Shown here in pieces: positions 1-64,000 of a DNA stretch of 64,000 nt (positions are counted from its first letter, which is position 1; each line of letters opens with the position of its first letter). The translations under genes and the position numbers were made by a program. Where the stretch lies: NCBI GenBank assembly GCA_963377175.1, contig CAUJNA010001500.1:2501-66500 (forward strand). Reading direction: 5' to 3'. The notes below the pieces were generated by a model that had not been told where the DNA came from, ran no database searches, and saw only the letters and a list, made by a program, of their open reading frames with translations. The stretch is from Effrenium voratum. Lineage: Eukaryota > Sar > Dinophyceae > Suessiales > Symbiodiniaceae.

Positions 1-3000
1 GGTTCTGAGAAAATTCACCCGGTTATGCTAACTCGGCGAACCTTATTACAAGCAAAGTGATAAGGGAACTGACCCCGGTGACCCCAGCCAGCCCAGTTGT
101 AACTTACAAGCATTGTCAGTGTGCTGCATGTTATGGATTGTCTGTTGCGTCCCGTTGTGTGTTGTGCGTTCTGTGGTGTGCGCTGTTCGATGAGCATTGT
201 GTGGTGTGCGTGGTGCGTTGCCTTTGGAGGAAGCCGGAGGCTTGCGGCGGGGGTCAACCGTGCAGTGCGCTGCGTGTTGTTATTTTCTTCCGTGTGCATG
301 TGCGTGTGCGGGTGCGCGTTCATGCGCGCGTCCCTACAACTTTAAAACCAAAAGCCATAAAGGTCATGGCCCTGCAGAATCGTGGGATTCACCTCCGGGG
401 AAGCTCCCTTTTCGCCCCAGGCGCCGTCCAGTCCTTCCTTGCAGTCATCCTGCATCTTCCTGGGGGGCGGCGCCATCCCCTTTACCCGGGAAGTCATCTC
501 TACCTGAAAAAATGAATGCGCCATGTTTCACCCAAATGCCTTTTTACATCTGCGAGTAAAAAACCTGGGCGCCTCGCGTCAAATACCGGGATTCCTTGGG
601 GGCGGGCCGGGGGGGAGGGGGGCAAGCGAAACCTAGGCACCAGCCACTTGCGATGGCGCGGGACAACGCGGCCTGCATTTCGAGGCCTATTGTTTGCTGT
701 TTGTGTGGAAAGGGTTTTGGGCACGTGCAGGAAGGGAAAGGCCAAAATAGAGAATGCACGCACCAACCCATAATAAATAGGCACCCTCAACAACCCACAT
801 GCACTTGGATGCTCCATGTGGACTCCACCGAGTGTTGCACTCTGTTGCACCCTCTCAGCACGTTCCAAGAGGCCCAGGTGAGCTTGCAGGCTCAAGCCCT
901 TGCCCAAACAATGCACAAGGTCGACTTCCAGATAGCCATCAGCCCAGATAGATAAGCGGCTGAAAGAATCGTACCGTTGCTGCCCTCTGAGCGCGAGAGA
1001 GGATTTACCGGCAGAACGGTTTAGCCCATCGATCGGGCCATGTACCCCTGGCGCTGCCAGCCCTCGGCCAATGCCATGACCCAGCACTGGGCACATTCGG
1101 ATCCTTCCACCCGTCACACCCAACGGCTTACTGAACAAGCCAAAACCTTGAGGGAAGCCCCACCCCGAAGAGAAGCACCCAAATTGATTGCAGAAATTTC
1201 GGAACGGTGAAATTGTGGAAGTTTGAGGACCCCCCTGTTCACACCTTGCTCAAACCATGGGTGCTAAACAGCAGGGCTGGAATCTAAGAATTGCAAACTC
1301 CCTTTCGGCTTGCTTTTTGCACAAATAAAATAAAAGGCTTTGTAGCTGGGCGTGCTTTTGTGTTGCAGTTTTGTCGGGAAACGGGACCAGGAAACTTACG
1401 GGTCCAAACCCGTCGATTGGCCAAGGCGCAGCGGCTTCTGGAGGTCGCAGAGACCATCTTGGCACTGCGAGGACTTCCCATAGCCGGCCGGGCACTCCCA
1501 AGCACGGCACAGCGCCAGAACCGCCTCGAGAGCTGTGAGCAGCTTGCAGCGTGCCAACTTCTCATGAGCTGAACACTTTGCATATGAGTCCGACAAAACA
1601 AGAGAAAGGCAAGACTTGCGAAAGCCCTGTACCTTGGAAGTTTTGGTCAAGAAGCGGACATGTGCCTGGTGACTGTGACATCAAGCCGCCACAAGCGCAC
1701 CACGACATGATTACACGAATCACCACCCGCAAGCACCCGTGCCAACACAAATTAACAAACAAACCCAACACTGCACACTCTCCTTCTCTCCCCCCCCTCG
1801 CTCCCCCCGCTCTCCCTCCGCCCTCCCTCTCACAAAAAGCGCCTGGGAGAAAGCATGCTGTTCTCGCAAGTGCCAAAACACAAGCAGGCATGGAGCGAGC
1901 AGGTTGGCATGCACATGCACAAATGCGCACGCCACTCGCGCTATACACACTTGCATGCAAGCAAGCTCACAAAGCATACCTGTGGCTTCCTTTCTCGCCC
2001 GGTTTTCACTACCCCGAACCACTGCTTTTAACGAGCTATATCGCCACTATATGAAGAGTATGTTATATTTCATCTATACGCTCTACTTCTTCTTGGGGAT
2101 GGCTTGGATTCGGGTAGCGGAAGCCTGTTGGGCTCTAGGTTTTGCAGGCTTGCACTATCTGCCGACCCAGACCGCATGACTGGCATTGGGTACTTCCAAG
2201 GCGCGAGGCTGAGGATCACCTTCATCTCAGATTTGCTACCGCTCTCTCACTCTCTCTGGAGCCAAGAACTTCGCTGGGATTCCAGATAGGACTTGCATGT
2301 CTCTAAGTGGGAAAGCGGACTTCCGTCTGCGCAGGGCTGCTCCGTGCCAGGGTGATTTACTGGCTATGAAACTAAACGGTCGGCTTCGGCCAGGGCACTG
2401 TCAACCAACTCTGGACACTTTGCAGACCCCTCACGACGGTGAACACGGACGCAGTTTGCGTGAGGTTGTCCGCCCCTGAGTTCAACCCTCAAAATGCACC
2501 TGTGGGCAACGCCTCCAAAAAACCTGCTTGATCCCTAATGTTTTGGTCTATGTGTCGGAACTCGTCGGTCAAACAAAGGGGTACCCATGCCCAGCAAGGA
2601 TGAGGAGGATGCAGGTCACTTTGCGTAGCTTTGCGCCCATATCAGTTCTAGCCTGGACCCGTGGATGCGTCGGCGAGTCTTCTCATGCCCCGACAGACCG
2701 CCACGCAAGATCAGCAGTGCACCCCTTTTCCTCTCAGCTACTACTCCAGGTCGTTAACGCTTGGATAGGCACATGCGCCAGTCACACACACCCGTTGGAC
2801 ACCCAAGCCACCTATGGTTGCCCAATGGCCACGAGAACAAGGGGACAACGGTTTTCTTGGACAAACAAACTAAGCGTGCTTTTCCTTCTCTCCGGATTCC
2901 AGTATGGGGCTGTCTAGGCAGCAAATTGTAGATATCCTTCCGACCTGCTTCTTTGAAACCAACTTACAGCTTCTTCAAAACAAGACACATAGGCGGCCAG

Positions 3001-4499
3001 GAAATTCCCACGCCTAGGATCCTTTTTGGCCTCCTGCCACTCAGGGAAGCGGCCTGTCGCCCGGGAAACAGCCATCGAAGCTGAGTGATAAGAAAAGAAG
3101 AGAAACGATTGCACCTGGAATGTGGGTGCCAGAATCTGTGGAAAGAAGGATGTCAGACAAGACATGCTTCACAACTCAGGCGGGACGCCGCCTGGGTGGA
3201 AACCTTCTCAACAAGGGGCAATCTTGGGGTTGGTCGCGGATCTCTAGCTCTGTCAGCTTGAGGGCAAAGCATGCTTCCGGGAAATGATCTCCCAAACTAC
3301 AAGTGAGATCTGGACAGCAAAAAGATACACACTGACAAAATGGGAACTAAGTTCCTCTTTCGTCCCTGTGATCTTCCTCTTTCCACCCTTGCCTTCCCCG
3401 TACCTGCTTTCAGTGCAAAGACAGCACTCCTGAAAGACAAGGCCTCCATTTACTTCAAAACCAAGCGGGTTTCCCAACAATGGCTGCCTTTCCTTTCCTT
3501 CAAACCTCATGAAAGATGTTTGCTTTCAACCAAGCATTTTTTAGGGCTTTCAGAGAGATCTCCCCGGTTGCCCCGCATCCACCCAACCTACGTGCAGCTC
3601 ACCACCAGGTTCTCACTGGCCCCGGCACCGCGGGCGCCGGCGGCGGGCGCGGGCGCTTGGCGTCTGGCTGGGGCCACATGGGCTGAACCCGCTTGGGTGC
3701 CACCATCCTTGGCTCAGGCTGAAACGAGGGTGAAGCTTGGTGCCGGCAGAGCATGAAAGCCAGGACCAAAAGAAGAACTGAGGATGTATTCCCCGTCGTT
3801 GTGTCCCGATGTTTCCAGAGCGTCGTTGTTCGTACCTCCTTGAGGCGAATGCCCATGGTGCCCCGATATTGCCCAGGCCTTCAGGCCCTGTGAAGAGCGT
3901 GGGCCAGCCCTCAATCAAGATATGGGAAGATCTTGGCGCAGGAAGCTCCCCAATCAAGCAAACCGATCAGGCGGAGGTGTGAACAACTCAAATATATTTG
4001 GGGAGGGCCTTCCGAGTTATACAAGTGGAGACAACGGTACGAGACCTTCAGCTGCACTCAGCGCGGGGTCTCGCGTTGGCTGGGGGGGACCACTCAAACG
4101 ACATTGAAAAGCAAGCACCAAGGCTTTAGCTGGCATCCCTGCTGGTGCAGGGTTTTGTCCAAGACCAAACATGAGCAAGTGCCTGGTGGTTCGCACATTT
4201 CATGCAAGAAAGATGCGAGAGCCCAACGGTAGTGGTGGCTGGTCACCTGGTAGCCAATTTGTTTCACTGCCTTGAGGGGTCATCCTCGTACACGTGTTGA
4301 ACCGAGCGAATGAATGGAACTGACTTTGGTATAAAGCGGAGCATGGGAGAAAAGCAGCAGCCATCCAGCGGCAACTTGCGACGACAGGCGACAAGGTATC
4401 ACACACAAACCAGCTCCTTGGCCAAGCACGCCCGTTGCACGACGGCCGATCGCCCGTCGCCGATGTTGACCAGTCTGTGGGCGATTGAGTCTTGAGTCA

Positions 4500-4500
<1 letters not shown>
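1..4500. other. Host intergenic DNA, no recognisable gene
   Basis: GC-rich host sequence with only short reading frames of low-complexity or shadow character. No domain, convincing exon or RNA gene was recognised on either strand. GT-rich (about 110-330) and CT-rich (about 1775-1830) patches are present. Confidence 0.5.
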
Positions 4501-5535
<1,035 letters not shown>

Positions 5536-5559
5536 GACTTCCTCACTCTGACGTGTTCG

Positions 5560-6374
5560 GCTATTGTGCCAAGAGTCATGGGCGACGCTGATGCCTTGGA
5601 AGTCGCGAACTTCGGCACCGGCACCACGTGTGGCGCCCGCGGCTGCTGCGGCGCGCTTGGCGCCTGCGGTTTGGCTGGCACCGGCACCACCTGCGGCGGC
5701 CTCATCGGGCCCCCGAAGCCAGCGCTAGGTGCCCTCTGCGGCACCGGCACCACCTGGGGCACCTGAGAGTCGGGAAACCCCCCAATGGCAATGACAAGGC
5801 AATGGCCAGAATCGCCAGCTCCCCGCCTGCGCCTTCCCCAGTCTGGGCGCCGGCATGTGTGGCGCCTTGCACTCTGCCGGAGCCGCGCCGCCCTTCGCCG
5901 GGGTCGCCTTGGCCGCCTGCAGCGCCTCTGCTAACGCCGGCGCCGGCGTCGGGGGCGGCGTCGGAGGCGTGAGAAGCGGTCCGGCCGGGGCCGGAGCTTC
6001 GCGAACCTCTGGCTCGGCCGCCAGCGCCGCACGCTGGGACTCGATGAAGTCCTCACATGCAAGAAGGCAATGGCTTCAGTGGCAAAGTTCTCCTTTGGAT
6101 GCAGGGCAATCGCAGAACTGGCAAGTTCCCTGCCATGAGCAAAGACACGCATGGCGCCCCGAAAAGTGCCGACCGTGATTATACCATCATGCGCCATGGC
6201 ACAAAGGTGCTCCGAATAGCAAGCCATTTTGCAAGTTGATGAACACAGCCCTGAGTCTCTTGACCCATGGCACGTCTGTTTGGCTCGCCCCAAGGCCTCC
6301 AGCTGCTTGTAAGGATCGCCCTCCTTCACCTCGAAGCCCTCCATGACCTGAGCCATGGCGATGATGCTTTCCAT
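5560..6374 (-). CDS. Putative host exons, Ala/Pro-rich protein
   Basis: On the minus strand two blocks read like coding sequence. One, near 6050-6370, includes AQVMEGFEVKEGDPYKQLE and GTFRGAMRVFAHGRELASS. A following Ala/Pro-rich block (about 5810-6060) includes CEDFIESQRAALAAEPEVRE. A further block (5560-5765) repeats PQVVPVP three times. The frames differ, as expected if introns separate them, but splice sites could not be fixed. No family is recognised. The repeated PQVVPVP could also be coincidental low-complexity coding. Confidence 0.3.
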
Positions 6375-6380
6375 TAGGCT

Positions 6381-7870
6381 TGCTCGTATTTATCTAAATT
6401 CCGAAGGGGCCGATGACCATCCCCACCAACTACAAGCAAAGATGTGCTGTGACCACGGACCTGGAATCTGCGAATTCCAGCGGGATCGATGCACCTCGAA
6501 CCGGCCAATCCCTCCAAGAATGCCAAAGGAACAGGGTTTGGCACCGGCACCCAAGGTGCTGCCAACTAATTGGGTGGTGAATAGGGGGTCTGGAACCAAA
6601 TGATCTGTATATACATCCCTTTTTTGACGGTACCCCTTCGTTGAGATTTTAAAGGGAAACCAAAAGGAAAACCCCAAACCATGTTGGGTGACGAGCCACC
6701 CATGTGCCCTTGTGATTTCCTTTGCTCACGGAACTAACGGACGGACACAACGGCCCAGAGAAACCAACGAAGCCGCGAAGGCGCCGCGCGCCACGAGCGA
6801 AGGCTCGCCTTCAGGCGGAGCTTCAACGGCAGGGGCGCCAAAGTGCCCTTGGCCCAGCTGAGGTTGAGATTCTTCTCCTCGGATGCGGAAAAATAAAGGT
6901 GTGAATGCTGTTTTGAGGGGACCCGTTTTGGGGTGGCTTCAAAGGGAAACCAAAGGAACCGAAAACCATATTATGGGGGGCCATATTGTGAGACACGCTC
7001 TTCCCTCCGCCTCAAAAATCCTAGTTGGGAACATGGGACCATCTGCAGAAATCCTTGTAACTCATCCGCCGGAAAATATGGCATTCCAGAAGGAGCTTTC
7101 AAGGGTGCAATCGCTCGTTTTACTCCTTGCCTCGTGACTCGTGAAATCAGAAGCGCAACGGGACGCTCCTAAAATGAACCTCCTGAATGGATTTCCCAAT
7201 GAGTCATAGCAAGTTTCCGCCAAAACACTCCCTTCTCCAAGTACCTCCAACACGAGCCCGTGAAACTGAAGCGCCGCCGAAAAACGACGACAACCGGACC
7301 GAAGGCCGAAGGCCGAGCGTCGTTCACGAACTTCAGCAGGTGCTGAAGCTCTGCCAAGGGCAGGGAGACCTGGCGCCCACGGTTCTCAGCCGAAACAGGT
7401 CCAAACCTGCAAAAACCTCCGAAACCCACCTGCGTTCACCAATCCTCCAAGTCACGAACGTGACCCAAATGGCCAAGGGGCCATGTGCGGCACGTGAACC
7501 ACGGCCCTTTCAAGGGAACTCTTTTGAAGGTGCTCCATGTTACGCTTCTTAGGGTGTACCCTGGGCAATTCGAACCCCAGGGATCGACTCCTGTGGGGCA
7601 ACCCGAAAGGGGGCCCGGTTTTGCCTTCATGTTCTTTCAAAACAATCTCAATCATCCAAGGGGTTGGCATTGGGCAATTCCTGGGTCCAAAGAGGCCGCA
7701 CACACACACACACACCCGAAGGGGAAACCAAAAACAAAACAAAAAATAAGCATTGAGAACCATCCAAAATCCAACTTCAAAGCTTGAGCCTTTTGATTCC
7801 CCTCTGGGGAACAACGAGCAAACCAGCCAACACGCGCTACTGCGAGCCCAGTCCAAGCCCCGTTTCGGCC
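6381..7870. other. Host intergenic DNA with GGAAACCAAA motifs
   Basis: No convincing gene seen. The short motif GGGAAACCAAA with a following AGG or ACC occurs near 6652, 6945 and 7720, part of a dispersed family seen across the host DNA in this window. Confidence 0.4.
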
Positions 7871-8263
<393 letters not shown>

Positions 8264-8474
8264 GTGCGTGTGTGATAATAAACAATAATCATCATCATAA
8301 TAGTAGTAAGAATAAATTTGATAATAATAATGATGATAATAAGAGTACCAAGATGAAAAAAATAACAATAATACTAATAATAATCATACTAATGATAATC
8401 ATAATAATAAGAATAACACACACATGAAAAATGTGTATAAATATATATATATATATGTTGAAAATACGGGTATC

Positions 8475-9005
8475 AATTTCGGTGCGCTGAAGACGCGTTG
8501 TGGAAGACACATTGTCGTTGGTCATTTGGCCTCTGACGACCCATTCTGACATTCTGACGAGCCTGACAACGCATCCTCCTGACGACGCATTACCTCTGGC
8601 GACGCAGTCTCTGACGACATATTCCCTCCTGGCGACACCTTGCTCCATGACAGAGCATTTGGACGACACCTGCCCAGACGACACATTCCGTCCTGACAAC
8701 GCATTCTGACTGTGCACACTCTGACGGCACATTACCTCCCGAAGACGCATTGCTCCCTGACGGGCATTCTGAAGACACGTTCCCTAACTCCTGATGACTC
8801 AAGACTGGCAACGCATTGCGACGAGGCGTTCCCTGACGGCGCATTACCTCCTGACGATGCATCGGCCTCTGACATCGCATTTTGACGACACATTTCCTGA
8901 CAACGCAGTACTTCCTGACAATGCATTACTTCCTGACGACGCATTGGCCTTTGACGACGCGACGCATTCGACGACGCGACACCCCGCAGTCGAATCCTGT
9001 CGATG
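8475..9005. repeat. Degenerate minisatellite, TGACGACGCATT units
   Basis: More than twenty diverged copies of a core close to CTGACGACGCATT are separated by short CCTCC-type spacers, for example near 8560-8600, 8690-8705 and 8850-8960. All frames stay open through it on both strands, but it encodes only a repetitive peptide. I see no coding signal apart from the repeat. Confidence 0.85.
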
Positions 9006-9299
9006 ACACATTGCCTAACCAGCCGTTTAGGTTTGATGGCAAACAATTGGTCCAGGCAGATTTGTACAGCGCTAAGGCAGAGCAATCCAACACTGGCGAT
9101 CGCAAAGCTTGGCCCGGCACAACCCAAATTCCCATGCACGACCCGACACGGGCGACCAATGCAGGGCTTTGGCCCGGCGCTCGCACGGCACAGCCAGAAC
9201 CATCCAACTCGCGGTTCGCTGTGCGCAAAAAACGGCCAGTGTCCACGAGGCCACAATGAGATTCAAAACGAGAGCGCAAACGCCCCAGCCCACACAAGG

Positions 9300-9535
9300 T
9301 CCGGAGACAGAGACGAAGACAAAGACCGACAAAGAGAGACAGGCAAAGACAGAGAGAGAGAGAGAGAAGCAGGCAGAGACAAAAAGACACAGAGACCGAG
9401 ACATGGACAGTCAAACAAAGATAGACAAAAACAGATAGAGCAAGACAAAGACTTACAGAAACAAACGGAGACAAACAGAGACAACCACAGTCAGACAGGA
9501 AGGCAGACACAAAGACAGACATGTGAGCACATGCG
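9300..9535. repeat. CAGAGACA purine-rich simple repeat
   Basis: Imperfect repeats of CAGAGACA, AAAGACA and (GA)n. The minus strand is a pyrimidine-rich mirror and gives a poly-SLSLS reading frame without coding value. Confidence 0.9.
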
Positions 9536-9539
9536 AGTC

Positions 9540-10070
9540 GTGGTTTCGTTTCCTTTAAAAAATGAATGGACGTATGCTGCGAAACCTTCCCGCGAAGCTT
9601 CCGTCCTGTCAAGGGTAAAAAGCGCTTCCGCGGGCCTTCCACGGGCAAGTTGCTTCTGGAAATTGAAGAATGCAGCTCCCGCAAGGAAATTCGTGCGCAT
9701 GATGTGCTGGTAAACGCACCGTGCTTGGCACCCCAAGCAAGATCAAACCACTATGCGCTGCTAGCACCTCTCTGTGCATTGTTCATGCCCTCATCAAAGC
9801 AATCGCAACTGCATAATGTCATTCTGAAAAAAAGCAATGCAAGTTAACCACGCGAGCTTCTGCGGGAACAAAACCTTCTGCAAACCTTCCGCGAAGCTTC
9901 CGTGGCTGCAGCGCGGTCAACGTTTTCCGCTCACATGCCCACTACTCAACATTTGTCTTGAGCAGGACAGACAACCGCCACTCACGTGGGTATTTGTACA
10001 CGCTTGCGCTATGGACAGATTATGAGTTCGCACCGTCTGCCGCACAAGCATGCCCGTTTGATAAGAAAAG

Positions 10071-10116
<46 letters not shown>

Positions 10117-10500
10117 CCACAGGTGATCATGATAATATCAACCGTATATGCTTGTGGATGCACACTGCGACCCGGCCACGCAGGGTTAGCCCATGTGAAA
10201 ATGCAAACAAGCGAGAATGATCAGCGTCACAACCCATGTGATTTCAAATTTCGCTGCCAAAGCCGGCACTATCCGCCTGTTTGGTATGATGGTCCTTGGC
10301 GAACTTAGATTGGTTGCTATGCAGAATGCGCTATGCAAACAAAGTCTTCCTTGTTGGGCTCATTGAGCTCAGAAGCGCACGAAGTAACAAGTCAAAAGCG
10401 TTGCGACTAGCGAGAGGGCGATGTCGTATCTGCATGCCTGAAAAGCCTTTTGGCAGCTATGTGTCACAGTCGGGTCGCAAAAACACGCTTTGCACACCAA
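9540..10500. other. Host intergenic DNA with a (GA)n run
   Basis: No gene recognised. An 18-20 unit (GA)n run lies at about 10075-10113. The phrase CTTCCGCGAAGCTTCCG occurs near 9585 (as CTTCCCGCGAAGCTTCCG) and 9890, a short dispersed palindrome-containing repeat. Confidence 0.5.
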
Positions 10501-10504
10501 AACT

Positions 10505-10590
10505 CCTACACCAAACTTAGACCCATCCCAAACCCACCCTAAACGCCCACCCTAGACCAGCCTTAAAACCCACTCTAAATCAACCCATAG
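10505..10590 (-). repeat. Degenerate telomere-like tract (CCCTAAA type)
   Basis: A run of CCCACCCTAAA, CCCTAGACC and TTAAAACCC variants. Read on the minus strand it resembles GGTTTAGGGTGGG. The plant/alga-type telomere unit TTTAGGG is known in dinoflagellates, but this is far from a perfect array and is best called interstitial telomere-like DNA. Confidence 0.55.
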
Positions 10591-13500
10591 CCGGCTTTCG
10601 TACTTAAAAGCAGCGACTTTCGACCTGTAGCCGTGAAATCGCATCTTGCAACTACCTTCGCAGCTTTTATAGCTGTCTTTTGCGGGTTTTTTTTGGGATG
10701 GGTCCACTCGAGTGACGTGCTAGCTTTTGGTGCTGAGTGAACCAGGCGAACAGTTCCAAGAGAGATCCCAGAACTGGGTTCATGTGACATCCTGACACTT
10801 CCGCTCGGTGGGTTTAAAGAGTCTTTGCAAAATGATCAATCGAAAAAATATTTGGATACCACCAGAGGGCCAACGTTATCTTCCAGGACCCCTCGCGCTC
10901 CATGCTAGTGAGAGGAGTAATTTTGCTCAAGCACTTTCATGGCGGAAAAAATGGGGGACACTCATTTTGGGACTCCTCACGGGAAACAAAAAGGAAACCG
11001 CATACTATTTGGGGAACCCCCTCAAAGGTGGCTGGCGGACATACATTCCTAAACGACGTCCACCATTTCGCGTCCCCAGATTAATAAACCCTGGTGGTTG
11101 ACTGGGGACTCAGACCACTTTTCACTTTTGGAGGGAACACACCCCTATTAGGACAGGAACAGCGTCAACAAATGTCCCTACAAATCAACATGGAACCGAA
11201 CAAACTCCTTTTAGGAATTGGACCCCCCTTTGGAGTGCCATGTTGATTGTTTGGGGGAGTCCACCACTTCCAGAGTGTGCCCTAAAAAAGCATCCGAACT
11301 GTTTGCCACCCAAAAAGCCTAAAAGTCCATACACTCAGTGAGTGAGGGTCTCCCTTGTCAGGTGATTTTTTCAAGGTGACACGTCAAGAGCAAAAAACCC
11401 GGCCATCTTCTTGCTTCTTGTTTGTTTTTTTTTTTGTGAGGGGCAGGGAGGCTCGCCTCCCAAAAAAGGCCCCCCCCCCCCCCCGTCCGAGCGCCGAGAA
11501 AACCGACCCGTTTCGTCCCAGGCGCTCGGCGGGCAGAGGCGGCAGCTTCAGCTCTTCGAGCGCCAGGGGCTCCGGGGCGCCCGCCTCCTCCCGGTGGGCG
11601 TGGAAGGCCTCGCCGCGCCGAGCGGGCGGTCCGTCCGGGTCGGGGTTGGGGGGAAGAAAAGCTGAAAACCGAACCCTCCTTGGCCGGTTGGAGGCAACGC
11701 CGTGCTTGGGGAGTGGGTGAGGAAACCAAAAGGAAACCAAATTTCTTGGGGGGGGGGGGGGCTGAAACTAGGAGACAAAACCCGGCTGGAGCCGTAATTT
11801 GGCGGGGGGAGGGTTCTCAACAGAGGAAGTTGGACCCCCGCCTTTTTATCCAAAAGGAAACCATTCCTCCTTTTTGAGAAGCACTAAGTTGGGTGAGGTC
11901 CCTTTGCCTTCTCACACGCAGACACACCGGAAAACAGTGCCCTGAAAGTAAGGCTCGCTGGAAAATGCCGGGCCAAGGGTGGCTTTCTGCGGGGGAGGTA
12001 CGCCACGGGTTCCTCACGAACCTCGGAGAGGGTGCCTTACCCGTGAGGAGCCCCGACTTCTACCCCTGTTCCCAAGGCTCTCGCCCTCCCGTTGCATCCA
12101 AAAGGTCTCGTGAACCCACAAAGCTGCTGACGGTCAAAAGAACCTGGCCACTCGACATGCAACTATTCAAACAAAGGGCAGCCAGAGCAAGCTTCGCAAA
12201 AAAGCCCTGCCTGGATGTCCATCCTCATGACTTCAGTCTGCCAGCGCCCAGCCTTGAAGTAATCCTCCACCTCTGCCTCGGCAACTGAGCTGCCTAAAAC
12301 TGGCCTTAGCGAGGTTGGTGGGAAACGACAGTATTAGTGTTCCAAAACGTCAATAGCCAAAGAACAAGAAAAAGCTGCCTGTCTCCTGCGCAACAATAGC
12401 CTCGTTGCGTCATGCCGGGGGGGGGGGCATCATGGCTTACACACGCCATTGGCAACATGTCCTCCACTAAAATCATGCCGCTACTTCTCGAAAAGTCTGG
12501 ACGCACATCACCTGCCCAGCACCCTGCCACCAGTTTTTGACACGTGCCTCCTTTTGTCCGGGGTCAGAAACATGCCATGTGCGTCCCATTATGGGCCAAC
12601 CCCCTTAAAAACAGACTCCGCGGTTTCAAATTTCGCGCTGAGAGGCCAGGGGATACAGCCTGTAGAGCTCCTTGAAGAGCTCCGCGCTGCTCTTCTGCAG
12701 CACCACATCTAGGAAGTAGTCCCCCATCGCGAGCGACAGTCGCTCCCGGCCCGTCCCCCGATTGCGCTATGGGCCTTTCATGGCTGAACCGCGGCGGGAC
12801 TGCCTGGCAACGCCTGGCAGCGTTGGTAAAACCGCCCCCGTTGAAAAGAACCGGCTTGGTCAAACACCTGCTTATTTCAAAATGACAAGTCAGGCACCTT
12901 CTTGAAGCAGGGGTCCGTCCAGCGAAAGAACAGTTCAAATGCCTTATCTTGTAAGTTGTCTGGAGGGTTGGGGAGCACCACAAATCTGCGTGGCGATGCG
13001 TCCGTGGTCGCCTTCTCGCAAAGAGGGTAAGGATTTATCAGGATAGCTTACCGTGTAGTTTTTTTTCCCGGCAAGTTGATGTGCAATACTGGATTGGTAT
13101 ATGCTCGGGACTCGTCAAAGTCTGCTGCATTGAGACTTTCAGGGGCCGCTGAAAGCGGGGTGCTTCGGGGGAGCCGCAAATCCCTCCCTTCCCTCGCGCT
13201 TTTGCCACGTCAAAACTCCTCATGTGGGCTATGGCCATGGCTTTCTGAACGGGACGCCTCACATTGCTTGTGTAAAATCAAAGCTGAACAACTCTTTGAG
13301 GGTTTAATGGCCATCCCCAGGCAAAAGGGCATGACCACGGCGCACAAAACGGTCACCGGCGCTCGCATCCAAACGACGCAGCCACCAGCTCCGTCCTCGC
13401 CGATAGCGGTGCAAGGGGCAAGCCTCTGTTTGGGTGTTGTGGGCGGAAGGTTGGCTTGGCAATGTAGGTTGCTAGTCGACACTGGCACAAAGGGCAAAGG

Positions 13501-14680
13501 CTCTCAGCTTCTCGGCGTGTTGCAAGTGGAACCCTTGACACTTTACTAAGGGGCGCCCGGAAGCAAAATTGACACTTGGGTTACGAGGCTTCTGCATGGA
13601 TGGCTGGGAGCTGCAGCCAAGCTCCCTGACCAGATCCCAGAAAGCAGCCCGCCTACACAGCGCCTTCCCCGAACGAGCTCACCAATTCCAAAGGCCAACG
13701 CACGTTCGCCTGATGGGCCCCGGGCTGCCCTTCACCCGCCCCAAGCGGTCCTAGGAGATCTCCATGCTCGCGGGCAAGAGGCCCTCAGCCTTCGCTCTTT
13801 GCCACAGCTCCGCTGGAACTTTGACGCCGCAAAGCCTCAGACACCATTCCCGCGGTCCGGCTGAGGTCACCGCTTGGCCGACCCCCCCCCGCCAAGCCTT
13901 TGAAAGAAAGGACCACTCATGAGCCATCCCAAGCTCCAAAACCACAAACCCCTCCCCCGCTCGCCGAGAAACCCAACGTTGCTGCGCACCTGCTCCGGAG
14001 AGGCGCAGCCAATAGCTATCCTCGAGGGCGAAACCACTAGGTCAGGCTCCCAAAATCACTTAGGCAGGAGTACTTTCACCCATGTGGGACGGCGCTCGTG
14101 GTGAGTCCCTCTCGGCGATTTTGAGGCCTGCTGTCTGGCTCTTCGGCACTCGCATGAGTCAACACCATCTGTTTCATCCCCCCGCGCCTCCGCCTCAGTG
14201 ATTTAGAGTCCCGCTGTGCTTCTGGTAGATGTTTCACAGATAAACACAAGACACCCAAAATCCGAATGAACAAAGCCAGGAAGCACAGCAGCTTGACTCG
14301 AGCCTGGTCCAAATTAAAAGCAACAACTGCATCCAGAAATGACTCTGCTGTGTGTTGTTTGTTGGGTAGGAACATCGGTGGAAAATGTTTGTCTGCCACC
14401 AACCACAGTTCTGCTTGGCTTGTTCGGTTGGTGGGAGGGCTTGGGTTGCTTGCTTTGTTTACACCAAAATCGTGTTCCTTGATTTCCCTCGCTACACCAC
14501 CTTTTTGATTGGGCAACTCCAAAAAAGCCAACCCCCGATGGAGTATTCGAAATGGTGGGAAACCAAAGGGACAATCTCAAAACCACAGGTTTGCCTTGAT
14601 TTCTTTTGAATCCGAAAGAAACCCCCATTGAGTTGGAGGGCTATAACATCCTCAAAACCACCGATGAATGGCGTGGGGCT
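10591..14680. other. Host DNA with possible short exons
   Basis: No gene can be assembled. Weak minus-strand exon candidates: about 12627-12775, reading RERLSLAMGDYFLDVVLQ and then SSAELFKELYRLYPLA; and about 11490-11650, a Pro/Glu/Leu-rich frame. Poly-C (about 11467-11486) and poly-G (about 11749-11760, 12418-12427) runs are present. GGAAACCAAA motifs lie near 10980, 11718 and 11850, and another at 14555. Confidence 0.3.
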
Positions 14681-14683
14681 CCT

Positions 14684-14773
14684 CTCCACGCAGGCAGGAA
14701 GGAATGCAAAGGCCAGCGCCAGCTGCGGCAGCGACAGTCCGTAGCTGCTGCCCAGGTCCTGCCACCGCTTCGC
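14684..14773 (-). CDS. Probable exon of an aldo/keto reductase
   Basis: The minus strand reads AKRWQDLGSSYGLSLPQLAL followed by AFAFLPACVE directly after a CTCGCAG acceptor-like sequence. The pattern YGLS(L/V)PxLALAFxLxxPxV is typical of the C-terminal part of NADPH-dependent aldo/keto reductases such as L-galactose dehydrogenase. Only this 30-codon piece is recognisable. The donor side (CGTGGAG|AGG) is not a clear GT site, although dinoflagellate introns are often non-canonical. It may be an isolated exon or a fragment. Confidence 0.4.
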
Positions 14774-15639
14774 CTGCGAGCGCCAACTTGGTGCTGGCGC
14801 ACGCCCCAGCATGATGTTTAACTTTCGGTATCAGAACCTCAGCCATGTCCTCCTCCCCATCTTCACACATGATGCGTTTAACGCAAACGTATACGCAAAT
14901 ACAGGAAGAACCTCTCTGTAGTCAGACCAATTAACATGTAAGCACATGTGTATACATGATGAGAGCGGTTGGTGAACATTTCGATTGACAAACAGGGGGA
15001 GGAGTTGGATCATTTTGCTTGCGGAGGGAACCCACTCGAGGCATAACCAATCCAATGCTGCACGGTGGGCTCAGGGCCTGTGTGCCTGGCGGCGGTACGC
15101 CGGAAAACCTGTAAGGCCACGGAAAACCACCCATACGACACGAGCTTCATCCAAGCCGATGTAGCTGAAGCCTTGGTCCACTTTTTGGGCACACCTGCGC
15201 CACAGAAATCTTCGGAAGTTGCGCTGTGAGGCAGGCAAAGAAAGCCAATCAGCGCAACCTGAAGCTTGGTCTTCCAACCTGCTCAGTGGAGGGGTAGGAG
15301 CACTTTGATGGAAGCCTGCCTCCAAAAAATGACCCATCCGCCCTAAAAGGCAGATGCCACTAGTTGCCATGTTGGCCAAGACAAACACGATCGCCAAGAA
15401 AAGTTTAAAAGGGTACTGGAACTAATGGAAAGCTAGCTCCCGGAGACAAATGACAAGAGAACAACGAGCCCCTGTGAGAAAAGTGCACGTGCGCGGGGGA
15501 AAAGAATTGTGAAACACGTGCAACCCTCTGCGAGTTTCTTTGCTTTAGGGTGCTCGGAAGTTAGCCTGATTGCGACGCCTGGCTGGAGCGCGTTCGGACC
15601 AGTCCCGAGAAGTCTCAGACCCAGGCCAATTGGCACGGA

Positions 15640-16245
15640 CGCGCACGCAATGCGAGCCATTGGTTTGCGTGGCAGGCGCAGCACTTTCGCAAGGTGAGGT
15701 ACGGATTTCGTGGCGCAGCACTTTTGCAAAGCGCGGCAAACATTTCGTGGCAGGCGCAAGCACTTTCGCAAGTTAGGTGCCAGTTCCCTGGCAGGCGAGT
15801 CACTCCACTCCACTCCACTCCACTCCACTCCACCCCAATCCAATCCAATCCAATCAAATTAAATCAAATCTAATCTAATCGAATCGAATCGAATCCAATC
15901 CAATCCAATCTAATCTAATCTAATCTAATCTATCTATCTATCTATCTATCTATCTATTTGTCGATCTATCTAGCCTATGTAATCTAGCTCATCTTATCTA
16001 TCTAATTAACCTGTCATTCTATCTATCCATCTATCCATCTATCCATCTATTCATCTATCCATTTATCCGTCTATCCATCCATCTATCCAGTCTGTCTAGT
16101 CTATCTAATCTGTCTCTGTCTGTCCATTTGTCTGCTATCTATATAATCTACTTGGTCCATCTCTCATGTTTCTCTATCTGTTTTATCCTATCTGATGCAG
16201 TTCTCTCTATCCATCCATCCATCCACCAATCAATCAACCAATCAC

Positions 16246-16307
<62 letters not shown>

Positions 16308-16671
16308 TAACTGTCAATCTATCTACCTAATCTATCTATCCATCTATCTATTTACTTATCTACCTTAGCAGGCGCTGCGCCTGCCACAGCATCAACATTT
16401 GAACTTGCGACAGTGCTTCGCTTGCCACGAAATCTATGCCTGACCTTGTGAAAGTGCTGCCCCTGCCACAAAATCCGCAGATGACCTCGCGAAAGTTGAG
16501 CCTGTAACGAAATCTGCAGAGTGGAGTGGAGTGGAGTGGAGTGGAGTGGAGTGGAGTGGAGTGGAGTGGAGTGGAGTGGAGTGGAGTGCAGTGCAGTGCA
16601 GTGCAGTGCAGTGCAGTGGAGTGGAGTGGAGTGGAGTGGAGTGGAGTGGATTGATTGATTAAGATAGATAA

Positions 16672-16680
<9 letters not shown>
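15640..16680. repeat. Fold-back element with microsatellite arms
   Basis: The left arm has copies of CACTTTCGCAAG and TTTCGTGGCAGGCGC (15640-15800), then (CCACT)n (15801-15835), CCAAT/TCTAAT and (CTAT)n arrays. The right arm shows the inverse: GCGCCTGCCAC, GCCACGAAATC and CGAAAGT (16370-16515), then (GGAGT)n (16517-16650) and (GATA)n (about 16665-16715). The centre has ATCC/ATCT and (AATC)n arrays. The arms are imperfect inverted copies of each other, so the whole can fold back on itself. Confidence 0.7.
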
Positions 16681-16716
<36 letters not shown>

Positions 16717-17060
16717 CAGATAGGCAGATATGCAGATAGACAGATAGACTGATAAGCAGACAAACGGCTAGGTAGATAGACAGACAGATAGATACATTGG
16801 ATTAGATTCGATTAGATTAGATTAGGCTAGGTTTAATTAGATTAGATGGGTAGATCGTAGATTAGATACATAGATCAAACAAATAGATAGGTAGATGGAT
16901 GGATGGATGGATAGATGGATAGATGGAAACATGGAAACAAGAGCAAGATACATTTAAAAAACGACAGGAAAGAGGAAGAACAAGAGAAAGAACAAATGAA
17001 GGAAGAGAAAAGAGAGAGAGAGAGAGAGAAAAGAAACAAAGAGAAAGGGAAAAAGCAAGA
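16681..17060. repeat. GATA/GATTA/GGAT arrays and GA-rich tract
   Basis: AGAT-type repeats, a GATTA block (16800-16850), GGAT repeats (about 16893-16925) and a purine-rich AAAGAGAGAGA tract (17010-17060). No coding signal. Confidence 0.85.
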
Positions 17061-18040
17061 AGGAAAGAACAGAAACAAAAACTGAAATTCTTACATGTTT
17101 GAAACTTCCGCCCGCCTGCTTCGCCCTTCCGGGACTTGAGCCAGCACCGTCTATGTTCAACTCTCAAATTGGATCAAATCCCCAAAATGGATCTGGTATC
17201 CTTTCGCTTTCAAACCCACGAACAAGAAGCCCCCGAAAAAAGGCATGCCGACTCTCCGGAAACGCGGTCGGCCTTCTCAGTGGCCTCTACCGGCACCGTG
17301 CCTCGAGGTTTGGATTTCGGAGGTTTCCCGCCCAACCCTCAACCAAATCAATTGGTAACCTGAAAGCGATACCCCAACGGTGTGGCTTCCGAATGGTCCA
17401 AGGCTGTGACTGGCCTGCCTGCTAGAGGGTCCCAATCAGCTCGCAAGAGCCTTCTCAAGATCGGAGTTGCGTTTCTGCATGAATCGGGTTTTGCTCGCCC
17501 ATGGAAAATAACGAGTTAAACTCACTCAATGTTGGCCATTCTCTGCTGACTTGACAGGCAGGTGCACGAAAGCAACCAACCCAACAACGACATGTGCGAC
17601 CCAGTGGTTGCCACGAGATGAAGCATAGCAATACTTTATGGCCATCAAACATGTAGACGAGGCTGCGGGCATGTACTGGTAGGGGCAATCGATCCCTTTG
17701 GGGGTCGGGGGGGGTTGAACATGTCAGTCTCTGAAGCCGTCCCAGCCCCTGAATTGCTAAAGCAAGGAGTTGAACCCAATACCAGCGTGGCTAGCATTCA
17801 TGACTACGAGGATGCATCCGTGAAAACGAGTACGCCGTACGATTCATTGTGGTGACCCACGTTGCTTCCAGGTTCCCGCAGCATTCCTCATCCCTGATTG
17901 CTGGTACCTGCGATGCTTCATAAGAAGCTTGGAGGTGCATACAACATGTCTAGCAAAATTGCGCGCATTTCCACTAGCATCAACATCACCAGCATCGTGT
18001 TAACACCCCTGTCATCCTTCTGCACACCCGTTGTATCACC
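17061..18040. other. Host intergenic DNA, nothing recognised
   Basis: No gene, RNA or sizeable repeat was recognised on either strand. Confidence 0.4.
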
Positions 18041-18045
18041 AGCAG

Positions 18046-18665
18046 GCTATGGATTTAGGGTGGGTAGGGTTTCTTTCGGGTTTGTTCAGGGTAGGGTTTA
18101 CAGTCGGTTTAGGGGGTTGTTTAGAGCGGGCTAAGGATGGGGTGGGATAGTTCTGGTTTAGGATTGGTTTAAGGTGAGGCTAGGGTGGGGTTGAGGTTGG
18201 GGTAAACCTAGGGTGGATTCAGGATTTCTTTAGGGCAGGTTTAGGCTGGGTTTAGTGCTTTGGATGGGGGATAAGGCTGGGGCGTGTTATTTTCCTAGGT
18301 TCGGCGGGCCGTTTTTCCTAGGTTCGGCGGGCGATAAATGTGACGCATGTTACAGCCATTTGCCAACAACATGCACCTGTTTTATGCCAGCACCGTCAAC
18401 CCCCGGCATTGACACTTTGGTTTAGTCTGGGTTTGGGTGGGGCTTGGGTTTCTTTAGGGTGGGTTTACGGTTGGTTTAGCTGGGCATAGAGTTTGTATAG
18501 GAAAGGTTTAGGGTTGGTTAGCTTTAAGCTGGCTTGGGAATGCTTTAATGCTGGTGTGGTGTGGGTCTCGGGCTGGTTGAGGGTTGGTTTCGGGTGGGGT
18601 TGTGGTTGGTGTAGGGTTTGCTTTGGGCTTATTCAAGGTTGAGTTTTGGTGGTTCGGGATTGTTT
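18046..18665 (+). repeat. Degenerate telomere-like GGTTTAGGG tract
   Basis: About 600 bases of diverged GGGTTTAGG, GGTTTAGGGT and GGTTGGTTTCGGG units, G-rich on the plus strand. A duplicated TTCCTAGGTTCGGCGGGC sits inside (about 18290-18330). This looks like an old interstitial telomere-related array or a G-rich minisatellite. It has the opposite orientation to the tract at 10505-10590. Confidence 0.6.
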
Positions 18666-18669
18666 AGTG

Positions 18670-19145
18670 ATGTTTAGTGCTGGCTATGAGGGTTGCTGAT
18701 GATGCGAAGGATGTGGAAAGCCAAAAAAAACACCCACCAACCGAGCGACCGACGACCGGGGACCAGCCCACGACCCGGCCCGCCAAACCTAGGAGAAAAA
18801 AGGCTCGGGGCCCTATGCAAAGAAATGGGTTGTTAGGTTGGCGTTTTGGCCGCCATGTTAAGTCGGCCAAGGCGCTGCTGTACATGAAGAGGCTCTGGCC
18901 CCAAAGGAGCCCAGCACAGAAGGGCGCCGCGATGTGCACCCTGATCCCTGCACTGAGCCCGGCCAGGGGACCCCCGAAATGTCATCCGTTTTCCTCTAGG
19001 TCTCCAAGTACCCACCCCCCGCACCCCAAAAAAAAGGAAGAAACATGTGCCTCAGACATGCCCACATGTAGCCGCGCAAATGGCTACATGGGACGGAGCA
19101 ACCTCAACCCCGCCCCCCCAACTTGGCAGGGTTGCTTTTTGCCCT
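18670..19145. other. Host intergenic DNA, nothing recognised
   Basis: No gene or sizeable repeat recognised on either strand. Confidence 0.35.
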
Positions 19146-19299
19146 GAGGACCTATTATGAAACTAATGATGTTTACCCGGCTTTTATTCTTTCTGCGTGT
19201 CCCTGGCGCAATTTGGGCTGCTTCCGACACAAGCCACATCCAGAAGATCGAGACCCTTGAGATGCTTGAATTTCAAAGGCAAACCGCAACGGAGCCCAA

Positions 19300-19541
19300 G
19301 GAATCTCCTTTCTGGGAGGAAACTTGAGCGGCTCAATCCAAGCAGAACCCTTCCACCTCGGGCTCCATCCGACCGAAACCCCTATGTTGCCATCCCCGCC
19401 TCGGTTCTGGCACTCCAGCAGCAGCGGGTAGGCAGACTGATCCAATAAATTCCAGGTCCGGGCCACCATGATGTTGTCCTTCGGATTCTTTGCCCCGGGG
19501 GTTGCCTTCTTCAGGGTGACTTTGATTTCGGAACCCTGACA
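19300..19541 (-). CDS. Putative host exon, unknown protein
   Basis: A TTTTGTTGTTGTCAG acceptor with a pyrimidine tract precedes a frame reading GSEIKVTLKKATPGAKNPKD, then NIMVARTWNLLDQSAYPLLL and ECQNRGGDGNIG. Codon use is balanced and non-repetitive, unlike the surrounding frames. The downstream border is uncertain and no family is recognised. Confidence 0.35.
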
Positions 19542-20219
19542 ACAACAAAAGCAATGAGATTCTCTTAGGTCCTTGGCCCTAATCTGAGGCACACAAAAAA
19601 CGTTCAGATTCTGCTTCCTTGGCCGACCTAAAAATATAAAGTCCTCTCCGAGGGCCCAGAAGGTTTTCCATAGTGAAACTATTCTGCTTCCCTTGATTTG
19701 GTGGTTTGGCTTGATAACTTGGAGGCTAGGGTGCGTTTTCCATTCACCTCCTACAAAAATCCCCAATCCAAACCAACATTTAAAGTGATGCGCCAAACAA
19801 CTCCAGAGGAAAACCTCAGAAGGCTTTCTTTGGTGACACTCGGTACTGCCTTGCATCGCTGGGCCATTGAAACGGGGGATGTTTCAGTAGACAGGCAGCA
19901 AGATCGTGCTCTGGATTCTCCCCCCCAAACCACTAATGCCCATGTCTGATTGACAAACTCCGGATGAAAAGCTGCAGCGGTTCAGGGAATTCCTTCTTAA
20001 GCAGCATGGTGGCAGAGGAGTCCGAAGCTGACATTGGCCGTGACCTCTTTTTGGGTCACCCTTTGTGTTGCGTGTGTCCCAAAGCGTTCATCATCCTCTG
20101 CAAGGGCCGCCTGTCAACACGTTTGTTCGAGGGGCAGACAAGGAACGAGGCAAGATGACTCCAAGCCACCCCTGGAATCCCAAATGATGGACCTCATAGT
20201 GGCTAATGAGAATTGCGGA

Positions 20220-20221
<2 letters not shown>

Positions 20222-20315
<94 letters not shown>
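20222..20315. repeat. (AC)n microsatellite
   Basis: About 46 uninterrupted AC units. Confidence 0.97.
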
Positions 20316-20317
<2 letters not shown>

Positions 20318-20469
20318 CCCTTGACGGTGACCATCGGACTTGAAGGCAAATAGACATCCCGACGTCACCCCACCCGTACAAGCACAATGAGACACTTTAT
20401 TTCTGCAAAAGCCCCCCGAACGTTCAAAGGAGTGCAGCCTGTAGCGACTTCAATTGTAAAAAGAACGCC

Positions 20470-20562
20470 GCCCAAACAAGCAAAGAAACAAACAAAACCA
20501 ACCAACCAACCAAGCAAACAAGACAAACAAGACAGACAGCAAAAAAAAAGAAAAAGACAAAA

Positions 20563-20632
<70 letters not shown>

Positions 20633-20971
20633 GGACGGACAGACAGACAGACGGACGGACGGACGGACGGAGGAGCGGGACGGCACGGGCAGAGGACGGG
20701 ACAGGACAGGACAGACAGGGCAGACAGACACAGGCAGGCAAACAGGCAAACAGCCAGGCAGGCAGGCAGGCAGGCAGACAGGCAAACAAAGGAAGAACAA
20801 GAAAACAAACGAACAAAACAAAACAAAACAAGGCAAAAAACACCGTCAAAACCAACCAACGGCGAGCCCGTGGCCCGCAAGACCCAATGAATCAACAAAC
20901 CAACAAACCAACAACCAACCAACCAACCAACCAACCAACCAACCAACCAACCAACCAACCAACCAACCAGG

Positions 20972-21036
<65 letters not shown>

Positions 21037-21375
21037 GGCCAGAAGCGAGCGAGCAAGCAAGCAAGCAATGCAATGCAAAACAAAACAAAGCAAAGCAAAG
21101 CAATGCAAAACATGCATGCAAGCAAGCAAGCAAAGCGAAGCGAAGCGAAGCGAAGCAAAGCAAAGCGAAGCGAAGCAAAGCAAAGCAAAGCAAAGCATGC
21201 AAGCAAGCAATGCAAAGCAAAGCAAGCAAAGCGAAGCAAAGCGAAGCAAAGCGAAGCGAAGCAAAGCTAAGCAAAGCAAAGCCAAGCAAAGCTAAGCAAG
21301 CAAAGCAAAGCAAAGCAAAGCAAAGTTAAGCTAAGCAAAGCAAAGCAAAGCAAAGCAAGCAAGCAGGCCAACAAA
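20470..21375. repeat. Tetra- and pentanucleotide repeat cluster
   Basis: Successive blocks: ACAA/ACCA, (CAGA)n with (CGGA)n (20565-20670), (GGCA)n (20755-20780), (ACCA)n (20910-20970), (CCAG)n (20971-21035), and (AAGC)n/(AAAGC)n (21045-21365). The blocks share phase-shifted related units, which suggests slippage plus point mutation. The long minus-strand frames (LAGWLAGW, LLCFASLC) are repeat artefacts. Confidence 0.95.
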
Positions 21376-21379
21376 CAAA

Positions 21380-24125
21380 CAAGTAAGCAAACAGGAGAAC
21401 AGAAGCACAAACCTCAAAGCCAGTGCAGCTGGGGATCGAAGGTGCCTACGGGGAAGGCCTTGACGCTTTTCCTTACTGGCGTCTTGCCGTCTCCATGTAT
21501 ATGCCGTCTCCCCTGGTAAACCTTAAAGCTTGGGCCACACAAACCCATAGATCCAGCTTGACACACACTACTCCAACTGGCGTCGTCAGGAAAGCTTGCA
21601 GCCGGCTGGCTAAGCCCTTACAAACGGAGCACGCGAACCCAATGAGGTGCAGGCAAATAGGGGCTCATATTCGAACAGTCAAATCCTGAAATGGCTCGTG
21701 CGCATTGTTGAATCAAATTCCACCCTTTGCCTGCCTGCCTGACCCTGAAATCGTAAGCCCCAGACAGCTAGCGCGCCCTGCTCCTCAACTAATGAGGTTT
21801 GACGGGAGCCAAACGTTAACAAACCCACTGTGAAGGCGACCCACTGCATCCAGGCACTGCTCTGAGGGTTGATTCTGCTGGTTTGGGAGATGTTGGGACA
21901 TGTCTGAACTGGGTGCTAAATTGAGGGTCTGGAAAAAGGCCACCCTCCTTTTTGGCTTCCTGGCAAGAAAAGGCATTAATTATGCGCAGAGCACCCGGTG
22001 AAAAGACTCGGATCCCTACAACAGTGACAAATCTCAGCCCAAAGACTGACTTGCAGCCGCCGTGACGTGGTAGCCTTGAATCTGAATGACCCTCATACTC
22101 AAGAGAAAAAGGAAAAGCAGACATAAACCCGTGCCAAGGTGCAGGAGAAACTCCATGCTATTGAAGCCTAAGCCGGGACAGGGCTGCTTTTCTATGACCC
22201 ATCAAATTTGGCTGACCCAACTTTGCAAGGCTTTCTCTTGGCAAACCAAAGGAGGGCCGGTATTTCTCCTGTCCGCTGTCAGGACACGAGAAAGCTCAAC
22301 TGTTCTCAAACCCCTCCGCGTTGGCCTAGAGTTGGCCCCTAGCACTGCGTAGCCAAGCCGCCAAGGCTGACTTGCCCGATGGCCCCTGGGCAAACCGCGT
22401 TCGGTTTGGAACCGCCTCCTTGACAAAGACACCCGAGATATTGCAAGCAAGTCAATTTTGCCCTGATTTGCGACGGCTTTGGGGTTGTGGATGGCTGCGT
22501 ACTTTCAATATTTTGGGGTGTCCGCACCCAAAAAAAGACACACACAGCCACCCACACACACACACACACACCACCCAAGAAACAACGCCAAAACCCTCTC
22601 CACCACCCTCCAGGCCTGCCCGACGCATGGACACCAAGGTGTCAACAGCGCCGCCCTGGCCTCGCTTGGCAAAATGGGCTCAAAGTACCCGGCCTACCGA
22701 AGGGGAATCAAAAGGTTGTGCCAAGGGAGGGGGAGACTGCGTCACGCGTCAAAGTTGTTCCAAGTGTGTGCGAACATGGGCTTGGCAACGGCCGCTTTGA
22801 CTGAGCTTCCACCCGCAAATTAGGGACCGAAGTGGACCAGAGACACAGAAACCAACAGTGACCCGGAGCCATCCGACCAGCAAGTTGCCCTTTGAAGGGG
22901 CCTTGCCGACTGCCATGTGACGCTACGTTTGGGGGTTCCCTGGCATGGATGCAGATGAGACTGGCGTGGCTGACCTTGAAGGATCCAGCATGCTCAGCGC
23001 TCGAAGCCAACGAAGCATCCCTGTTTTCCAATCGCTTTCCGGCTGAAACCTGCAGCCATCTAGTCACAAAACAATCGACTACAAGTTATGCAAAAGCTTC
23101 CTGTTGCTGATGCGTTTCCCATTACATGCTCTGATGTCTGCTGGATTTGTTCCATCTGTTGGATCCTTGTTGATGTTTACGGTGCTGCGCATTGCATTGT
23201 ACACCTACTTTTTGAACAGTTTCTGCGCGTTTCTTTGGGTGCGCCAAAGGGCAGTCTCCTGGTTCTGGCTATCTTGTCCGAGCTGCAACCCATCCACTAA
23301 GTCCCCAAGCCCTCACAATGCCCAGTGGGCCCTCCCAGCTTTTTGGTCACCTCATTTGGCTGAAACATCCATGATAAATAATACCCATGTCCAACCAAAT
23401 TTCTCCAATTAAGCTTCATACCCTCGGGCGCCCCCGCTGCAGGCTTCTTGCCAGCGCTCCTGCGACTCAGCGTCGTGCACCCGGACGCAGTCGATGAGGG
23501 TCCCTGACAACTTGCGCGTGACACAGAAAGAGAGCAACAGTTCAACAGCCAGGTAGACCCAAACAATAGGTACTATTGGCATACAAATGTCCTAAATGAG
23601 TGGAGCACAATTGGGATTCCATGCGCTAATTGATGGCTGGATTAAATAGCTCTAGCTGGTGGTTCTGGTGGAGGTGTTGCGAACCTGGTTTCCTGTTTGC
23701 CCTCTGCAGGACCCCGGGGCTTCCAAATTCCCAAACCATTCAGGTGACTTGAGCTAAGGGCTCAAAATCAATAGGATGATGTTGCGGGCACTAACAAACT
23801 AAGCTAAGCTCCATAGGGAAGGCAATGTTCTCAACTATGCCACCTTTTATGCCGCGTGCGCCTTCCTGAGGCGGTATTGGGAGCTCGGACGATGGGTGGA
23901 AAGCCCGCCATGGGCATTGTTAATGAATGTGTCAAAGCGAGACAAGAAATGAGGCAAACATGAAGAAGCACCAACAACTCCACAACAGCACCAACAACAA
24001 AAAAGCACCGAGCGCACAAGTTACGAGCAACATATACCCAAACTCCGGCGTCGCTGATTGAAAAACAAAAATCCACCCGAGCCGTCAGAACCCTGGCCCA
24101 GCTTTTGTTTTTGCACCTCAAACTT
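21380..24125. other. Host intergenic DNA, nothing recognised
   Basis: No convincing gene on either strand. A short CA run (about 22540-22572) and one GGCAAACCAAAGGAG motif (22238) are present. Confidence 0.4.
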
Positions 24126-24127
24126 GG

Positions 24128-24215
24128 ACCCAACCAACCAACCAACCAACCAACCAACCAACCAACCAAGCAAGCAAGCAAGCAAGCAACCAACCAACCA
24201 ACCAACCAACCAACC
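24128..24215. repeat. (ACCA)n-(AGCA)n-(ACCA)n microsatellite
   Basis: Three consecutive tetranucleotide blocks, with a second short ACCA block near 24270. Confidence 0.93.
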
Positions 24216-25855
24216 GGGCAGGGATGTTGGTCAAACTTGGAGCCAATTCTGGTGGTTCCAAGGGAGCCAACCAACCAACCCAACCCAAGTGGGAGCACGA
24301 GCTGCGCTGCAAGCGCCGCTGGCACTGCCGCAGCGCCTCCTCGACGCCCTCCTCGCTCGGAAGGGAACCCCCCCTCAACCCGTAGGGGGCTTAGTTTTTG
24401 GCCCTTCCAATGGCAACCACAAGACAGTCCAAGGATGTCTCTCAAAACAGGCTGTTAAGCAGGTTGGTGTTTTTTTGGGCCTTCAAAATACCAAAGGCGG
24501 CCATCATTTTGAGAAACCCGTTCGCCCTCGAAAGACGTCACCTTTAGCGCTTGCGGGCGATTGGCTGTGCCCGGCCCCCAAGTATTGCGTAGAACTGGCA
24601 ACTGGCAGTCACCACAATTTGGTTTGGAGCATTTTGGCTCGCCTAATCTTCACATCCACTAGGCGGGGGCAGGATCGAAACATCGAGCTCAACTCGGTTC
24701 ATATAGCCCCCTCTGATGCATCAACATCATTCGCCCCCCCCCCCCAACAACAACACAAAAACAACACACACACAAGAAGCCCATCAGCCCCAGAACCTCT
24801 CAGGGCGCCCCAAGCCTATGATTGGCTGAGTGTCCGTGGCTGTGGTGAACTCACTGCACGTCAATGGTATGGTTGAGCTACTCAACAGCAGGGAACATAT
24901 AGGCGCCCCTGCCCTGATGGTCAAAGCGAGCTCAGGATCCCTCCCCATCTCCCAACTCGTGGTTTTCGCTGCCGGTTTCATTCCAACCCGTCCCGGCAAA
25001 GATCCGGCGCATTCATCCAACAGGTGGGGGCAGTTTTGCTAAATCCCAATCAAGGAATGCAGCATGGCAAGCAACAATTTGTGTGTGTCACGGGGTTCTT
25101 GTGGGGAGGCAGAGTTTGTTGTTCTGGACCCCCTGAAGTGTAGGTGCTGCCAAAAAGCTGACCAGAAGGAAATCTTTGTTTTAGGACAATGCTCCCAACT
25201 TGTTCAACCACCCTATATAGACCGAATTCCCTTGAGAAACACCCCTTCCCGTCCGCACTCCTTTCGGTAATCCCAGACGACCACGTTGTTGTGATACTTC
25301 TGCGTCGGGAAGGCCTCCCATGGCCGCAGATCTGGTTTCCTGTGGGCCGTTGACCCAATGGAGGTCAAAGAAAGCGACTAACTAATATGCCATATGAGTT
25401 ACTCGAGTTGTTTGGCCCAAATGGGTAAACGTGTCGGCATTTTTTAAGTTGAGGCCAGTTCAAAGGGCGTGGGCCCTCGTGTCTGCAAAAGGGCGCAGAA
25501 GGCAAACTCCGACCCTACGAGCGGCGCCCATGCGCAAGACAAGACAAAAAATTATGGAAAGTGTTTGTTTTCTCCCTGAGGAAGCCCAAGAGGTCGCTTT
25601 TTGCTCGACCGCCCATTTTAGAAACCAGGTTCACCATGCTTCTGGTTTGCTGCGATTGGCACATGCCGGGCTCACCAAATCAAGTCCCCTTGGCCCCTTG
25701 ACAGTTTTGCAACATGGCCAAAAACTGCTGCAACCCTGCAAAAGAAACCGTGCAGCAACATTCCCCACACCCCATTGAAACCTATCAGTGTTAAGGCCCG
25801 GCTTCAAGCATTTAGCGGTAGCATCCCACTCACTGCTCGCCCAACATTGGGTGTT
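24216..25855. other. Host intergenic DNA, no firm gene
   Basis: No gene assembled. A weak minus-strand frame near 24290-24375 reads LPSEEGVEEALRQCQRRLQR and could be an exon. A poly-C run lies at about 24737-24747. A match to the 3' half of the dinoflagellate spliced leader is at 24628-24640. Confidence 0.35.
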
Positions 25856-26150
25856 GAATCCTCTTCTTCTTTGTCGTTGTGCGCCTTTTGCTTCTTCTTC
25901 CTCTTTGTCTTCTTCTGCTTCTTCTTCTTCTTCGTCTTTGTCTTCGTCCTCCTTGATTGTGTTCTTCGTCTTCCTCTCTTCTGATTCCTCTTCCTTTTCT
26001 GCTTCTGCTCCGTCTGCTGGTTATTGCTATTAGTATCTTTCGTCTTTTTGAACATATGACGTTATTTTCTTCTTCTTCCTCCTCCTCCTTCGTCTTCTTT
26101 GTCTTCCTCCTGCTTCTTCTTCTTCCTCTTCTTCTGCATCTCCCCAAAAA
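25855..26150. repeat. (TTC)n-rich polypyrimidine tract
   Basis: TTCTTC, CTCCTC and TCTTCG repeats on the plus strand. The minus strand is a polypurine run giving KKRRRRR-type frames. Mirror-repeat polypurine tracts can form triplex DNA (known property). Confidence 0.9.
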
Positions 26151-26653
26151 TTGAGCAACTGTGGTCCGCTTAGGTGCGCATCCATGACTGCAGCTCAGAA
26201 CAGGATGGGATTTCAGCCGCTCCTCGTCGTAGTCGGCCTCCACTCTATGTCCATACTTGCTGGCCTCGGGCCTCGGGACGATGATGCCTCAGCTTTCCAG
26301 CACTCGCCTCCAGGCGACCAAAAAAAGTGAGAAAGTGCGTGCCCGGGTTTTGAAGATATGGCTGTGCCAAAACTAGATGTCCAAAATGGACCCTGGTAAA
26401 TGGAACCAAGGACAAAAAAACCTGCGGTCCCCTATGGTGGTGTAATTTTGACCCATACCCATACCACCGCGTTTGACCCACAGCCAAGCGCCATGCCAAG
26501 CTGCGGCCCACCTTCGTGGAAACTGCCACCTCCTCCGGAGCACACAAGCCTTCCACAGAGCGAGTGGAGAGTGCGAAACCTGGACCCCCCTCTTCAAGGG
26601 TAGGTGGCAGTCAAAGTGCCTTGCGCCAGGACCTCTAACGACTCGAATGAGCA

Positions 26654-26860
26654 ACTTACAGACCAGGGGCCATCAGCACGGCTCTGGGCAGCGACCCACA
26701 GGTACCCCCACGGAAAAACTCCATCGCCGACAAAATTCGCAGCCCGTCCTTGGCGCCTGCGGGGCACTGCGACATCGGCGAGAAAGGATCGGCCTTTTTC
26801 GCGGCCGGCGAACAGAAGACTCTTCTTGAAATCAACCGACGGAAAGCTTTTGGACATGAA
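26654..26860 (-). CDS. Putative host exon ending at a GTAAGT donor
   Basis: The minus strand reads KSFPSVDFKKSLLFAGREKG, then RSFLADVAVPRRRQGRAANF and VGDGVFPWGYLWVAAQSRAD, and ends at a consensus 5' splice site GTAAGT (complement at 26654-26659). The peptide is non-repetitive but matches no family I recognise. The upstream border is uncertain. Confidence 0.3.
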
Positions 26861-27784
26861 GCGGCAACAAATCGCTGCCCCCGGGCCAAGACTGATGAAC
26901 CCCTGGCCCTTACCCATCCGGCCAACTTGCGCGAGTCCAAAGCCCCAGGGCCTCCCCGCCGAAAAGTCGCCAAAAGCCCACCCTCAAATTAACGATGTAG
27001 ACCGCGCGCAAACGGGTACGTAATTCACCCGCCCCCCTCCCAACAAGGAAAACAACACACTTCTTCCAGTCACCGTCCAAGACGCTACGAATATCAAACA
27101 TGGCCACCCCTACAACTCGATAGGAGCAGCACCCGAAACCTATTCACTTCTGGTCTTACTAACATGCGCGCTACAGATGTGTGTAGGGATTGTTCAATCC
27201 ATTTTCAACCAAGTGGTGGGACCGCCTCCTGAAAAATTGCCAATGGCGGTCGCCAGGCATCGAGGCGCCCATGTGGGCCTGTTTGTGAGACCCCCCAGGA
27301 GTGGTTCCACATGGGATTCCCTTCAAAGCAACCCTACTTTGTGAGTATCCCAAAGCAGAACCGCCACAGCCGCCCCCAAAACCCAGGATTGCCGCACGTG
27401 CGTGATTCTCAACTTGATGAACGTCCCTTCAAAACCACCAATGAGGCTTCAAAATGCCAGGGTCCCGATCCCGAGTCCCAACCCGCAAGCTCTGGGAGAC
27501 CACAAGGGGGCAAACATGGAACCCAAACTGGATCCCTGGTGAATGAGAAAGGACTCAAACCTGCCTTTTGTTGAGGTGCTTTTTTCTCCGACTCCTTCCC
27601 ACATGTTTTGAACCCCTCATTCCCACCCCGCCTCGACCCCAGCCCCAGGCCTGGCCCCCAGAACTGCCCCTTTTGGCCGACTGCCTTCAGCAGCCAGCGC
27701 TCGGCCCAGGCGCTGCTCGGACAGCCCGCCGCCGTACCTCGCGGGGAAGAGACGCCCAAAGGACTCAGCTTCCTTCCAATTGGT

Positions 27785-27925
27785 GGATTGGTGGATTGGT
27801 GATTTTGGCGGTTTTGGTGGTTTTGGTGGTTTTGGTGGATTGGCGGTTTTGGTGGTTTTGGTGGTTTTGGTAGTGGTTTTGGTGGTTTTGGTGGTTTTGG
27901 TGGTTTTGGTGGTTTGGGGGGTGGC
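27785..27925 (+). repeat. (GGTTTT)n-like minisatellite
   Basis: Tandem TGGTTTTGG units with GGCGG and GGTAG variants. G-runs are spaced as in G-quadruplex-prone DNA. No coding value (poly-GF, LVVLV frames). Confidence 0.92.
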
Positions 27926-28474
27926 CTCCCAGCTATCCTCTACAGGATCCAAACCACCAAACAGAGGGTACCTGAGACATGCCAATGTGCAAATTCTAGA
28001 AATAAAATTTGGGAAAGGCATCTTGAGGGTAAAGCTCTTTGCCATAGCGTCGCCTGGGACACTTCTCTGGCCATGAATTCCCGAAAATCGCCGATGCACG
28101 TGCCAAGTTGCAACCCCGCCCTCTAGAAACAAGTGCAGGAGGCGAAAAGGGAACCCTTGGATCATCGGATCTCTCATTTTCGTTGGGAACCCAGAAACCC
28201 CTGAACAGCCGGTCAAGACTGGGGCGAGCAAAGTATGCATTTTGCATGGGTTGCTGGTGCAGGGCGTTCCTTTGACCAAAGCGATGGGGAACCGCATTTG
28301 GAGATCTACATTTCCACGCAGAATTCGAGCACTGCAAAATCGTCACCTTCATACGCTAAAATAAGGAACCTTCAAGCAAGCTATGTAAGGAACATCATGC
28401 AGCAAGCTAGACAGAGGAACCCTCAAGTCAGGGGTGAGCTGGCCCGGCCAAAGCTTGCTGTGACCCACGCCGGG

Positions 28475-28605
28475 CAGGGGATCATCTGCGCACACAAATC
28501 TGGATCATCTGTACACACAGGCTTTCCTCACTTATTGCGCCATGCACTCTGGATCATCTGCGCACACAAGGTTTCTGTCATCTGGCTCATCTGTACACAC
28601 ACACA
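28475..28605 (+). repeat. GGATCATCTGTACACAC tandem repeat
   Basis: Four to five copies of GGATCATCTG(C/T)(A/G)CACA separated by unique spacers. An inverted version, GTGTACAGACGATCC, is repeated at about 29785-29880. Confidence 0.8.
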
Positions 28606-28616
28606 CTTTTGGCAGG

Positions 28617-29660
28617 GTGGGGGGGGGGGGGGGGGGATTGGTAAGCACACCCGCTCAAGTGCGCCCGCTCAGCACTGTGGGGGGGGGGGGGGGGTGGTGG
28701 GGGGGTCCTCATCCTCGATCAGGCGATCTCGTGCATCTAGACCGCTCCAAAGTCTCGTTGAAAGCCTTCGAACTTCTGTTGTATTGGGCGCCTCCCCACC
28801 CACCCCCACCCCTTCGGGCTACTCTTCCGCATGCGTGGAAACAGCGCTGAGCGGGTGCACTTGAGCGGGTGTGCTTACCATTCCCCCCTCACCCCGGTTG
28901 AGAATGCCACATCAGACGGAGAGGATGATCCTTAAATCACCTCTGACATTGGGGAATGGTAAGCACATGCCTGCCACCTAATAAGCATACCCGCTCACGT
29001 GCAACAGATGGGGTGCGGTATTGGGGAAGGGTGGGGTGGGGGTGGGGGCTGGGGCGGGGCGGGGTGGGGCACACCCGCTCACGCGCGTCCGCCTAGCGCT
29101 GCATCCACGCTTACCACCTAATAAGCACACCCGCTCACGCGCGCCCGCCCAGCGCTGCACGCATGCCTGCCACCTGATAAGCACGCCCACTCACGTGCAA
29201 CACATGCCTGCCGCCTTAATGAGCGCCTGCTCAGGGTGGGCTGGGCTGGGGTCAGGCTTTGGGGAGGTTGGGGTGGGGTGGGGCACACCCGCTCACACAC
29301 GCCCGCCCAGCACTGCGCACATGCCTGCCACCTAGCAAGCGCACCCGCTCACGCGTAACAGATGGGGTGGGGTATTGGGGAGGGGGGGTGGGGTGGGGGT
29401 GGGGGTGGGGGTGGGGGTTGGGTCCGGGGTGGGGCACCTGCTCACGCGCGCTCGCGCAGCACTGCATTCACGCCTCCCACCTAAAAAGCGCACCCGCTCA
29501 CGTGCACCCGCCCAGCACTGCGTGCATGCCTGCTACCTAGCGCACACCCGCTCGCGCGCAACAGACGGGGTGGGGTCTTGGGGAGGGGTGGGCGGGGGTG
29601 GGGGGGTTGGGGTGGGGTGGGGCACAGCCGCTCACGCGCGCCCGCCCTGAGAGCGGCTGA
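28617..29660. repeat. VNTR: CACCCGCTCACGCGCGCCCGCCC and GGGGTGGGG units
   Basis: Two long G-runs (about 28618-28636 and 28679-28694) precede several copies of a 50-100 base module. The module contains CACCCGCTCACGCG, CCCGCCCAGCACTGC, ATGCCTGCCACCTA and AAGCGCACCC, and alternates with GGGGTGGGGGTGG blocks (29020-29070, 29230-29285, 29370-29435, 29570-29625). Frames across it are repeat-derived. Confidence 0.88.
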
Positions 29661-29784
29661 CGGAGGTAAACCGCACAGGAGACAACGGAACACAACATTT
29701 CCTATGTTCATACGACAGAAAGGCAAGGAAACATGCAGCTGTCAACGCCCCTGTCCCTTCTTGTGCATAGCAGTAAGCACTGCG

Positions 29785-29880
29785 TGTACAAACGATCCGG
29801 GGCAAAAAAGGCCCGCGTGCAGAGACGATCCGGTCCCGCGTGTACAGACGATCCGAATTCCGCGTGTACAGACGATGCAC
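29785..29880 (-). repeat. GTGTACAGACGATCC tandem repeat (inverted copy)
   Basis: Four copies of GCGTGTACAGACGATCC or close variants. They are the reverse complement of the repeat at 28475-28605, so the two arrays flank the G-rich VNTR in opposite orientation. Confidence 0.8.
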
Positions 29881-31700
29881 TGACCCCCACGCCTGGTGTG
29901 CGTGAAATAAAATAGGCCCGCCCCCCCCCACCCACCCCACCAAAAACAACACACTACTGACTTGCCGAGTTGACTGAACAAAGCCATGCCCTGCACGAAA
30001 GCCAAACCATGGCCTGTGCATGCCAAGTGGCCAGGGCGCCGTATCCGCATAGCGGATCCCCAGTGCCAACGCCTCATGGCTCCCGTGGCACAAGCGCACA
30101 CTTGGTCTCCAAGCGCGACGTCAATTCCGTCCCTAAAAGCAAACACCCGCCTGCCTCTGCGGAAACTCAACCATACTTTGAATCTTACGACCTGGCAACT
30201 AGAAAATCTCCGCAGAAATCATGCGAACTTGACGAATCGAAATAACCCTGGTTGCCCAGCAGGGCAGGAATCCTTTCTCACCGCACAGCCGTCTCAAATG
30301 CCTGTAATGAAGTTTATTCAAAATCATCAGCAAGGTGCTGATGTTTAACCCAACACCGCCCAATATGCCAAGAAATACCCAACCACTCCCACCTTTCCAA
30401 CCTACACTCCATGCCCTACGCCCAAACCCCCCACCCGCGCCTCCCGCACTGTGGCCTCCGCCTCGGTTTCCGACACCTCGCCCGCCCAGCCGCAGCCAAA
30501 CGGCCCAGTTCCCAGGATCAGCGCAGAGACCGGGACCTGGCGGTCGCAGTGAGGGCGGTGAAGGCTCTGAGGGTGGCAACAACCTGCTTGGGGGGATTTT
30601 CACCCAAGCCTCACGCAGGTTACGGAGGGATCAGCCTCCCCATTGGCCAAAGCCAAGGAGCAACTTCTGCAAAAAGAAGCTGGCCACGAGCCAAAGCGTG
30701 GCATATTGTGGTTCCGGGATGCGAGAACAAAGGCTTACCAGAAAAGAAATGTACAAAGTGCTGTAAGAAAGCTGGCATGTCGTAGGGCAATGCGCCTTGG
30801 CATTAAAAACGGCAACCCATGTGGATGCCGAATGCTCAGGATTGGATGGTTAAGAGCGTTCTTGATCACAAGTCAACATACGGGATGGTTCCTTACCTCC
30901 TTGCGATAAACATCCAGTCGAAACCCTCGTGCCATGCTGCAAAAGCTTGGGTAGGCCAGGCACAAGTTTCACCCCCCCCCTCCCCTGAAATACATTTCGG
31001 AAAATACAACTATACGAAAAGGGCACAAGCGGTAAAATAACACCACACGAGGCCACGGCAAAAAGTGCACCTCCAAAATGCACCTATTGCATACCCCAGG
31101 TGGGCTGCCTCCTGGGGAGGACTCATTACTTGGGTGGCGTGCCTCTCGGTTCTGGAGCTGCAGGCTCGCCTCGAAAAGGAAGGCAAGTCGCTTTTGTTGC
31201 GCCAAAGGAGCGACAAAAAACTGCGCTTTCTGCCCCACCCACGTAACCTAGTGTTGGCCCAGTGTTTTTTCTCCGCCAACCCGGCAGGGAAGAATAAGCC
31301 TGGGCAGGGAAGAAGCTAACAAGCCAGGCAGCCGGTAGAGACTTTCTGGCTTGCACGGACACCAAAAGCCAAAGCCCTATTGGTCGGTTCCATGGTTTCT
31401 TGGTCAGGCATGTTCCCGTCTGCCGCGCAAAACATCCTTAGGAAAGAATGGAAGCGCCAAAACAAACACTGCAATATGATTGAACGACTGCTGTGGCTGG
31501 CTCTGTTTGAAGAACTGGAAGCTTGCTTTGGCACCGTCCCACACATCCGCACTGTCATTTGCCAACAAACTGCTGGGCCCGAAATAACTGTGACAGTGGA
31601 GAAAGTGTGCGTCACCCAAAATGATCATCCAAGCATGCTTCCTGAATTGAAACATCCAAGAAAGAACGTGAGGGCCAGCAGCATTTGGCACGGATTCAGC
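29881..31700. other. Host intergenic DNA, nothing firm
   Basis: No gene recognised with confidence. Long frames on both strands overlap and lack family signatures. Confidence 0.35.
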
Positions 31701-31714
31701 GGTCGACACCTGGC

Positions 31715-32806
31715 CTACTCCCCCAAACGACACGCAAGCACCATGTCTGCTTCGTTGGGACGATCATGTCTGCTTCGTTGGGACGATTGTGTTGCAAATG
31801 TCCGCACATGTCCCCATGAATCGTGCGATGGCCGCTTCTTTTGGCCAGCCTGGGAAACGAGTCGAAACTCCCAGAGTTCTGCACAGGGCTCGTCTATCTC
31901 GCCCGCTTGCGGGCGTCCACTTCGCCGGCGCCTCCCTTGGCTGTTGAACTCCCTCGTGACGACGTCGGCGGCCAGCGCCGTCTTGGACGTGCTACGTGCC
32001 AAGGCCGCGCGGAAGGGATGCTCCTTCACGTAGCCTCTGCTCACCGCGTGGTTGGAGAACAGCAGCAGCGCCCGTCCACCGGGCGTCAGGACCTCAGAGC
32101 GAATGTTGAACAAGGATTGTAGCTATATTCCAGCTATAGATCCAAATCCAACAACTCGCAGCATAGGCTTGGACAGTGGCCAGTGCCTCTTTGAGGTAAC
32201 CCCTGCCTCCGGCAGGCCGTCGAAGAAGCGGCGGAACAGATCCTCCGGATAGAAGTTGCCGCCATCCAGCGCCGTCCTAGGCTCATTGTCCACTTTGGGT
32301 AGCGGCAGCCAGGGCGGATTGAAGACCACCAGGTCGAAGCTGCCCTTTAGCTCGCAGAAGAGGTCCGAGCAAACCACCTCCACGCCGAGGCCGTGACGCT
32401 TGAACTCCTCCGTTGCTCCGTAGACCGCGTTGGGGCTGATGTCGCTCGCCACCACCTCCTCCACGCAGGCGATCCTTTGCAAGATCAAAGTCACGACGCC
32501 ACAGCCCGTTCCCAAATCGAGGGCACGCTTGGGCTGGCTGCTGCGGTTCTGGAGCCACTCGATCAACAGGTCGAAATGCGCCAAGGGACGCGGCGAGGCA
32601 TAGACCCCGTAGAACGGCCTCACTGGTCCAGAAAGCACCGGAGACTTCAGGAACGGAAAGCGCACGCCGCCCTGGAAATACTGCCAGGCATTCACCAGTC
32701 CCATCAAGACACCAGAAGGCAAAGCGAAGGCCGAAGCCCGGCCTTCGCGCTTGGCATCCTCAATCAAGTCTCCGTACCTCGGCAATGCAGCCCCACTTTG
32801 ATGCAA
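31715..32806 (-). CDS. Host class-I SAM methyltransferase (HemK-like), two exons
   Basis: Exon A (32201-32806) carries the AdoMet-binding motif I LDLGTGCGVVTL, an acidic motif-II region VVASDISPNAV, and the catalytic-loop NPPW typical of N5-glutamine/small-domain methyltransferases that modify amide or amino nitrogens. It stops at a GT donor (complement at 32199-32200). A 78-nt intron (32123-32200) ends in AG. Exon B opens in phase 0 with LQSLFNIRSEVLTPGGRALL, the usual beta-strand after the catalytic loop, and SNHAVSRGYV follows. The 5' end may extend into further exons upstream. The 3' end is taken at the in-frame stop, but another intron is possible after about 31870. Confidence 0.65.
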
Positions 32807-33384
32807 CGCACGCAGATTTCATGCGAACGCGCAAAAGAGCAAGGGCCCTCCAGGTATCCCTTTGGTTTCCTCTCGACTGCCTCCAAACTGCAAGGAGAAA
32901 CGGATGCTCACAAAACAGGCGGTGGCTAGTGCTGCGATGTTCCAAAGCCCCTCAAAACAGCTGACAGCCATGCAGTCCACACAAAATGGCCAAAGCTTCC
33001 AGAACTCTCCGGGCTGGGGCGCAGTGACTGCAGGAACTCCGCCGGTGGAGCTCCCTGTAGCGCAATTTGGCCCTGGAGCCCCACTGGGCCCAGCAAGCGG
33101 TCCGAGAGCTGCTTCTTCTGGGCCCTGTGCTCTTCTGCCTCCTGTCCGGGACCAAAACGATCTCTCGGGTCCCCGGAAATGGGGTGGCGTCCTGTGGGAA
33201 GCGACATATTCCATTTGGAGAAAGAACTCAGGCGCCAGGTCAAACGAATGCAGGCCCTGTGCCGGATGACAGGCATTGAGCCCGGGGAAAGAGCAAAAAG
33301 AAGAAAAAACAAAACGGTAAAAAGAACGAAACAAATGAGCCATGGCCTTGCCATGTTCAAAGCAGTCCCCTGAATTGACACCCT

Positions 33385-33960
33385 GGGTCCATGGGCGTGT
33401 CTCTCCTGGGCGTTCGCCGCCTCTTCTCGCAGGGGCTTGAGGAGGCCCGCCCGGCACTGCTCCAGGTCCCGCCAGTGGCCGACCACCAACGCTCGGCCCC
33501 CCGCCCTCACCCACCGCGCGACCTCTTCAAAGTCGGAGCCCTCATCCACCACCATGACATCCTTGCGACCGTCGAGGCTTGGGTTGGGGGCGAACAAGAG
33601 CAGACGGCACGTGTTCAAGTCAGGGGAGGGTAGCACGCGCGTCCTCAGCAGGGGTCCCAGATTCTTTGGATTCTCTTACGGCATTGAACCAGCGTTCCAA
33701 GATCCTCTTGCTTCATCCCCCCCGCCCCGTGCACGTGAAATCTGCTTGTGAGGCCGATTTCGCCCAAGCCTCCGCCTCCAGATCATCCGCATGAACCACG
33801 CCGGGGCGCACCAGCCCTGGCACGAAGCTTGGGGCCGGGGGGGCCAAGCGCCGCGCTTCCGCCACCACGCCGCTTTTGTGGGGGCCACTTCTTGGCCTCG
33901 CCAGCCTCCTCTTCGCCGACTTGGCACGGTCGCCCTGCGCGCGCTCGCGCGAGCGCGACG
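33385..33960 (-). CDS. Putative upstream exons of a host minus-strand gene
   Basis: Two blocks look coding. One (about 33385-33640) reads LRTRVLPSPDLNTCRLLLFA, PNPSLDGRKDVMVVDEGSDF, EEVARWVRAGGRALVVGHWR and ends near a GTGTCA donor-like site. The other (about 33725-33930) reads KSGVVAEARRLAPPAPSFVP and HADDLEAEAWAKSASQADFT. The EEVARWVRAGGRALVV segment resembles the beta-alpha-beta of DUF4350-type or glutamine-amidotransferase-like folds, but I would not name a family. They may be 5' exons of the methyltransferase gene or a separate gene. Confidence 0.4.
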
Positions 33961-34528
33961 TACGGCTGGAGGCCCAGCAAAAGGCTCGGGACGCCACGAA
34001 CACTGCCAGCAGCCCTCGGAGCCATGGCCCGCGCAGCGAAACCCATGCCATGGGCAGGATGAAAACCTCTGGCTCCATGGTGCGTTGGGTTAAAATGCCC
34101 AGCTGCGACAAACTCCCTGAAAACCCCATGGAACACAACTTAAAGGTCTGGCTGCCATGCTGAGCGGGCCGGCGCTGATTAAAAAATAAAATAAAAAATG
34201 GATGGATCGGAAACCTTCCCTTCACTCACTGCCTTGTTGCAAGGGAAGCATGAAAAGGGTCCAGCAAGTTTTGAGGGGCCCCACGTCCACGATGCCAAGG
34301 CTTTCTGGAAATATATGGTTCACAACCCCCTTCTATTGGTTTTGGCATTTCCGCTGTGCTGCGAAGGTATGCTTGACAGTGCGCATGCCGAGGCTCAAAG
34401 CCCAGAACGGCTCAGTCTGACGCATGCAAGGCATGCCGCTCAGCAAGTGACAGCCATGTGTAGCAAGATGTTTGCCAGAAATGCTGCTGAGGTTCAGTGC
34501 TAACTTTGAGGGAAGTGGGCTACTTTGG
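33961..34528. other. Host DNA next to the left insertion border
   Basis: No gene recognised. Host sequence runs up to the GGTGTTGCACC copy at 34529. Confidence 0.5.
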
Positions 34529-34539
34529 GGTGTTGCACC
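34529..34539 (+). repeat. Left target-site duplication candidate
   Basis: GGTGTTGCACC abuts the left TIR and recurs directly at 55847-55857. Because the 11-mer is nearly palindromic and the TIR border is ambiguous by a few bases, the true duplication could be 5, 7, 9 or 11 bp. Confidence 0.75.
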
Positions 34540-34993
34540 TACCAAAGGCCAGGCCCCAGTTGGATAAAATCCCCTCAACCGACCAATTCACATAATATGT
34601 TTTCATCATTTCATAACAGAACCTCAACTCAAGATTTGATACATAAATTTTACAAATATTTTTCTAAATTTTCAAAAATATATTTTTCCAAAATCCCAAA
34701 TTCCCAAAATATGTTTTTCCAAAATCCCAAAATATAAAATCCCCTCAACCGACCAATTCACATAATATTTTTCATCATTTCATAACAGAACCTCAACTCA
34801 AGATTTGATACATAAATTTTGTAAATATTTTTCTAAATTCCCAAAACATATTTTCCCAAAATCCCAAATTCCCAAAATATATTTTTCCAAAATCCCAAAT
34901 TCCTAAAATATATTTTCCCAAAATCCCAAATCCCAAAATCCCCATAATTTCAAAACATAAATCTTACAATGTTTTTTTATTGTAAGGTTTATG
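34540..34993 (+). repeat. Left terminal inverted repeat
   Basis: The first roughly 290 bases match the reverse complement of 55846-55550 with one substitution and a short indel. The repeat holds two tandem copies of a module beginning AAATCCCCTCAACCGACC (34567 and 34738), each followed by TTCATCATTTCATAACAG and runs of TTTTCCAAAATCCCAAA. The inner part (about 34830-34993), including a hairpin, matches the inverse of 54803-54950. Confidence 0.88.
34956..34993. terminator. Hairpin CATAAATCTTACAAT family
   Basis: Inverted repeat with 15-base arms, CATAAATCTTACAAT and ATTGTAAGGTTTATG, with one mismatch and a T-rich loop. It lies just past the stop of the minus-strand gene at 35001. Three further members of the family are at 36213, 54803 and 55462. 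A role in 3'-end formation or genome replication is inferred. Confidence 0.65.
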
Positions 34994-35000
34994 GTGTAAT

Positions 35001-35528
35001 TTATAATTTAAGTTCAGGATAATAATTTAATTGACAAATCTCATTTATTTCATACATCATTTTAAAAATAATATTAATATCTCTCACTGTGTTTTTAACA
35101 TTAAACTTTTTATAAATTTCAATATAAAACTTGATATATTCTTTAATATCATCTCCTTTCTTTTGACTATGACACAACATCCTTAATATATCATAAATCA
35201 TTTCATATTTGTTCTTACTGATTTTAAGAAACTGTTTAACATAAACGTAAGGTGGTAATTTATACACAGTTAAAAATATCAAAATGTCATCTTCAACATT
35301 TCTATTATGTCTTCCTTTTAATCTCAACAAACATTTGATTATAGCTTGGTTATCTCTCCAGGTTTTACAATTTTCACATAAATCTTCTTCATCCATTGAA
35401 TAATCAATAATATTATTTATTATTCCATTAGGTAAATTTAATTTATACAATTCCATATTTTCCTTTTTAAAGTGGCAACAGTCGTAGCATTTCTTATTAA
35501 TATACTTATTGATTTCAATACCGTTCAT
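35001..35528 (-). CDS. Zinc-finger protein, PLV paralogue family A (copy 1)
   Basis: This 175-residue protein is of unknown function. The N-terminus has CYDC, then LPNGIINNIIDYS, then CENC: two CxxC pairs around an LP...I.N.I..Y core, suggesting one zinc site closing a short helical module. The rest is helical and Lys/Ile/Asn-rich, without a signal peptide or membrane segment. The same N-terminal layout is found in the next two genes, so the three are paralogues. The start follows a promoter-like leader shared with the gene at 36892. The LP..I..Y core resembles the opening of F-box-like modules used by large DNA viruses, but that is speculation. Confidence 0.7.
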   Translation of the reverse strand: MNGIEINKYINKKCYDCCHFKKENMELYKLNLPNGIINNIIDYSMDEEDLCENCKTWRDNQAIIKCLLRLKGRHNRNVEDDILIFLTVYKLPPYVYVKQFLKISKNKYEMIYDILRMLCHSQKKGDDIKEYIKFYIEIYKKFNVKNTVRDINIIFKMMYEINEICQLNYYPELKL

Positions 35529-35529
35529 T

Positions 35530-35575
35530 TCTTCACTATTAATATAAGGTGTTTTTTCTTTAGGACTATTTCGCC
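35530..35575 (-). promoter_or_regulatory. Conserved AT-rich promoter-like leader
   Basis: Read on the minus strand: TAAAGAAAAAAC, one variable base, CCTTATATTA, one variable base, TAGTGAA, ending 2 bases before the ATG. The same string precedes the gene at 36892. The TTATATTA core is the likely TATA-type element. Confidence 0.6.
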
Positions 35576-35580
35576 TAAAA

Positions 35581-36165
35581 CTAAATTATTAATTTAATTC
35601 TTTCTATTATTTTGTCACATGTTGTTTCATTATAAAAATTATTTTTTATTTGTTTTCTAAACATTCCCATTATTCCAATCGCACGTTTTATTGTATATCT
35701 AAGTTCGTGAGTTTTATACTCATCATTTAAAAACTCATTTAAAAAATCAAACAATACAACGTATTTTAAACGTTTAATATTAAAAGACATATTGTATAAT
35801 TGTTTTACAATACTATAATACTTAAAAATAAAATCATTATTATATCCTTCGTCGTTACATTCTAATAAATTATCAAATCCTTCTATAGTTAAGAAATTAT
35901 TCATTTCAATAAATACAAATATTTCTAAATCATCATCAATAGTTTCATTATTTATAATATCAATATCCTTGTTATTCATATCATCAATTGCTTTTATAAT
36001 TCTATTGCAATTATTGCATATTATATATTGACAAATATTATTACAAACACCATTTGCAAAACCCCGTTCAATTGGTAATTTGAGCATTTCACAGTCATCG
36101 CATTTATAACTCATAAATTTGTCTTTCAATATATTTTTAGCATTGATACCGACTGTATCACTCAT
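35581..36165 (-). CDS. Zinc-finger protein, PLV paralogue family A (copy 2)
   Basis: This 194-residue protein has the same N-terminal plan as its neighbours: CDDC, then LPIERGFANGVCNNICQYI, then CNNC. The C-terminal two thirds is helical and acidic to mid-protein, then basic. No enzyme motif is visible. It is convergent in composition but not close in sequence to copies 1 and 3, so the duplication is old. Its start is preceded on the minus strand by TTAATATATTATAGTAAAATG, a TATA-like box. Probably a regulatory or host-interaction protein; function unknown. Confidence 0.7.
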   Translation of the reverse strand: MSDTVGINAKNILKDKFMSYKCDDCEMLKLPIERGFANGVCNNICQYIICNNCNRIIKAIDDMNNKDIDIINNETIDDDLEIFVFIEMNNFLTIEGFDNLLECNDEGYNNDFIFKYYSIVKQLYNMSFNIKRLKYVVLFDFLNEFLNDEYKTHELRYTIKRAIGIMGMFRKQIKNNFYNETTCDKIIERIKLII

Positions 36166-36212
36166 TTTACTATAATATATTAAGTTATTATTTCTTCAAG
36201 TCATTTTGAAAT

Positions 36213-36249
36213 CATAAATCTTACAATGTTTTTTATTGTAAGGTTTATG
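36213..36249. terminator. Hairpin CATAAATCTTACAAT family
   Basis: Same arms as the hairpin at 34956. It overlaps the stop codon of the minus-strand gene ending at 36245, placing it exactly at a gene 3' end. Confidence 0.65.
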
Positions 36250-36892
36250 GATTAAAATAATGGTCAGGCAATATGTCTTCAAATATGTAATCTACATATT
36301 TATCTATATCACCAATGTATATATATTTGATATTGTTTTTTCCTATTATTGAATAAATATATTCCCAAAAGAATAAATACAACAATAGACATACTTTATA
36401 TTTAGTGTTGTAGTAATACCATATACTATATTTAGTTGCTCTAAATTCGTTCAAGACTTCGTTTATTTTATCTTTGTCTAATAAATGCCAGTCAATCCAT
36501 TCAAACAAATAACGGTATTTTTTGACAAATGCTTTGTATGGTTTAATTGCGTTTATTCCTCCAAACCTCCTAATTAAATCTATATTACTAAAGAATTCAT
36601 CAATTTCATTTTCATATGACTTTCTGGAAATCTTCTGGTAAAAGTGTATAGGAAATCTTGCTTGGTGTCGCATAAAGAATTTTAACTGTAATTGAAACTT
36701 TGTATATCCCTTGTCCTTATGTTCTTCAAGAAAAAACTTTTCAAGGTCTCTTGTTATACAGCATTGATTGCAGTATACATTATATTCACTTATTTTATTA
36801 CATAGATTAGCAGGTAATAACTTATACAATGTTATATTAACATCATTCCTTTTAGTTGTACAACATTCGCAATTTGAATAATTAAATAACAT
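36245..36892 (-). CDS. Zinc-finger protein, PLV paralogue family A (copy 3)
   Basis: This 215-residue protein has an N-terminal CECC, then LLPANLCNKISEYNVY, then CNQC: again paired cysteines around an LP..LCNKI.EY core. A long helical, aromatic-rich body (many Tyr, Trp and Phe) follows. No catalytic motif seen. It shares its promoter leader with copy 1. Together with copies 1 and 2 it forms a left-end cluster next to the TIR, a position where accessory, host-directed genes are common in this virus group (inference). Confidence 0.7.
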   Translation of the reverse strand: MLFNYSNCECCTTKRNDVNITLYKLLPANLCNKISEYNVYCNQCCITRDLEKFFLEEHKDKGYTKFQLQLKFFMRHQARFPIHFYQKISRKSYENEIDEFFSNIDLIRRFGGINAIKPYKAFVKKYRYLFEWIDWHLLDKDKINEVLNEFRATKYSIWYYYNTKYKVCLLLYLFFWEYIYSIIGKNNIKYIYIGDIDKYVDYIFEDILPDHYFNP

Positions 36893-36935
36893 TTCACTAA
36901 TAATATAAGGCGTTTTTTCTTTAACTGTATTTCGT
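36893..36935 (-). promoter_or_regulatory. Conserved AT-rich promoter-like leader
   Basis: Shares TAAAGAAAAAAC, CCTTATATTA and TAGTGAA with the leader at 35530-35575, at the same distance from the start codon. Confidence 0.6.
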
Positions 36936-36941
36936 TTAATA

Positions 36942-37859
36942 TTAAACTTTCAATAATTCGTGTCTCAAATAAGGACTAGTTTTTCCTTCCAAATGAAAGT
37001 AAGATTGCCCTAATTTACTATCAATTGATTTTACTTTAAATACTTCTTTTAACCAATGACTGGTATGTGCCTTTTCGCTTATGCCTTTCTTTCTCATTAT
37101 TTTTACATTACTACCCACTGACAACTCAGGGTATTTTCTAGTATTTCTTGCTTGCATTGTAATATTCATTTTTACTTCGAATTCATTCTTTTTCATTCTT
37201 GCGTCCTTCGGTGTAAATTTAGTTGCGGAATGAATATTCTTATTATTGTAAGTTAATAATATTTCAAAAATATAATCCGTCCATTGGATATTCTGCTTTC
37301 CATTTTTCTTGTCCGCTTCAACTCGTTTAAACAGTTGATCTTTAAAAGTCTGAATTCCACGCTCCGCAAATGCTGGATGACCTCTAGTTCTATGTAATTC
37401 AATTTTCTCCTCCTTCAAATAATCTAATACTGATTGATTAAAAAAACTGCCTTCCTCGTCGGTATAAATTAATTTCGGTTTGCCACCCATCTTATTGATA
37501 TTCTCCATCATTCCTGCTAAAATGTCTGGCGGTTGCTTTGACTTGATAGGCACGATATGCATATATTTGCTAAATATATCAATGCATATCATTCCAATTC
37601 TAAATGTTTGATTTTCCAAATCATTTTTAGAAATGAAAAACATATCAACTTGAAATTCCCAGAAACTATGCGGAGCAATAAAACTATTTTCACCTCTCAT
37701 CTTTCTTTTTTCTTCTACATTCTTACTAAAGAATTCATTAATATCGTTAATTGTAATACTACTATCTTTTTGCTTAGCATCCTTGAGGGTTGTTTGTTTT
37801 GAACCATAACCGCTTCTATCATAATATACACTCTTGATAATTTCTTGTGTTGAACTCAT
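36942..37859 (-). CDS. Retroviral-type (rve) DDE integrase
   Basis: This 305-residue protein carries the RNase-H-fold integrase core. The DDE triad reads D72 (FQVDMFF), D134 (IYTDEEGSF) and E166 (HPAFAERGIQTFKDQL), with the usual strand ICIDIFSKY after the first Asp. It lacks a visible N-terminal HHCC zinc domain. The C-terminal part, including ELSVGSNVKIMRKK and YLRHELLKV, resembles the SH3-like/chromo-like DNA-binding tail of polinton and Ty3-type integrases. It would cut and join the TIR ends to host DNA, producing the short direct repeat seen at the borders. Intact frame. It lies next to the polymerase, as in many rve-type PLVs and mavirus-like elements. Confidence 0.92.
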   Translation of the reverse strand: MSSTQEIIKSVYYDRSGYGSKQTTLKDAKQKDSSITINDINEFFSKNVEEKRKMRGENSFIAPHSFWEFQVDMFFISKNDLENQTFRIGMICIDIFSKYMHIVPIKSKQPPDILAGMMENINKMGGKPKLIYTDEEGSFFNQSVLDYLKEEKIELHRTRGHPAFAERGIQTFKDQLFKRVEADKKNGKQNIQWTDYIFEILLTYNNKNIHSATKFTPKDARMKKNEFEVKMNITMQARNTRKYPELSVGSNVKIMRKKGISEKAHTSHWLKEVFKVKSIDSKLGQSYFHLEGKTSPYLRHELLKV

Positions 37860-37874
37860 TAATTAAGTTAATAA

Positions 37875-37907
37875 AATAATTTTGAAAAATTCATTTTCAA
37901 AATTATT
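37875..37907. terminator. Hairpin at polymerase-helicase 3' end
   Basis: Perfect 14-base arms, AATAATTTTGAAAA and TTTTCAAAATTATT, with a 5-base loop. It ends on the first base of the stop codon of the minus-strand helicase gene. Confidence 0.6.
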
Positions 37908-39811
37908 CATGACGCGCTGCAATTGCAATAGACACAAAAGGCGGTGCAGTTTTCAACTGTGTGGCATAACTCATTATCACAACGTTGAGCAGTGAAGTTA
38001 GAACTTATCTTTCCTCCTCTTGTATCTAGATTAAATTTAATTCCGCAGTTTTGGCAACAGGATTTGAAGTATTTTAAGCACCAGTTTTCGTCAATGTATT
38101 GCTCTTCGTCTATTTCTCTTTTTGCTACTCTATCTTGCTGTTTATATCCTTCAACTTTGTTTTTAAAATAGTTGATTACCAAACTCTTAAACATATCTTC
38201 ATCTCCCTCTTTGTTCTTGTAAAAATAGACATTGTTAAAATCCCTCGCTCGTGTGATACTCGTCCACAACCATTCCCTACAAACTAAATAATCTTTGTTC
38301 CATTCGTGAATGGTCATATTATCACTGATTGATGTCCCCTGTCTGCTATGAGTGGTAGCACAGTAGGCATATCTAAAATGCTTATCTACAATATCAATGT
38401 CAAGTGTTCTAATGTTCTCTGTATCCTTAATATCTTGTATTGTTATCTTGTATCCTTCGTTATTAACAACCTTCCACCTAATATTAACATTCAGTTTTCC
38501 TTCCTTGTCCTTTTTGTAAAGTCTGCATATTAAGATTTCTCCAATTTCATATTTGCATGTTTTACCTAATCTTTTTCTAATCTCATTGGATACTGCCTCA
38601 CATCTAATATTTGTATATGCTATGTTGTTTTCACTATTCATAACATCTTTAGTAAATTTGAAATGCTTAACTATCCATTCTTCAACTGCCATCTTTTTAA
38701 TCCAAAAGTCATCATAGATTTCATTCAGTTTCTTTCTGTTTCTTTCTCCTTCTTCTGTATCCTTACCACCTACTCGCTTACATATCTTTAAAAATATATT
38801 ATATTCAAAAATAATGTCAATACATTTGTCAATGTATTCGCCTGCATTTTGAGTATTAGTGAAAGGTTCAATCGGTGGCAGTTGCTTGACATCACCGGCA
38901 CCTATAATTACGATGTCAGGATTGTTATTTGCAAACACCCTTATTTTGTTCAATATGTAAGGACTGGACATATAAATCTCATCAAACACTATACATTGAA
39001 AATCTGAATAATCAAACTTTGGTAGGTCATCCCCTTTATCAACTGGAATACTAAAGAATGTATTTACTGTCACCGCTTCACATTCAATCTCTTGTTTTAA
39101 CATATTTTGAGGCACTACAAAAAGTGTATTGTATCCTAAATTTTCCATATACTTGCCTATAAAACTCTTACCGCTCCCAGCAAATCTTGCTCTAATCATA
39201 ACTCTTCTTTTTTCAATAATCTTATTACAGATGCTTTCAACATCCCACTCATCTTCAATCGGTATTGTTTCATTCTGAAAAGTTGGTATTTTTACTAACT
39301 CATTAAATTTCCAATTGTAATCAGTTTCCAGTTCATAGACTTTATTATTTTCTACTCTCCAGCCTCCAATATCATTATGAAAATCTAACAACTTCTTTGC
39401 CTTCCTTACATCTTTCTTTGCAATATGAAAGGCATCGGTTTTCACCGCATAAACTTTAATACTATTTGCTTTCAGTTTTTCGTATGCTTCATACATGTTA
39501 AAATTATGACCTTGTAATAATAATTCTTTAATATACCTAAATCCGTTCATTAGTTTTCTTTGGTCGGTAAGACAAACAACATAATATTTGGCAGTCTTAC
39601 TTATCTTTTCAGTTTCCCTATATTTCTCGCCCCGTTCGCTGTAATAAGTCTTGCCGTCTTCAACTTTGCAATCGATACCAAATTCAGGAAATGTCATACT
39701 ACCATTTACATGTTGGAAGTATGGTCTCTCATCTTCGGAGAGTTCAATACTCCACTCATCATCGTTTAATAGTTGCCATTTATTAAAACACTCATATTCT
39801 TCATCATCCAA
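37907..39811 (-). CDS. PolB C-terminal palm plus SF1 helicase (frame 3 of 3)
   Basis: Residues 1-160 finish the DNA polymerase. They contain motif C as YAVKTDAFHI (residues 121-130; the first Asp of the usual DTD is Lys) and the thumb-start IGGWRVE. Residues 200-540 are an SF1 (Dda/RecD2-like) helicase: Walker A FAGSGKS (210-216), Walker B CIVFDEIYM, motif III GAGDVKQLPP (304-313), AYTN (398-401), motif V-like THSRQGTS (487-494) and motif VI WTSITRAR. The C-terminus has a Cys-rich zinc ribbon (CCQNC, C...C, CVYC). The first residue given (39811) is a non-ATG codon. The frame is open upstream and continues the polymerase gene after a one-base shift at the GGG run 39832-39834. No ATG is expected here. 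Confidence 0.85.
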   Translation of the reverse strand: MDDEEYECFNKWQLLNDDEWSIELSEDERPYFQHVNGSMTFPEFGIDCKVEDGKTYYSERGEKYRETEKISKTAKYYVVCLTDQRKLMNGFRYIKELLLQGHNFNMYEAYEKLKANSIKVYAVKTDAFHIAKKDVRKAKKLLDFHNDIGGWRVENNKVYELETDYNWKFNELVKIPTFQNETIPIEDEWDVESICNKIIEKRRVMIRARFAGSGKSFIGKYMENLGYNTLFVVPQNMLKQEIECEAVTVNTFFSIPVDKGDDLPKFDYSDFQCIVFDEIYMSSPYILNKIRVFANNNPDIVIIGAGDVKQLPPIEPFTNTQNAGEYIDKCIDIIFEYNIFLKICKRVGGKDTEEGERNRKKLNEIYDDFWIKKMAVEEWIVKHFKFTKDVMNSENNIAYTNIRCEAVSNEIRKRLGKTCKYEIGEILICRLYKKDKEGKLNVNIRWKVVNNEGYKITIQDIKDTENIRTLDIDIVDKHFRYAYCATTHSRQGTSISDNMTIHEWNKDYLVCREWLWTSITRARDFNNVYFYKNKEGDEDMFKSLVINYFKNKVEGYKQQDRVAKREIDEEQYIDENWCLKYFKSCCQNCGIKFNLDTRGGKISSNFTAQRCDNELCHTVENCTAFCVYCNCSAS

Positions 39812-40905
39812 AACATACAGTCTGCCTCCATGGGTTCTTTGATGATGTAAAGCATGCCTACATTGTCAAAGATCCTACTCACTGACTTTCTGTTATATGA
39901 TTTTTCCATTAGTCCAAAAGTAATATTTGCTATTGTCTTCTTGATTTTGTTGTTTTGCTCCTCGTCAGGACTGATGTTTGATTTAAACAATTCGCTTATC
40001 GCTTTCTTGTATTTTACCTTCAACACTTGCGACGGTGTTTTATAATATAGTATTTTCATCACAACGCCTCTTTTAACCAATTCTTTTAAGTATTTACCAT
40101 ACACCAGATTAATTTTTTTGTTAAAAAAGATGTTGCCCTGATTTGCTTGAACATAATACAGTGTGTAATTGTTAAATCTGTTGAAATCGCAAGTGTGATC
40201 GTAAGGTTTCCACACATCAAATTCTTTAAAAATCGGGATATAATTAATCTTGCTTCCTTGATGTGTAAATGCTTTACATGTGTCAATGCTACATCTTTCA
40301 TCGGTTTCTACTTCCTTACCTACATTGCTTCTCATCATGCCGTGTGCTACAATTGTTCTGCATTCATCCAAAATCTGGACATCAACTTCATTATAATAAC
40401 TCTTGTAGTTTTCGCACAACAATTTTCTGTTAAATTTAAACATTTCTTCGCTGATGTTATTATATACTTCTTCTTCGTCAACTGCGATGTCCTCATCAAT
40501 TCTGTCTCTGTCAAAATTCTGGTTTACTATTGAATAATAAACTTTCTTTTGCTTCTTTCCTATTTGATGCGTAAAATCCATTTTGACTTCAGTTGTCCTA
40601 CCTGCAGTGTATCCTATTTGTGGTTCATATCCTATCTGCTTGAGTTCAAAAACTGCCTTGTCTAAATCATTGCCTTTCAATATCAACTTGTATTCATCTT
40701 CCTCATTGAGTTTTAATATGTCGTCCAAATTTTCAATCATCTTATATTTGATGGGTGTCTCCCTGCTACTGATGTAATAATTGCTATGGATTTTAAGCTT
40801 ATGGACGTCTTCTACATTCGGGTTTGCTTTAAGATTTTTCATGTCGTGGTTCAATGTGTAAATATGACTGTTCTTTACTAAACCGTTAAAAGTAATTATT
40901 TTCTG
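39766..40905 (-). CDS. Family-B DNA polymerase palm/fingers (frame 2 of 3)
   Basis: The middle section of the replicative polymerase. Counting from TTG codon 40854, motif A is IDTCKAF (Asp191) and motif B KKTIANITFG (about 305-314). YQMI-like 3'-5' exonuclease motifs were not recognised. The frame is open from 40905, reading QKIITFNGLVKNSHIYTLNH, a natural continuation of the preceding frame's DPKDFNSRK. It runs out of frame after 39834 into a tail ending NGNY. No good ATG or promoter precedes it, so it is a segment of one long gene, not a separate protein. PLV and polinton PolBs are usually protein-primed; a priming-specific insert could not be confirmed by eye. Confidence 0.82.
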   Translation of the reverse strand, partial: QKIITFNGLVKNSHIYTLNHDMKNLKANPNVEDVHKLKIHSNYYISSRETPIKYKMIENLDDILKLNEEDEYKLILKGNDLDKAVFELKQIGYEPQIGYTAGRTTEVKMDFTHQIGKKQKKVYYSIVNQNFDRDRIDEDIAVDEEEVYNNISEEMFKFNRKLLCENYKSYYNEVDVQILDECRTIVAHGMMRSNVGKEVETDERCSIDTCKAFTHQGSKINYIPIFKEFDVWKPYDHTCDFNRFNNYTLYYVQANQGNIFFNKKINLVYGKYLKELVKRGVVMKILYYKTPSQVLKVKYKKAISELFKSNISPDEEQNNKIKKTIANITFGLMEKSYNRKSVSRIFDNVGMLYIIKEPMEADCMFWMMKNMSVLINGNY

Positions 40906-42008
40906 CTATTGAAGTCTTTTGGGTCATGCTTGTAAATCAATTTGCTGTCAATGTCATAAATTCTTGCTTTGATGTCAAACTGTTTAAACACAGCATCCAT
41001 TTGCATGATTGAAGCACCGTGCTTTTTGAAGTTTTCATCGCTTTTGTTGATGATTTCTAATATCCTCTCTCTGGTTAAATTCTTCTTTTTGGTTCTTTTG
41101 TGCCTCATCAGCGTGTCCGCGTAGTGTTCCATCAACGTATTAATCCAGCACTCATTTTCAATATGCTCACCTTTTTTTATTGCTTCCTTCAATGTTAAGC
41201 AGTCAGGGTTCAATTCGGTTTGAATGTATCTATGATGAATACTTATGTTATGTTTAGCGTCGGTGAGTTCATCATCAAAAATATCATAATCTACTGCGTC
41301 CTCATCAACTAAGTCGGCGCTTTCTATTTTGATGCAATCAAGGTAGTTATAAACCTCGCCATCTGTAAAACTCTTAAACGCTGGGTCGCTTCTCATCACT
41401 GCCACCAGTTTATGAAACTTATGTTTATCAAAATGCTTTGTAATTTTAACATTAACAGCATTAGTAATAAACTCCCACTGTGCTTTTACGTTGCCTGCCC
41501 TTTTAACGTTAGGATATAGCAACGGGTAGTATTTAATACCATTCAATCTAAAAAAACCGGATTTTGTAGCGCGTCCTTCGTCTTTAGTAAAAAGAATATA
41601 TTTAATAACAATCGTTTTTCTGTCCTTCGTTATGTTGTCTCTATACATCCTTTGAATTCTTCGTAAGGGTGTTTTTTCATTAATTCTTCTCCTGATTGTT
41701 GCTAGTTTCTTGCCTCTGACTGCCTTTTCAGTTGTTGGTTTCATTCTCTCGCCTATGGGTGCTATGTTTTGGTATTTGGCAACTGCCTTTTCATATTGCT
41801 TCAGTCCTTTCTTCAATTCCTTGTCGTTTGTTGCAATGATGCCATTGATTAATTTGTTTGCCGTGTCAAATTGAACAATTTTGCGGTCTTCATAAAAATC
41901 AATGATGGTATTGACTTTCTGTAGGGTTTGAGCGGTAATACTGCCCCTTTTCCTGTCTCTTGTGTTTTTTAGGTCTTGAATGTTTGTATCTATACGTTTT
42001 TTTGTCAT
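40896..42008 (-). CDS. Polymerase N-terminal region (frame 1 of 3)
   Basis: 370 residues, the 5' end of the polymerase-helicase gene: basic N-terminus, helical linker, then a segment with IYDIDSKLIYKHDPKDF at the end. It stops at TAA (40896-40898) right after an AAAA run (TTTT at 40899-40902). Reading one extra A would carry it straight into the polymerase frame. Taken together, 42008 to 37907 would encode roughly 1,365 residues. The start ATG at 42008 follows an AT-rich leader. The N-terminal 200 residues match no domain I recognise; they could be a primase-like, terminal-protein or DNA-binding region. Confidence 0.75.
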   Translation of the reverse strand: MTKKRIDTNIQDLKNTRDRKRGSITAQTLQKVNTIIDFYEDRKIVQFDTANKLINGIIATNDKELKKGLKQYEKAVAKYQNIAPIGERMKPTTEKAVRGKKLATIRRRINEKTPLRRIQRMYRDNITKDRKTIVIKYILFTKDEGRATKSGFFRLNGIKYYPLLYPNVKRAGNVKAQWEFITNAVNVKITKHFDKHKFHKLVAVMRSDPAFKSFTDGEVYNYLDCIKIESADLVDEDAVDYDIFDDELTDAKHNISIHHRYIQTELNPDCLTLKEAIKKGEHIENECWINTLMEHYADTLMRHKRTKKKNLTRERILEIINKSDENFKKHGASIMQMDAVFKQFDIKARIYDIDSKLIYKHDPKDFNSRK

Positions 42009-42119
42009 AAATTAGTCTATATATTAATAATAGTTAATATGTCCTTAAGTGTCTTTCGTATTACTCTTTTATTCGCCTTATTGAATTTATATTAATTCAT
42101 ATTTTGCCTTAATATACTT

Positions 42120-42152
42120 AAAGAAATACTACCATAATATATTAAGATAAAA
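42120..42152 (+). promoter_or_regulatory. TATA-like promoter box
   Basis: CCATAATATATTAAGATAAAAATG leads directly into the small gene at 42153. The AATATATTA core recurs before most genes of the element: minus strand before 36165, plus strand before 49059 and 51846. Confidence 0.5.
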
Positions 42153-42404
42153 ATGAGCACTAAAAATATTGATGACTTGACAATTGATGAGATTAAGGAA
42201 CAGATGGCTTTATTCACCAGATTATATTATAAGAAGAAAAAGGTAGAAGACCCTGAATTTCTTGAAAGAAAAAGGGCACTTGACCGACAAAGGTATCATA
42301 GAAAAAAGGAAGAGGAAGGAACAGTAAATCAACCTCCTAAAAATGACTACAACAGAAAATACAAAGGCAATAATTTGATCCTAGTTTCTACCCCTGAAAA
42401 ATGA
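42153..42404 (+). CDS. Small basic protein, possible DNA-binding
   Basis: 83 residues. An acidic helical start (IDDLTIDEIKEQMALFTRLY) is followed by a highly basic stretch (YYKKKKVED and ERKRALDRQRYHRKKEE). The RKR..LDRQRYHRK segment resembles a basic DNA-binding helix. It is the only plus-strand gene in the left half, divergent from the polymerase and convergent with the next gene. Function unknown; a nucleoprotein or regulator is an inference. Confidence 0.6.
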   Translation: MSTKNIDDLTIDEIKEQMALFTRLYYKKKKVEDPEFLERKRALDRQRYHRKKEEEGTVNQPPKNDYNRKYKGNNLILVSTPEK

Positions 42405-42431
42405 TATTTTAAAGTAAGTATTTTAAAATAT
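42404..42431. terminator. Bidirectional hairpin between convergent genes
   Basis: Perfect 10-base arms ATATTTTAAA and TTTAAAATAT with an 8-base loop, starting at the stop codon of the plus-strand gene and facing the end of the minus-strand gene at 42476. Confidence 0.55.
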
Positions 42432-42475
42432 GATTTTATTTTCATGATGGTTTTAACTCTATGTCTTTCATTTGT

Positions 42476-43393
42476 TTATTTTAGATTTTGTTTTTCTTTA
42501 TTCTTATCTTTATCCTTATCTTCTTCATCGGTTTCAGCATCAGTAGGAATAGGAATGTCGGTCGGCGGTGCTATTTCATAATTAACATTTTCTTCTGATG
42601 ACGACGTTGAATTAACGGTATGTGTTGAAGAACTATTAACAGTGATAGGTGGAGAACTATTAACGCTAACAGGGGGAGAAGTGTTTAACTCAACTTCTTC
42701 ATCAGTATTATTACTTAACCAATTCATAATACCATTAGTAATATCAAAAGTTGTAATTAGTGAATTTCCTATAATGTATGCTGTCAATTCAGTAATTTGT
42801 AGAGTGGTTAATGTAGTTTGATAAGTTATATGTATTATTATTTCTGCTACACTAAAACCCGACCTTAACATAAATTCTATAATCCTAATCAGGTTTAAAC
42901 TTTTCTTTTTGTTTCCGTTATCATCATCGTCGTCGTCGTCTGGTTCATCTGCATCATCACCATCTTGAATAGGTTTGAATAAGGATGCTTGTACTTCTGC
43001 CTCTGCCCTATTCTTAAGATTACTTTTAAAACTCTTTGAAAATCCGTCTGAAATCAAACCTGTATAATCAATGTCATCAGTTTGTGTTTCTTTATCATTT
43101 GGTAGGTCTGTTTGTGTTTCTTTGACTTCTCTGATAGGAAACTGTGTTGCTTTGTCAAGTGTCATTACCGGGAACATATCAGTATCATATTTATTATTGT
43201 TTAAACTCATATATTTCTTGTTAATGCCATAATTCGTTAAATCAAATTCGTCAAAATCAACTTCATTCATTAATAAATCTACTCTCCGTTTTTCTGGGAT
43301 GGTTGTTATTATCAGTCTGTGTGTCATCGCTTCTTTAAGCATTTCATCAAAGGTTTTCCTTCTTCTCAATCCATAATATTTAGTATTACTCAT
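42476..43393 (-). CDS. Acidic protein with repeated KETQT (LC8-type) motifs
   Basis: 305 residues, family unknown. The N-terminal third is basic and mixed. Residues 81-105 hold KATQF, KETQT and KETQT at exact 10-residue spacing. A run of Asp follows (about 150-162), then a hydrophobic helical region (about 168-228: LNLIRIIEFMLRSGFSVAEI and beyond). Next comes a Ser/Thr/Pro-rich repeat (SSPPITVNSS, TSPPVSVNSS) and a highly charged Lys/Asp/Glu tail. KxTQT is the known core of dynein light chain LC8 partners. The layout suggests a virion-associated or assembly protein with a membrane-active middle, but that is inference. Confidence 0.6.
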   Translation of the reverse strand: MSNTKYYGLRRRKTFDEMLKEAMTHRLIITTIPEKRRVDLLMNEVDFDEFDLTNYGINKKYMSLNNNKYDTDMFPVMTLDKATQFPIREVKETQTDLPNDKETQTDDIDYTGLISDGFSKSFKSNLKNRAEAEVQASLFKPIQDGDDADEPDDDDDDDNGNKKKSLNLIRIIEFMLRSGFSVAEIIIHITYQTTLTTLQITELTAYIIGNSLITTFDITNGIMNWLSNNTDEEVELNTSPPVSVNSSPPITVNSSSTHTVNSTSSSEENVNYEIAPPTDIPIPTDAETDEEDKDKDKNKEKQNLK

Positions 43394-43419
43394 TATTAAA
43401 TATTATAGATTAATTATTG

Positions 43420-43749
43420 TTAATCACGTGTTTGACCCGATGAGGACGCCTTTTCTTCTTTCATATACTTATTATATACATGCTTTTTGTAAAAATCTAT
43501 CAATTTGGTTTTGTTTTCCTGTTTTTTAACGTTGGTTTCACTTTCAATCAATTCGCTAATTAAGTTGTTGAATTCTATGTATATATCATCTTTCATTAAT
43601 CCGACATTATATATTTTATCAATGATGCGTTTCATGTCCATTGGAACATTTGCTAAATATAAGGGTGTATTTCCTCTGATTTCATCTATGAAATCTTCAA
43701 CTTTACTTAGGTCATCATCGTCGTCTTTACCCTCTTTCTCTTTCTTCAT
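43420..43749 (-). CDS. Small charged protein of unknown function
   Basis: About 110 residues from ATG 43749 (MKKEKEGKDDDDDLSKVEDF), with a helical Ile/Tyr-rich body and a Ser-rich end. The first 23 bases overlap the 3' end of the preceding gene in another frame, so expression could be coupled. Alternatively the two were once one protein split by a one-base change, since the upstream frame's DEERERG and this frame's KEKEGK are the same DNA. No domain recognised. Confidence 0.55.
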   Translation of the reverse strand: MKKEKEGKDDDDDLSKVEDFIDEIRGNTPLYLANVPMDMKRIIDKIYNVGLMKDDIYIEFNNLISELIESETNVKKQENKTKLIDFYKKHVYNKYMKEEKASSSGQTRD

Positions 43750-44275
43750 CAACAATAGGGTCGTGTTCTGGTTCTTCTTCTTCTCCTTCTTCTTGATTTG
43801 ACGCCATTGAATGGACTTTCACACCTTCTGGTATTGATTGTCTTGATACAGCACTTGCCATTTCATCGTGTTGTCCAAACATAAGTCTCATTCTTTCTTC
43901 AAATTCTTCTTTCTGTCTGTTCACTTCCATTAGCCTTTCGTCTACAAATGCCATTTGTTGTTTGAATGTATCGCCAATTTCGCCAATTATTCCTCTACCT
44001 ACCGATGCTTCCTTCTTAACTTCTTCTCTTCTGCTCAATTCTTCTTTCTTTTGAATATCCAAAGCATCTTTATTATCAAACTGACTACCATATTGATTTA
44101 ATCTGTATCTTGTCGCCCTTCTGTCTATCACATTTTCAATTGATGGTCTATTCTCATCTTCTACTAATGTTTCTTTTAACAACTCGTCATAAGAAGGTCT
44201 CAAATGTAATTGTGATTTTAACGAACCTACTTTTACTGGTCCTACTGTATTCAATCTATTTATTGATTTAATCAT
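43727..44275 (-). CDS. Coiled-coil protein, putative virion component
   Basis: 182 residues. Helical, with heptad-like stretches KKEELSRREEVKKEASVG and FVDERLMEVNRQKEEFEERM, and a very acidic tail EEGEEEEPEHDPIVDEE. The N-terminal LKSQLHLRPSYDELLKETLV may be a short docking motif. It sits in a block of small minus-strand genes between polymerase and penton, where PLVs usually keep minor structural proteins. No family recognised. Confidence 0.55.
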   Translation of the reverse strand: MIKSINRLNTVGPVKVGSLKSQLHLRPSYDELLKETLVEDENRPSIENVIDRRATRYRLNQYGSQFDNKDALDIQKKEELSRREEVKKEASVGRGIIGEIGDTFKQQMAFVDERLMEVNRQKEEFEERMRLMFGQHDEMASAVSRQSIPEGVKVHSMASNQEEGEEEEPEHDPIVDEERERG

Positions 44276-44284
44276 ATTATATGT

Positions 44285-44315
44285 ATTATTTAGATAATTT
44301 ATTTATCTAAATAAT
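44285..44315. terminator. AT-rich hairpin
   Basis: Perfect 13-base arms ATTATTTAGATAA and TTATCTAAATAAT, located just past the stop of the minus-strand gene at 44323. Confidence 0.6.
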
Positions 44316-44322
44316 AAATAAG

Positions 44323-44655
44323 TTAATCTGAAATATTCTTAATCATTTCTTCTAAATGTTTCTTTCTTGCTTTTAGTTGTTCTGTTGTTTGTATTCCATC
44401 GGGTGAGCGTGAGTTTTCCAATATTTTTCTTATTCTGTCTAATTCCTTTCTATAACTTTCCGTTCTGTTGCTTTCTGCTAAATCGTTTCTGTATTTTATC
44501 AATGCTCCTTGTGTTTGTCTTGCTTCTATATTATCTTTCATTTGTTTAAAATAATTCATTCTTGAAGCAACGCCCCATAAGTCATTAGTATCATATACTC
44601 TTTCAACTTGTGGTGCCCTTTTAAATTCTACATTTCTATGACTTCTCATAAGCAT
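44323..44655 (-). CDS. Small helical protein, unknown
   Basis: 110 residues, almost wholly predicted coiled coil: RKELDRIRKILENSR and QLKARKKHLEEMIKNI. Residues 22-33 (YDTNDLWGVASR) are the only non-helical motif. An AATCTAATTATATTATATATTAATC leader precedes the ATG. Function unknown; a structural or scaffold role would fit its neighbours. Confidence 0.55.
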   Translation of the reverse strand: MLMRSHRNVEFKRAPQVERVYDTNDLWGVASRMNYFKQMKDNIEARQTQGALIKYRNDLAESNRTESYRKELDRIRKILENSRSPDGIQTTEQLKARKKHLEEMIKNISD

Positions 44656-44685
44656 GATTAATATATAATATAATTAGATTATTAT

Positions 44686-45180
44686 TTAAAACATTGATGA
44701 AGATAATTTGTTTATTTTTTCTTGTTTATCTTGTTTTTTCTTTTGTTTAAGTTCTTCATAATGTTGGCTTAATAGTTCTGTTGCCGTGGGTTTCTTAATA
44801 GTTTCTTTAATCACTTCTTGTTTAATCTCATTCTTAATTTCTTCTTTCACTTCTGGTTGTATCTTTCTAATATTCTTTTGTGGATTAACTGGTAGCATCT
44901 CGGTTTTTGCCCCTTTACAATTTTTAGGATGTGAGTGTCTCAAACTTTTCAATGTCATCTTTTTAGAGCATTGTTCACATTCTACTAATTCAACTTCTTT
45001 TTTAGTTCTTGGTAATTCTTTTGCTTTCGCTTTTGGTTCAGGAGTGACTTCTTCAGGTTTAACTTCTGCTGGCGTTGGTTCTTCATTAACTGTTTCATTT
45101 TGTTCAACGACTTCATTATTAACAGGTGCTTCTTCTGTTTTAGTTTCATTATTAATATCTACTACCTCAATACTTGACAT
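44686..45180 (-). CDS. C2H2-type zinc-finger protein with acidic N-terminus
   Basis: 164 residues. The first 60 are acidic and rich in Val, Glu, Pro and Thr (disordered). A single finger follows, with CEQC, then RHSHPKNC (Cys-x2-Cys...His-x4-Cys type). After it come Glu/Lys-rich helices (VKEEIKNEIKQEVIKETIKK) and a basic end. Probably binds nucleic acid or acts as a scaffold. A related finger occurs in the gene at 54970. Confidence 0.6.
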   Translation of the reverse strand: MSSIEVVDINNETKTEEAPVNNEVVEQNETVNEEPTPAEVKPEEVTPEPKAKAKELPRTKKEVELVECEQCSKKMTLKSLRHSHPKNCKGAKTEMLPVNPQKNIRKIQPEVKEEIKNEIKQEVIKETIKKPTATELLSQHYEELKQKKKQDKQEKINKLSSSMF

Positions 45181-45227
45181 ATAATATATTCTATATATTT
45201 TCTATATGGAAAAATAAAAGAAAATAT

Positions 45228-46083
45228 TTAAATAATATCGCTTTTCACAAACAATAATGACAGGGATACATTTACCCCATTTAAATTAATTTCATTTCCT
45301 AATGAATTACTAATCCAAAAATCTAATTGTTTAAAGCTTCTATTTGATACATCCAAGTAATCCAGAGGGTTTAATTTCCGAATCAAAGACAATTCCCGCG
45401 TGTGGTGCTGTGACTGGTACTTTCTTAACAACTGTGCTATCGCCGGTTCTTAAATTTACTTGATTATAATTAGACAATTGAGAAGAATGAATATAAATAT
45501 TTCTAATGGGTTGAAGATTAACGAAACCAGAAACATAAGGATTATTATATTGATAAACTACCATTTGATAATTTCCTAAAACTTCATTAACAGATTGCAA
45601 GTTATTAGCATTAAAACTTCCATTCCATATATAATCTGCATATGTTAGTTTCATTTGTTCATCAGTTAATACAGCGAACTTTCTATCGGCATAGTTTGAA
45701 TAAATTGTTATTTTATTAGTTTTTACACTGTAAGAAATTTCATAAGTATTTGAGAAATTAGTATTATCTACAACACCATTTATTTTTGCCTTTAATTCGG
45801 TCGCTAGTTCTGTGCCAGTATATACTCCTTCGTCCAATTGTAACGCTAAATAATGGACATTTGTGTTATCTTCATCTGGAACTAGTGGAGAAGAATAAAA
45901 GTATAATATATTATTTAATCCTGACTGAATTGAATACCAAGAGTTAGGCAATGTTACTTCATGAATATAACAATGAACACCATTATCTGTTTGTAATGTT
46001 TCTGGTAATTCAACTTTGAAATTTGATGATGTACCACTAATCCTATGAGCACTGTCAATATAGACCTTCTTGTATGTCAACAT
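45228..46083 (-). CDS. Penton / minor capsid protein, frameshifted
   Basis: The first frame (45340-46083, 247 residues) starts MLTYKKVYIDSAHRISGTSS, with SNFKVELP and EVTLPNSWYSIQSGLNN. This is the typical opening of virophage/PLV penton proteins, a single jelly roll that occupies capsid vertices. The expected C-terminal strand continues in another frame (45228 to about 45366): LDYLDVSNRSFKQLDFWISN, then SLGNEINLNGVNVSLSLLFV. The shift sits at a run of three A (complement 45370-45372); one base too many would explain it. As written the capsid vertex protein is truncated by about 45 residues. Confidence 0.82.
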
Positions 46084-46089
46084 AATATA

Positions 46090-46123
46090 TTTTTAATTAG
46101 AAAATAAATTTTCTAATTAAAAA
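46090..46123. promoter_or_regulatory. Perfect inverted repeat between divergent genes
   Basis: 15-base arms TTTTTAATTAGAAAA and TTTTCTAATTAAAAA around TAAA, just upstream of the penton start on the minus strand and before the plus-strand lipase. Because it lies at 5' ends rather than 3' ends, an operator or bidirectional promoter role is as likely as termination. Confidence 0.45.
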
Positions 46124-46236
46124 TTATTCTGTTGCTTAGGACTTCGTCGTATGTCAGCATTATTAATTAGTTGAGAAATTAATTTATATCTTTATTTATA
46201 TGATTAATAATAAAAAGTTAATATATGAAATGAAGC

Positions 46237-46860
46237 ATGGGAAAATTAAACATTATCAACCTTATAAAAAAAACAACTAAAATAACTGATGTTATGAAAC
46301 AAACTGACAAAATATTGAACGATTTTTATCCTAATTCTAATTTAACTGATGCACAAGGGTTGAGTAGAGCATATGGCAATGGTAAAGGTTTTTATATTGA
46401 TGGTGATAAAATGTATGTAAGCGGAACATTTGGAAAAGGAACGTTTGGAGGTGCTGTTAATGACATTCTGGCAGATGTAGGACTTCCCTTTAAAATGACT
46501 AAATATTCACAACGATATAAAGACACATCAACAGCATTGGATGAAAACAATGAAGTTAAACATCTTATAACACATAGTCTCGGTTCAAGTGTAGGGGCAC
46601 AGATAACAAAAGATTATCCTGAAAGAGAATTAACTTTAACTACTTATGGAGCGCCATTTATATCAGGAAGACCTAAAATTACTGATAATTACATTAATTT
46701 TAGAAGTATCTTAGACCCTGTCAGTATTTTAGATAGGTCTGCTGTAACTGTTTATACTGGTTCATTAAATCCATTTACTAACCACGATTACATAACTGGA
46801 TATGGTGATATGGGGCGTGATGTTTCAAGAAGCGTTGAACCTGTAAGGGAGATATTATAA
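46237..46860 (+). CDS. Lipase/esterase, class-3-like
   Basis: 207 residues with an alpha/beta-hydrolase core. The nucleophile elbow is THSLGSSVG (Ser114; His replaces the first Gly region as in GHSLG). The strand TYGAPF follows, then acid residue Asp160 in RSILDPVS and His183 in NPFTNHDY, giving a plausible Ser-Asp-His triad in the right order. Lipases of this kind recur in PLVs and virophage-like genomes next to capsid genes and may help cross host membranes (inference). No signal peptide or membrane anchor. Frame intact; the start is ATG 46237. Confidence 0.82.
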   Translation: MGKLNIINLIKKTTKITDVMKQTDKILNDFYPNSNLTDAQGLSRAYGNGKGFYIDGDKMYVSGTFGKGTFGGAVNDILADVGLPFKMTKYSQRYKDTSTALDENNEVKHLITHSLGSSVGAQITKDYPERELTLTTYGAPFISGRPKITDNYINFRSILDPVSILDRSAVTVYTGSLNPFTNHDYITGYGDMGRDVSRSVEPVREIL

Positions 46861-46916
46861 TTTTTTAACTAATTAAATAAATAAATAATTAAATAAATAA
46901 TTATATAGTATTATAT

Positions 46917-47258
46917 ATGTATAATCAGTTAAAAGAAAACTTGACAGAAAGTGAAACAAAATTTAAACCATTAACACTTGTAGAAAGATTAAGGGATTTA
47001 AATAGAGATAATAAACGAACACATGTAAAATGTCAGTGTGGGTGTTTCATTATTAGGAGTGTCAGAGTTAGACCTGACTATATTGATTATAACTGGATTA
47101 TTTCAATTTATAATATGTTTGTACCAAAATATATAAATGGTTATGTCCTCATCAATGACAACACTAACAATTGTAATCACACTCAATCAGACCTTGATGA
47201 AATAGTAAAAAGAAAAAACGCAAAACTATTTTCATATTATTGTTATGATACAACGTAA
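46917..47258 (+). CDS. Small Cys-containing protein, unknown
   Basis: 113 residues: charged helical N-terminus, a CQCGC cluster near residue 39-43, a hydrophobic aromatic middle (NWIISIYNMFVPKYINGYVL) and a basic end. Its last 14 bases overlap the next gene, implying coupled expression. The leader is TATAGTATTATAT just before the ATG. No family recognised. Confidence 0.55.
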   Translation: MYNQLKENLTESETKFKPLTLVERLRDLNRDNKRTHVKCQCGCFIIRSVRVRPDYIDYNWIISIYNMFVPKYINGYVLINDNTNNCNHTQSDLDEIVKRKNAKLFSYYCYDTT

Positions 47259-47469
47259 GAAATATGACAATGAAACAACGGATGATATGATTAAAAATGA
47301 AAATAAAAAGTATAAGAAAAGTTCATATGATGAAATTAGAGAGATTGTTTTAGAGAAAGAAAAAGGCAATACTCCAGTTGAAGATAAGATTAAGAAAAAG
47401 AAAATGAAAATATTTAAAAATAATAATAATTCTAATCAAAAGGATTACACTAAATTATTCAATTTGTAA
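47245..47469 (+). CDS. Small highly basic protein, unknown
   Basis: 74 residues dominated by Lys, Asn and Glu, with KIKKKKMKIFKNNNN near the end. It starts inside the previous gene and ends at a hairpin. It could bind DNA in the virion; that is only a composition argument. Confidence 0.5.
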   Translation: MIQRKKYDNETTDDMIKNENKKYKKSSYDEIREIVLEKEKGNTPVEDKIKKKKMKIFKNNNNSNQKDYTKLFNL

Positions 47470-47492
47470 ATCATAATTCTTAATTATGATTT
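47468..47492. terminator. AT-rich hairpin
   Basis: Perfect 11-base arms AAATCATAATT and AATTATGATTT with a 3-base loop, overlapping the stop of the upstream gene. Confidence 0.6.
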
Positions 47493-47611
47493 GGAAATTA
47501 TTGAAATTACAATTTCATCAATTTGTAAAAAATGTATTTTTTTAGAAATTAATGAACGTATAAATTTAGCAATTTAGTTTAAATTATTTCTAAATTAAAT
47601 TATATATAGTA

Positions 47612-48994
47612 ATGGAAACTTTTAGTGCTGAAGATATTCTAATTGACAACCTCTCATTCAAACTAAATAAAGGTGCAAGTTATATCAACGACCGTCGTTC
47701 TGTCTCGTTTTTTCCTTCTGGGAGTAATATCTACACCCCTTCATCTGGTCAACGTGTGTTGAAAATAGCATTAAATGCTGAAGATAATACTTGGCTTGAC
47801 CCGCAGAGTGTAATGGTTTATTTCACTGTTGAAAACACTGACTCGTCAGACAATAAACGCTTACGTCCTCTGTCTCCTGCTTATTCCTTTTTTAGAAGAG
47901 CAAGACTAATTGCTGGTAATCAACTTGTTGAAGACATTGATTATTACAACCGAAATCATCACATGATGAGTTGCATGATGTCAAAAGGAGCAAGAGACAA
48001 TGAAGACGCCCAGAGTTTTGGTTATAGATATGATGATGATTTAAACACACGTCGTGCAGTTCCTGCATCGGGTCATATTGGTCCTGCATATGACGCTTAC
48101 ACAATTCCAGGCTTTAACAGAAAAATGGTTGTAGGATTTAAACCGATGCTTGGTTTATTCAATCAATATAAGTATATCCCGTTAAAAGCGTGTCCTCTTG
48201 TTTTAGAACTTGAACTAGTTTCAAATTTTACTGATTGTGTTGTTTCAGCGGGCGGGTCGAGGTTTCCAGAAAGTGGCAACGCAGACTCAAGCCTTCATAC
48301 AAATGAGCAGTTCTCAATTAGTAACGCATTCCTTCAAACTGATTTGGTAAGCTTGGACAACGACCTTCATAATAAATATGTTGCACACCTACTTGATGGG
48401 AAAGAATTACCTATTACTTATAATACCTACATTTGTCAATCTAATCAAGTTCCCGATGGTTCGTCGTCAATTAACACTACTGTTGTTCGTTCAGTGTCTA
48501 AACTCGCTACCGCGTTCATCTCTTTCAGTAAAAGCGGAGTAGGTGATATTCACGTTATGAAAGAATACAACAACTTCTATCATCCTATGTATTATTTGAA
48601 CTACCAAGAAAGCGGATACTACAATCACGACCTTGATTTAGAATTTCAACTTCAATTAGGGTCAAAACTATATCCTGAGTATCCATGCCGTTCATTAACA
48701 CAAGCATTCTATTATTTACGAAAAGCATTAAATTTACCATTGTTCCATCAACACCATTTATCGATTGAATATTCTGCTTATCGTGTTGATAAGTTTATCT
48801 TTGCTATGGATTTCGAAAAGGTTCCCGATAGTTCATATACTGGAATTAACACAAAAGCAGGGCAACAACTTTTAATTCGTGTGAAACCTATTGGAAATAT
48901 GGTAACAGCAAATATGCCAGATACAATATATATAACATTAGTATCAGAACAAATATTATCCATTAGAGACGCCGGAGTGCAGATACTTGATTAA
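47612..48994 (+). CDS. Major capsid protein, double jelly roll
   Basis: 460 residues. It opens with RRSVSFFPSGSNIYTPSSGQ, then LDPQSVMVYFTVEN, RLRPLSPAYSFFRRARLIAG and EDIDYYNRNHHMM. This is the conserved N-terminal jelly-roll signature of PLV and virophage capsid proteins: R.V.F.P.G, LDP.S, FFRR.RI, ED...YNR. The second half has STRLTQAFYYLRKAL-like helices (SLTQAFYYLRKALNL) and ends DAGVQILD. Trimers of it would form the icosahedral shell. Length is normal for the family and the frame is intact. It is followed by a strong hairpin and then the fibre gene. Leader: AATTATATATAGTA. Confidence 0.92.
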   Translation: METFSAEDILIDNLSFKLNKGASYINDRRSVSFFPSGSNIYTPSSGQRVLKIALNAEDNTWLDPQSVMVYFTVENTDSSDNKRLRPLSPAYSFFRRARLIAGNQLVEDIDYYNRNHHMMSCMMSKGARDNEDAQSFGYRYDDDLNTRRAVPASGHIGPAYDAYTIPGFNRKMVVGFKPMLGLFNQYKYIPLKACPLVLELELVSNFTDCVVSAGGSRFPESGNADSSLHTNEQFSISNAFLQTDLVSLDNDLHNKYVAHLLDGKELPITYNTYICQSNQVPDGSSSINTTVVRSVSKLATAFISFSKSGVGDIHVMKEYNNFYHPMYYLNYQESGYYNHDLDLEFQLQLGSKLYPEYPCRSLTQAFYYLRKALNLPLFHQHHLSIEYSAYRVDKFIFAMDFEKVPDSSYTGINTKAGQQLLIRVKPIGNMVTANMPDTIYITLVSEQILSIRDAGVQILD

Positions 48995-49003
48995 AAATAA
49001 GTA

Positions 49004-49042
49004 AAAATGATAATATTAAAAATAAATAAATATTATCATTTT
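49004..49042. terminator. AT-rich hairpin after the capsid gene
   Basis: Perfect 14-base arms AAAATGATAATATT and AATATTATCATTTT, between capsid stop (48994) and fibre start (49059). Confidence 0.6.
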
Positions 49043-49058
49043 CTACTATTAATATATA
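49043..49058 (+). promoter_or_regulatory. TATA-like box of the fibre gene
   Basis: TACTATTAATATATA immediately before the ATG at 49059. Close to the boxes ahead of 51846 (AATAATATATA) and, on the minus strand, ahead of 36165. Confidence 0.5.
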
Positions 49059-51836
49059 ATGCCTTCAATAAATTTAACAAACTTTGAAAATGTTGTAGCG
49101 CACACAATTAGCGAAATCAATTCTACAAGCGGGGTGACAAACATTAGAAACATATACGCTAATCAATCAGATATAATTGATTTACTCAACAATAAAGCAG
49201 ACCAAGTAGATACTTACACAAAAGCACAGGTTGACGCTAATTTTTATGATATAACTCAATCATATAACAAAACAGAAGTTAATGTATTATCAAATAATAT
49301 TAGTTCAAATGCTTATTTTATTATGAATAATACAGCAACAATAGCAAGTAATTTAGTTAATGTTTCATCAAATACATTTTTAATAGGTAATCTGACAATA
49401 ACTTCAAATACAAATTTTAATAATATTTCATCAAATACACATTTAATAAATAATTTAAATTCTACTATAACGACTAATTTTAATAATATTAGTTCTAATA
49501 CTAATTTAATTAATACCAATATTAATAATATTTCTTCAAATACTACTTTAATAAATACAAATATTAATAATACTTCATCAAATACACATTTAATAAATAA
49601 TTTGAATTCTACTGTAACAACTAATTTTAATAATATTTCATCAAATTCTCATTTAATATCTCAATTACAAACAGGTTCATTTAATGAAGCAGATTATTAT
49701 AATAAAATAACAACTAATAATTTATTATCAGAAAAGTTAAACACATCAGTATTAAATAATACATTAATACATAATATAACAACTACTGCAACTTTCAAAA
49801 TAGCAGAATTTGGAAATTATAACAATTTCTTTGAAATGTATAATAATTATTTTGACAGTTATGTTTATGGAAGTTTGACTGGTTCAACTATGTTTTTAAA
49901 CCAGCGAGGGTTTGGAGATGTAGAAATTAATAATTCTTCAACTTTTCAAAATGATAAAATAATATTAAATCATAATACCACAATATTAAGTAATTTACAA
50001 GTATCTGGTTTATTTTCATGTTCATCTATTTTAGATATAGCAGGTTCAGATGCTCGTTATGTTTTACAATCAGATGGATTAAGTGGATTAATAACGGGAA
50101 ATACAAATACAATTAATTCAATAATTACAAATGATAGCGCACAAGATACAGTAATAAGTCAAAAATTAGACAAAGTTAATACAACTGCACAAACAGTAAA
50201 CTCTCCGTTAATACTTAGTTTAACAGATAATACTAATCCAATATTCAGAATCCAGGACGCAGTTAGTAACCAAAGACTCGAGTTTAAACGGGGGTGTCAG
50301 TTAGACTCTTATCAAGGGTTAACAGGTGCTACTCCTTATAGATTATGGTTGGGATGGAATACGGGAGATGTTATTATTGGAAGACCTAATAATGCTTCAA
50401 GAATTACAATTAATGGTAATGTTCATACTTCATACAATTTTGCTCAAGCACATGGAACATCATATTTCGAAGGTGCTGTTTATATGAAAGGAAATTTATT
50501 TACAAATAATGATTTTTCAACAGATATTAAAACAAAAATTGATAATATCAATACTTCAATAAATGGACTAGAACCATATTTAGAAACATATACACCAGAT
50601 GCAACAGAAGGTTTTTATATACATCATCCTAATTTTGTTGCTGTTAGCGTTGGTGATATTACTAATGCCAGTAATCAATATATGATGTGTGATGGATTGG
50701 TGAATAAAACTATTTTTAGTAAACCCGTTGATGTGTTAGGTAACATTTATACAAATGCCGCTGTTAATTGTGATAATGTTAATATTGATACTGATGGTAA
50801 ATTAACAATTGATACAAATTGTGAATTATATAGATATGTTAGTGCTTTTTCATCTTTTGATATGAGGAATAGTGATGCTAATTCTTCAATTAGATTTATT
50901 TGTGGAGACCCTGCTGTTCAATCTAATATAGTTGGAGCAGTTAATATTTCTACTGGATGGACTTTTAACACAAGCACTGTTGATGTAATGGGTAATTTAT
51001 TTGCTGATGATATTTATGTTAAAAGCGGAGGAGCACTAAGAAGTAATAATATAGCACCTAATGGTGGAACATTAGTAACTGTTGACACTAATATGGCAAT
51101 ACAAAACGCTTATCTAGCAACTAATACCATTCAATCATTTGATTTAACAACGGTTTCATTTTTGAATAATATTTCAATGACTACTGGAACAGATCTAAAG
51201 ATGGGAACAAGTGAAATATCAACTTATTATGATGGAACTAGTTTATCTACAATTGATGTAATATTCAGAACATCAAATACTGCATTTAGAGTTGCTGATA
51301 GTTCTACTACTCCTTCTGTTCTATTATCTATTGATAAGACATTTGGGACAACAGTAAATACTGAAAGTTTTACAAATAATGCTCCATCGACTTTTAATGA
51401 AAATGTAACAATTGCAGGAACGAAAAAATTGTTATGTAATTTAATTGAACCATCAACAGGAACTAATATAGATTTAACAGCAACAACAGTAACCATCAAC
51501 GGAACGTTTGTTGATTCATCTGATTCAAGATTAAAATATGATATAGATAATATTAAATCTAATTGTATGGATATTATTAAGAAATTTAAACCGAAGAAAT
51601 TTAAGAGACACGATAGAAATGATGACGGTAAAACTCATATAGGATATATAGCAGATGAAGTCTTAAAAGTAATTCCTAAAGAATTTGAAAATGTTGTTAG
51701 TAAAGACAGAGAGTATTTAGGATTAAATTATTTAGTTTTACCAGTGTTAGTTCATAAAGCAGTATTAGAATTAAATGATAAAGTAGATAAACTTGAAAAA
51801 GAAATTAAGGAATTGAAAAAAGAAAAATCTAAATAA
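49059..51836 (+). CDS. Fibre protein with S74 auto-processing chaperone
   Basis: 925 residues. Residues about 75-205 are a repeat array of NNISSNTHLINNLNST-like units with Asn/Ser/Thr periodicity, typical of beta-helical or trimeric fibre shafts. A long Asn/Thr-rich body follows. The last 107 residues are a peptidase-S74 intramolecular chaperone. SSDSRLKYDI (Ser821 the likely cleavage residue, Lys826 its partner) is followed by FKPKKFKRH, HIGYIADEV and LNYLVLPVLVHKAV, and a C-terminal coiled coil LEKEIKELKKEK. In phage tail spikes such domains drive trimer folding and then cut themselves off. By analogy this is a receptor-binding vertex fibre. Frame intact. Confidence 0.88.
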   Translation: MPSINLTNFENVVAHTISEINSTSGVTNIRNIYANQSDIIDLLNNKADQVDTYTKAQVDANFYDITQSYNKTEVNVLSNNISSNAYFIMNNTATIASNLVNVSSNTFLIGNLTITSNTNFNNISSNTHLINNLNSTITTNFNNISSNTNLINTNINNISSNTTLINTNINNTSSNTHLINNLNSTVTTNFNNISSNSHLISQLQTGSFNEADYYNKITTNNLLSEKLNTSVLNNTLIHNITTTATFKIAEFGNYNNFFEMYNNYFDSYVYGSLTGSTMFLNQRGFGDVEINNSSTFQNDKIILNHNTTILSNLQVSGLFSCSSILDIAGSDARYVLQSDGLSGLITGNTNTINSIITNDSAQDTVISQKLDKVNTTAQTVNSPLILSLTDNTNPIFRIQDAVSNQRLEFKRGCQLDSYQGLTGATPYRLWLGWNTGDVIIGRPNNASRITINGNVHTSYNFAQAHGTSYFEGAVYMKGNLFTNNDFSTDIKTKIDNINTSINGLEPYLETYTPDATEGFYIHHPNFVAVSVGDITNASNQYMMCDGLVNKTIFSKPVDVLGNIYTNAAVNCDNVNIDTDGKLTIDTNCELYRYVSAFSSFDMRNSDANSSIRFICGDPAVQSNIVGAVNISTGWTFNTSTVDVMGNLFADDIYVKSGGALRSNNIAPNGGTLVTVDTNMAIQNAYLATNTIQSFDLTTVSFLNNISMTTGTDLKMGTSEISTYYDGTSLSTIDVIFRTSNTAFRVADSSTTPSVLLSIDKTFGTTVNTESFTNNAPSTFNENVTIAGTKKLLCNLIEPSTGTNIDLTATTVTINGTFVDSSDSRLKYDIDNIKSNCMDIIKKFKPKKFKRHDRNDDGKTHIGYIADEVLKVIPKEFENVVSKDREYLGLNYLVLPVLVHKAVLELNDKVDKLEKEIKELKKEKSK

Positions 51837-51845
51837 TAATATATA

Positions 51846-52055
51846 ATGGGTATTGGTCAAAGTAAAAACGAAGAAAATAACAGTATGGAAGACATTAAGA
51901 ATTTAAGAGTAGATGAAAAAACAAGAGCAGATACTTTAATCATTAAATCTATTCAAGAATGTGTGGCGCGAATAGAAAAATTAGAAAGTCAAAAATCGGA
52001 CAAACTAATATATAAATTACCTGCGTTGAATTTATGCAACGCTTCATTAATTTAA
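51846..52055 (+). CDS. Small protein with N-myristoylation-like start
   Basis: 69 residues starting MGIGQSKNEENNSMEDIKNL. Gly2 and Ser6 fit the N-myristoyltransferase consensus. The middle is a short charged coiled coil (IIKSIQECVARIEKLESQKS). It starts 9 bases after the fibre stop, under its own TATA-like box, and ends at a convergent hairpin shared with the ATPase gene. A membrane-tethered assembly or accessory protein is inferred. Confidence 0.6.
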   Translation: MGIGQSKNEENNSMEDIKNLRVDEKTRADTLIIKSIQECVARIEKLESQKSDKLIYKLPALNLCNASLI

Positions 52056-52062
52056 ATCAAAA

Positions 52063-52085
52063 ACATTAAACAATAAATTTAATGT
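52063..52085. terminator. Hairpin between convergent genes
   Basis: 8-base arms ACATTAAA and TTTAATGT, between the small plus-strand gene and the ATPase stop. Confidence 0.45.
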
Positions 52086-52855
52086 TATTGATTAGTTATT
52101 TTCAAATATTGTGAAAAGTTTTTCATAAACATTTTATCTGGGTTCTTTTCTAAAAGGTTAATATATAAAAAACTATGCGGTTCATCAGTGGCAGTTTCAT
52201 ATATTTTATAAATTAATTTCTTGCTTTCGTGTAAATTATCGCTTCTAACAATTGCTGATAATTCATCTTGCAATATTTCAATTTCTTTGTAGTTTCTAAC
52301 TTTATAATAAAACAAATGACTTATATTTACTCTAATAATTGGTGGCACGGTTGATGATTTTTGAAGACTGACAAGTGTTGATATTCCACTATGGCGACCT
52401 CTACAAAATAAAGAATTTAACAATTTGTTATTTCTTGTTATTGCTGGATTATCAGATACATCATCCAATATAACTAATATATTAAACAATTTCTTCGTTC
52501 CTTGTTTTTTCTGGTATTCAATTATTTTATTTTGAGTTTCTATAACTCTTTCTAAATCTTCAACATTGAACTCATCCCACCAACACGGTTCTTTATCAGT
52601 ATCTACTTTCAAACCTTCTTTAATGTATTTCTTAACAGGCAACCAAATACTATCCAAATTTACAGATGGGGACCAGATAAAAATTCTTTCAAATGCTCCT
52701 CTATAAATATCAAGTATCATTGATACAAGTAGCGTACTCTTTCCAGAGCCTGACGGCCCTACAATCATCGCTCTCATCGGCAATTTAGGGACGACCTCGT
52801 GCTTACTTTGCTTAAAGTCAAATTTGATTTCATCAATTGGTTTTACATCAGGCAT
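52085..52855 (-). CDS. Genome-packaging ATPase (A32/FtsK-HerA type)
   Basis: 256 residues. Walker A is GPSGSGKST (33-41), preceded by the strand MRAMIV. Walker B is NILVILDD (125-132), then a sensor-like SLQKSS (163-168), the usual layout of A32-like DNA-packaging ATPases of PLVs, virophages and NCLDVs. CRGRHSGIST (151-160) corresponds to the conserved RHxxxS segment. It pumps viral DNA into preformed capsids. Frame intact; ATG 52855 is preceded by an AT-rich leader. Confidence 0.9.
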   Translation of the reverse strand: MPDVKPIDEIKFDFKQSKHEVVPKLPMRAMIVGPSGSGKSTLLVSMILDIYRGAFERIFIWSPSVNLDSIWLPVKKYIKEGLKVDTDKEPCWWDEFNVEDLERVIETQNKIIEYQKKQGTKKLFNILVILDDVSDNPAITRNNKLLNSLFCRGRHSGISTLVSLQKSSTVPPIIRVNISHLFYYKVRNYKEIEILQDELSAIVRSDNLHESKKLIYKIYETATDEPHSFLYINLLEKNPDKMFMKNFSQYLKITNQ

Positions 52856-52913
52856 AATAAAATAATATTATAAATACTTATAAAATAATAAAATATAATA
52901 TAATTATATCATA

Positions 52914-53257
52914 ATGACAATAGAATCTATTAATTTAAGTGAAGTTATAGTATTCAGAATATATATAAATTCGGTGATGTTTTAGTTCCAGATACTGGCC
53001 AAATTATTATGATACGATTTTAACGTTTTTATCGATAATTAAAAAAAAAATATTATAATATCTAAATCATCAATCGAAAACGAGGATACTTAAATTATAA
53101 TAAATTAGTAAATTTTATGAAAGATTATCCCGATATGTATACAAATGAAATGATAAATAGTGTACAAGAAGTTATTAATAATAATATTCTAGATGTTAGT
53201 ATATTAACTGCAGTAAAACTTACTAAAGAAAATAGTTTAAATAAATATTCTATTTAA
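52914..53257 (+). pseudogene. Decayed small gene(s)
   Basis: A start, MTIESINLSEVI, runs 23 codons to a stop. A second piece near 52975-53020 reads GDVLVPDTGQIIMIR. A third open segment (about 53070-53257) reads INRKRGYLNYNKLVNFMKDY, then PDMYTNEMINSVQEVINNNI with no initial ATG before Met at 53117. These look like parts of one or two genes broken by stops and frameshifts. The function of the intact form is unknown. Confidence 0.5.
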
Positions 53258-53530
53258 TATTAAATGGAACATCGTTTTTTCATGATATGATGACGACAAA
53301 TATCAATGAAAAAATGGAACAGGTTTTCCATTGCTTCAATCAATAAGCATTGAAGATAATTAGTTTTGTGTCTTGCTCGCGTGTGCAATGAAAACCCAAG
53401 TGCTGTGCCCCACCAATATTCTATTATGCATGAAAATAATAAGATCAAATAATTATTTTTTAATAATTATTTCATCTTATTATTTAATATGAAAAAGTGA
53501 TAATAACTGACAATAAAATTAAAAAATGCT
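53258..53530. other. Non-coding patch with a long hairpin
   Basis: A slightly GC-richer 150-base patch without a gene is followed by a strong inverted repeat (about 53434-53491: AATAATAAGAT and AAATAATTA arms with one mismatch). It could be a small RNA or a terminator; nothing decides. Confidence 0.35.
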
Positions 53531-53603
53531 GTTTTTATTCATTAGAATTAATAAAATTAGGAATACAATATATCAAAAATAAAAATGTAAATATTAATAT
53601 AAA

Positions 53604-53968
53604 TTGGAAAAAAGAAAAACAAAAAGAATAAAACAGATACTACAGTTTCTTCAACAGATGAAGATAAAGAAGAAATTGTTAAAGAAACATCAGTTATTGA
53701 GTTTGAGTGTCCTATGTGTAAAAAAATATTACAAACGAAGAATGAATTAGAAATAAAAAATAAGGGTAACTGTAAATGCAGTTGTATACCAGTTGGTTTT
53801 AAAATAAGTAAAACAGATAAAAAAATGAATATTGATAAAACCAAGGACAGTATCAATCTAGAAACAGACGCGCATAATATTTCTATCAAATTTGGAAATG
53901 AGGCTACACACTCAGAAAATGGCGATAAAGAAACTCCGGAAACTATTAAACAAATGATGAAAATTTAG
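53604..53968 (+). CDS. Zinc-binding small protein with lost or ATT start
   Basis: The frame is open from an ATT codon immediately after TAA and reads IGKKKNKKNKTDTTVSSTDE, then ECPMCKK and CKCSC (a possible zinc site) and an acidic C-terminus, about 121 residues. The first in-frame ATG (53711) falls inside the CPMC motif, so the natural start is probably the ATT. By position and context this was likely ATG followed by Gly, or initiation is non-canonical. A promoter-like TATTAATATAA lies just upstream. Confidence 0.45.
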
Positions 53969-54051
53969 TACTTAAAGAGTAGATTTTACATTAAATCAAT
54001 TTTATAATTAAATATTTAAATAAATAATTATATAAATAAATATATATAGAA

Positions 54052-54381
54052 ATGTCTGAAGTTGAGAATGATTCTATTTCTGAACTATCAAAGAAAATAA
54101 TGACAGTTAGTAAAAATGTTAAACTGTTGTACGAGATGATAAAAACTATTGACCAGAAACTTGATGCAAAGGCCAACGAACCAAAAGATAGCAATGAAGA
54201 GAAGGAAAAGATTGACAAAATCTTTGAAAAGAAAGGGATAGGCAGACCCAGCGGTGATTATGACACGAAGCGTAAAAAATATTGTGATATGTTAAATAAG
54301 GGACAAATCAAAAGTCCAAAAGAACAAACATTAGAATACTATAAGATTATTAAGGAAGACGATAAATATGTATATTTCTAA
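54052..54381 (+). CDS. Coiled-coil protein with GRPSGDYDTKRKKY motif
   Basis: 109 residues. An N-terminal coiled coil (ISELSKKIMTVSKNVKLLYE) is joined to a conserved-looking C-terminal segment GRPSGDYDTKRKKYCDMLNK, then IKSPKEQTLEYYKI. I recall similar G(R/K)P.G..E.KR..Y...LN segments in algal viruses and PLVs, but name no function. TATATATAGAA precedes the ATG. Small, intact, same strand as its neighbours. Confidence 0.6.
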   Translation: MSEVENDSISELSKKIMTVSKNVKLLYEMIKTIDQKLDAKANEPKDSNEEKEKIDKIFEKKGIGRPSGDYDTKRKKYCDMLNKGQIKSPKEQTLEYYKIIKEDDKYVYF

Positions 54382-54411
54382 AACATTATCTAAATCATTC
54401 TAATAAACAAT

Positions 54412-54486
54412 ATGAATTTATTAGAATTATTTAGTGGAACTGGAAGTGTAGGAACCATAGCAAAGTCGCTTGGATTTAATGATGCC
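54412..54486 (+). pseudogene. 5' end of a C5-cytosine DNA methyltransferase, interrupted
   Basis: The first 25 residues, MNLLELFSGTGSVGTIAKSL followed by GFNDA, are motif I (FSGTGSVG) of the DNA cytosine-5 or related methyltransferase family, including the SAM-binding loop. The coding sequence then runs directly into a GC-rich tandem repeat. No later methyltransferase motif (PCQ or ENV) is found before the right TIR. A truncated remnant: the rest was deleted or replaced by the repeat. Confidence 0.7.
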
Positions 54487-54782
54487 CGCAAAATGGCGGT
54501 CAGGGTGGCCGAAAAGTGGCGGTCAGGCTGGCCGAAAAGTGGCGGTCAGGCGGTCAGGCTGGCCGAAAAGTGGCGGTCAGGCTGGCCGAAAAGTGGCGGT
54601 CAGGGTGGCCGAAAAGTGGCGGTCAGGCTGGCCGAAAAGTGGCGGTCAGGGTGGCCGAAAAGTGGCGGCCAGGGTGGCCGAAAAGTGGCGGCCAGGCGGC
54701 CAGGGTGGCCGAAAAGTGGCGGTCAGGCGGCCAGGCTGGCCGAAAATGGTGGGCAGGGTGCCCCGAAAATGGTGGGCAGGGT
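54486..54782 (+). repeat. GC-rich 23-bp satellite inside the element
   Basis: About ten units of GGCCGAAAAGTGGCGG plus TCAGG(C/G)T, some with an inserted CGGTCAGG or GGCCAGG. Because 23 is not a multiple of three, all three plus frames stay open and cycle through WPKSGGQ, GRKVAVR and AEKWRSG. Composition is host-like, in sharp contrast to the flanking AT-rich viral DNA. Confidence 0.93.
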
Positions 54783-54802
54783 TTATGACTAGTAAATTAA
54801 CA

Positions 54803-54840
54803 CATAAACCTTACAATTTAATTTTATTGTAAGATTTATG
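54803..54840. terminator. Hairpin CATAAACCTTACAAT family
   Basis: Arms CATAAACCTTACAAT and ATTGTAAGATTTATG. The inner copy of the TIR hairpin, downstream of the interrupted methyltransferase. Confidence 0.65.
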
Positions 54841-54955
54841 TTTTGAAATTATGGGGATTTTATATTTTGGGATTTTGGGAAAATATATTTTAGGAATTTG
54901 AGATTTTGGAAAAATATATTTTTGAAAATTTAGAAATTTGGATTTTTAAGATGGT
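54803..54955 (-). repeat. Inner part of the right terminal inverted repeat
   Basis: Reverse complement of about 34840-34993 with few changes, including TTTTGAAATTATGGGGATTT and TTTTGGGAAAATATATTTTA. It is separated from the outer right TIR (55504-55846) by the zinc-finger gene at 54970. Confidence 0.75.
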
Positions 54956-54969
54956 CTGGTCTTAAAGAC

Positions 54970-55443
54970 ATGCCACCTATCAATAGTAGCATGGAGATGA
55001 CTGACAAAATGCAAAAATGTAGGCGATGTGAAAACACTTATCCACCTGACCTATTTAATGTTAGAGTGCATATTTGTGATTACTGCCGAGAACAAAGTAA
55101 AATTGATAGGAAGGAAAAGAAAAAGGAATATAATAAAGTGCGTAATCAGATTGAAATAGAATGTGATATTTGCCAGTGTAAAGTGAGGAAATCTGCAATA
55201 TCCAAGCATTTGAAAACGTTGAAGCATATTGAGAATGAGAATAAAGTAAAAACAACAGTTGAGGAAGAAAAACCTAATGAAATTGAAAATTCAAAACCTC
55301 CAGTAGCACCAGAGGTCAAAAAGGAAATGGAGGAAGTGAAGGACAAAGTTTTTCAAATTGTAGGTGAATTACCCTTTCTGGAAAATTATTTCATTTCAGC
55401 ATATTCCGTGAGGAATTCTGCAATTATTCAAATTATGAAATAA
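54970..55443 (+). CDS. Zinc-finger protein nested in the right TIR
   Basis: 157 residues. A CRRCENTYPPDLF...CDYC pair (residues 17-42) looks like a zinc ribbon with the YPPDLF phrase seen in algal and giant-virus proteins. A C2H2 finger follows, CDICQCKVRKSAISKHLKTL, ending KH. The remainder is Glu/Lys/Pro-rich. The gene and its own hairpin sit between the inner and outer halves of the right inverted repeat and have no counterpart in the left repeat. Probably a nucleic-acid-binding regulator. Confidence 0.65.
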   Translation: MPPINSSMEMTDKMQKCRRCENTYPPDLFNVRVHICDYCREQSKIDRKEKKKEYNKVRNQIEIECDICQCKVRKSAISKHLKTLKHIENENKVKTTVEEEKPNEIENSKPPVAPEVKKEMEEVKDKVFQIVGELPFLENYFISAYSVRNSAIIQIMK

Positions 55444-55461
55444 TATGATTTAAATTTTAAC

Positions 55462-55497
55462 CATAAACTTTACAATAATAATATTGTAAAATTTATG
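55462..55497. terminator. Hairpin CATAAACTTTACAAT family
   Basis: Arms CATAAACTTTACAAT and ATTGTAAAATTTATG with a short loop, 20 bases past the stop of the zinc-finger gene. Confidence 0.65.
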
Positions 55498-55503
55498 ATT
55501 TAC

Positions 55504-55846
55504 ATTTCTTGGGAAAAATGATAATTTGGTTTAAAAAAATATTTTTGAAAATTTAGAAAATTTACAAAATTTATGTATCAAATCTTGAGTTGAGGTTCTG
55601 TTATGAAATGATGAAAAATATTATGTGAATTGGTCGGTTGAGGGGATTTTATATTTTGGGATTTTGGAAAAACATATTTTGGGAATTTGGGATTTTGGAA
55701 AAATATATTTTTGAAAATTTAGAAAAATATTTGTAAAATTTATGTATCAAATCTTGAGTTGGGGTTCTGTTATGAAATGATGAAAACATATTATGTGAAT
55801 TGGTCGGTTGAGGGGATTTTATCCAACTGGGGCCTGGCCTTTGGTA
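55504..55846 (-). repeat. Right terminal inverted repeat (outer part)
   Basis: From 55846 inward it matches 34540 onward for about 290 bases with one substitution and one 7-base gap. It holds the same two AAATCCCCTCAACCGACC modules (inverted, ends near 55819 and 55648). Confidence 0.88.
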
Positions 55847-55857
55847 GGTGTTGCACC
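55847..55857 (+). repeat. Right target-site duplication candidate
   Basis: GGTGTTGCACC, a direct copy of 34529-34539. Confidence 0.75.
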
Positions 55858-56340
55858 CCTTTTTGTTTCATAAGCATTGCTTATTGACTTTGGCCCCCAC
55901 ACAATCCATGTGCCTTGCAGCCACGTCACCCGCGTGCTCAGCATGCCCTCCAAACAAGCGCAGCACGACATGGCGGTGACAAAACAGTGCTGCCCTTTTG
56001 AGATCCCTCCAAAACTGGAGCCCTGATAAAGGCCCAACTTTCCAGCATCTCTACTGTTTGTGGCAAGGGGAGTCGGCACTACACTGCGGGCTGAGCTGCA
56101 AAAACTCCCCGCAAGAAGCCGCATGTTGCGTCGAGCAATCTATGCATGCACCTCTCCCACTGTCAACTTGCCATCGTGGTGTTTGTCATTGCTTCTTGCC
56201 ATGGGCAAAACACATTCGAATGCATTTGCTAGTATGTCTGCATGTTAGCATGCCAGCATGCGAGCGCATGCCACGGCAGCACACCCGCGCCGGCTAAGCA
56301 GCAAGCCAGCTTGTCGACGGGTTCGCCGAAACCTGGCACA
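55858..56340. other. Host DNA next to the right border, nothing recognised
   Basis: GC-rich host sequence resumes at once. No gene seen. Confidence 0.45.
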
Positions 56341-56344
56341 ATGC

Positions 56345-56765
56345 TGGCAGGGTTGGGTTGTACTTGGTTGTACTTGGGTTTGGTTGGAATTGGTTGGTTG
56401 CAGTTGGTATCGGTTGGTTGTGATTGGTTGTGGTTGGTTGTGGCTGGTTGTGGTTGGTATCGGCTGGTTGTGGCTGGTTGTGGCTGGTTGTGGTTGATTG
56501 TGGTTGGTTGCGGTTGGTTGTGGTTGGTTGTGGTTGGTTGCAGTTGGTTGTGGTTGGTATCGGATGGTTGCGGTTGGTTGCGGTTGGTTGCAGTTGGTTG
56601 CGGCTGGTTGTGGTTGTGGTTGATTGTGGTTGGTTGCGGTTGGTTGTGGTTGGTATCGGCTGGTTGTGGTTGGTATCGGCTGGTTGCGGTTGGTTGCGAC
56701 TGCTTGTGGCTGGTTGTTGGTTGTGGTTGGCTGGGGCTGGTTGTTTTGGCTGGCTGCGGCTGTTT

Positions 56766-56822
<57 letters not shown>

Positions 56823-56855
56823 CGCTCGCTCGCTCGCTCGCTCGCTCGCTCGCTT
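56345..56855 (+). repeat. (GGTTGTGGTT)n minisatellite, (GGCT)n and (CGCT)n
   Basis: About 400 bases of GGTTG(T/C)GG(T/C)TGGT units with interspersed GGTATCGG, then (GGCT)n (about 56762-56820) and (CGCT)n (56820-56852). Frames are repeat-derived. Confidence 0.93.
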
Positions 56856-56859
56856 CTTG

Positions 56860-58130
56860 CTCGTTCTTGGGAGACAAGGCGGTTGGAGGATTGGAGGCAA
56901 GTTCTTGCGGCTGCGAAACTGTCCTCAGCACCGTGGGGCCACCTGGAAGAAGATGCCAAAGGACTTTGCCTTCGCACGCCACCAGTCCAAAGGAGCCTCC
57001 CCGGCAGGCCGTGCATGGCGAGCCTCCAGCTGGAAGGGAGGGAGACGGCATGGCGCGACCCTAAATTGCTTGGACGTACGAGCGGCATGAAACACGAAAG
57101 AAGTGTGCCCACCACATGTTGAGGGCATCCCAGGCAATAAACAGCCACCTCTATAGTTAAATACAAATGCCCCCAACTATCCCTATCGATCATTACCTCA
57201 GCTCTAGCAACCAAAAAAATAGATCTGGGGTCCTATCTTACTCTTCCATGCTAATGTATTCAAGGCGTGCGCGTGCTTGAAACACTCTAATTTCCTCGAT
57301 TCCTAAATGCCGCGCCACAAAGCGAAGTGCAGACACGTTCTTCAGGAAGATGTAGGGCCCCTCCATTTCTTAACAAAAGCGTCACTTCTAGAAGAGGCGG
57401 ACGTGTTCAAAGGCCGAATCTGTTTGATCCTTCCTGTGCGGCACTTGTGTTGTATGACCCTTGGCCCGAAACGTGACCGCGGAGATGTGCTGACACATCA
57501 TGTTATGTTGCTTCACGTAGCCAAGCACGGTGCGGCGCCGACTCTGATGTTGCACTGCACCCCCCTCCGCTGCAGCACGCCACAGTGCGTTACGCGGCAA
57601 GAGATCAGCGTTCCATAGCGCGATTTAAACTACATGGAGTTGGGATGTGACCTTTAGAACATTGCGCCGACTTGCATCCTGGGCGTTTCCTGGCCACCCC
57701 AGCTTCAGTCGTCAGTCAGGCCTGCAAGTCCGTGCTCATTTCAAAAGAATGAGTCGAGCCCCTAGCAAAGACGCTCGCTGAGCGGTGGGGCGTCAGCTGC
57801 TTTCGCCCTGGATAAAGGAGGGTGCAAAAAAACAACTGATGATACGGCAAGGTGGCAAGATCAAAACCCTTGACGGGACACGTGCTCGTAAGTGGCTCGG
57901 GTGCATGCACTGCGGGTGGCTCTGGTCAGTGCAGCGCTGATATTGAACGTATCTGTGAGGGAACGTTTGCGCTTTTTCAATGCAATTGTCTGCTGCCGGC
58001 CAAAGAACAATCCCCAAAGCCGACCTTCACAAGATGGATGTACATTTTCGCAAGTTAATCCGTCACAAGCAGGGCGGCCACTCAAGCGGAAGCATCGCCA
58101 CTCGGTCACACGTGTGCTTGCGACAACATT
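56860..58130. other. Host intergenic DNA, nothing firm
   Basis: No gene recognised. Frames on both strands lack family signatures. Confidence 0.35.
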
Positions 58131-58516
58131 TGCATATTGCAGCTCGTCCTGCGCACCGTTGGGTCAAGCGCATCCTGGCATGGAATCTTGGCGGCGCAAG
58201 GGACCACGCCACACCTGGGAATCCAAGCTTGCAGGGTGCACGCACCTGTGGTGCCGCTCTTTCTGCTGCGTCCGAGCTCAACCGTCTCCGTTGATGGGGC
58301 AGGAGCACTCTCTCCGCTCGTGTCGCGCATCTTCCCTTCTGCCTGGAGGGGTCTAGGCCCGCGCCCCGGCGCCAGCTTCTTGCGTTGTTTGAGGTATCTC
58401 GGCCCCACCTCGAAGCTGGCGTCAGCCCCGCCTGGTGCTTGCAAACGCTTTGCACGAAGTTGTCGCTGGCCCGAAATCTCCTTTGACCAGCTGTTTTGCC
58501 CGTTGGTCTGCCCTGC

Positions 58517-58998
58517 TTGCGCCGTGCGGCCGCACGCGTTTGCAGAGAAGCTGGAGCCAGAGTCACCTCCAACACACGCCTTGCGGACTTGAACCTTCAA
58601 GTTGACCGGGTCGACGATAGGCGGCTGGAGGTCGTGGCCAATGGCCTCCCACTGTGGGGGGGCCAGCAACTTGCAGTGGACACAACCCTTGTCTCGCCCT
58701 TGTCAGGCCAGGGCCAGCCCGTTCGGTGCTGCCCTCGCCGTGGCGCGCCGTCGCAAAGAGCGGGCCTACCCAGAGCTCGTGCGGGCGCACAGATGCCGGC
58801 TGGTCGTGCTTGCAGTCGAGGTTGGCGGGCGGTGGGGTGATGAGGCCGCCTCCTTCATCCGGTCCTTGGCCCGTGCCCGGGCACTTGAAGCGCCAGCTCG
58901 GCTGCGCCCCAGTGTTGTCGGCGCTCTTGTTGCCAGGTGGTCGGCCCAGCTGACCCATGCAGCCATGACAGCCTTTGCTTCGTCCCTTTTCAGGGCAG
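58517..58998 (+). pseudogene. Retroelement C-terminal domain fragment (plus)
   Basis: Reads ARVCREAGARVTSNTRLADL, then DRRLEVVANGLPLWGGQQLA and VDTTLVSPL. After a frame change it continues ARRRKERAYPELVRAHRCRL, VVLAVEVGGRWGDEAASFIR and WSAQLTHAAMTAFASSL. It is a copy of the domain that follows the reverse transcriptase in this family. No reverse transcriptase is attached in this orientation. Confidence 0.6.
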
Positions 58999-59167
58999 GC
59001 TGCCGGGCCGGAGCTTTGCAATGCCGGGTGTGGCACCCTGCCTCCCCTCGGCACCTTGCTGGCTGATCTTGCCCACGTGCCACTGGCGGGCGCATCCCGC
59101 TTGCCCGGCCGGTGAGCCGCACAGCCGGGAGCCGCCGGTATACAAATGGCTGCCCCCTTAATGCCCC

Positions 59168-61921
59168 CTAAGCACATCCGGGGGCCGCCGGTATATAAGT
59201 GGCCTGCAGGAGCAGACGGAAAAAGGCGCGGGAGAAAAAAACAACGACGCGCACCAGCAGGCATGAAAAGCGGCAGCTGTGCACGAGCGGGCGCGAGAGG
59301 GAAAAGAGGCGGACGAACTGGGCGGCCTCCGGGCTCCACCGCCCCCCGACCTCCAGGGCTAGACTCAAGCACCTGCCTCGCGGCAAGGATGGCACCGGCA
59401 AGCGCGATCGGATGGGAAGGGGGAGTGGGAGCCGCGAAGGGCAGAAGTGCGAATGGACCGACGACTGAGGGGAGACCGAACAGACGATGAACAGCCGAAC
59501 AGCAAATGGGCCCTGCTGCGACACAAGCAAGCAACTGGCAGAGTGGTCAAGCTGTCAGCAGTGCGGACAAGCTGTCCTCCATGACAGCGGTGGTAGCACT
59601 GCCAGCCCGGCAAGGCAATTGGAGAGCCGGCGCAGAGCGTGCACGTGCACGCGAGTGCAGTCTTGGCGGTTGCGTTCTTTTTTATAGCTCGGAATTTTCC
59701 AGCTGCGCGTCGAGCAAATGCTGCGCGTCAACAGGGGGGAGCTAATTGGAAGAATTGCTGATACCGTGAAAACCCTGCCCAGAGGGACTGTACAAAGCTT
59801 GGCGGGCGGAAAGCTCCAGCGGACACCCGCGCCCCCGGAGCACACCTGACCGGGCGCAGGCTGCACGATGGTCGCCGAAGGGGTCCAGAAGGCGACGGCA
59901 CCGGCAGGTGCGCTCAGCAAGAGGCAAGGGGAGGCGCAGGCGGCGCAGGAGGAGAACACGGAAGAGATGGCAGGGATAGGACAAAACTGATGAGACTGGC
60001 ACTGTAGTGAGGAAACGGCTAGCGAAAGGCCCGGGCTGGGAGTGCAAGAGCGCTTCGGCACCTGCCAGCAAGGTCTCACGATGCCGACGGGCCTCGGCGG
60101 CTGCAGCTTGGCCCTGCCAGCCACGAAGGAAGGTGGAAGGCCCCTCCTCCTGCACCACGGGCGCGCTCTCACCAGCAGACAGCTCCCGCCACGCCGGGGG
60201 AGCCCAATGTGCTGCACGTGCTGCGGCAGCCGCTGCAAAGCAAGCTGGCTGTGGGTCGGGGCTGTCGAGGTGGTCAAGAAACTCTTGCGCAACACGAGGC
60301 AAGCGGCGACTCAAAACAGCCAAGCAGTCAGCCCAGGAAGCCCAAAAAGCCAGCACGGAATTGCGAACAGCAGAAGCGAGGCCAAGGCCGCTAAGGGACA
60401 GGGGCAACTGGGCAACGTCATGGGCAGGTCGCCTGTGCCAAGCAAGGTGGAAAGGGCAGACAACACGGCTGAATCATGGTCTTGCGCATACTCGGCAGTG
60501 GTCGCCGGGGCGAGCATGCGAAGCAAATAGTTGCAACGCGGACTGCAGCAAAAGAGAAGGAGCAACCAAGAAGCCTGCAAATCACCTAGTGCTGGCAGAC
60601 GCTCCAGCAACCGGTCATGCCCCGCACGGGACTGGAGAAGCTAGGAACGCACAAAGGCCGCCGATCCGACAGGGACACTGAGCACTGTGAGCCCTTGTTC
60701 TTCAACTGGCCGGCCGCCGGCACCAACCCAACAGGAGGCCTCCGGCGCACCTGGCTGGAATGGTGATCACATCGTCAAGGAAGGCCACGAGCAACTCGTT
60801 GGGCTGCGTTTGAGCGTGCACTGCTTCCAAGGCACCGTGCTGGCCGAGGGAGTAGAGAGCGGGCATCAAGGGATCACCCTGCTCCCCCCCTTCCGCTTGC
60901 TGTATGATGTGTGCAGTCCCGTCTGCGTCATGCCACACATCTTCGGATGGCTCCGAATAAAACATGCGCACAAAGGGGAGGCACTGGTTCGCCCCCGGGA
61001 CACGGAGAAGCCCCTGCAGCATCGCTTGGCGGCTCATGGTGTCAAACGCACCGACCCCATCAACGGAGACAAGAGTGCTTTCAGGATCAAGCTCGAGGGC
61101 GGCCGGCAGCAAACGAACAACACTCTCCGCACCAGATCGCGTGGACAAAGCAAACTGAAAGGGAGAGCAGGCTTCCTGGAAAGCCTCCGCCTTCTGCTGG
61201 GCAAAGCACCGCGCAGCCAAACGGCGGGTGAAGTCGCCGATCACGATGCCCCGGACTCGGCCGTTTGGTTTTTGGAGAGCGACCATGCGCCCGAGGCCGA
61301 GTGCCCTTGCCGCATCTCTGGGCACCCCTGCGCAACGAGTTGCGTCACGCGGACGAAGATATCAGAAGCCCCTTCATCGTCAAGGAGCACACGAGCGACC
61401 TCAGCCGTGAGGCCCGAGGGTCCTGGGGCAGCTGCCTTTCGTGCGCGCTGGAGGTTTGAAAGCACCAATTCAGGGAGGAGGTGGACCTGGTCAGGTTGGA
61501 AATCCAACACCTCGTGGGAAAGCGCCTCATACGGCTCGGCTGGGCGCCGGTCGGGATCACGAAGCTCCTGCAAAGTCTCGGGGGTGCCTGGGGCCAGCGC
61601 GCTAGACGTCAGCGCCTGTCATGCCGCGGACAGTTCTCCAACGTGCACAAGATGGCGTGCGCGCTGGGCGACACGGGCCGCGAGGGCTTCCGGGGTCGCT
61701 ACCTCGGCTCGGGGCACCGGTGGCTGAAGTGGCTGGGCTTCTTCCAGGAGTTGGGTCCACCGCCCCTCATTAAACGCCACGAGGCGTGCAATCCACTCAT
61801 GCTCGGGCAGCTTCCGAACACGAGGGCTGCGATGCAACAGCATGCGTGGCAACAAGAACCACAGCTTCCAGGCTCGCATGGATCGCTTGCCAGTGTCAGG
61901 AAGCTGCTGGCTGCGTGCCAA
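59168..61921 (-). pseudogene. Non-LTR retrotransposon reverse transcriptase, broken
   Basis: In order on the minus strand: an N-terminal linker, RAWKLWFLLPRMLLHRSP and FNEGRWTQLLEEAQ (61619-61921); QRARKAAAPGPSGLTAEVAR (61241-61573); the RT palm with VSVDGVGAFDTMSR (motif A), EGGEQGDPLMPALYSLGQH (motif B) and LLVAFLDDVITI (motif C) (60702-61325); a linker region (60311-60610); a Cys/His segment CRCRRLLDPFGDHRAACAR (within 59742-60407); and a remnant ALEVGGRWSPEAAQFVR near 59330. Frameshifts separate the pieces, so it is inactive. No endonuclease was recognised. Confidence 0.7.
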
Positions 61922-62269
61922 GCCCCCTGGTTCCAGGGGCGTAAAACACCTTTCCTACAACTGAAAGCTTTGGGGTCTCAGCCCAGATTGGCTCCGGGAT
62001 GGCACGGTTGTGTGAATTCAAGCATGGTTTTCAAGTGGCTTGGGGGCTATGACTGCTCAACAAGCTTTGCATTGAGAGCCTTATCCACCTGTCTGCGAGC
62101 CGATCTCAAGAACTCAAACATCGGTTCCGGTAACGAAAGCCAAGCCCCGTCCAAAAAAAGACCGCCCACGGGGGATTAAACAAAATTGCTTATTCGCAGC
62201 CCAAAGCAACACAAAAGCATCACCCTTATACTCAAAACACGAAGGCACCAACATGAAATGTAAACCCAA

Positions 62270-62455
62270 CTGTGCGCCGGGCGGGACATGCTCTGGTGGG
62301 ATCCACTGGGCTGCTCTGGTGGGATACTCGGCGGGATCCACTGGCGGGCTACTCTGGGATACTCAGCGGGATACTAGCGGGATGCAATGGTGAGCTACTC
62401 TGGCGGGATACTGGATCCACTGGCGAGCTGCTTTGGCGGGATACTGGAACCCCTT
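62270..62455 (+). repeat. GGCGGGATACTGGATCCACTGG minisatellite
   Basis: Diverged tandem copies of GGGATACT, GGATCCACTGG and GGCGGGCTACTCT units. Confidence 0.8.
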
Positions 62456-63080
62456 CCTGTCGGGTGGGGAACAACAAACAAACTGGAGCAGGCCGTCGTG
62501 ACTAACGCACAGGCGCTGCAACTGAGCAACCACCAACTCAGGAGAGCCCAGGAGCACGAAGCACAACGAGCCAGCGGGAATCGGGAGGCAAAGAGCGACA
62601 CTTAACCCACACAATCGAGATCGCCGATCGTTGGCAGCGGGAATTGGCCAGCGGAATTCCAGATGCAGGTTTTGCCGTGGTTCGGCAGGACGTGGGCGTG
62701 ACGCCACAAGGCCACGGCAAGGCAGGTCAAGGGCGTTGGACTCGCTCAGGCTGGGCCACAAAGTTGGTCGTCGAGGAAGGAAAGCGCCAAAACGCAGAGA
62801 CTGGACCCCCGCACAAGCGGGCCTTTGGCCAATGTAAAGCGCCGAGCAACGGGCCCCCTTGCTCCCTGCAAGCATTCCATGCAGTGTGGCAGTGCGAGAG
62901 AGCGGGCAAAGGGCCGCATTTGTTTTTTGCGCGCGCCTTTTTTTCCATCGCCTTGGTTCGTCCCCCCGAAAACCCTGCTTCAGGGGAGCCGCCGGGCACG
63001 GGAGGCACACAAGCCATTTGTACCCCTGGGGGGCGACGTGCAGCTAGCCGGCAGCGGTGAGGGGCGCCTCACCTGCATCT
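62456..63080. other. Host intergenic DNA, nothing recognised
   Basis: Between the minisatellite and the next retroelement fragment; no gene or RNA recognised. Confidence 0.35.
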
Positions 63081-63084
63081 GCAA

Positions 63085-63559
63085 GAAGCTCACCGCTGAG
63101 TGCCCCCGCCCGCTGGGCGAAGGTGGCAAAGGCCGACATGGCTGCGTGGGACAGGAGTGCGGACCAGCGGGCAACAAGCACAGCGACCAGGCACGAACCG
63201 GCACCTCTCGCGGCTTGGCTCGCGCGAGGGCGCGCACAAAGGAGGCTGCCTCGTCACTCCACCGGCCCCCGACCTCGACGGCCAAGACAACCAAGCGGCC
63301 GTGCTCCGAGCGGAGCAGCTCCGGGTATGTCCGCTCTTTGCGGCGGCGTGCAAGGGCCTTGAACACGACCACCCCGGCGGCGGCAGGGCTGCCCCGAGCC
63401 GGACAAGGGAGATACCAACGTGGTGTTGACGGCGAGCTGCTGCCCGCCCCACAACGGCAAGCCGTTGGCAACGACCTCAAGCCGCCGGTCGTCGACACGA
63501 TCGACCTGGAGATTCATGTCTGCCAAGCGGGTGTTGCAAGCCTTTTTCCGCAGCATCAC
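63085..63559 (-). pseudogene. Retroelement C-terminal domain fragment (minus)
   Basis: Reads NTRLADMNLQVDRVDDRRLE, VVANGLPLWGGQQLAVNTTL, then in other frames ARRRKERTYPELLRSEHGRL and VVLAVEVGGRWSDEAASFVR. Very close to the fragment at 58517-58998 but in the opposite orientation. Confidence 0.6.
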
Positions 63560-63673
63560 TGTCGCAATTTAGGGGGGCCCCGGGCACTAGGGTTCTGCAA
63601 ACTGTTTTTTCGGAGGCCAGCTTCCTCACCTGCACGCTGTTTTTACGGAGGCGTCCTCGCGTGCACACGACGG

Positions 63674-64000
63674 CTACCGGGCCGGCAGCCGCGACGCCCC
63701 AGGGGAAGATGGGCACGCCCCGAGAAGGTCACTCAAGTCCAGGCAAGGCCCATCAAGGTTGCTCAGGCCAGGGGAGGGCAAGGAAGTGAGGCTGTCAGCA
63801 AAGGCAAGCGAAGCTGCAGCGCACAACAAGCCGGACCATCGGTGGACATAAGCACTTCGAAGGGCAGGGCGAAGGGCCTCCGGCGCGGCTCGGGCTCTGG
63901 CACGCGCGAGGAGGCGGAGAAAAGAGGCGGCCTCTGACCCCCAGCGGCCTCCGACCTCTACACCGATCACAACCAGGCGGCAGCGGGCGCTGGCAAGAAG
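63674..64000 (-). pseudogene. Third retroelement C-terminal fragment, runs off the edge
   Basis: Reads IGVEVGGRWGSEAASFLRLL, then RSAYVHRWSGLLCAAASLAF. The same domain as the other two fragments. Its upstream part lies beyond the window. Confidence 0.5.

Follow-up and report, generated by a model that had tools for sequence, protein, structure and literature searches.

The question raised by this locus is whether the GC-poor segment within the window (the whole 64,000-nucleotide stretch analysed) is an integrated virus, in whose genome it resides, and whether its combination of genes is a new one. According to our analysis, it is in all probability an integrated polinton-like virus (PLV), i.e. 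a provirus, of ~21.3 kb, most likely situated in a dinoflagellate nuclear genome. Terminal inverted repeats (TIRs), a direct repeat, GC contrast, capsid fold, ATPase, integrase and polymerase-helicase all point to this reading, and they bear out the proposal of a nuclear integrated PLV made in the initial annotation. Having both ends and the host junctions on one contig, the locus presents a cleanly bounded PLV, probably of a dinoflagellate, that integrates by rve and has its protein-primed polymerase fused to a helicase.

Borders of the element

GC content is 29.7% within positions 34540-55846, compared with 53.6% in the left flank and 60.7% in the right one. At the left border, GGTGTTGCACC (34529-34539) is followed by TACCAAAGG..., while at the right border ...CCTTTGGTA precedes the second copy of GGTGTTGCACC (55847-55857). 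The direct repeat thus adjoins both TIR ends, as had been described before, and the outer coordinates, 34529 and 55857, are identical to those given earlier. Because the ends of the repeat (GGTG/CACC) are complementary, the length of the putative target-site duplication could, judging from a single copy of the element, be 3, 5, 7, 9 or 11 bp, of which 5 would suit an rve integrase. The TIR cores, 290 nt each, show 2 mismatches between 34540-34829 and 55557-55846, and the best local alignment of the repeats has 328 matches in 344 columns (34527-34870 against 55523-55859). The two 1-kb border stretches have 267 inverted 16-mers in common, with a maximum of 0 obtained in 200 shuffles of the left stretch. 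TIRs and an integration site, as expected of a PLV, are therefore both present. The left TIR also contains an internal direct duplication, ~169 bp apart.

Table 1. Features of the element, in order of position in the window.
Feature	Position	Strand	Remarks
Direct repeat, left copy	34529..34539		11 bp, GGTGTTGCACC, putative target-site duplication
Left TIR	34540..34829		290-nt core; similarity continues to about 34870
Three neighbouring ORFs	35001-35528, 35581-36165, 36245-36892	-	Two CxxC motifs each
rve-type DDE integrase	36942..37859	-	305 aa
Palm motif C, SF1 (Pif1/RecD-like) helicase and Cys-rich C-terminal domain	37907..39811	-	634 aa, TTG start
Palm motifs A and B	39766..40854	-	362 aa; frame broken towards motif C
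Replication protein, N-terminal part	40896..42008	-	370 aa; vOTU Cys motif NECWINTL
Small ORFs, four or five	42476-43393, 43420-43749, 43727-44275, 44323-44655, 44686-45180	-	
Penton (minor capsid) homologue	45340..46083	-	247 aa; frame broken near C-terminus
Putative lipase / alpha-beta hydrolase	46237..46860	+	207 aa; ITHSLGSS motif; weak
Major capsid protein (MCP)	47612..48994	+	460 aa; double jelly roll fold
Fibre-like protein, C-terminal Peptidase_S74 (endosialidase chaperone) domain	49059..51836	+	925 aa
A32-type genome-packaging ATPase	52085..52855	-	256 aa; PF04665 1.7e-15 (above cut-off), phrog_2666 6.2e-13
ORF running into GC-rich 23-bp minisatellite	54412..54792	+	
Right TIR	55557..55846		Pairs with 34540-34829
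Direct repeat, right copy	55847..55857		GGTGTTGCACC

Gene content

Among the genes expected of a PLV, the MCP has the double jelly roll fold and the packaging ATPase is of the A32 type. The MCP sequence gave two chance-level matches against PDB and nothing else, and no relatives of it were found in IMG/VR, GTDB contigs or phage records (the latter searched by tblastn). The presence of a penton or minor capsid protein is suggested by a weak match of the penton profile (A2) to P1v1 of PBCV-1 (chain 8h2i_bG, E 8.4e-4, 93 profile positions), P1 of PBCV-1 being what we take to be the penton protein; the ORF has 113 homologues in the database. The fibre ORF matches PF13884 (2.6e-11) and the tail fibre family phrog_1980 (8.8e-21). 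The integrase triad, D72-D134-E166, was assigned by eye, and the ORF matches Pfam rve (3.6e-4) and NCBIfam IS481 (2.5e-7), both under the family cut-offs, as well as phrog_956 transposase (9.9e-6) and, weakly, one integrase in PDB (E 0.029).

Open frames are kept by the capsid, ATPase and fibre genes. The penton ORF has 247 aa vs 284-285 aa in its four closest relatives, and closely related database copies carry longer frames of both polymerase and penton, whose breaks here are due to either decay or assembly error. The element had been described as near-complete and as holding a full set of core genes. Both ends are indeed present, as are MCP, penton homologue, ATPase, integrase, S74 fibre and SF1 helicase, but two of the core genes, penton and polymerase, are frame-broken. 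The lipase claimed in the same description is recognisable at the level of an HSLG motif; its only family matches are weak and differently named (Peptidase_M57, 0.014; PHA depolymerase, 0.0083), and no match was found in PHROGs or PDB.

If these genes work together as proposed, the integrase would join linear TIR-ended DNA to the host, leaving a short target-site duplication, and replication of the genome would fall to the protein-primed polymerase with its fused SF1 helicase. Virion formation, which we infer, would involve the ATPase filling a capsid of double-jelly-roll protein and pentons with this genome, while trimeric fibres processed by S74, perhaps together with the lipase, may act in entry.

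As for the remaining ORFs, the three with CxxC motifs (35001..36892) have no Pfam family at E 0.1, and BLASTP did not establish them as paralogues, giving E 3e-4 for the first pair and 0.067 for the second. Three of the small ORFs in 42476..45180 have no convincing Pfam family. The start of the 54412..54792 ORF resembles what we take to be motif I of a DNA cytosine methyltransferase, and the ORF has no PHROGs or NCBIfam family.

The replication protein

The polymerase and SF1 helicase noted in the initial annotation are both present, but the three ORFs at 37907..42008 are parts of one vOTU-palm-SF1-helicase protein, which is fused in relatives and here broken twice, once inside the vOTU part and once on the way from palm motif B to motif C. 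Immediately downstream of the 40896..42008 ORF, a different frame holds the vOTU His segment. The palm is that of a protein-primed PolB with motifs A, B and C, the first Asp of motif C being replaced (KTDAFHI), and the helicase is located C-terminally within the same protein, the arrangement of the Tlr1-like pPolB-S1H. The helicase ORF shares 97% identity with P0234, a protein of 944 aa with 215 member sequences, and also matches RecD (4.1e-6). In an alignment (A4) of 33 sequences hand-picked from the best 120 of 263 helicase-ORF relatives, the Asp of motif A, the Lys and Asp of motif C, the Lys of Walker A and the Asp of Walker B are each found in 33/33 rows, and the vOTU Cys and His in 10/10 and 19/19, respectively, counting rows that extend there.

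The structure model of a 69%-identical relative (P0236) matches Pif1 helicase (E 1.4e-13) and phi29 polymerase (E 6.4e-9), with no OTU fold seen among the matches listed. The phi29 match covers positions 203..639 of the model and 6..499 of the chain (357 aligned residues), and since it begins at residue 6, the model seems to contain an equivalent of some of the exonuclease region. The Tlr1-like polymerase-helicase fusion is described as being without an exonuclease domain (PMC11071308), and a search for a degenerate exonuclease by profile comparison gave no sequence support. Tentatively, we put forward the possibility that the element represents a large PLV lineage of dinoflagellates in which rve integration goes together with a Tlr1-type replication protein, and whose polymerase retains, between the vOTU and the palm, an exonuclease fold in degenerate form. 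In such a case, loss of this fold would postdate the gain of the helicase, and the catalytically dead exonuclease would be kept as a scaffold.

Alternatively, the element could be a strict-sense polinton, or else a transposon with capsid genes which moves only within the genome and no longer forms virions. The joint presence of an rve integrase and a polymerase, the hundreds of database sequences closely related to its proteins (MCP, penton, helicase) and the broken polymerase and penton frames would fit such an origin. We consider it unlikely, as the capsid, ATPase and fibre frames are open, the polymerase is of the helicase-fused type described from PLVs and transpovirons (PMC11071308), and no capsid maturation protease was recognised in the 20 larger element ORFs scanned with Pfam. 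An integrated PLV is preferred.

Host and flanking sequences

Both flanks are GC-rich and repeat-rich. In the right flank, a retroelement reverse transcriptase was found (RVT_1 9.2e-6, under the cut-off), with a reverse-transcriptase-like motif, RRLEVVANGLPLWGG, which to our eyes looks dinoflagellate. Pfam over 20 of the 212 listed flank ORFs gave RVT_1 and one methyltransferase domain (MTS 9.5e-14), along with weak matches to AAA_11, GP38, TEP1 and Atrophin-1. Searches for tRNA and Rfam families found none, and the closest site to the dinoflagellate spliced leader has 6 mismatches of 21 and no exact core.

A dinoflagellate host had already been proposed, and it is likely on stronger evidence now: among the best 120 of 263 helicase-ORF relatives, all six rows named from EukProt bear 'Skav' gene numbers, which denote gene models of the dinoflagellate Fugacium kawagutii (PMC6517890). 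These are also the nearest named relatives among the best 120 of 263, with 69, 67 and 70% identity. The same evidence makes it improbable that the host is another alga or protist harbouring the same PLV lineage, to which MCP and penton relatives of 34-47% identity on short metagenome contigs and the same polymerase-integrase pair on an IMG/VR contig (L001) could otherwise point. A free virus or contaminating contig fused to host DNA through mis-assembly, compatible with the sharp GC change at both ends, is highly improbable, given that the same 11-bp sequence adjoins both TIR ends as expected from integration, that the flanks are alike in being GC-rich and repeat-rich, and that close MCP relatives (P0001) sit on contigs as long as 674 kb.

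Relation to known elements

The gene complement had been taken for a new combination, a view that cannot be maintained. The rve integrase together with pPolB-S1H is already known from Tlr1 (PMC11071308) and occurs in L001, lipases are described as common in PLVs (PMC4642659), S74 fibres are reported as a ubiquitous trait of the PLVs in most eukaryotic groups, and an 18.5-kb rve-encoding PLV has been published from the dinoflagellate Polarella glacialis, where its 5-nt duplication is GTTAT (PMC12220804), compared with GTTGC here if the duplication is of 5 nt. As described in PMC11071308 and PMC4642659, Tlr1 of Tetrahymena thermophila and other PLVs with a Tlr1-like pPolB-S1H have the rve integrase, ATPase and both capsid proteins in common with the element, as well as the vOTU-palm-SF1 helicase protein in which motif C lacks its first Asp, another residue standing in its place. 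The host lineage differs, and the C-terminal domain of Tlr1 is GIY-YIG, whereas that of the element is Cys-rich (HNH-like by eye).

As far as their described features go, published dinoflagellate PLVs resemble the element in host group, size, GC contrast and TIRs; a figure legend gives ~21.2 kb for the polinton of S. kawagutii (PMC12721341). Dinoflagellate PLVs include those of the 'Dino' MCP group, 2,535 capsid genes are reported for P. glacialis, and dinoflagellate genomes are said to hold thousands of such elements (PMC10120064). The element is a further example of this already known class of dinoflagellate-filling elements. With thousands of them reported, the family could offer a handle on the recency of movement and on particle formation, one that rests on the hundreds of close relatives and the nearly identical TIRs.

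Within dinoflagellates, the polymerase of P. glacialis is described as being without a helicase (PMC12721341), in contrast to the fused one found here. OmPLV of Oxyrrhis marina is, like the element, an endogenous dinoflagellate PLV with SF1 helicase and pPolB in one protein, with frame breaks (frequent in OmPLV) and with retroelements nearby; on the other hand, its description has the helicase N-terminal and a tyrosine recombinase, with neither rve nor a target-site duplication (PMC12721341). The element does not match the OmPLV type, having an rve-type integrase, the helicase C-terminal to the palm and a direct repeat.

Scans of IMG/VR gave L001 (IMGVR_UViG_3300049043_000066) as the one related locus, and those of GTDB contigs gave none. 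In L001, homologues of vOTU, palm, SF1 helicase and rve (35-40% identity) follow one another as they do in the element. L001 differs in that neither MCP nor penton had a match at E 1e-3 within the 23,474 of its 66,423 bases that were covered. Long ORFs are few, with 8 reaching 120 aa or more, so that it may be decayed.

Borders of the element

The polinton-like virus (PLV) integrated in the contig is a genuine element with well-defined borders, and the kind of element it represents is already on record. Its GC content is 29.7%, versus 53.6% in the left and 60.7% in the right flank, and its ends are formed by terminal inverted repeats (TIRs) of 290 nt that differ at 2 positions, with 328 matches over 344 columns in the local alignment. 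In contrast to the remaining element, the outermost 25 nt of the TIR have 60% GC. Both ends are adjoined by an 11-bp direct repeat, GGTGTTGCACC. The two ends of this repeat are complementary to each other, so that duplication lengths of 3, 5, 7, 9 or 11 bp are all compatible with perfect TIRs. At 5 bp the duplication would be GTTGC, and a 5-nt duplication, GTTAT, is given for an rve-encoding PLV of Polarella glacialis in PMC12220804. Each TIR also contains an internal direct duplication, with the copies about 169 bp apart.

Coordinates of the element, its ORFs and repeats, and of features in the flanks
Feature	Position	Strand	Remark
Integrated PLV	34540-55846		21.3 kb
Direct repeats	34529-34539, 55847-55857		11 bp
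TIRs	34540-34829, 55557-55846		290 nt
Three neighbouring ORFs	35001-36892	minus	two CxxC motifs apiece
rve-type integrase ORF	37859-36942	minus	D-D-E triad assigned by eye
Polymerase-helicase, third piece	39811-37907	minus	palm motif C, then SF1 helicase; assigned by motifs
Polymerase-helicase, second piece	40854-39766	minus	palm motifs A and B; assigned by motifs
Polymerase-helicase, N-terminal piece	42008-40896	minus
Minisatellite	54483-54780		23-bp unit
Methyltransferase small-domain ORF	32126-32815
Reverse transcriptase	60705-61358
(TG)200 microsatellite	7875-8274

Replication protein and integrase

The three polymerase-helicase ORFs are fragments of a single protein. Two database relatives of the helicase ORF hold the palm motifs and the SF1 helicase on one chain, namely P0234 (944 aa, 97% identity to the third piece, 215 member sequences) and P0236 (1109 aa, 69% identity), the latter being the Fugacium kawagutii gene model Skav222288. 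In an alignment of 33 rows picked from the 120 listed helicase relatives, all 33 had the Asp of motif A, the Lys-x-Asp of motif C, where Lys replaces the initial Asp, the Lys of Walker A and the Asp of Walker B. In the putative vOTU domain, N-terminal to the palm, the Cys was found in 10 of the 10 aligned rows reaching its position, and all 19 rows that extend to the His have it. The predicted structure of P0236 (pLDDT 78.4, pTM 0.66) matched Pif1 with an E value of 1.4e-13 and the phi29 DNA polymerase with 6.4e-9. The replication protein of the element is a Tlr1-like pPolB-S1H, a protein-primed PolB palm fused to an SF1 helicase, as described in PMC11071308. By eye, the Cys-rich segment (CxxC ... 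DNC.AYC..CN) at the C-terminus of the third piece and of P0234 and P0236 appears HNH-like.

In regard to the region between vOTU and palm, the P0236 model hints at a degenerate exonuclease fold in residues 203-349, counter to the published description. The phi29 alignment starts at model residue 203 (residue 6 of the phi29 chain) and comprises 357 aligned residues; as model residues 350-639 account for 290 positions, at least 67 aligned residues precede the palm, in the region occupied by the exonuclease in phi29. Comparison of profiles with nine phage polymerases yielded no more than 38 weak columns, located at motif C, and no sequence support for the exonuclease, so the fold is presented here as a lead and not as a result.

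The integrase ORF matched a PHROG transposase profile (9.9e-6), as well as NCBIfam IS481 (2.5e-7) and Pfam rve (3.6e-4), both under the curated cut-offs.

Relation to known PLVs

The initial annotation suggested that the combination of an rve integrase, PolB-SF1 helicase, lipase and S74 fibre in a dinoflagellate-resident PLV would be new, a claim that is not supported, as each part is already on record in PLVs. Specifically, rve occurs together with pPolB-S1H in Tlr1 (PMC11071308), lipases are recorded in PLVs (PMC4642659), S74 fibres are called "ubiquitous" among PLVs from most groups of eukaryotes (PMC12220804), and dinoflagellate PLVs number thousands (PMC10120064). OmPLV of Oxyrrhis differs from the present element in its recombinase and domain order, and in having no duplication (PMC12721341). 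The IMG/VR contig IMGVR_UViG_3300049043_000066 carries homologues of vOTU, palm, helicase and rve ordered as in the window. Few long ORFs surround these homologues in the 23,474 bases covered, with no match to the major capsid protein (MCP). In the literature searched, no description was found of rve with pPolB-S1H specifically in a dinoflagellate; because the supplementary data of large surveys lay outside this search, no first report is claimed.

Regarding the numbers of relatives, the nearest clusters hold 297 sequences for the MCP (95% identity), 215 for the helicase (97%) and 148 and 191 for the penton (97 and 96%), all of them counts of database members. One MCP homologue, P0120 (561 aa), carries a Peptidase_S74 domain, with capsid and fibre fused in one frame.

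Host and flanking sequences

Of the 263 relatives of the helicase, the best 120 included six rows with EukProt names, and all six were Skav gene models, a numbering that belongs to F. kawagutii in PMC6517890. The left flank contains the methyltransferase small-domain ORF (MTS, 9.5e-14), probably a host gene, and the right flank a reverse transcriptase (RVT_1, 9.2e-6, under its cut-off). A search for the dinoflagellate spliced leader did not find it. Simple repeats are numerous in the flanks, including the (TG)200 microsatellite.

Other ORFs and repeats of the element

The three neighbouring CxxC ORFs are possibly diverged paralogues, with BLASTP E values of 3e-4 and 0.067 for two pairs of them. 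A GC-rich minisatellite lies within the AT-rich element, after the ORF start MNLLELFSGTGSVG, which we take to resemble motif I of cytosine DNA methyltransferases.
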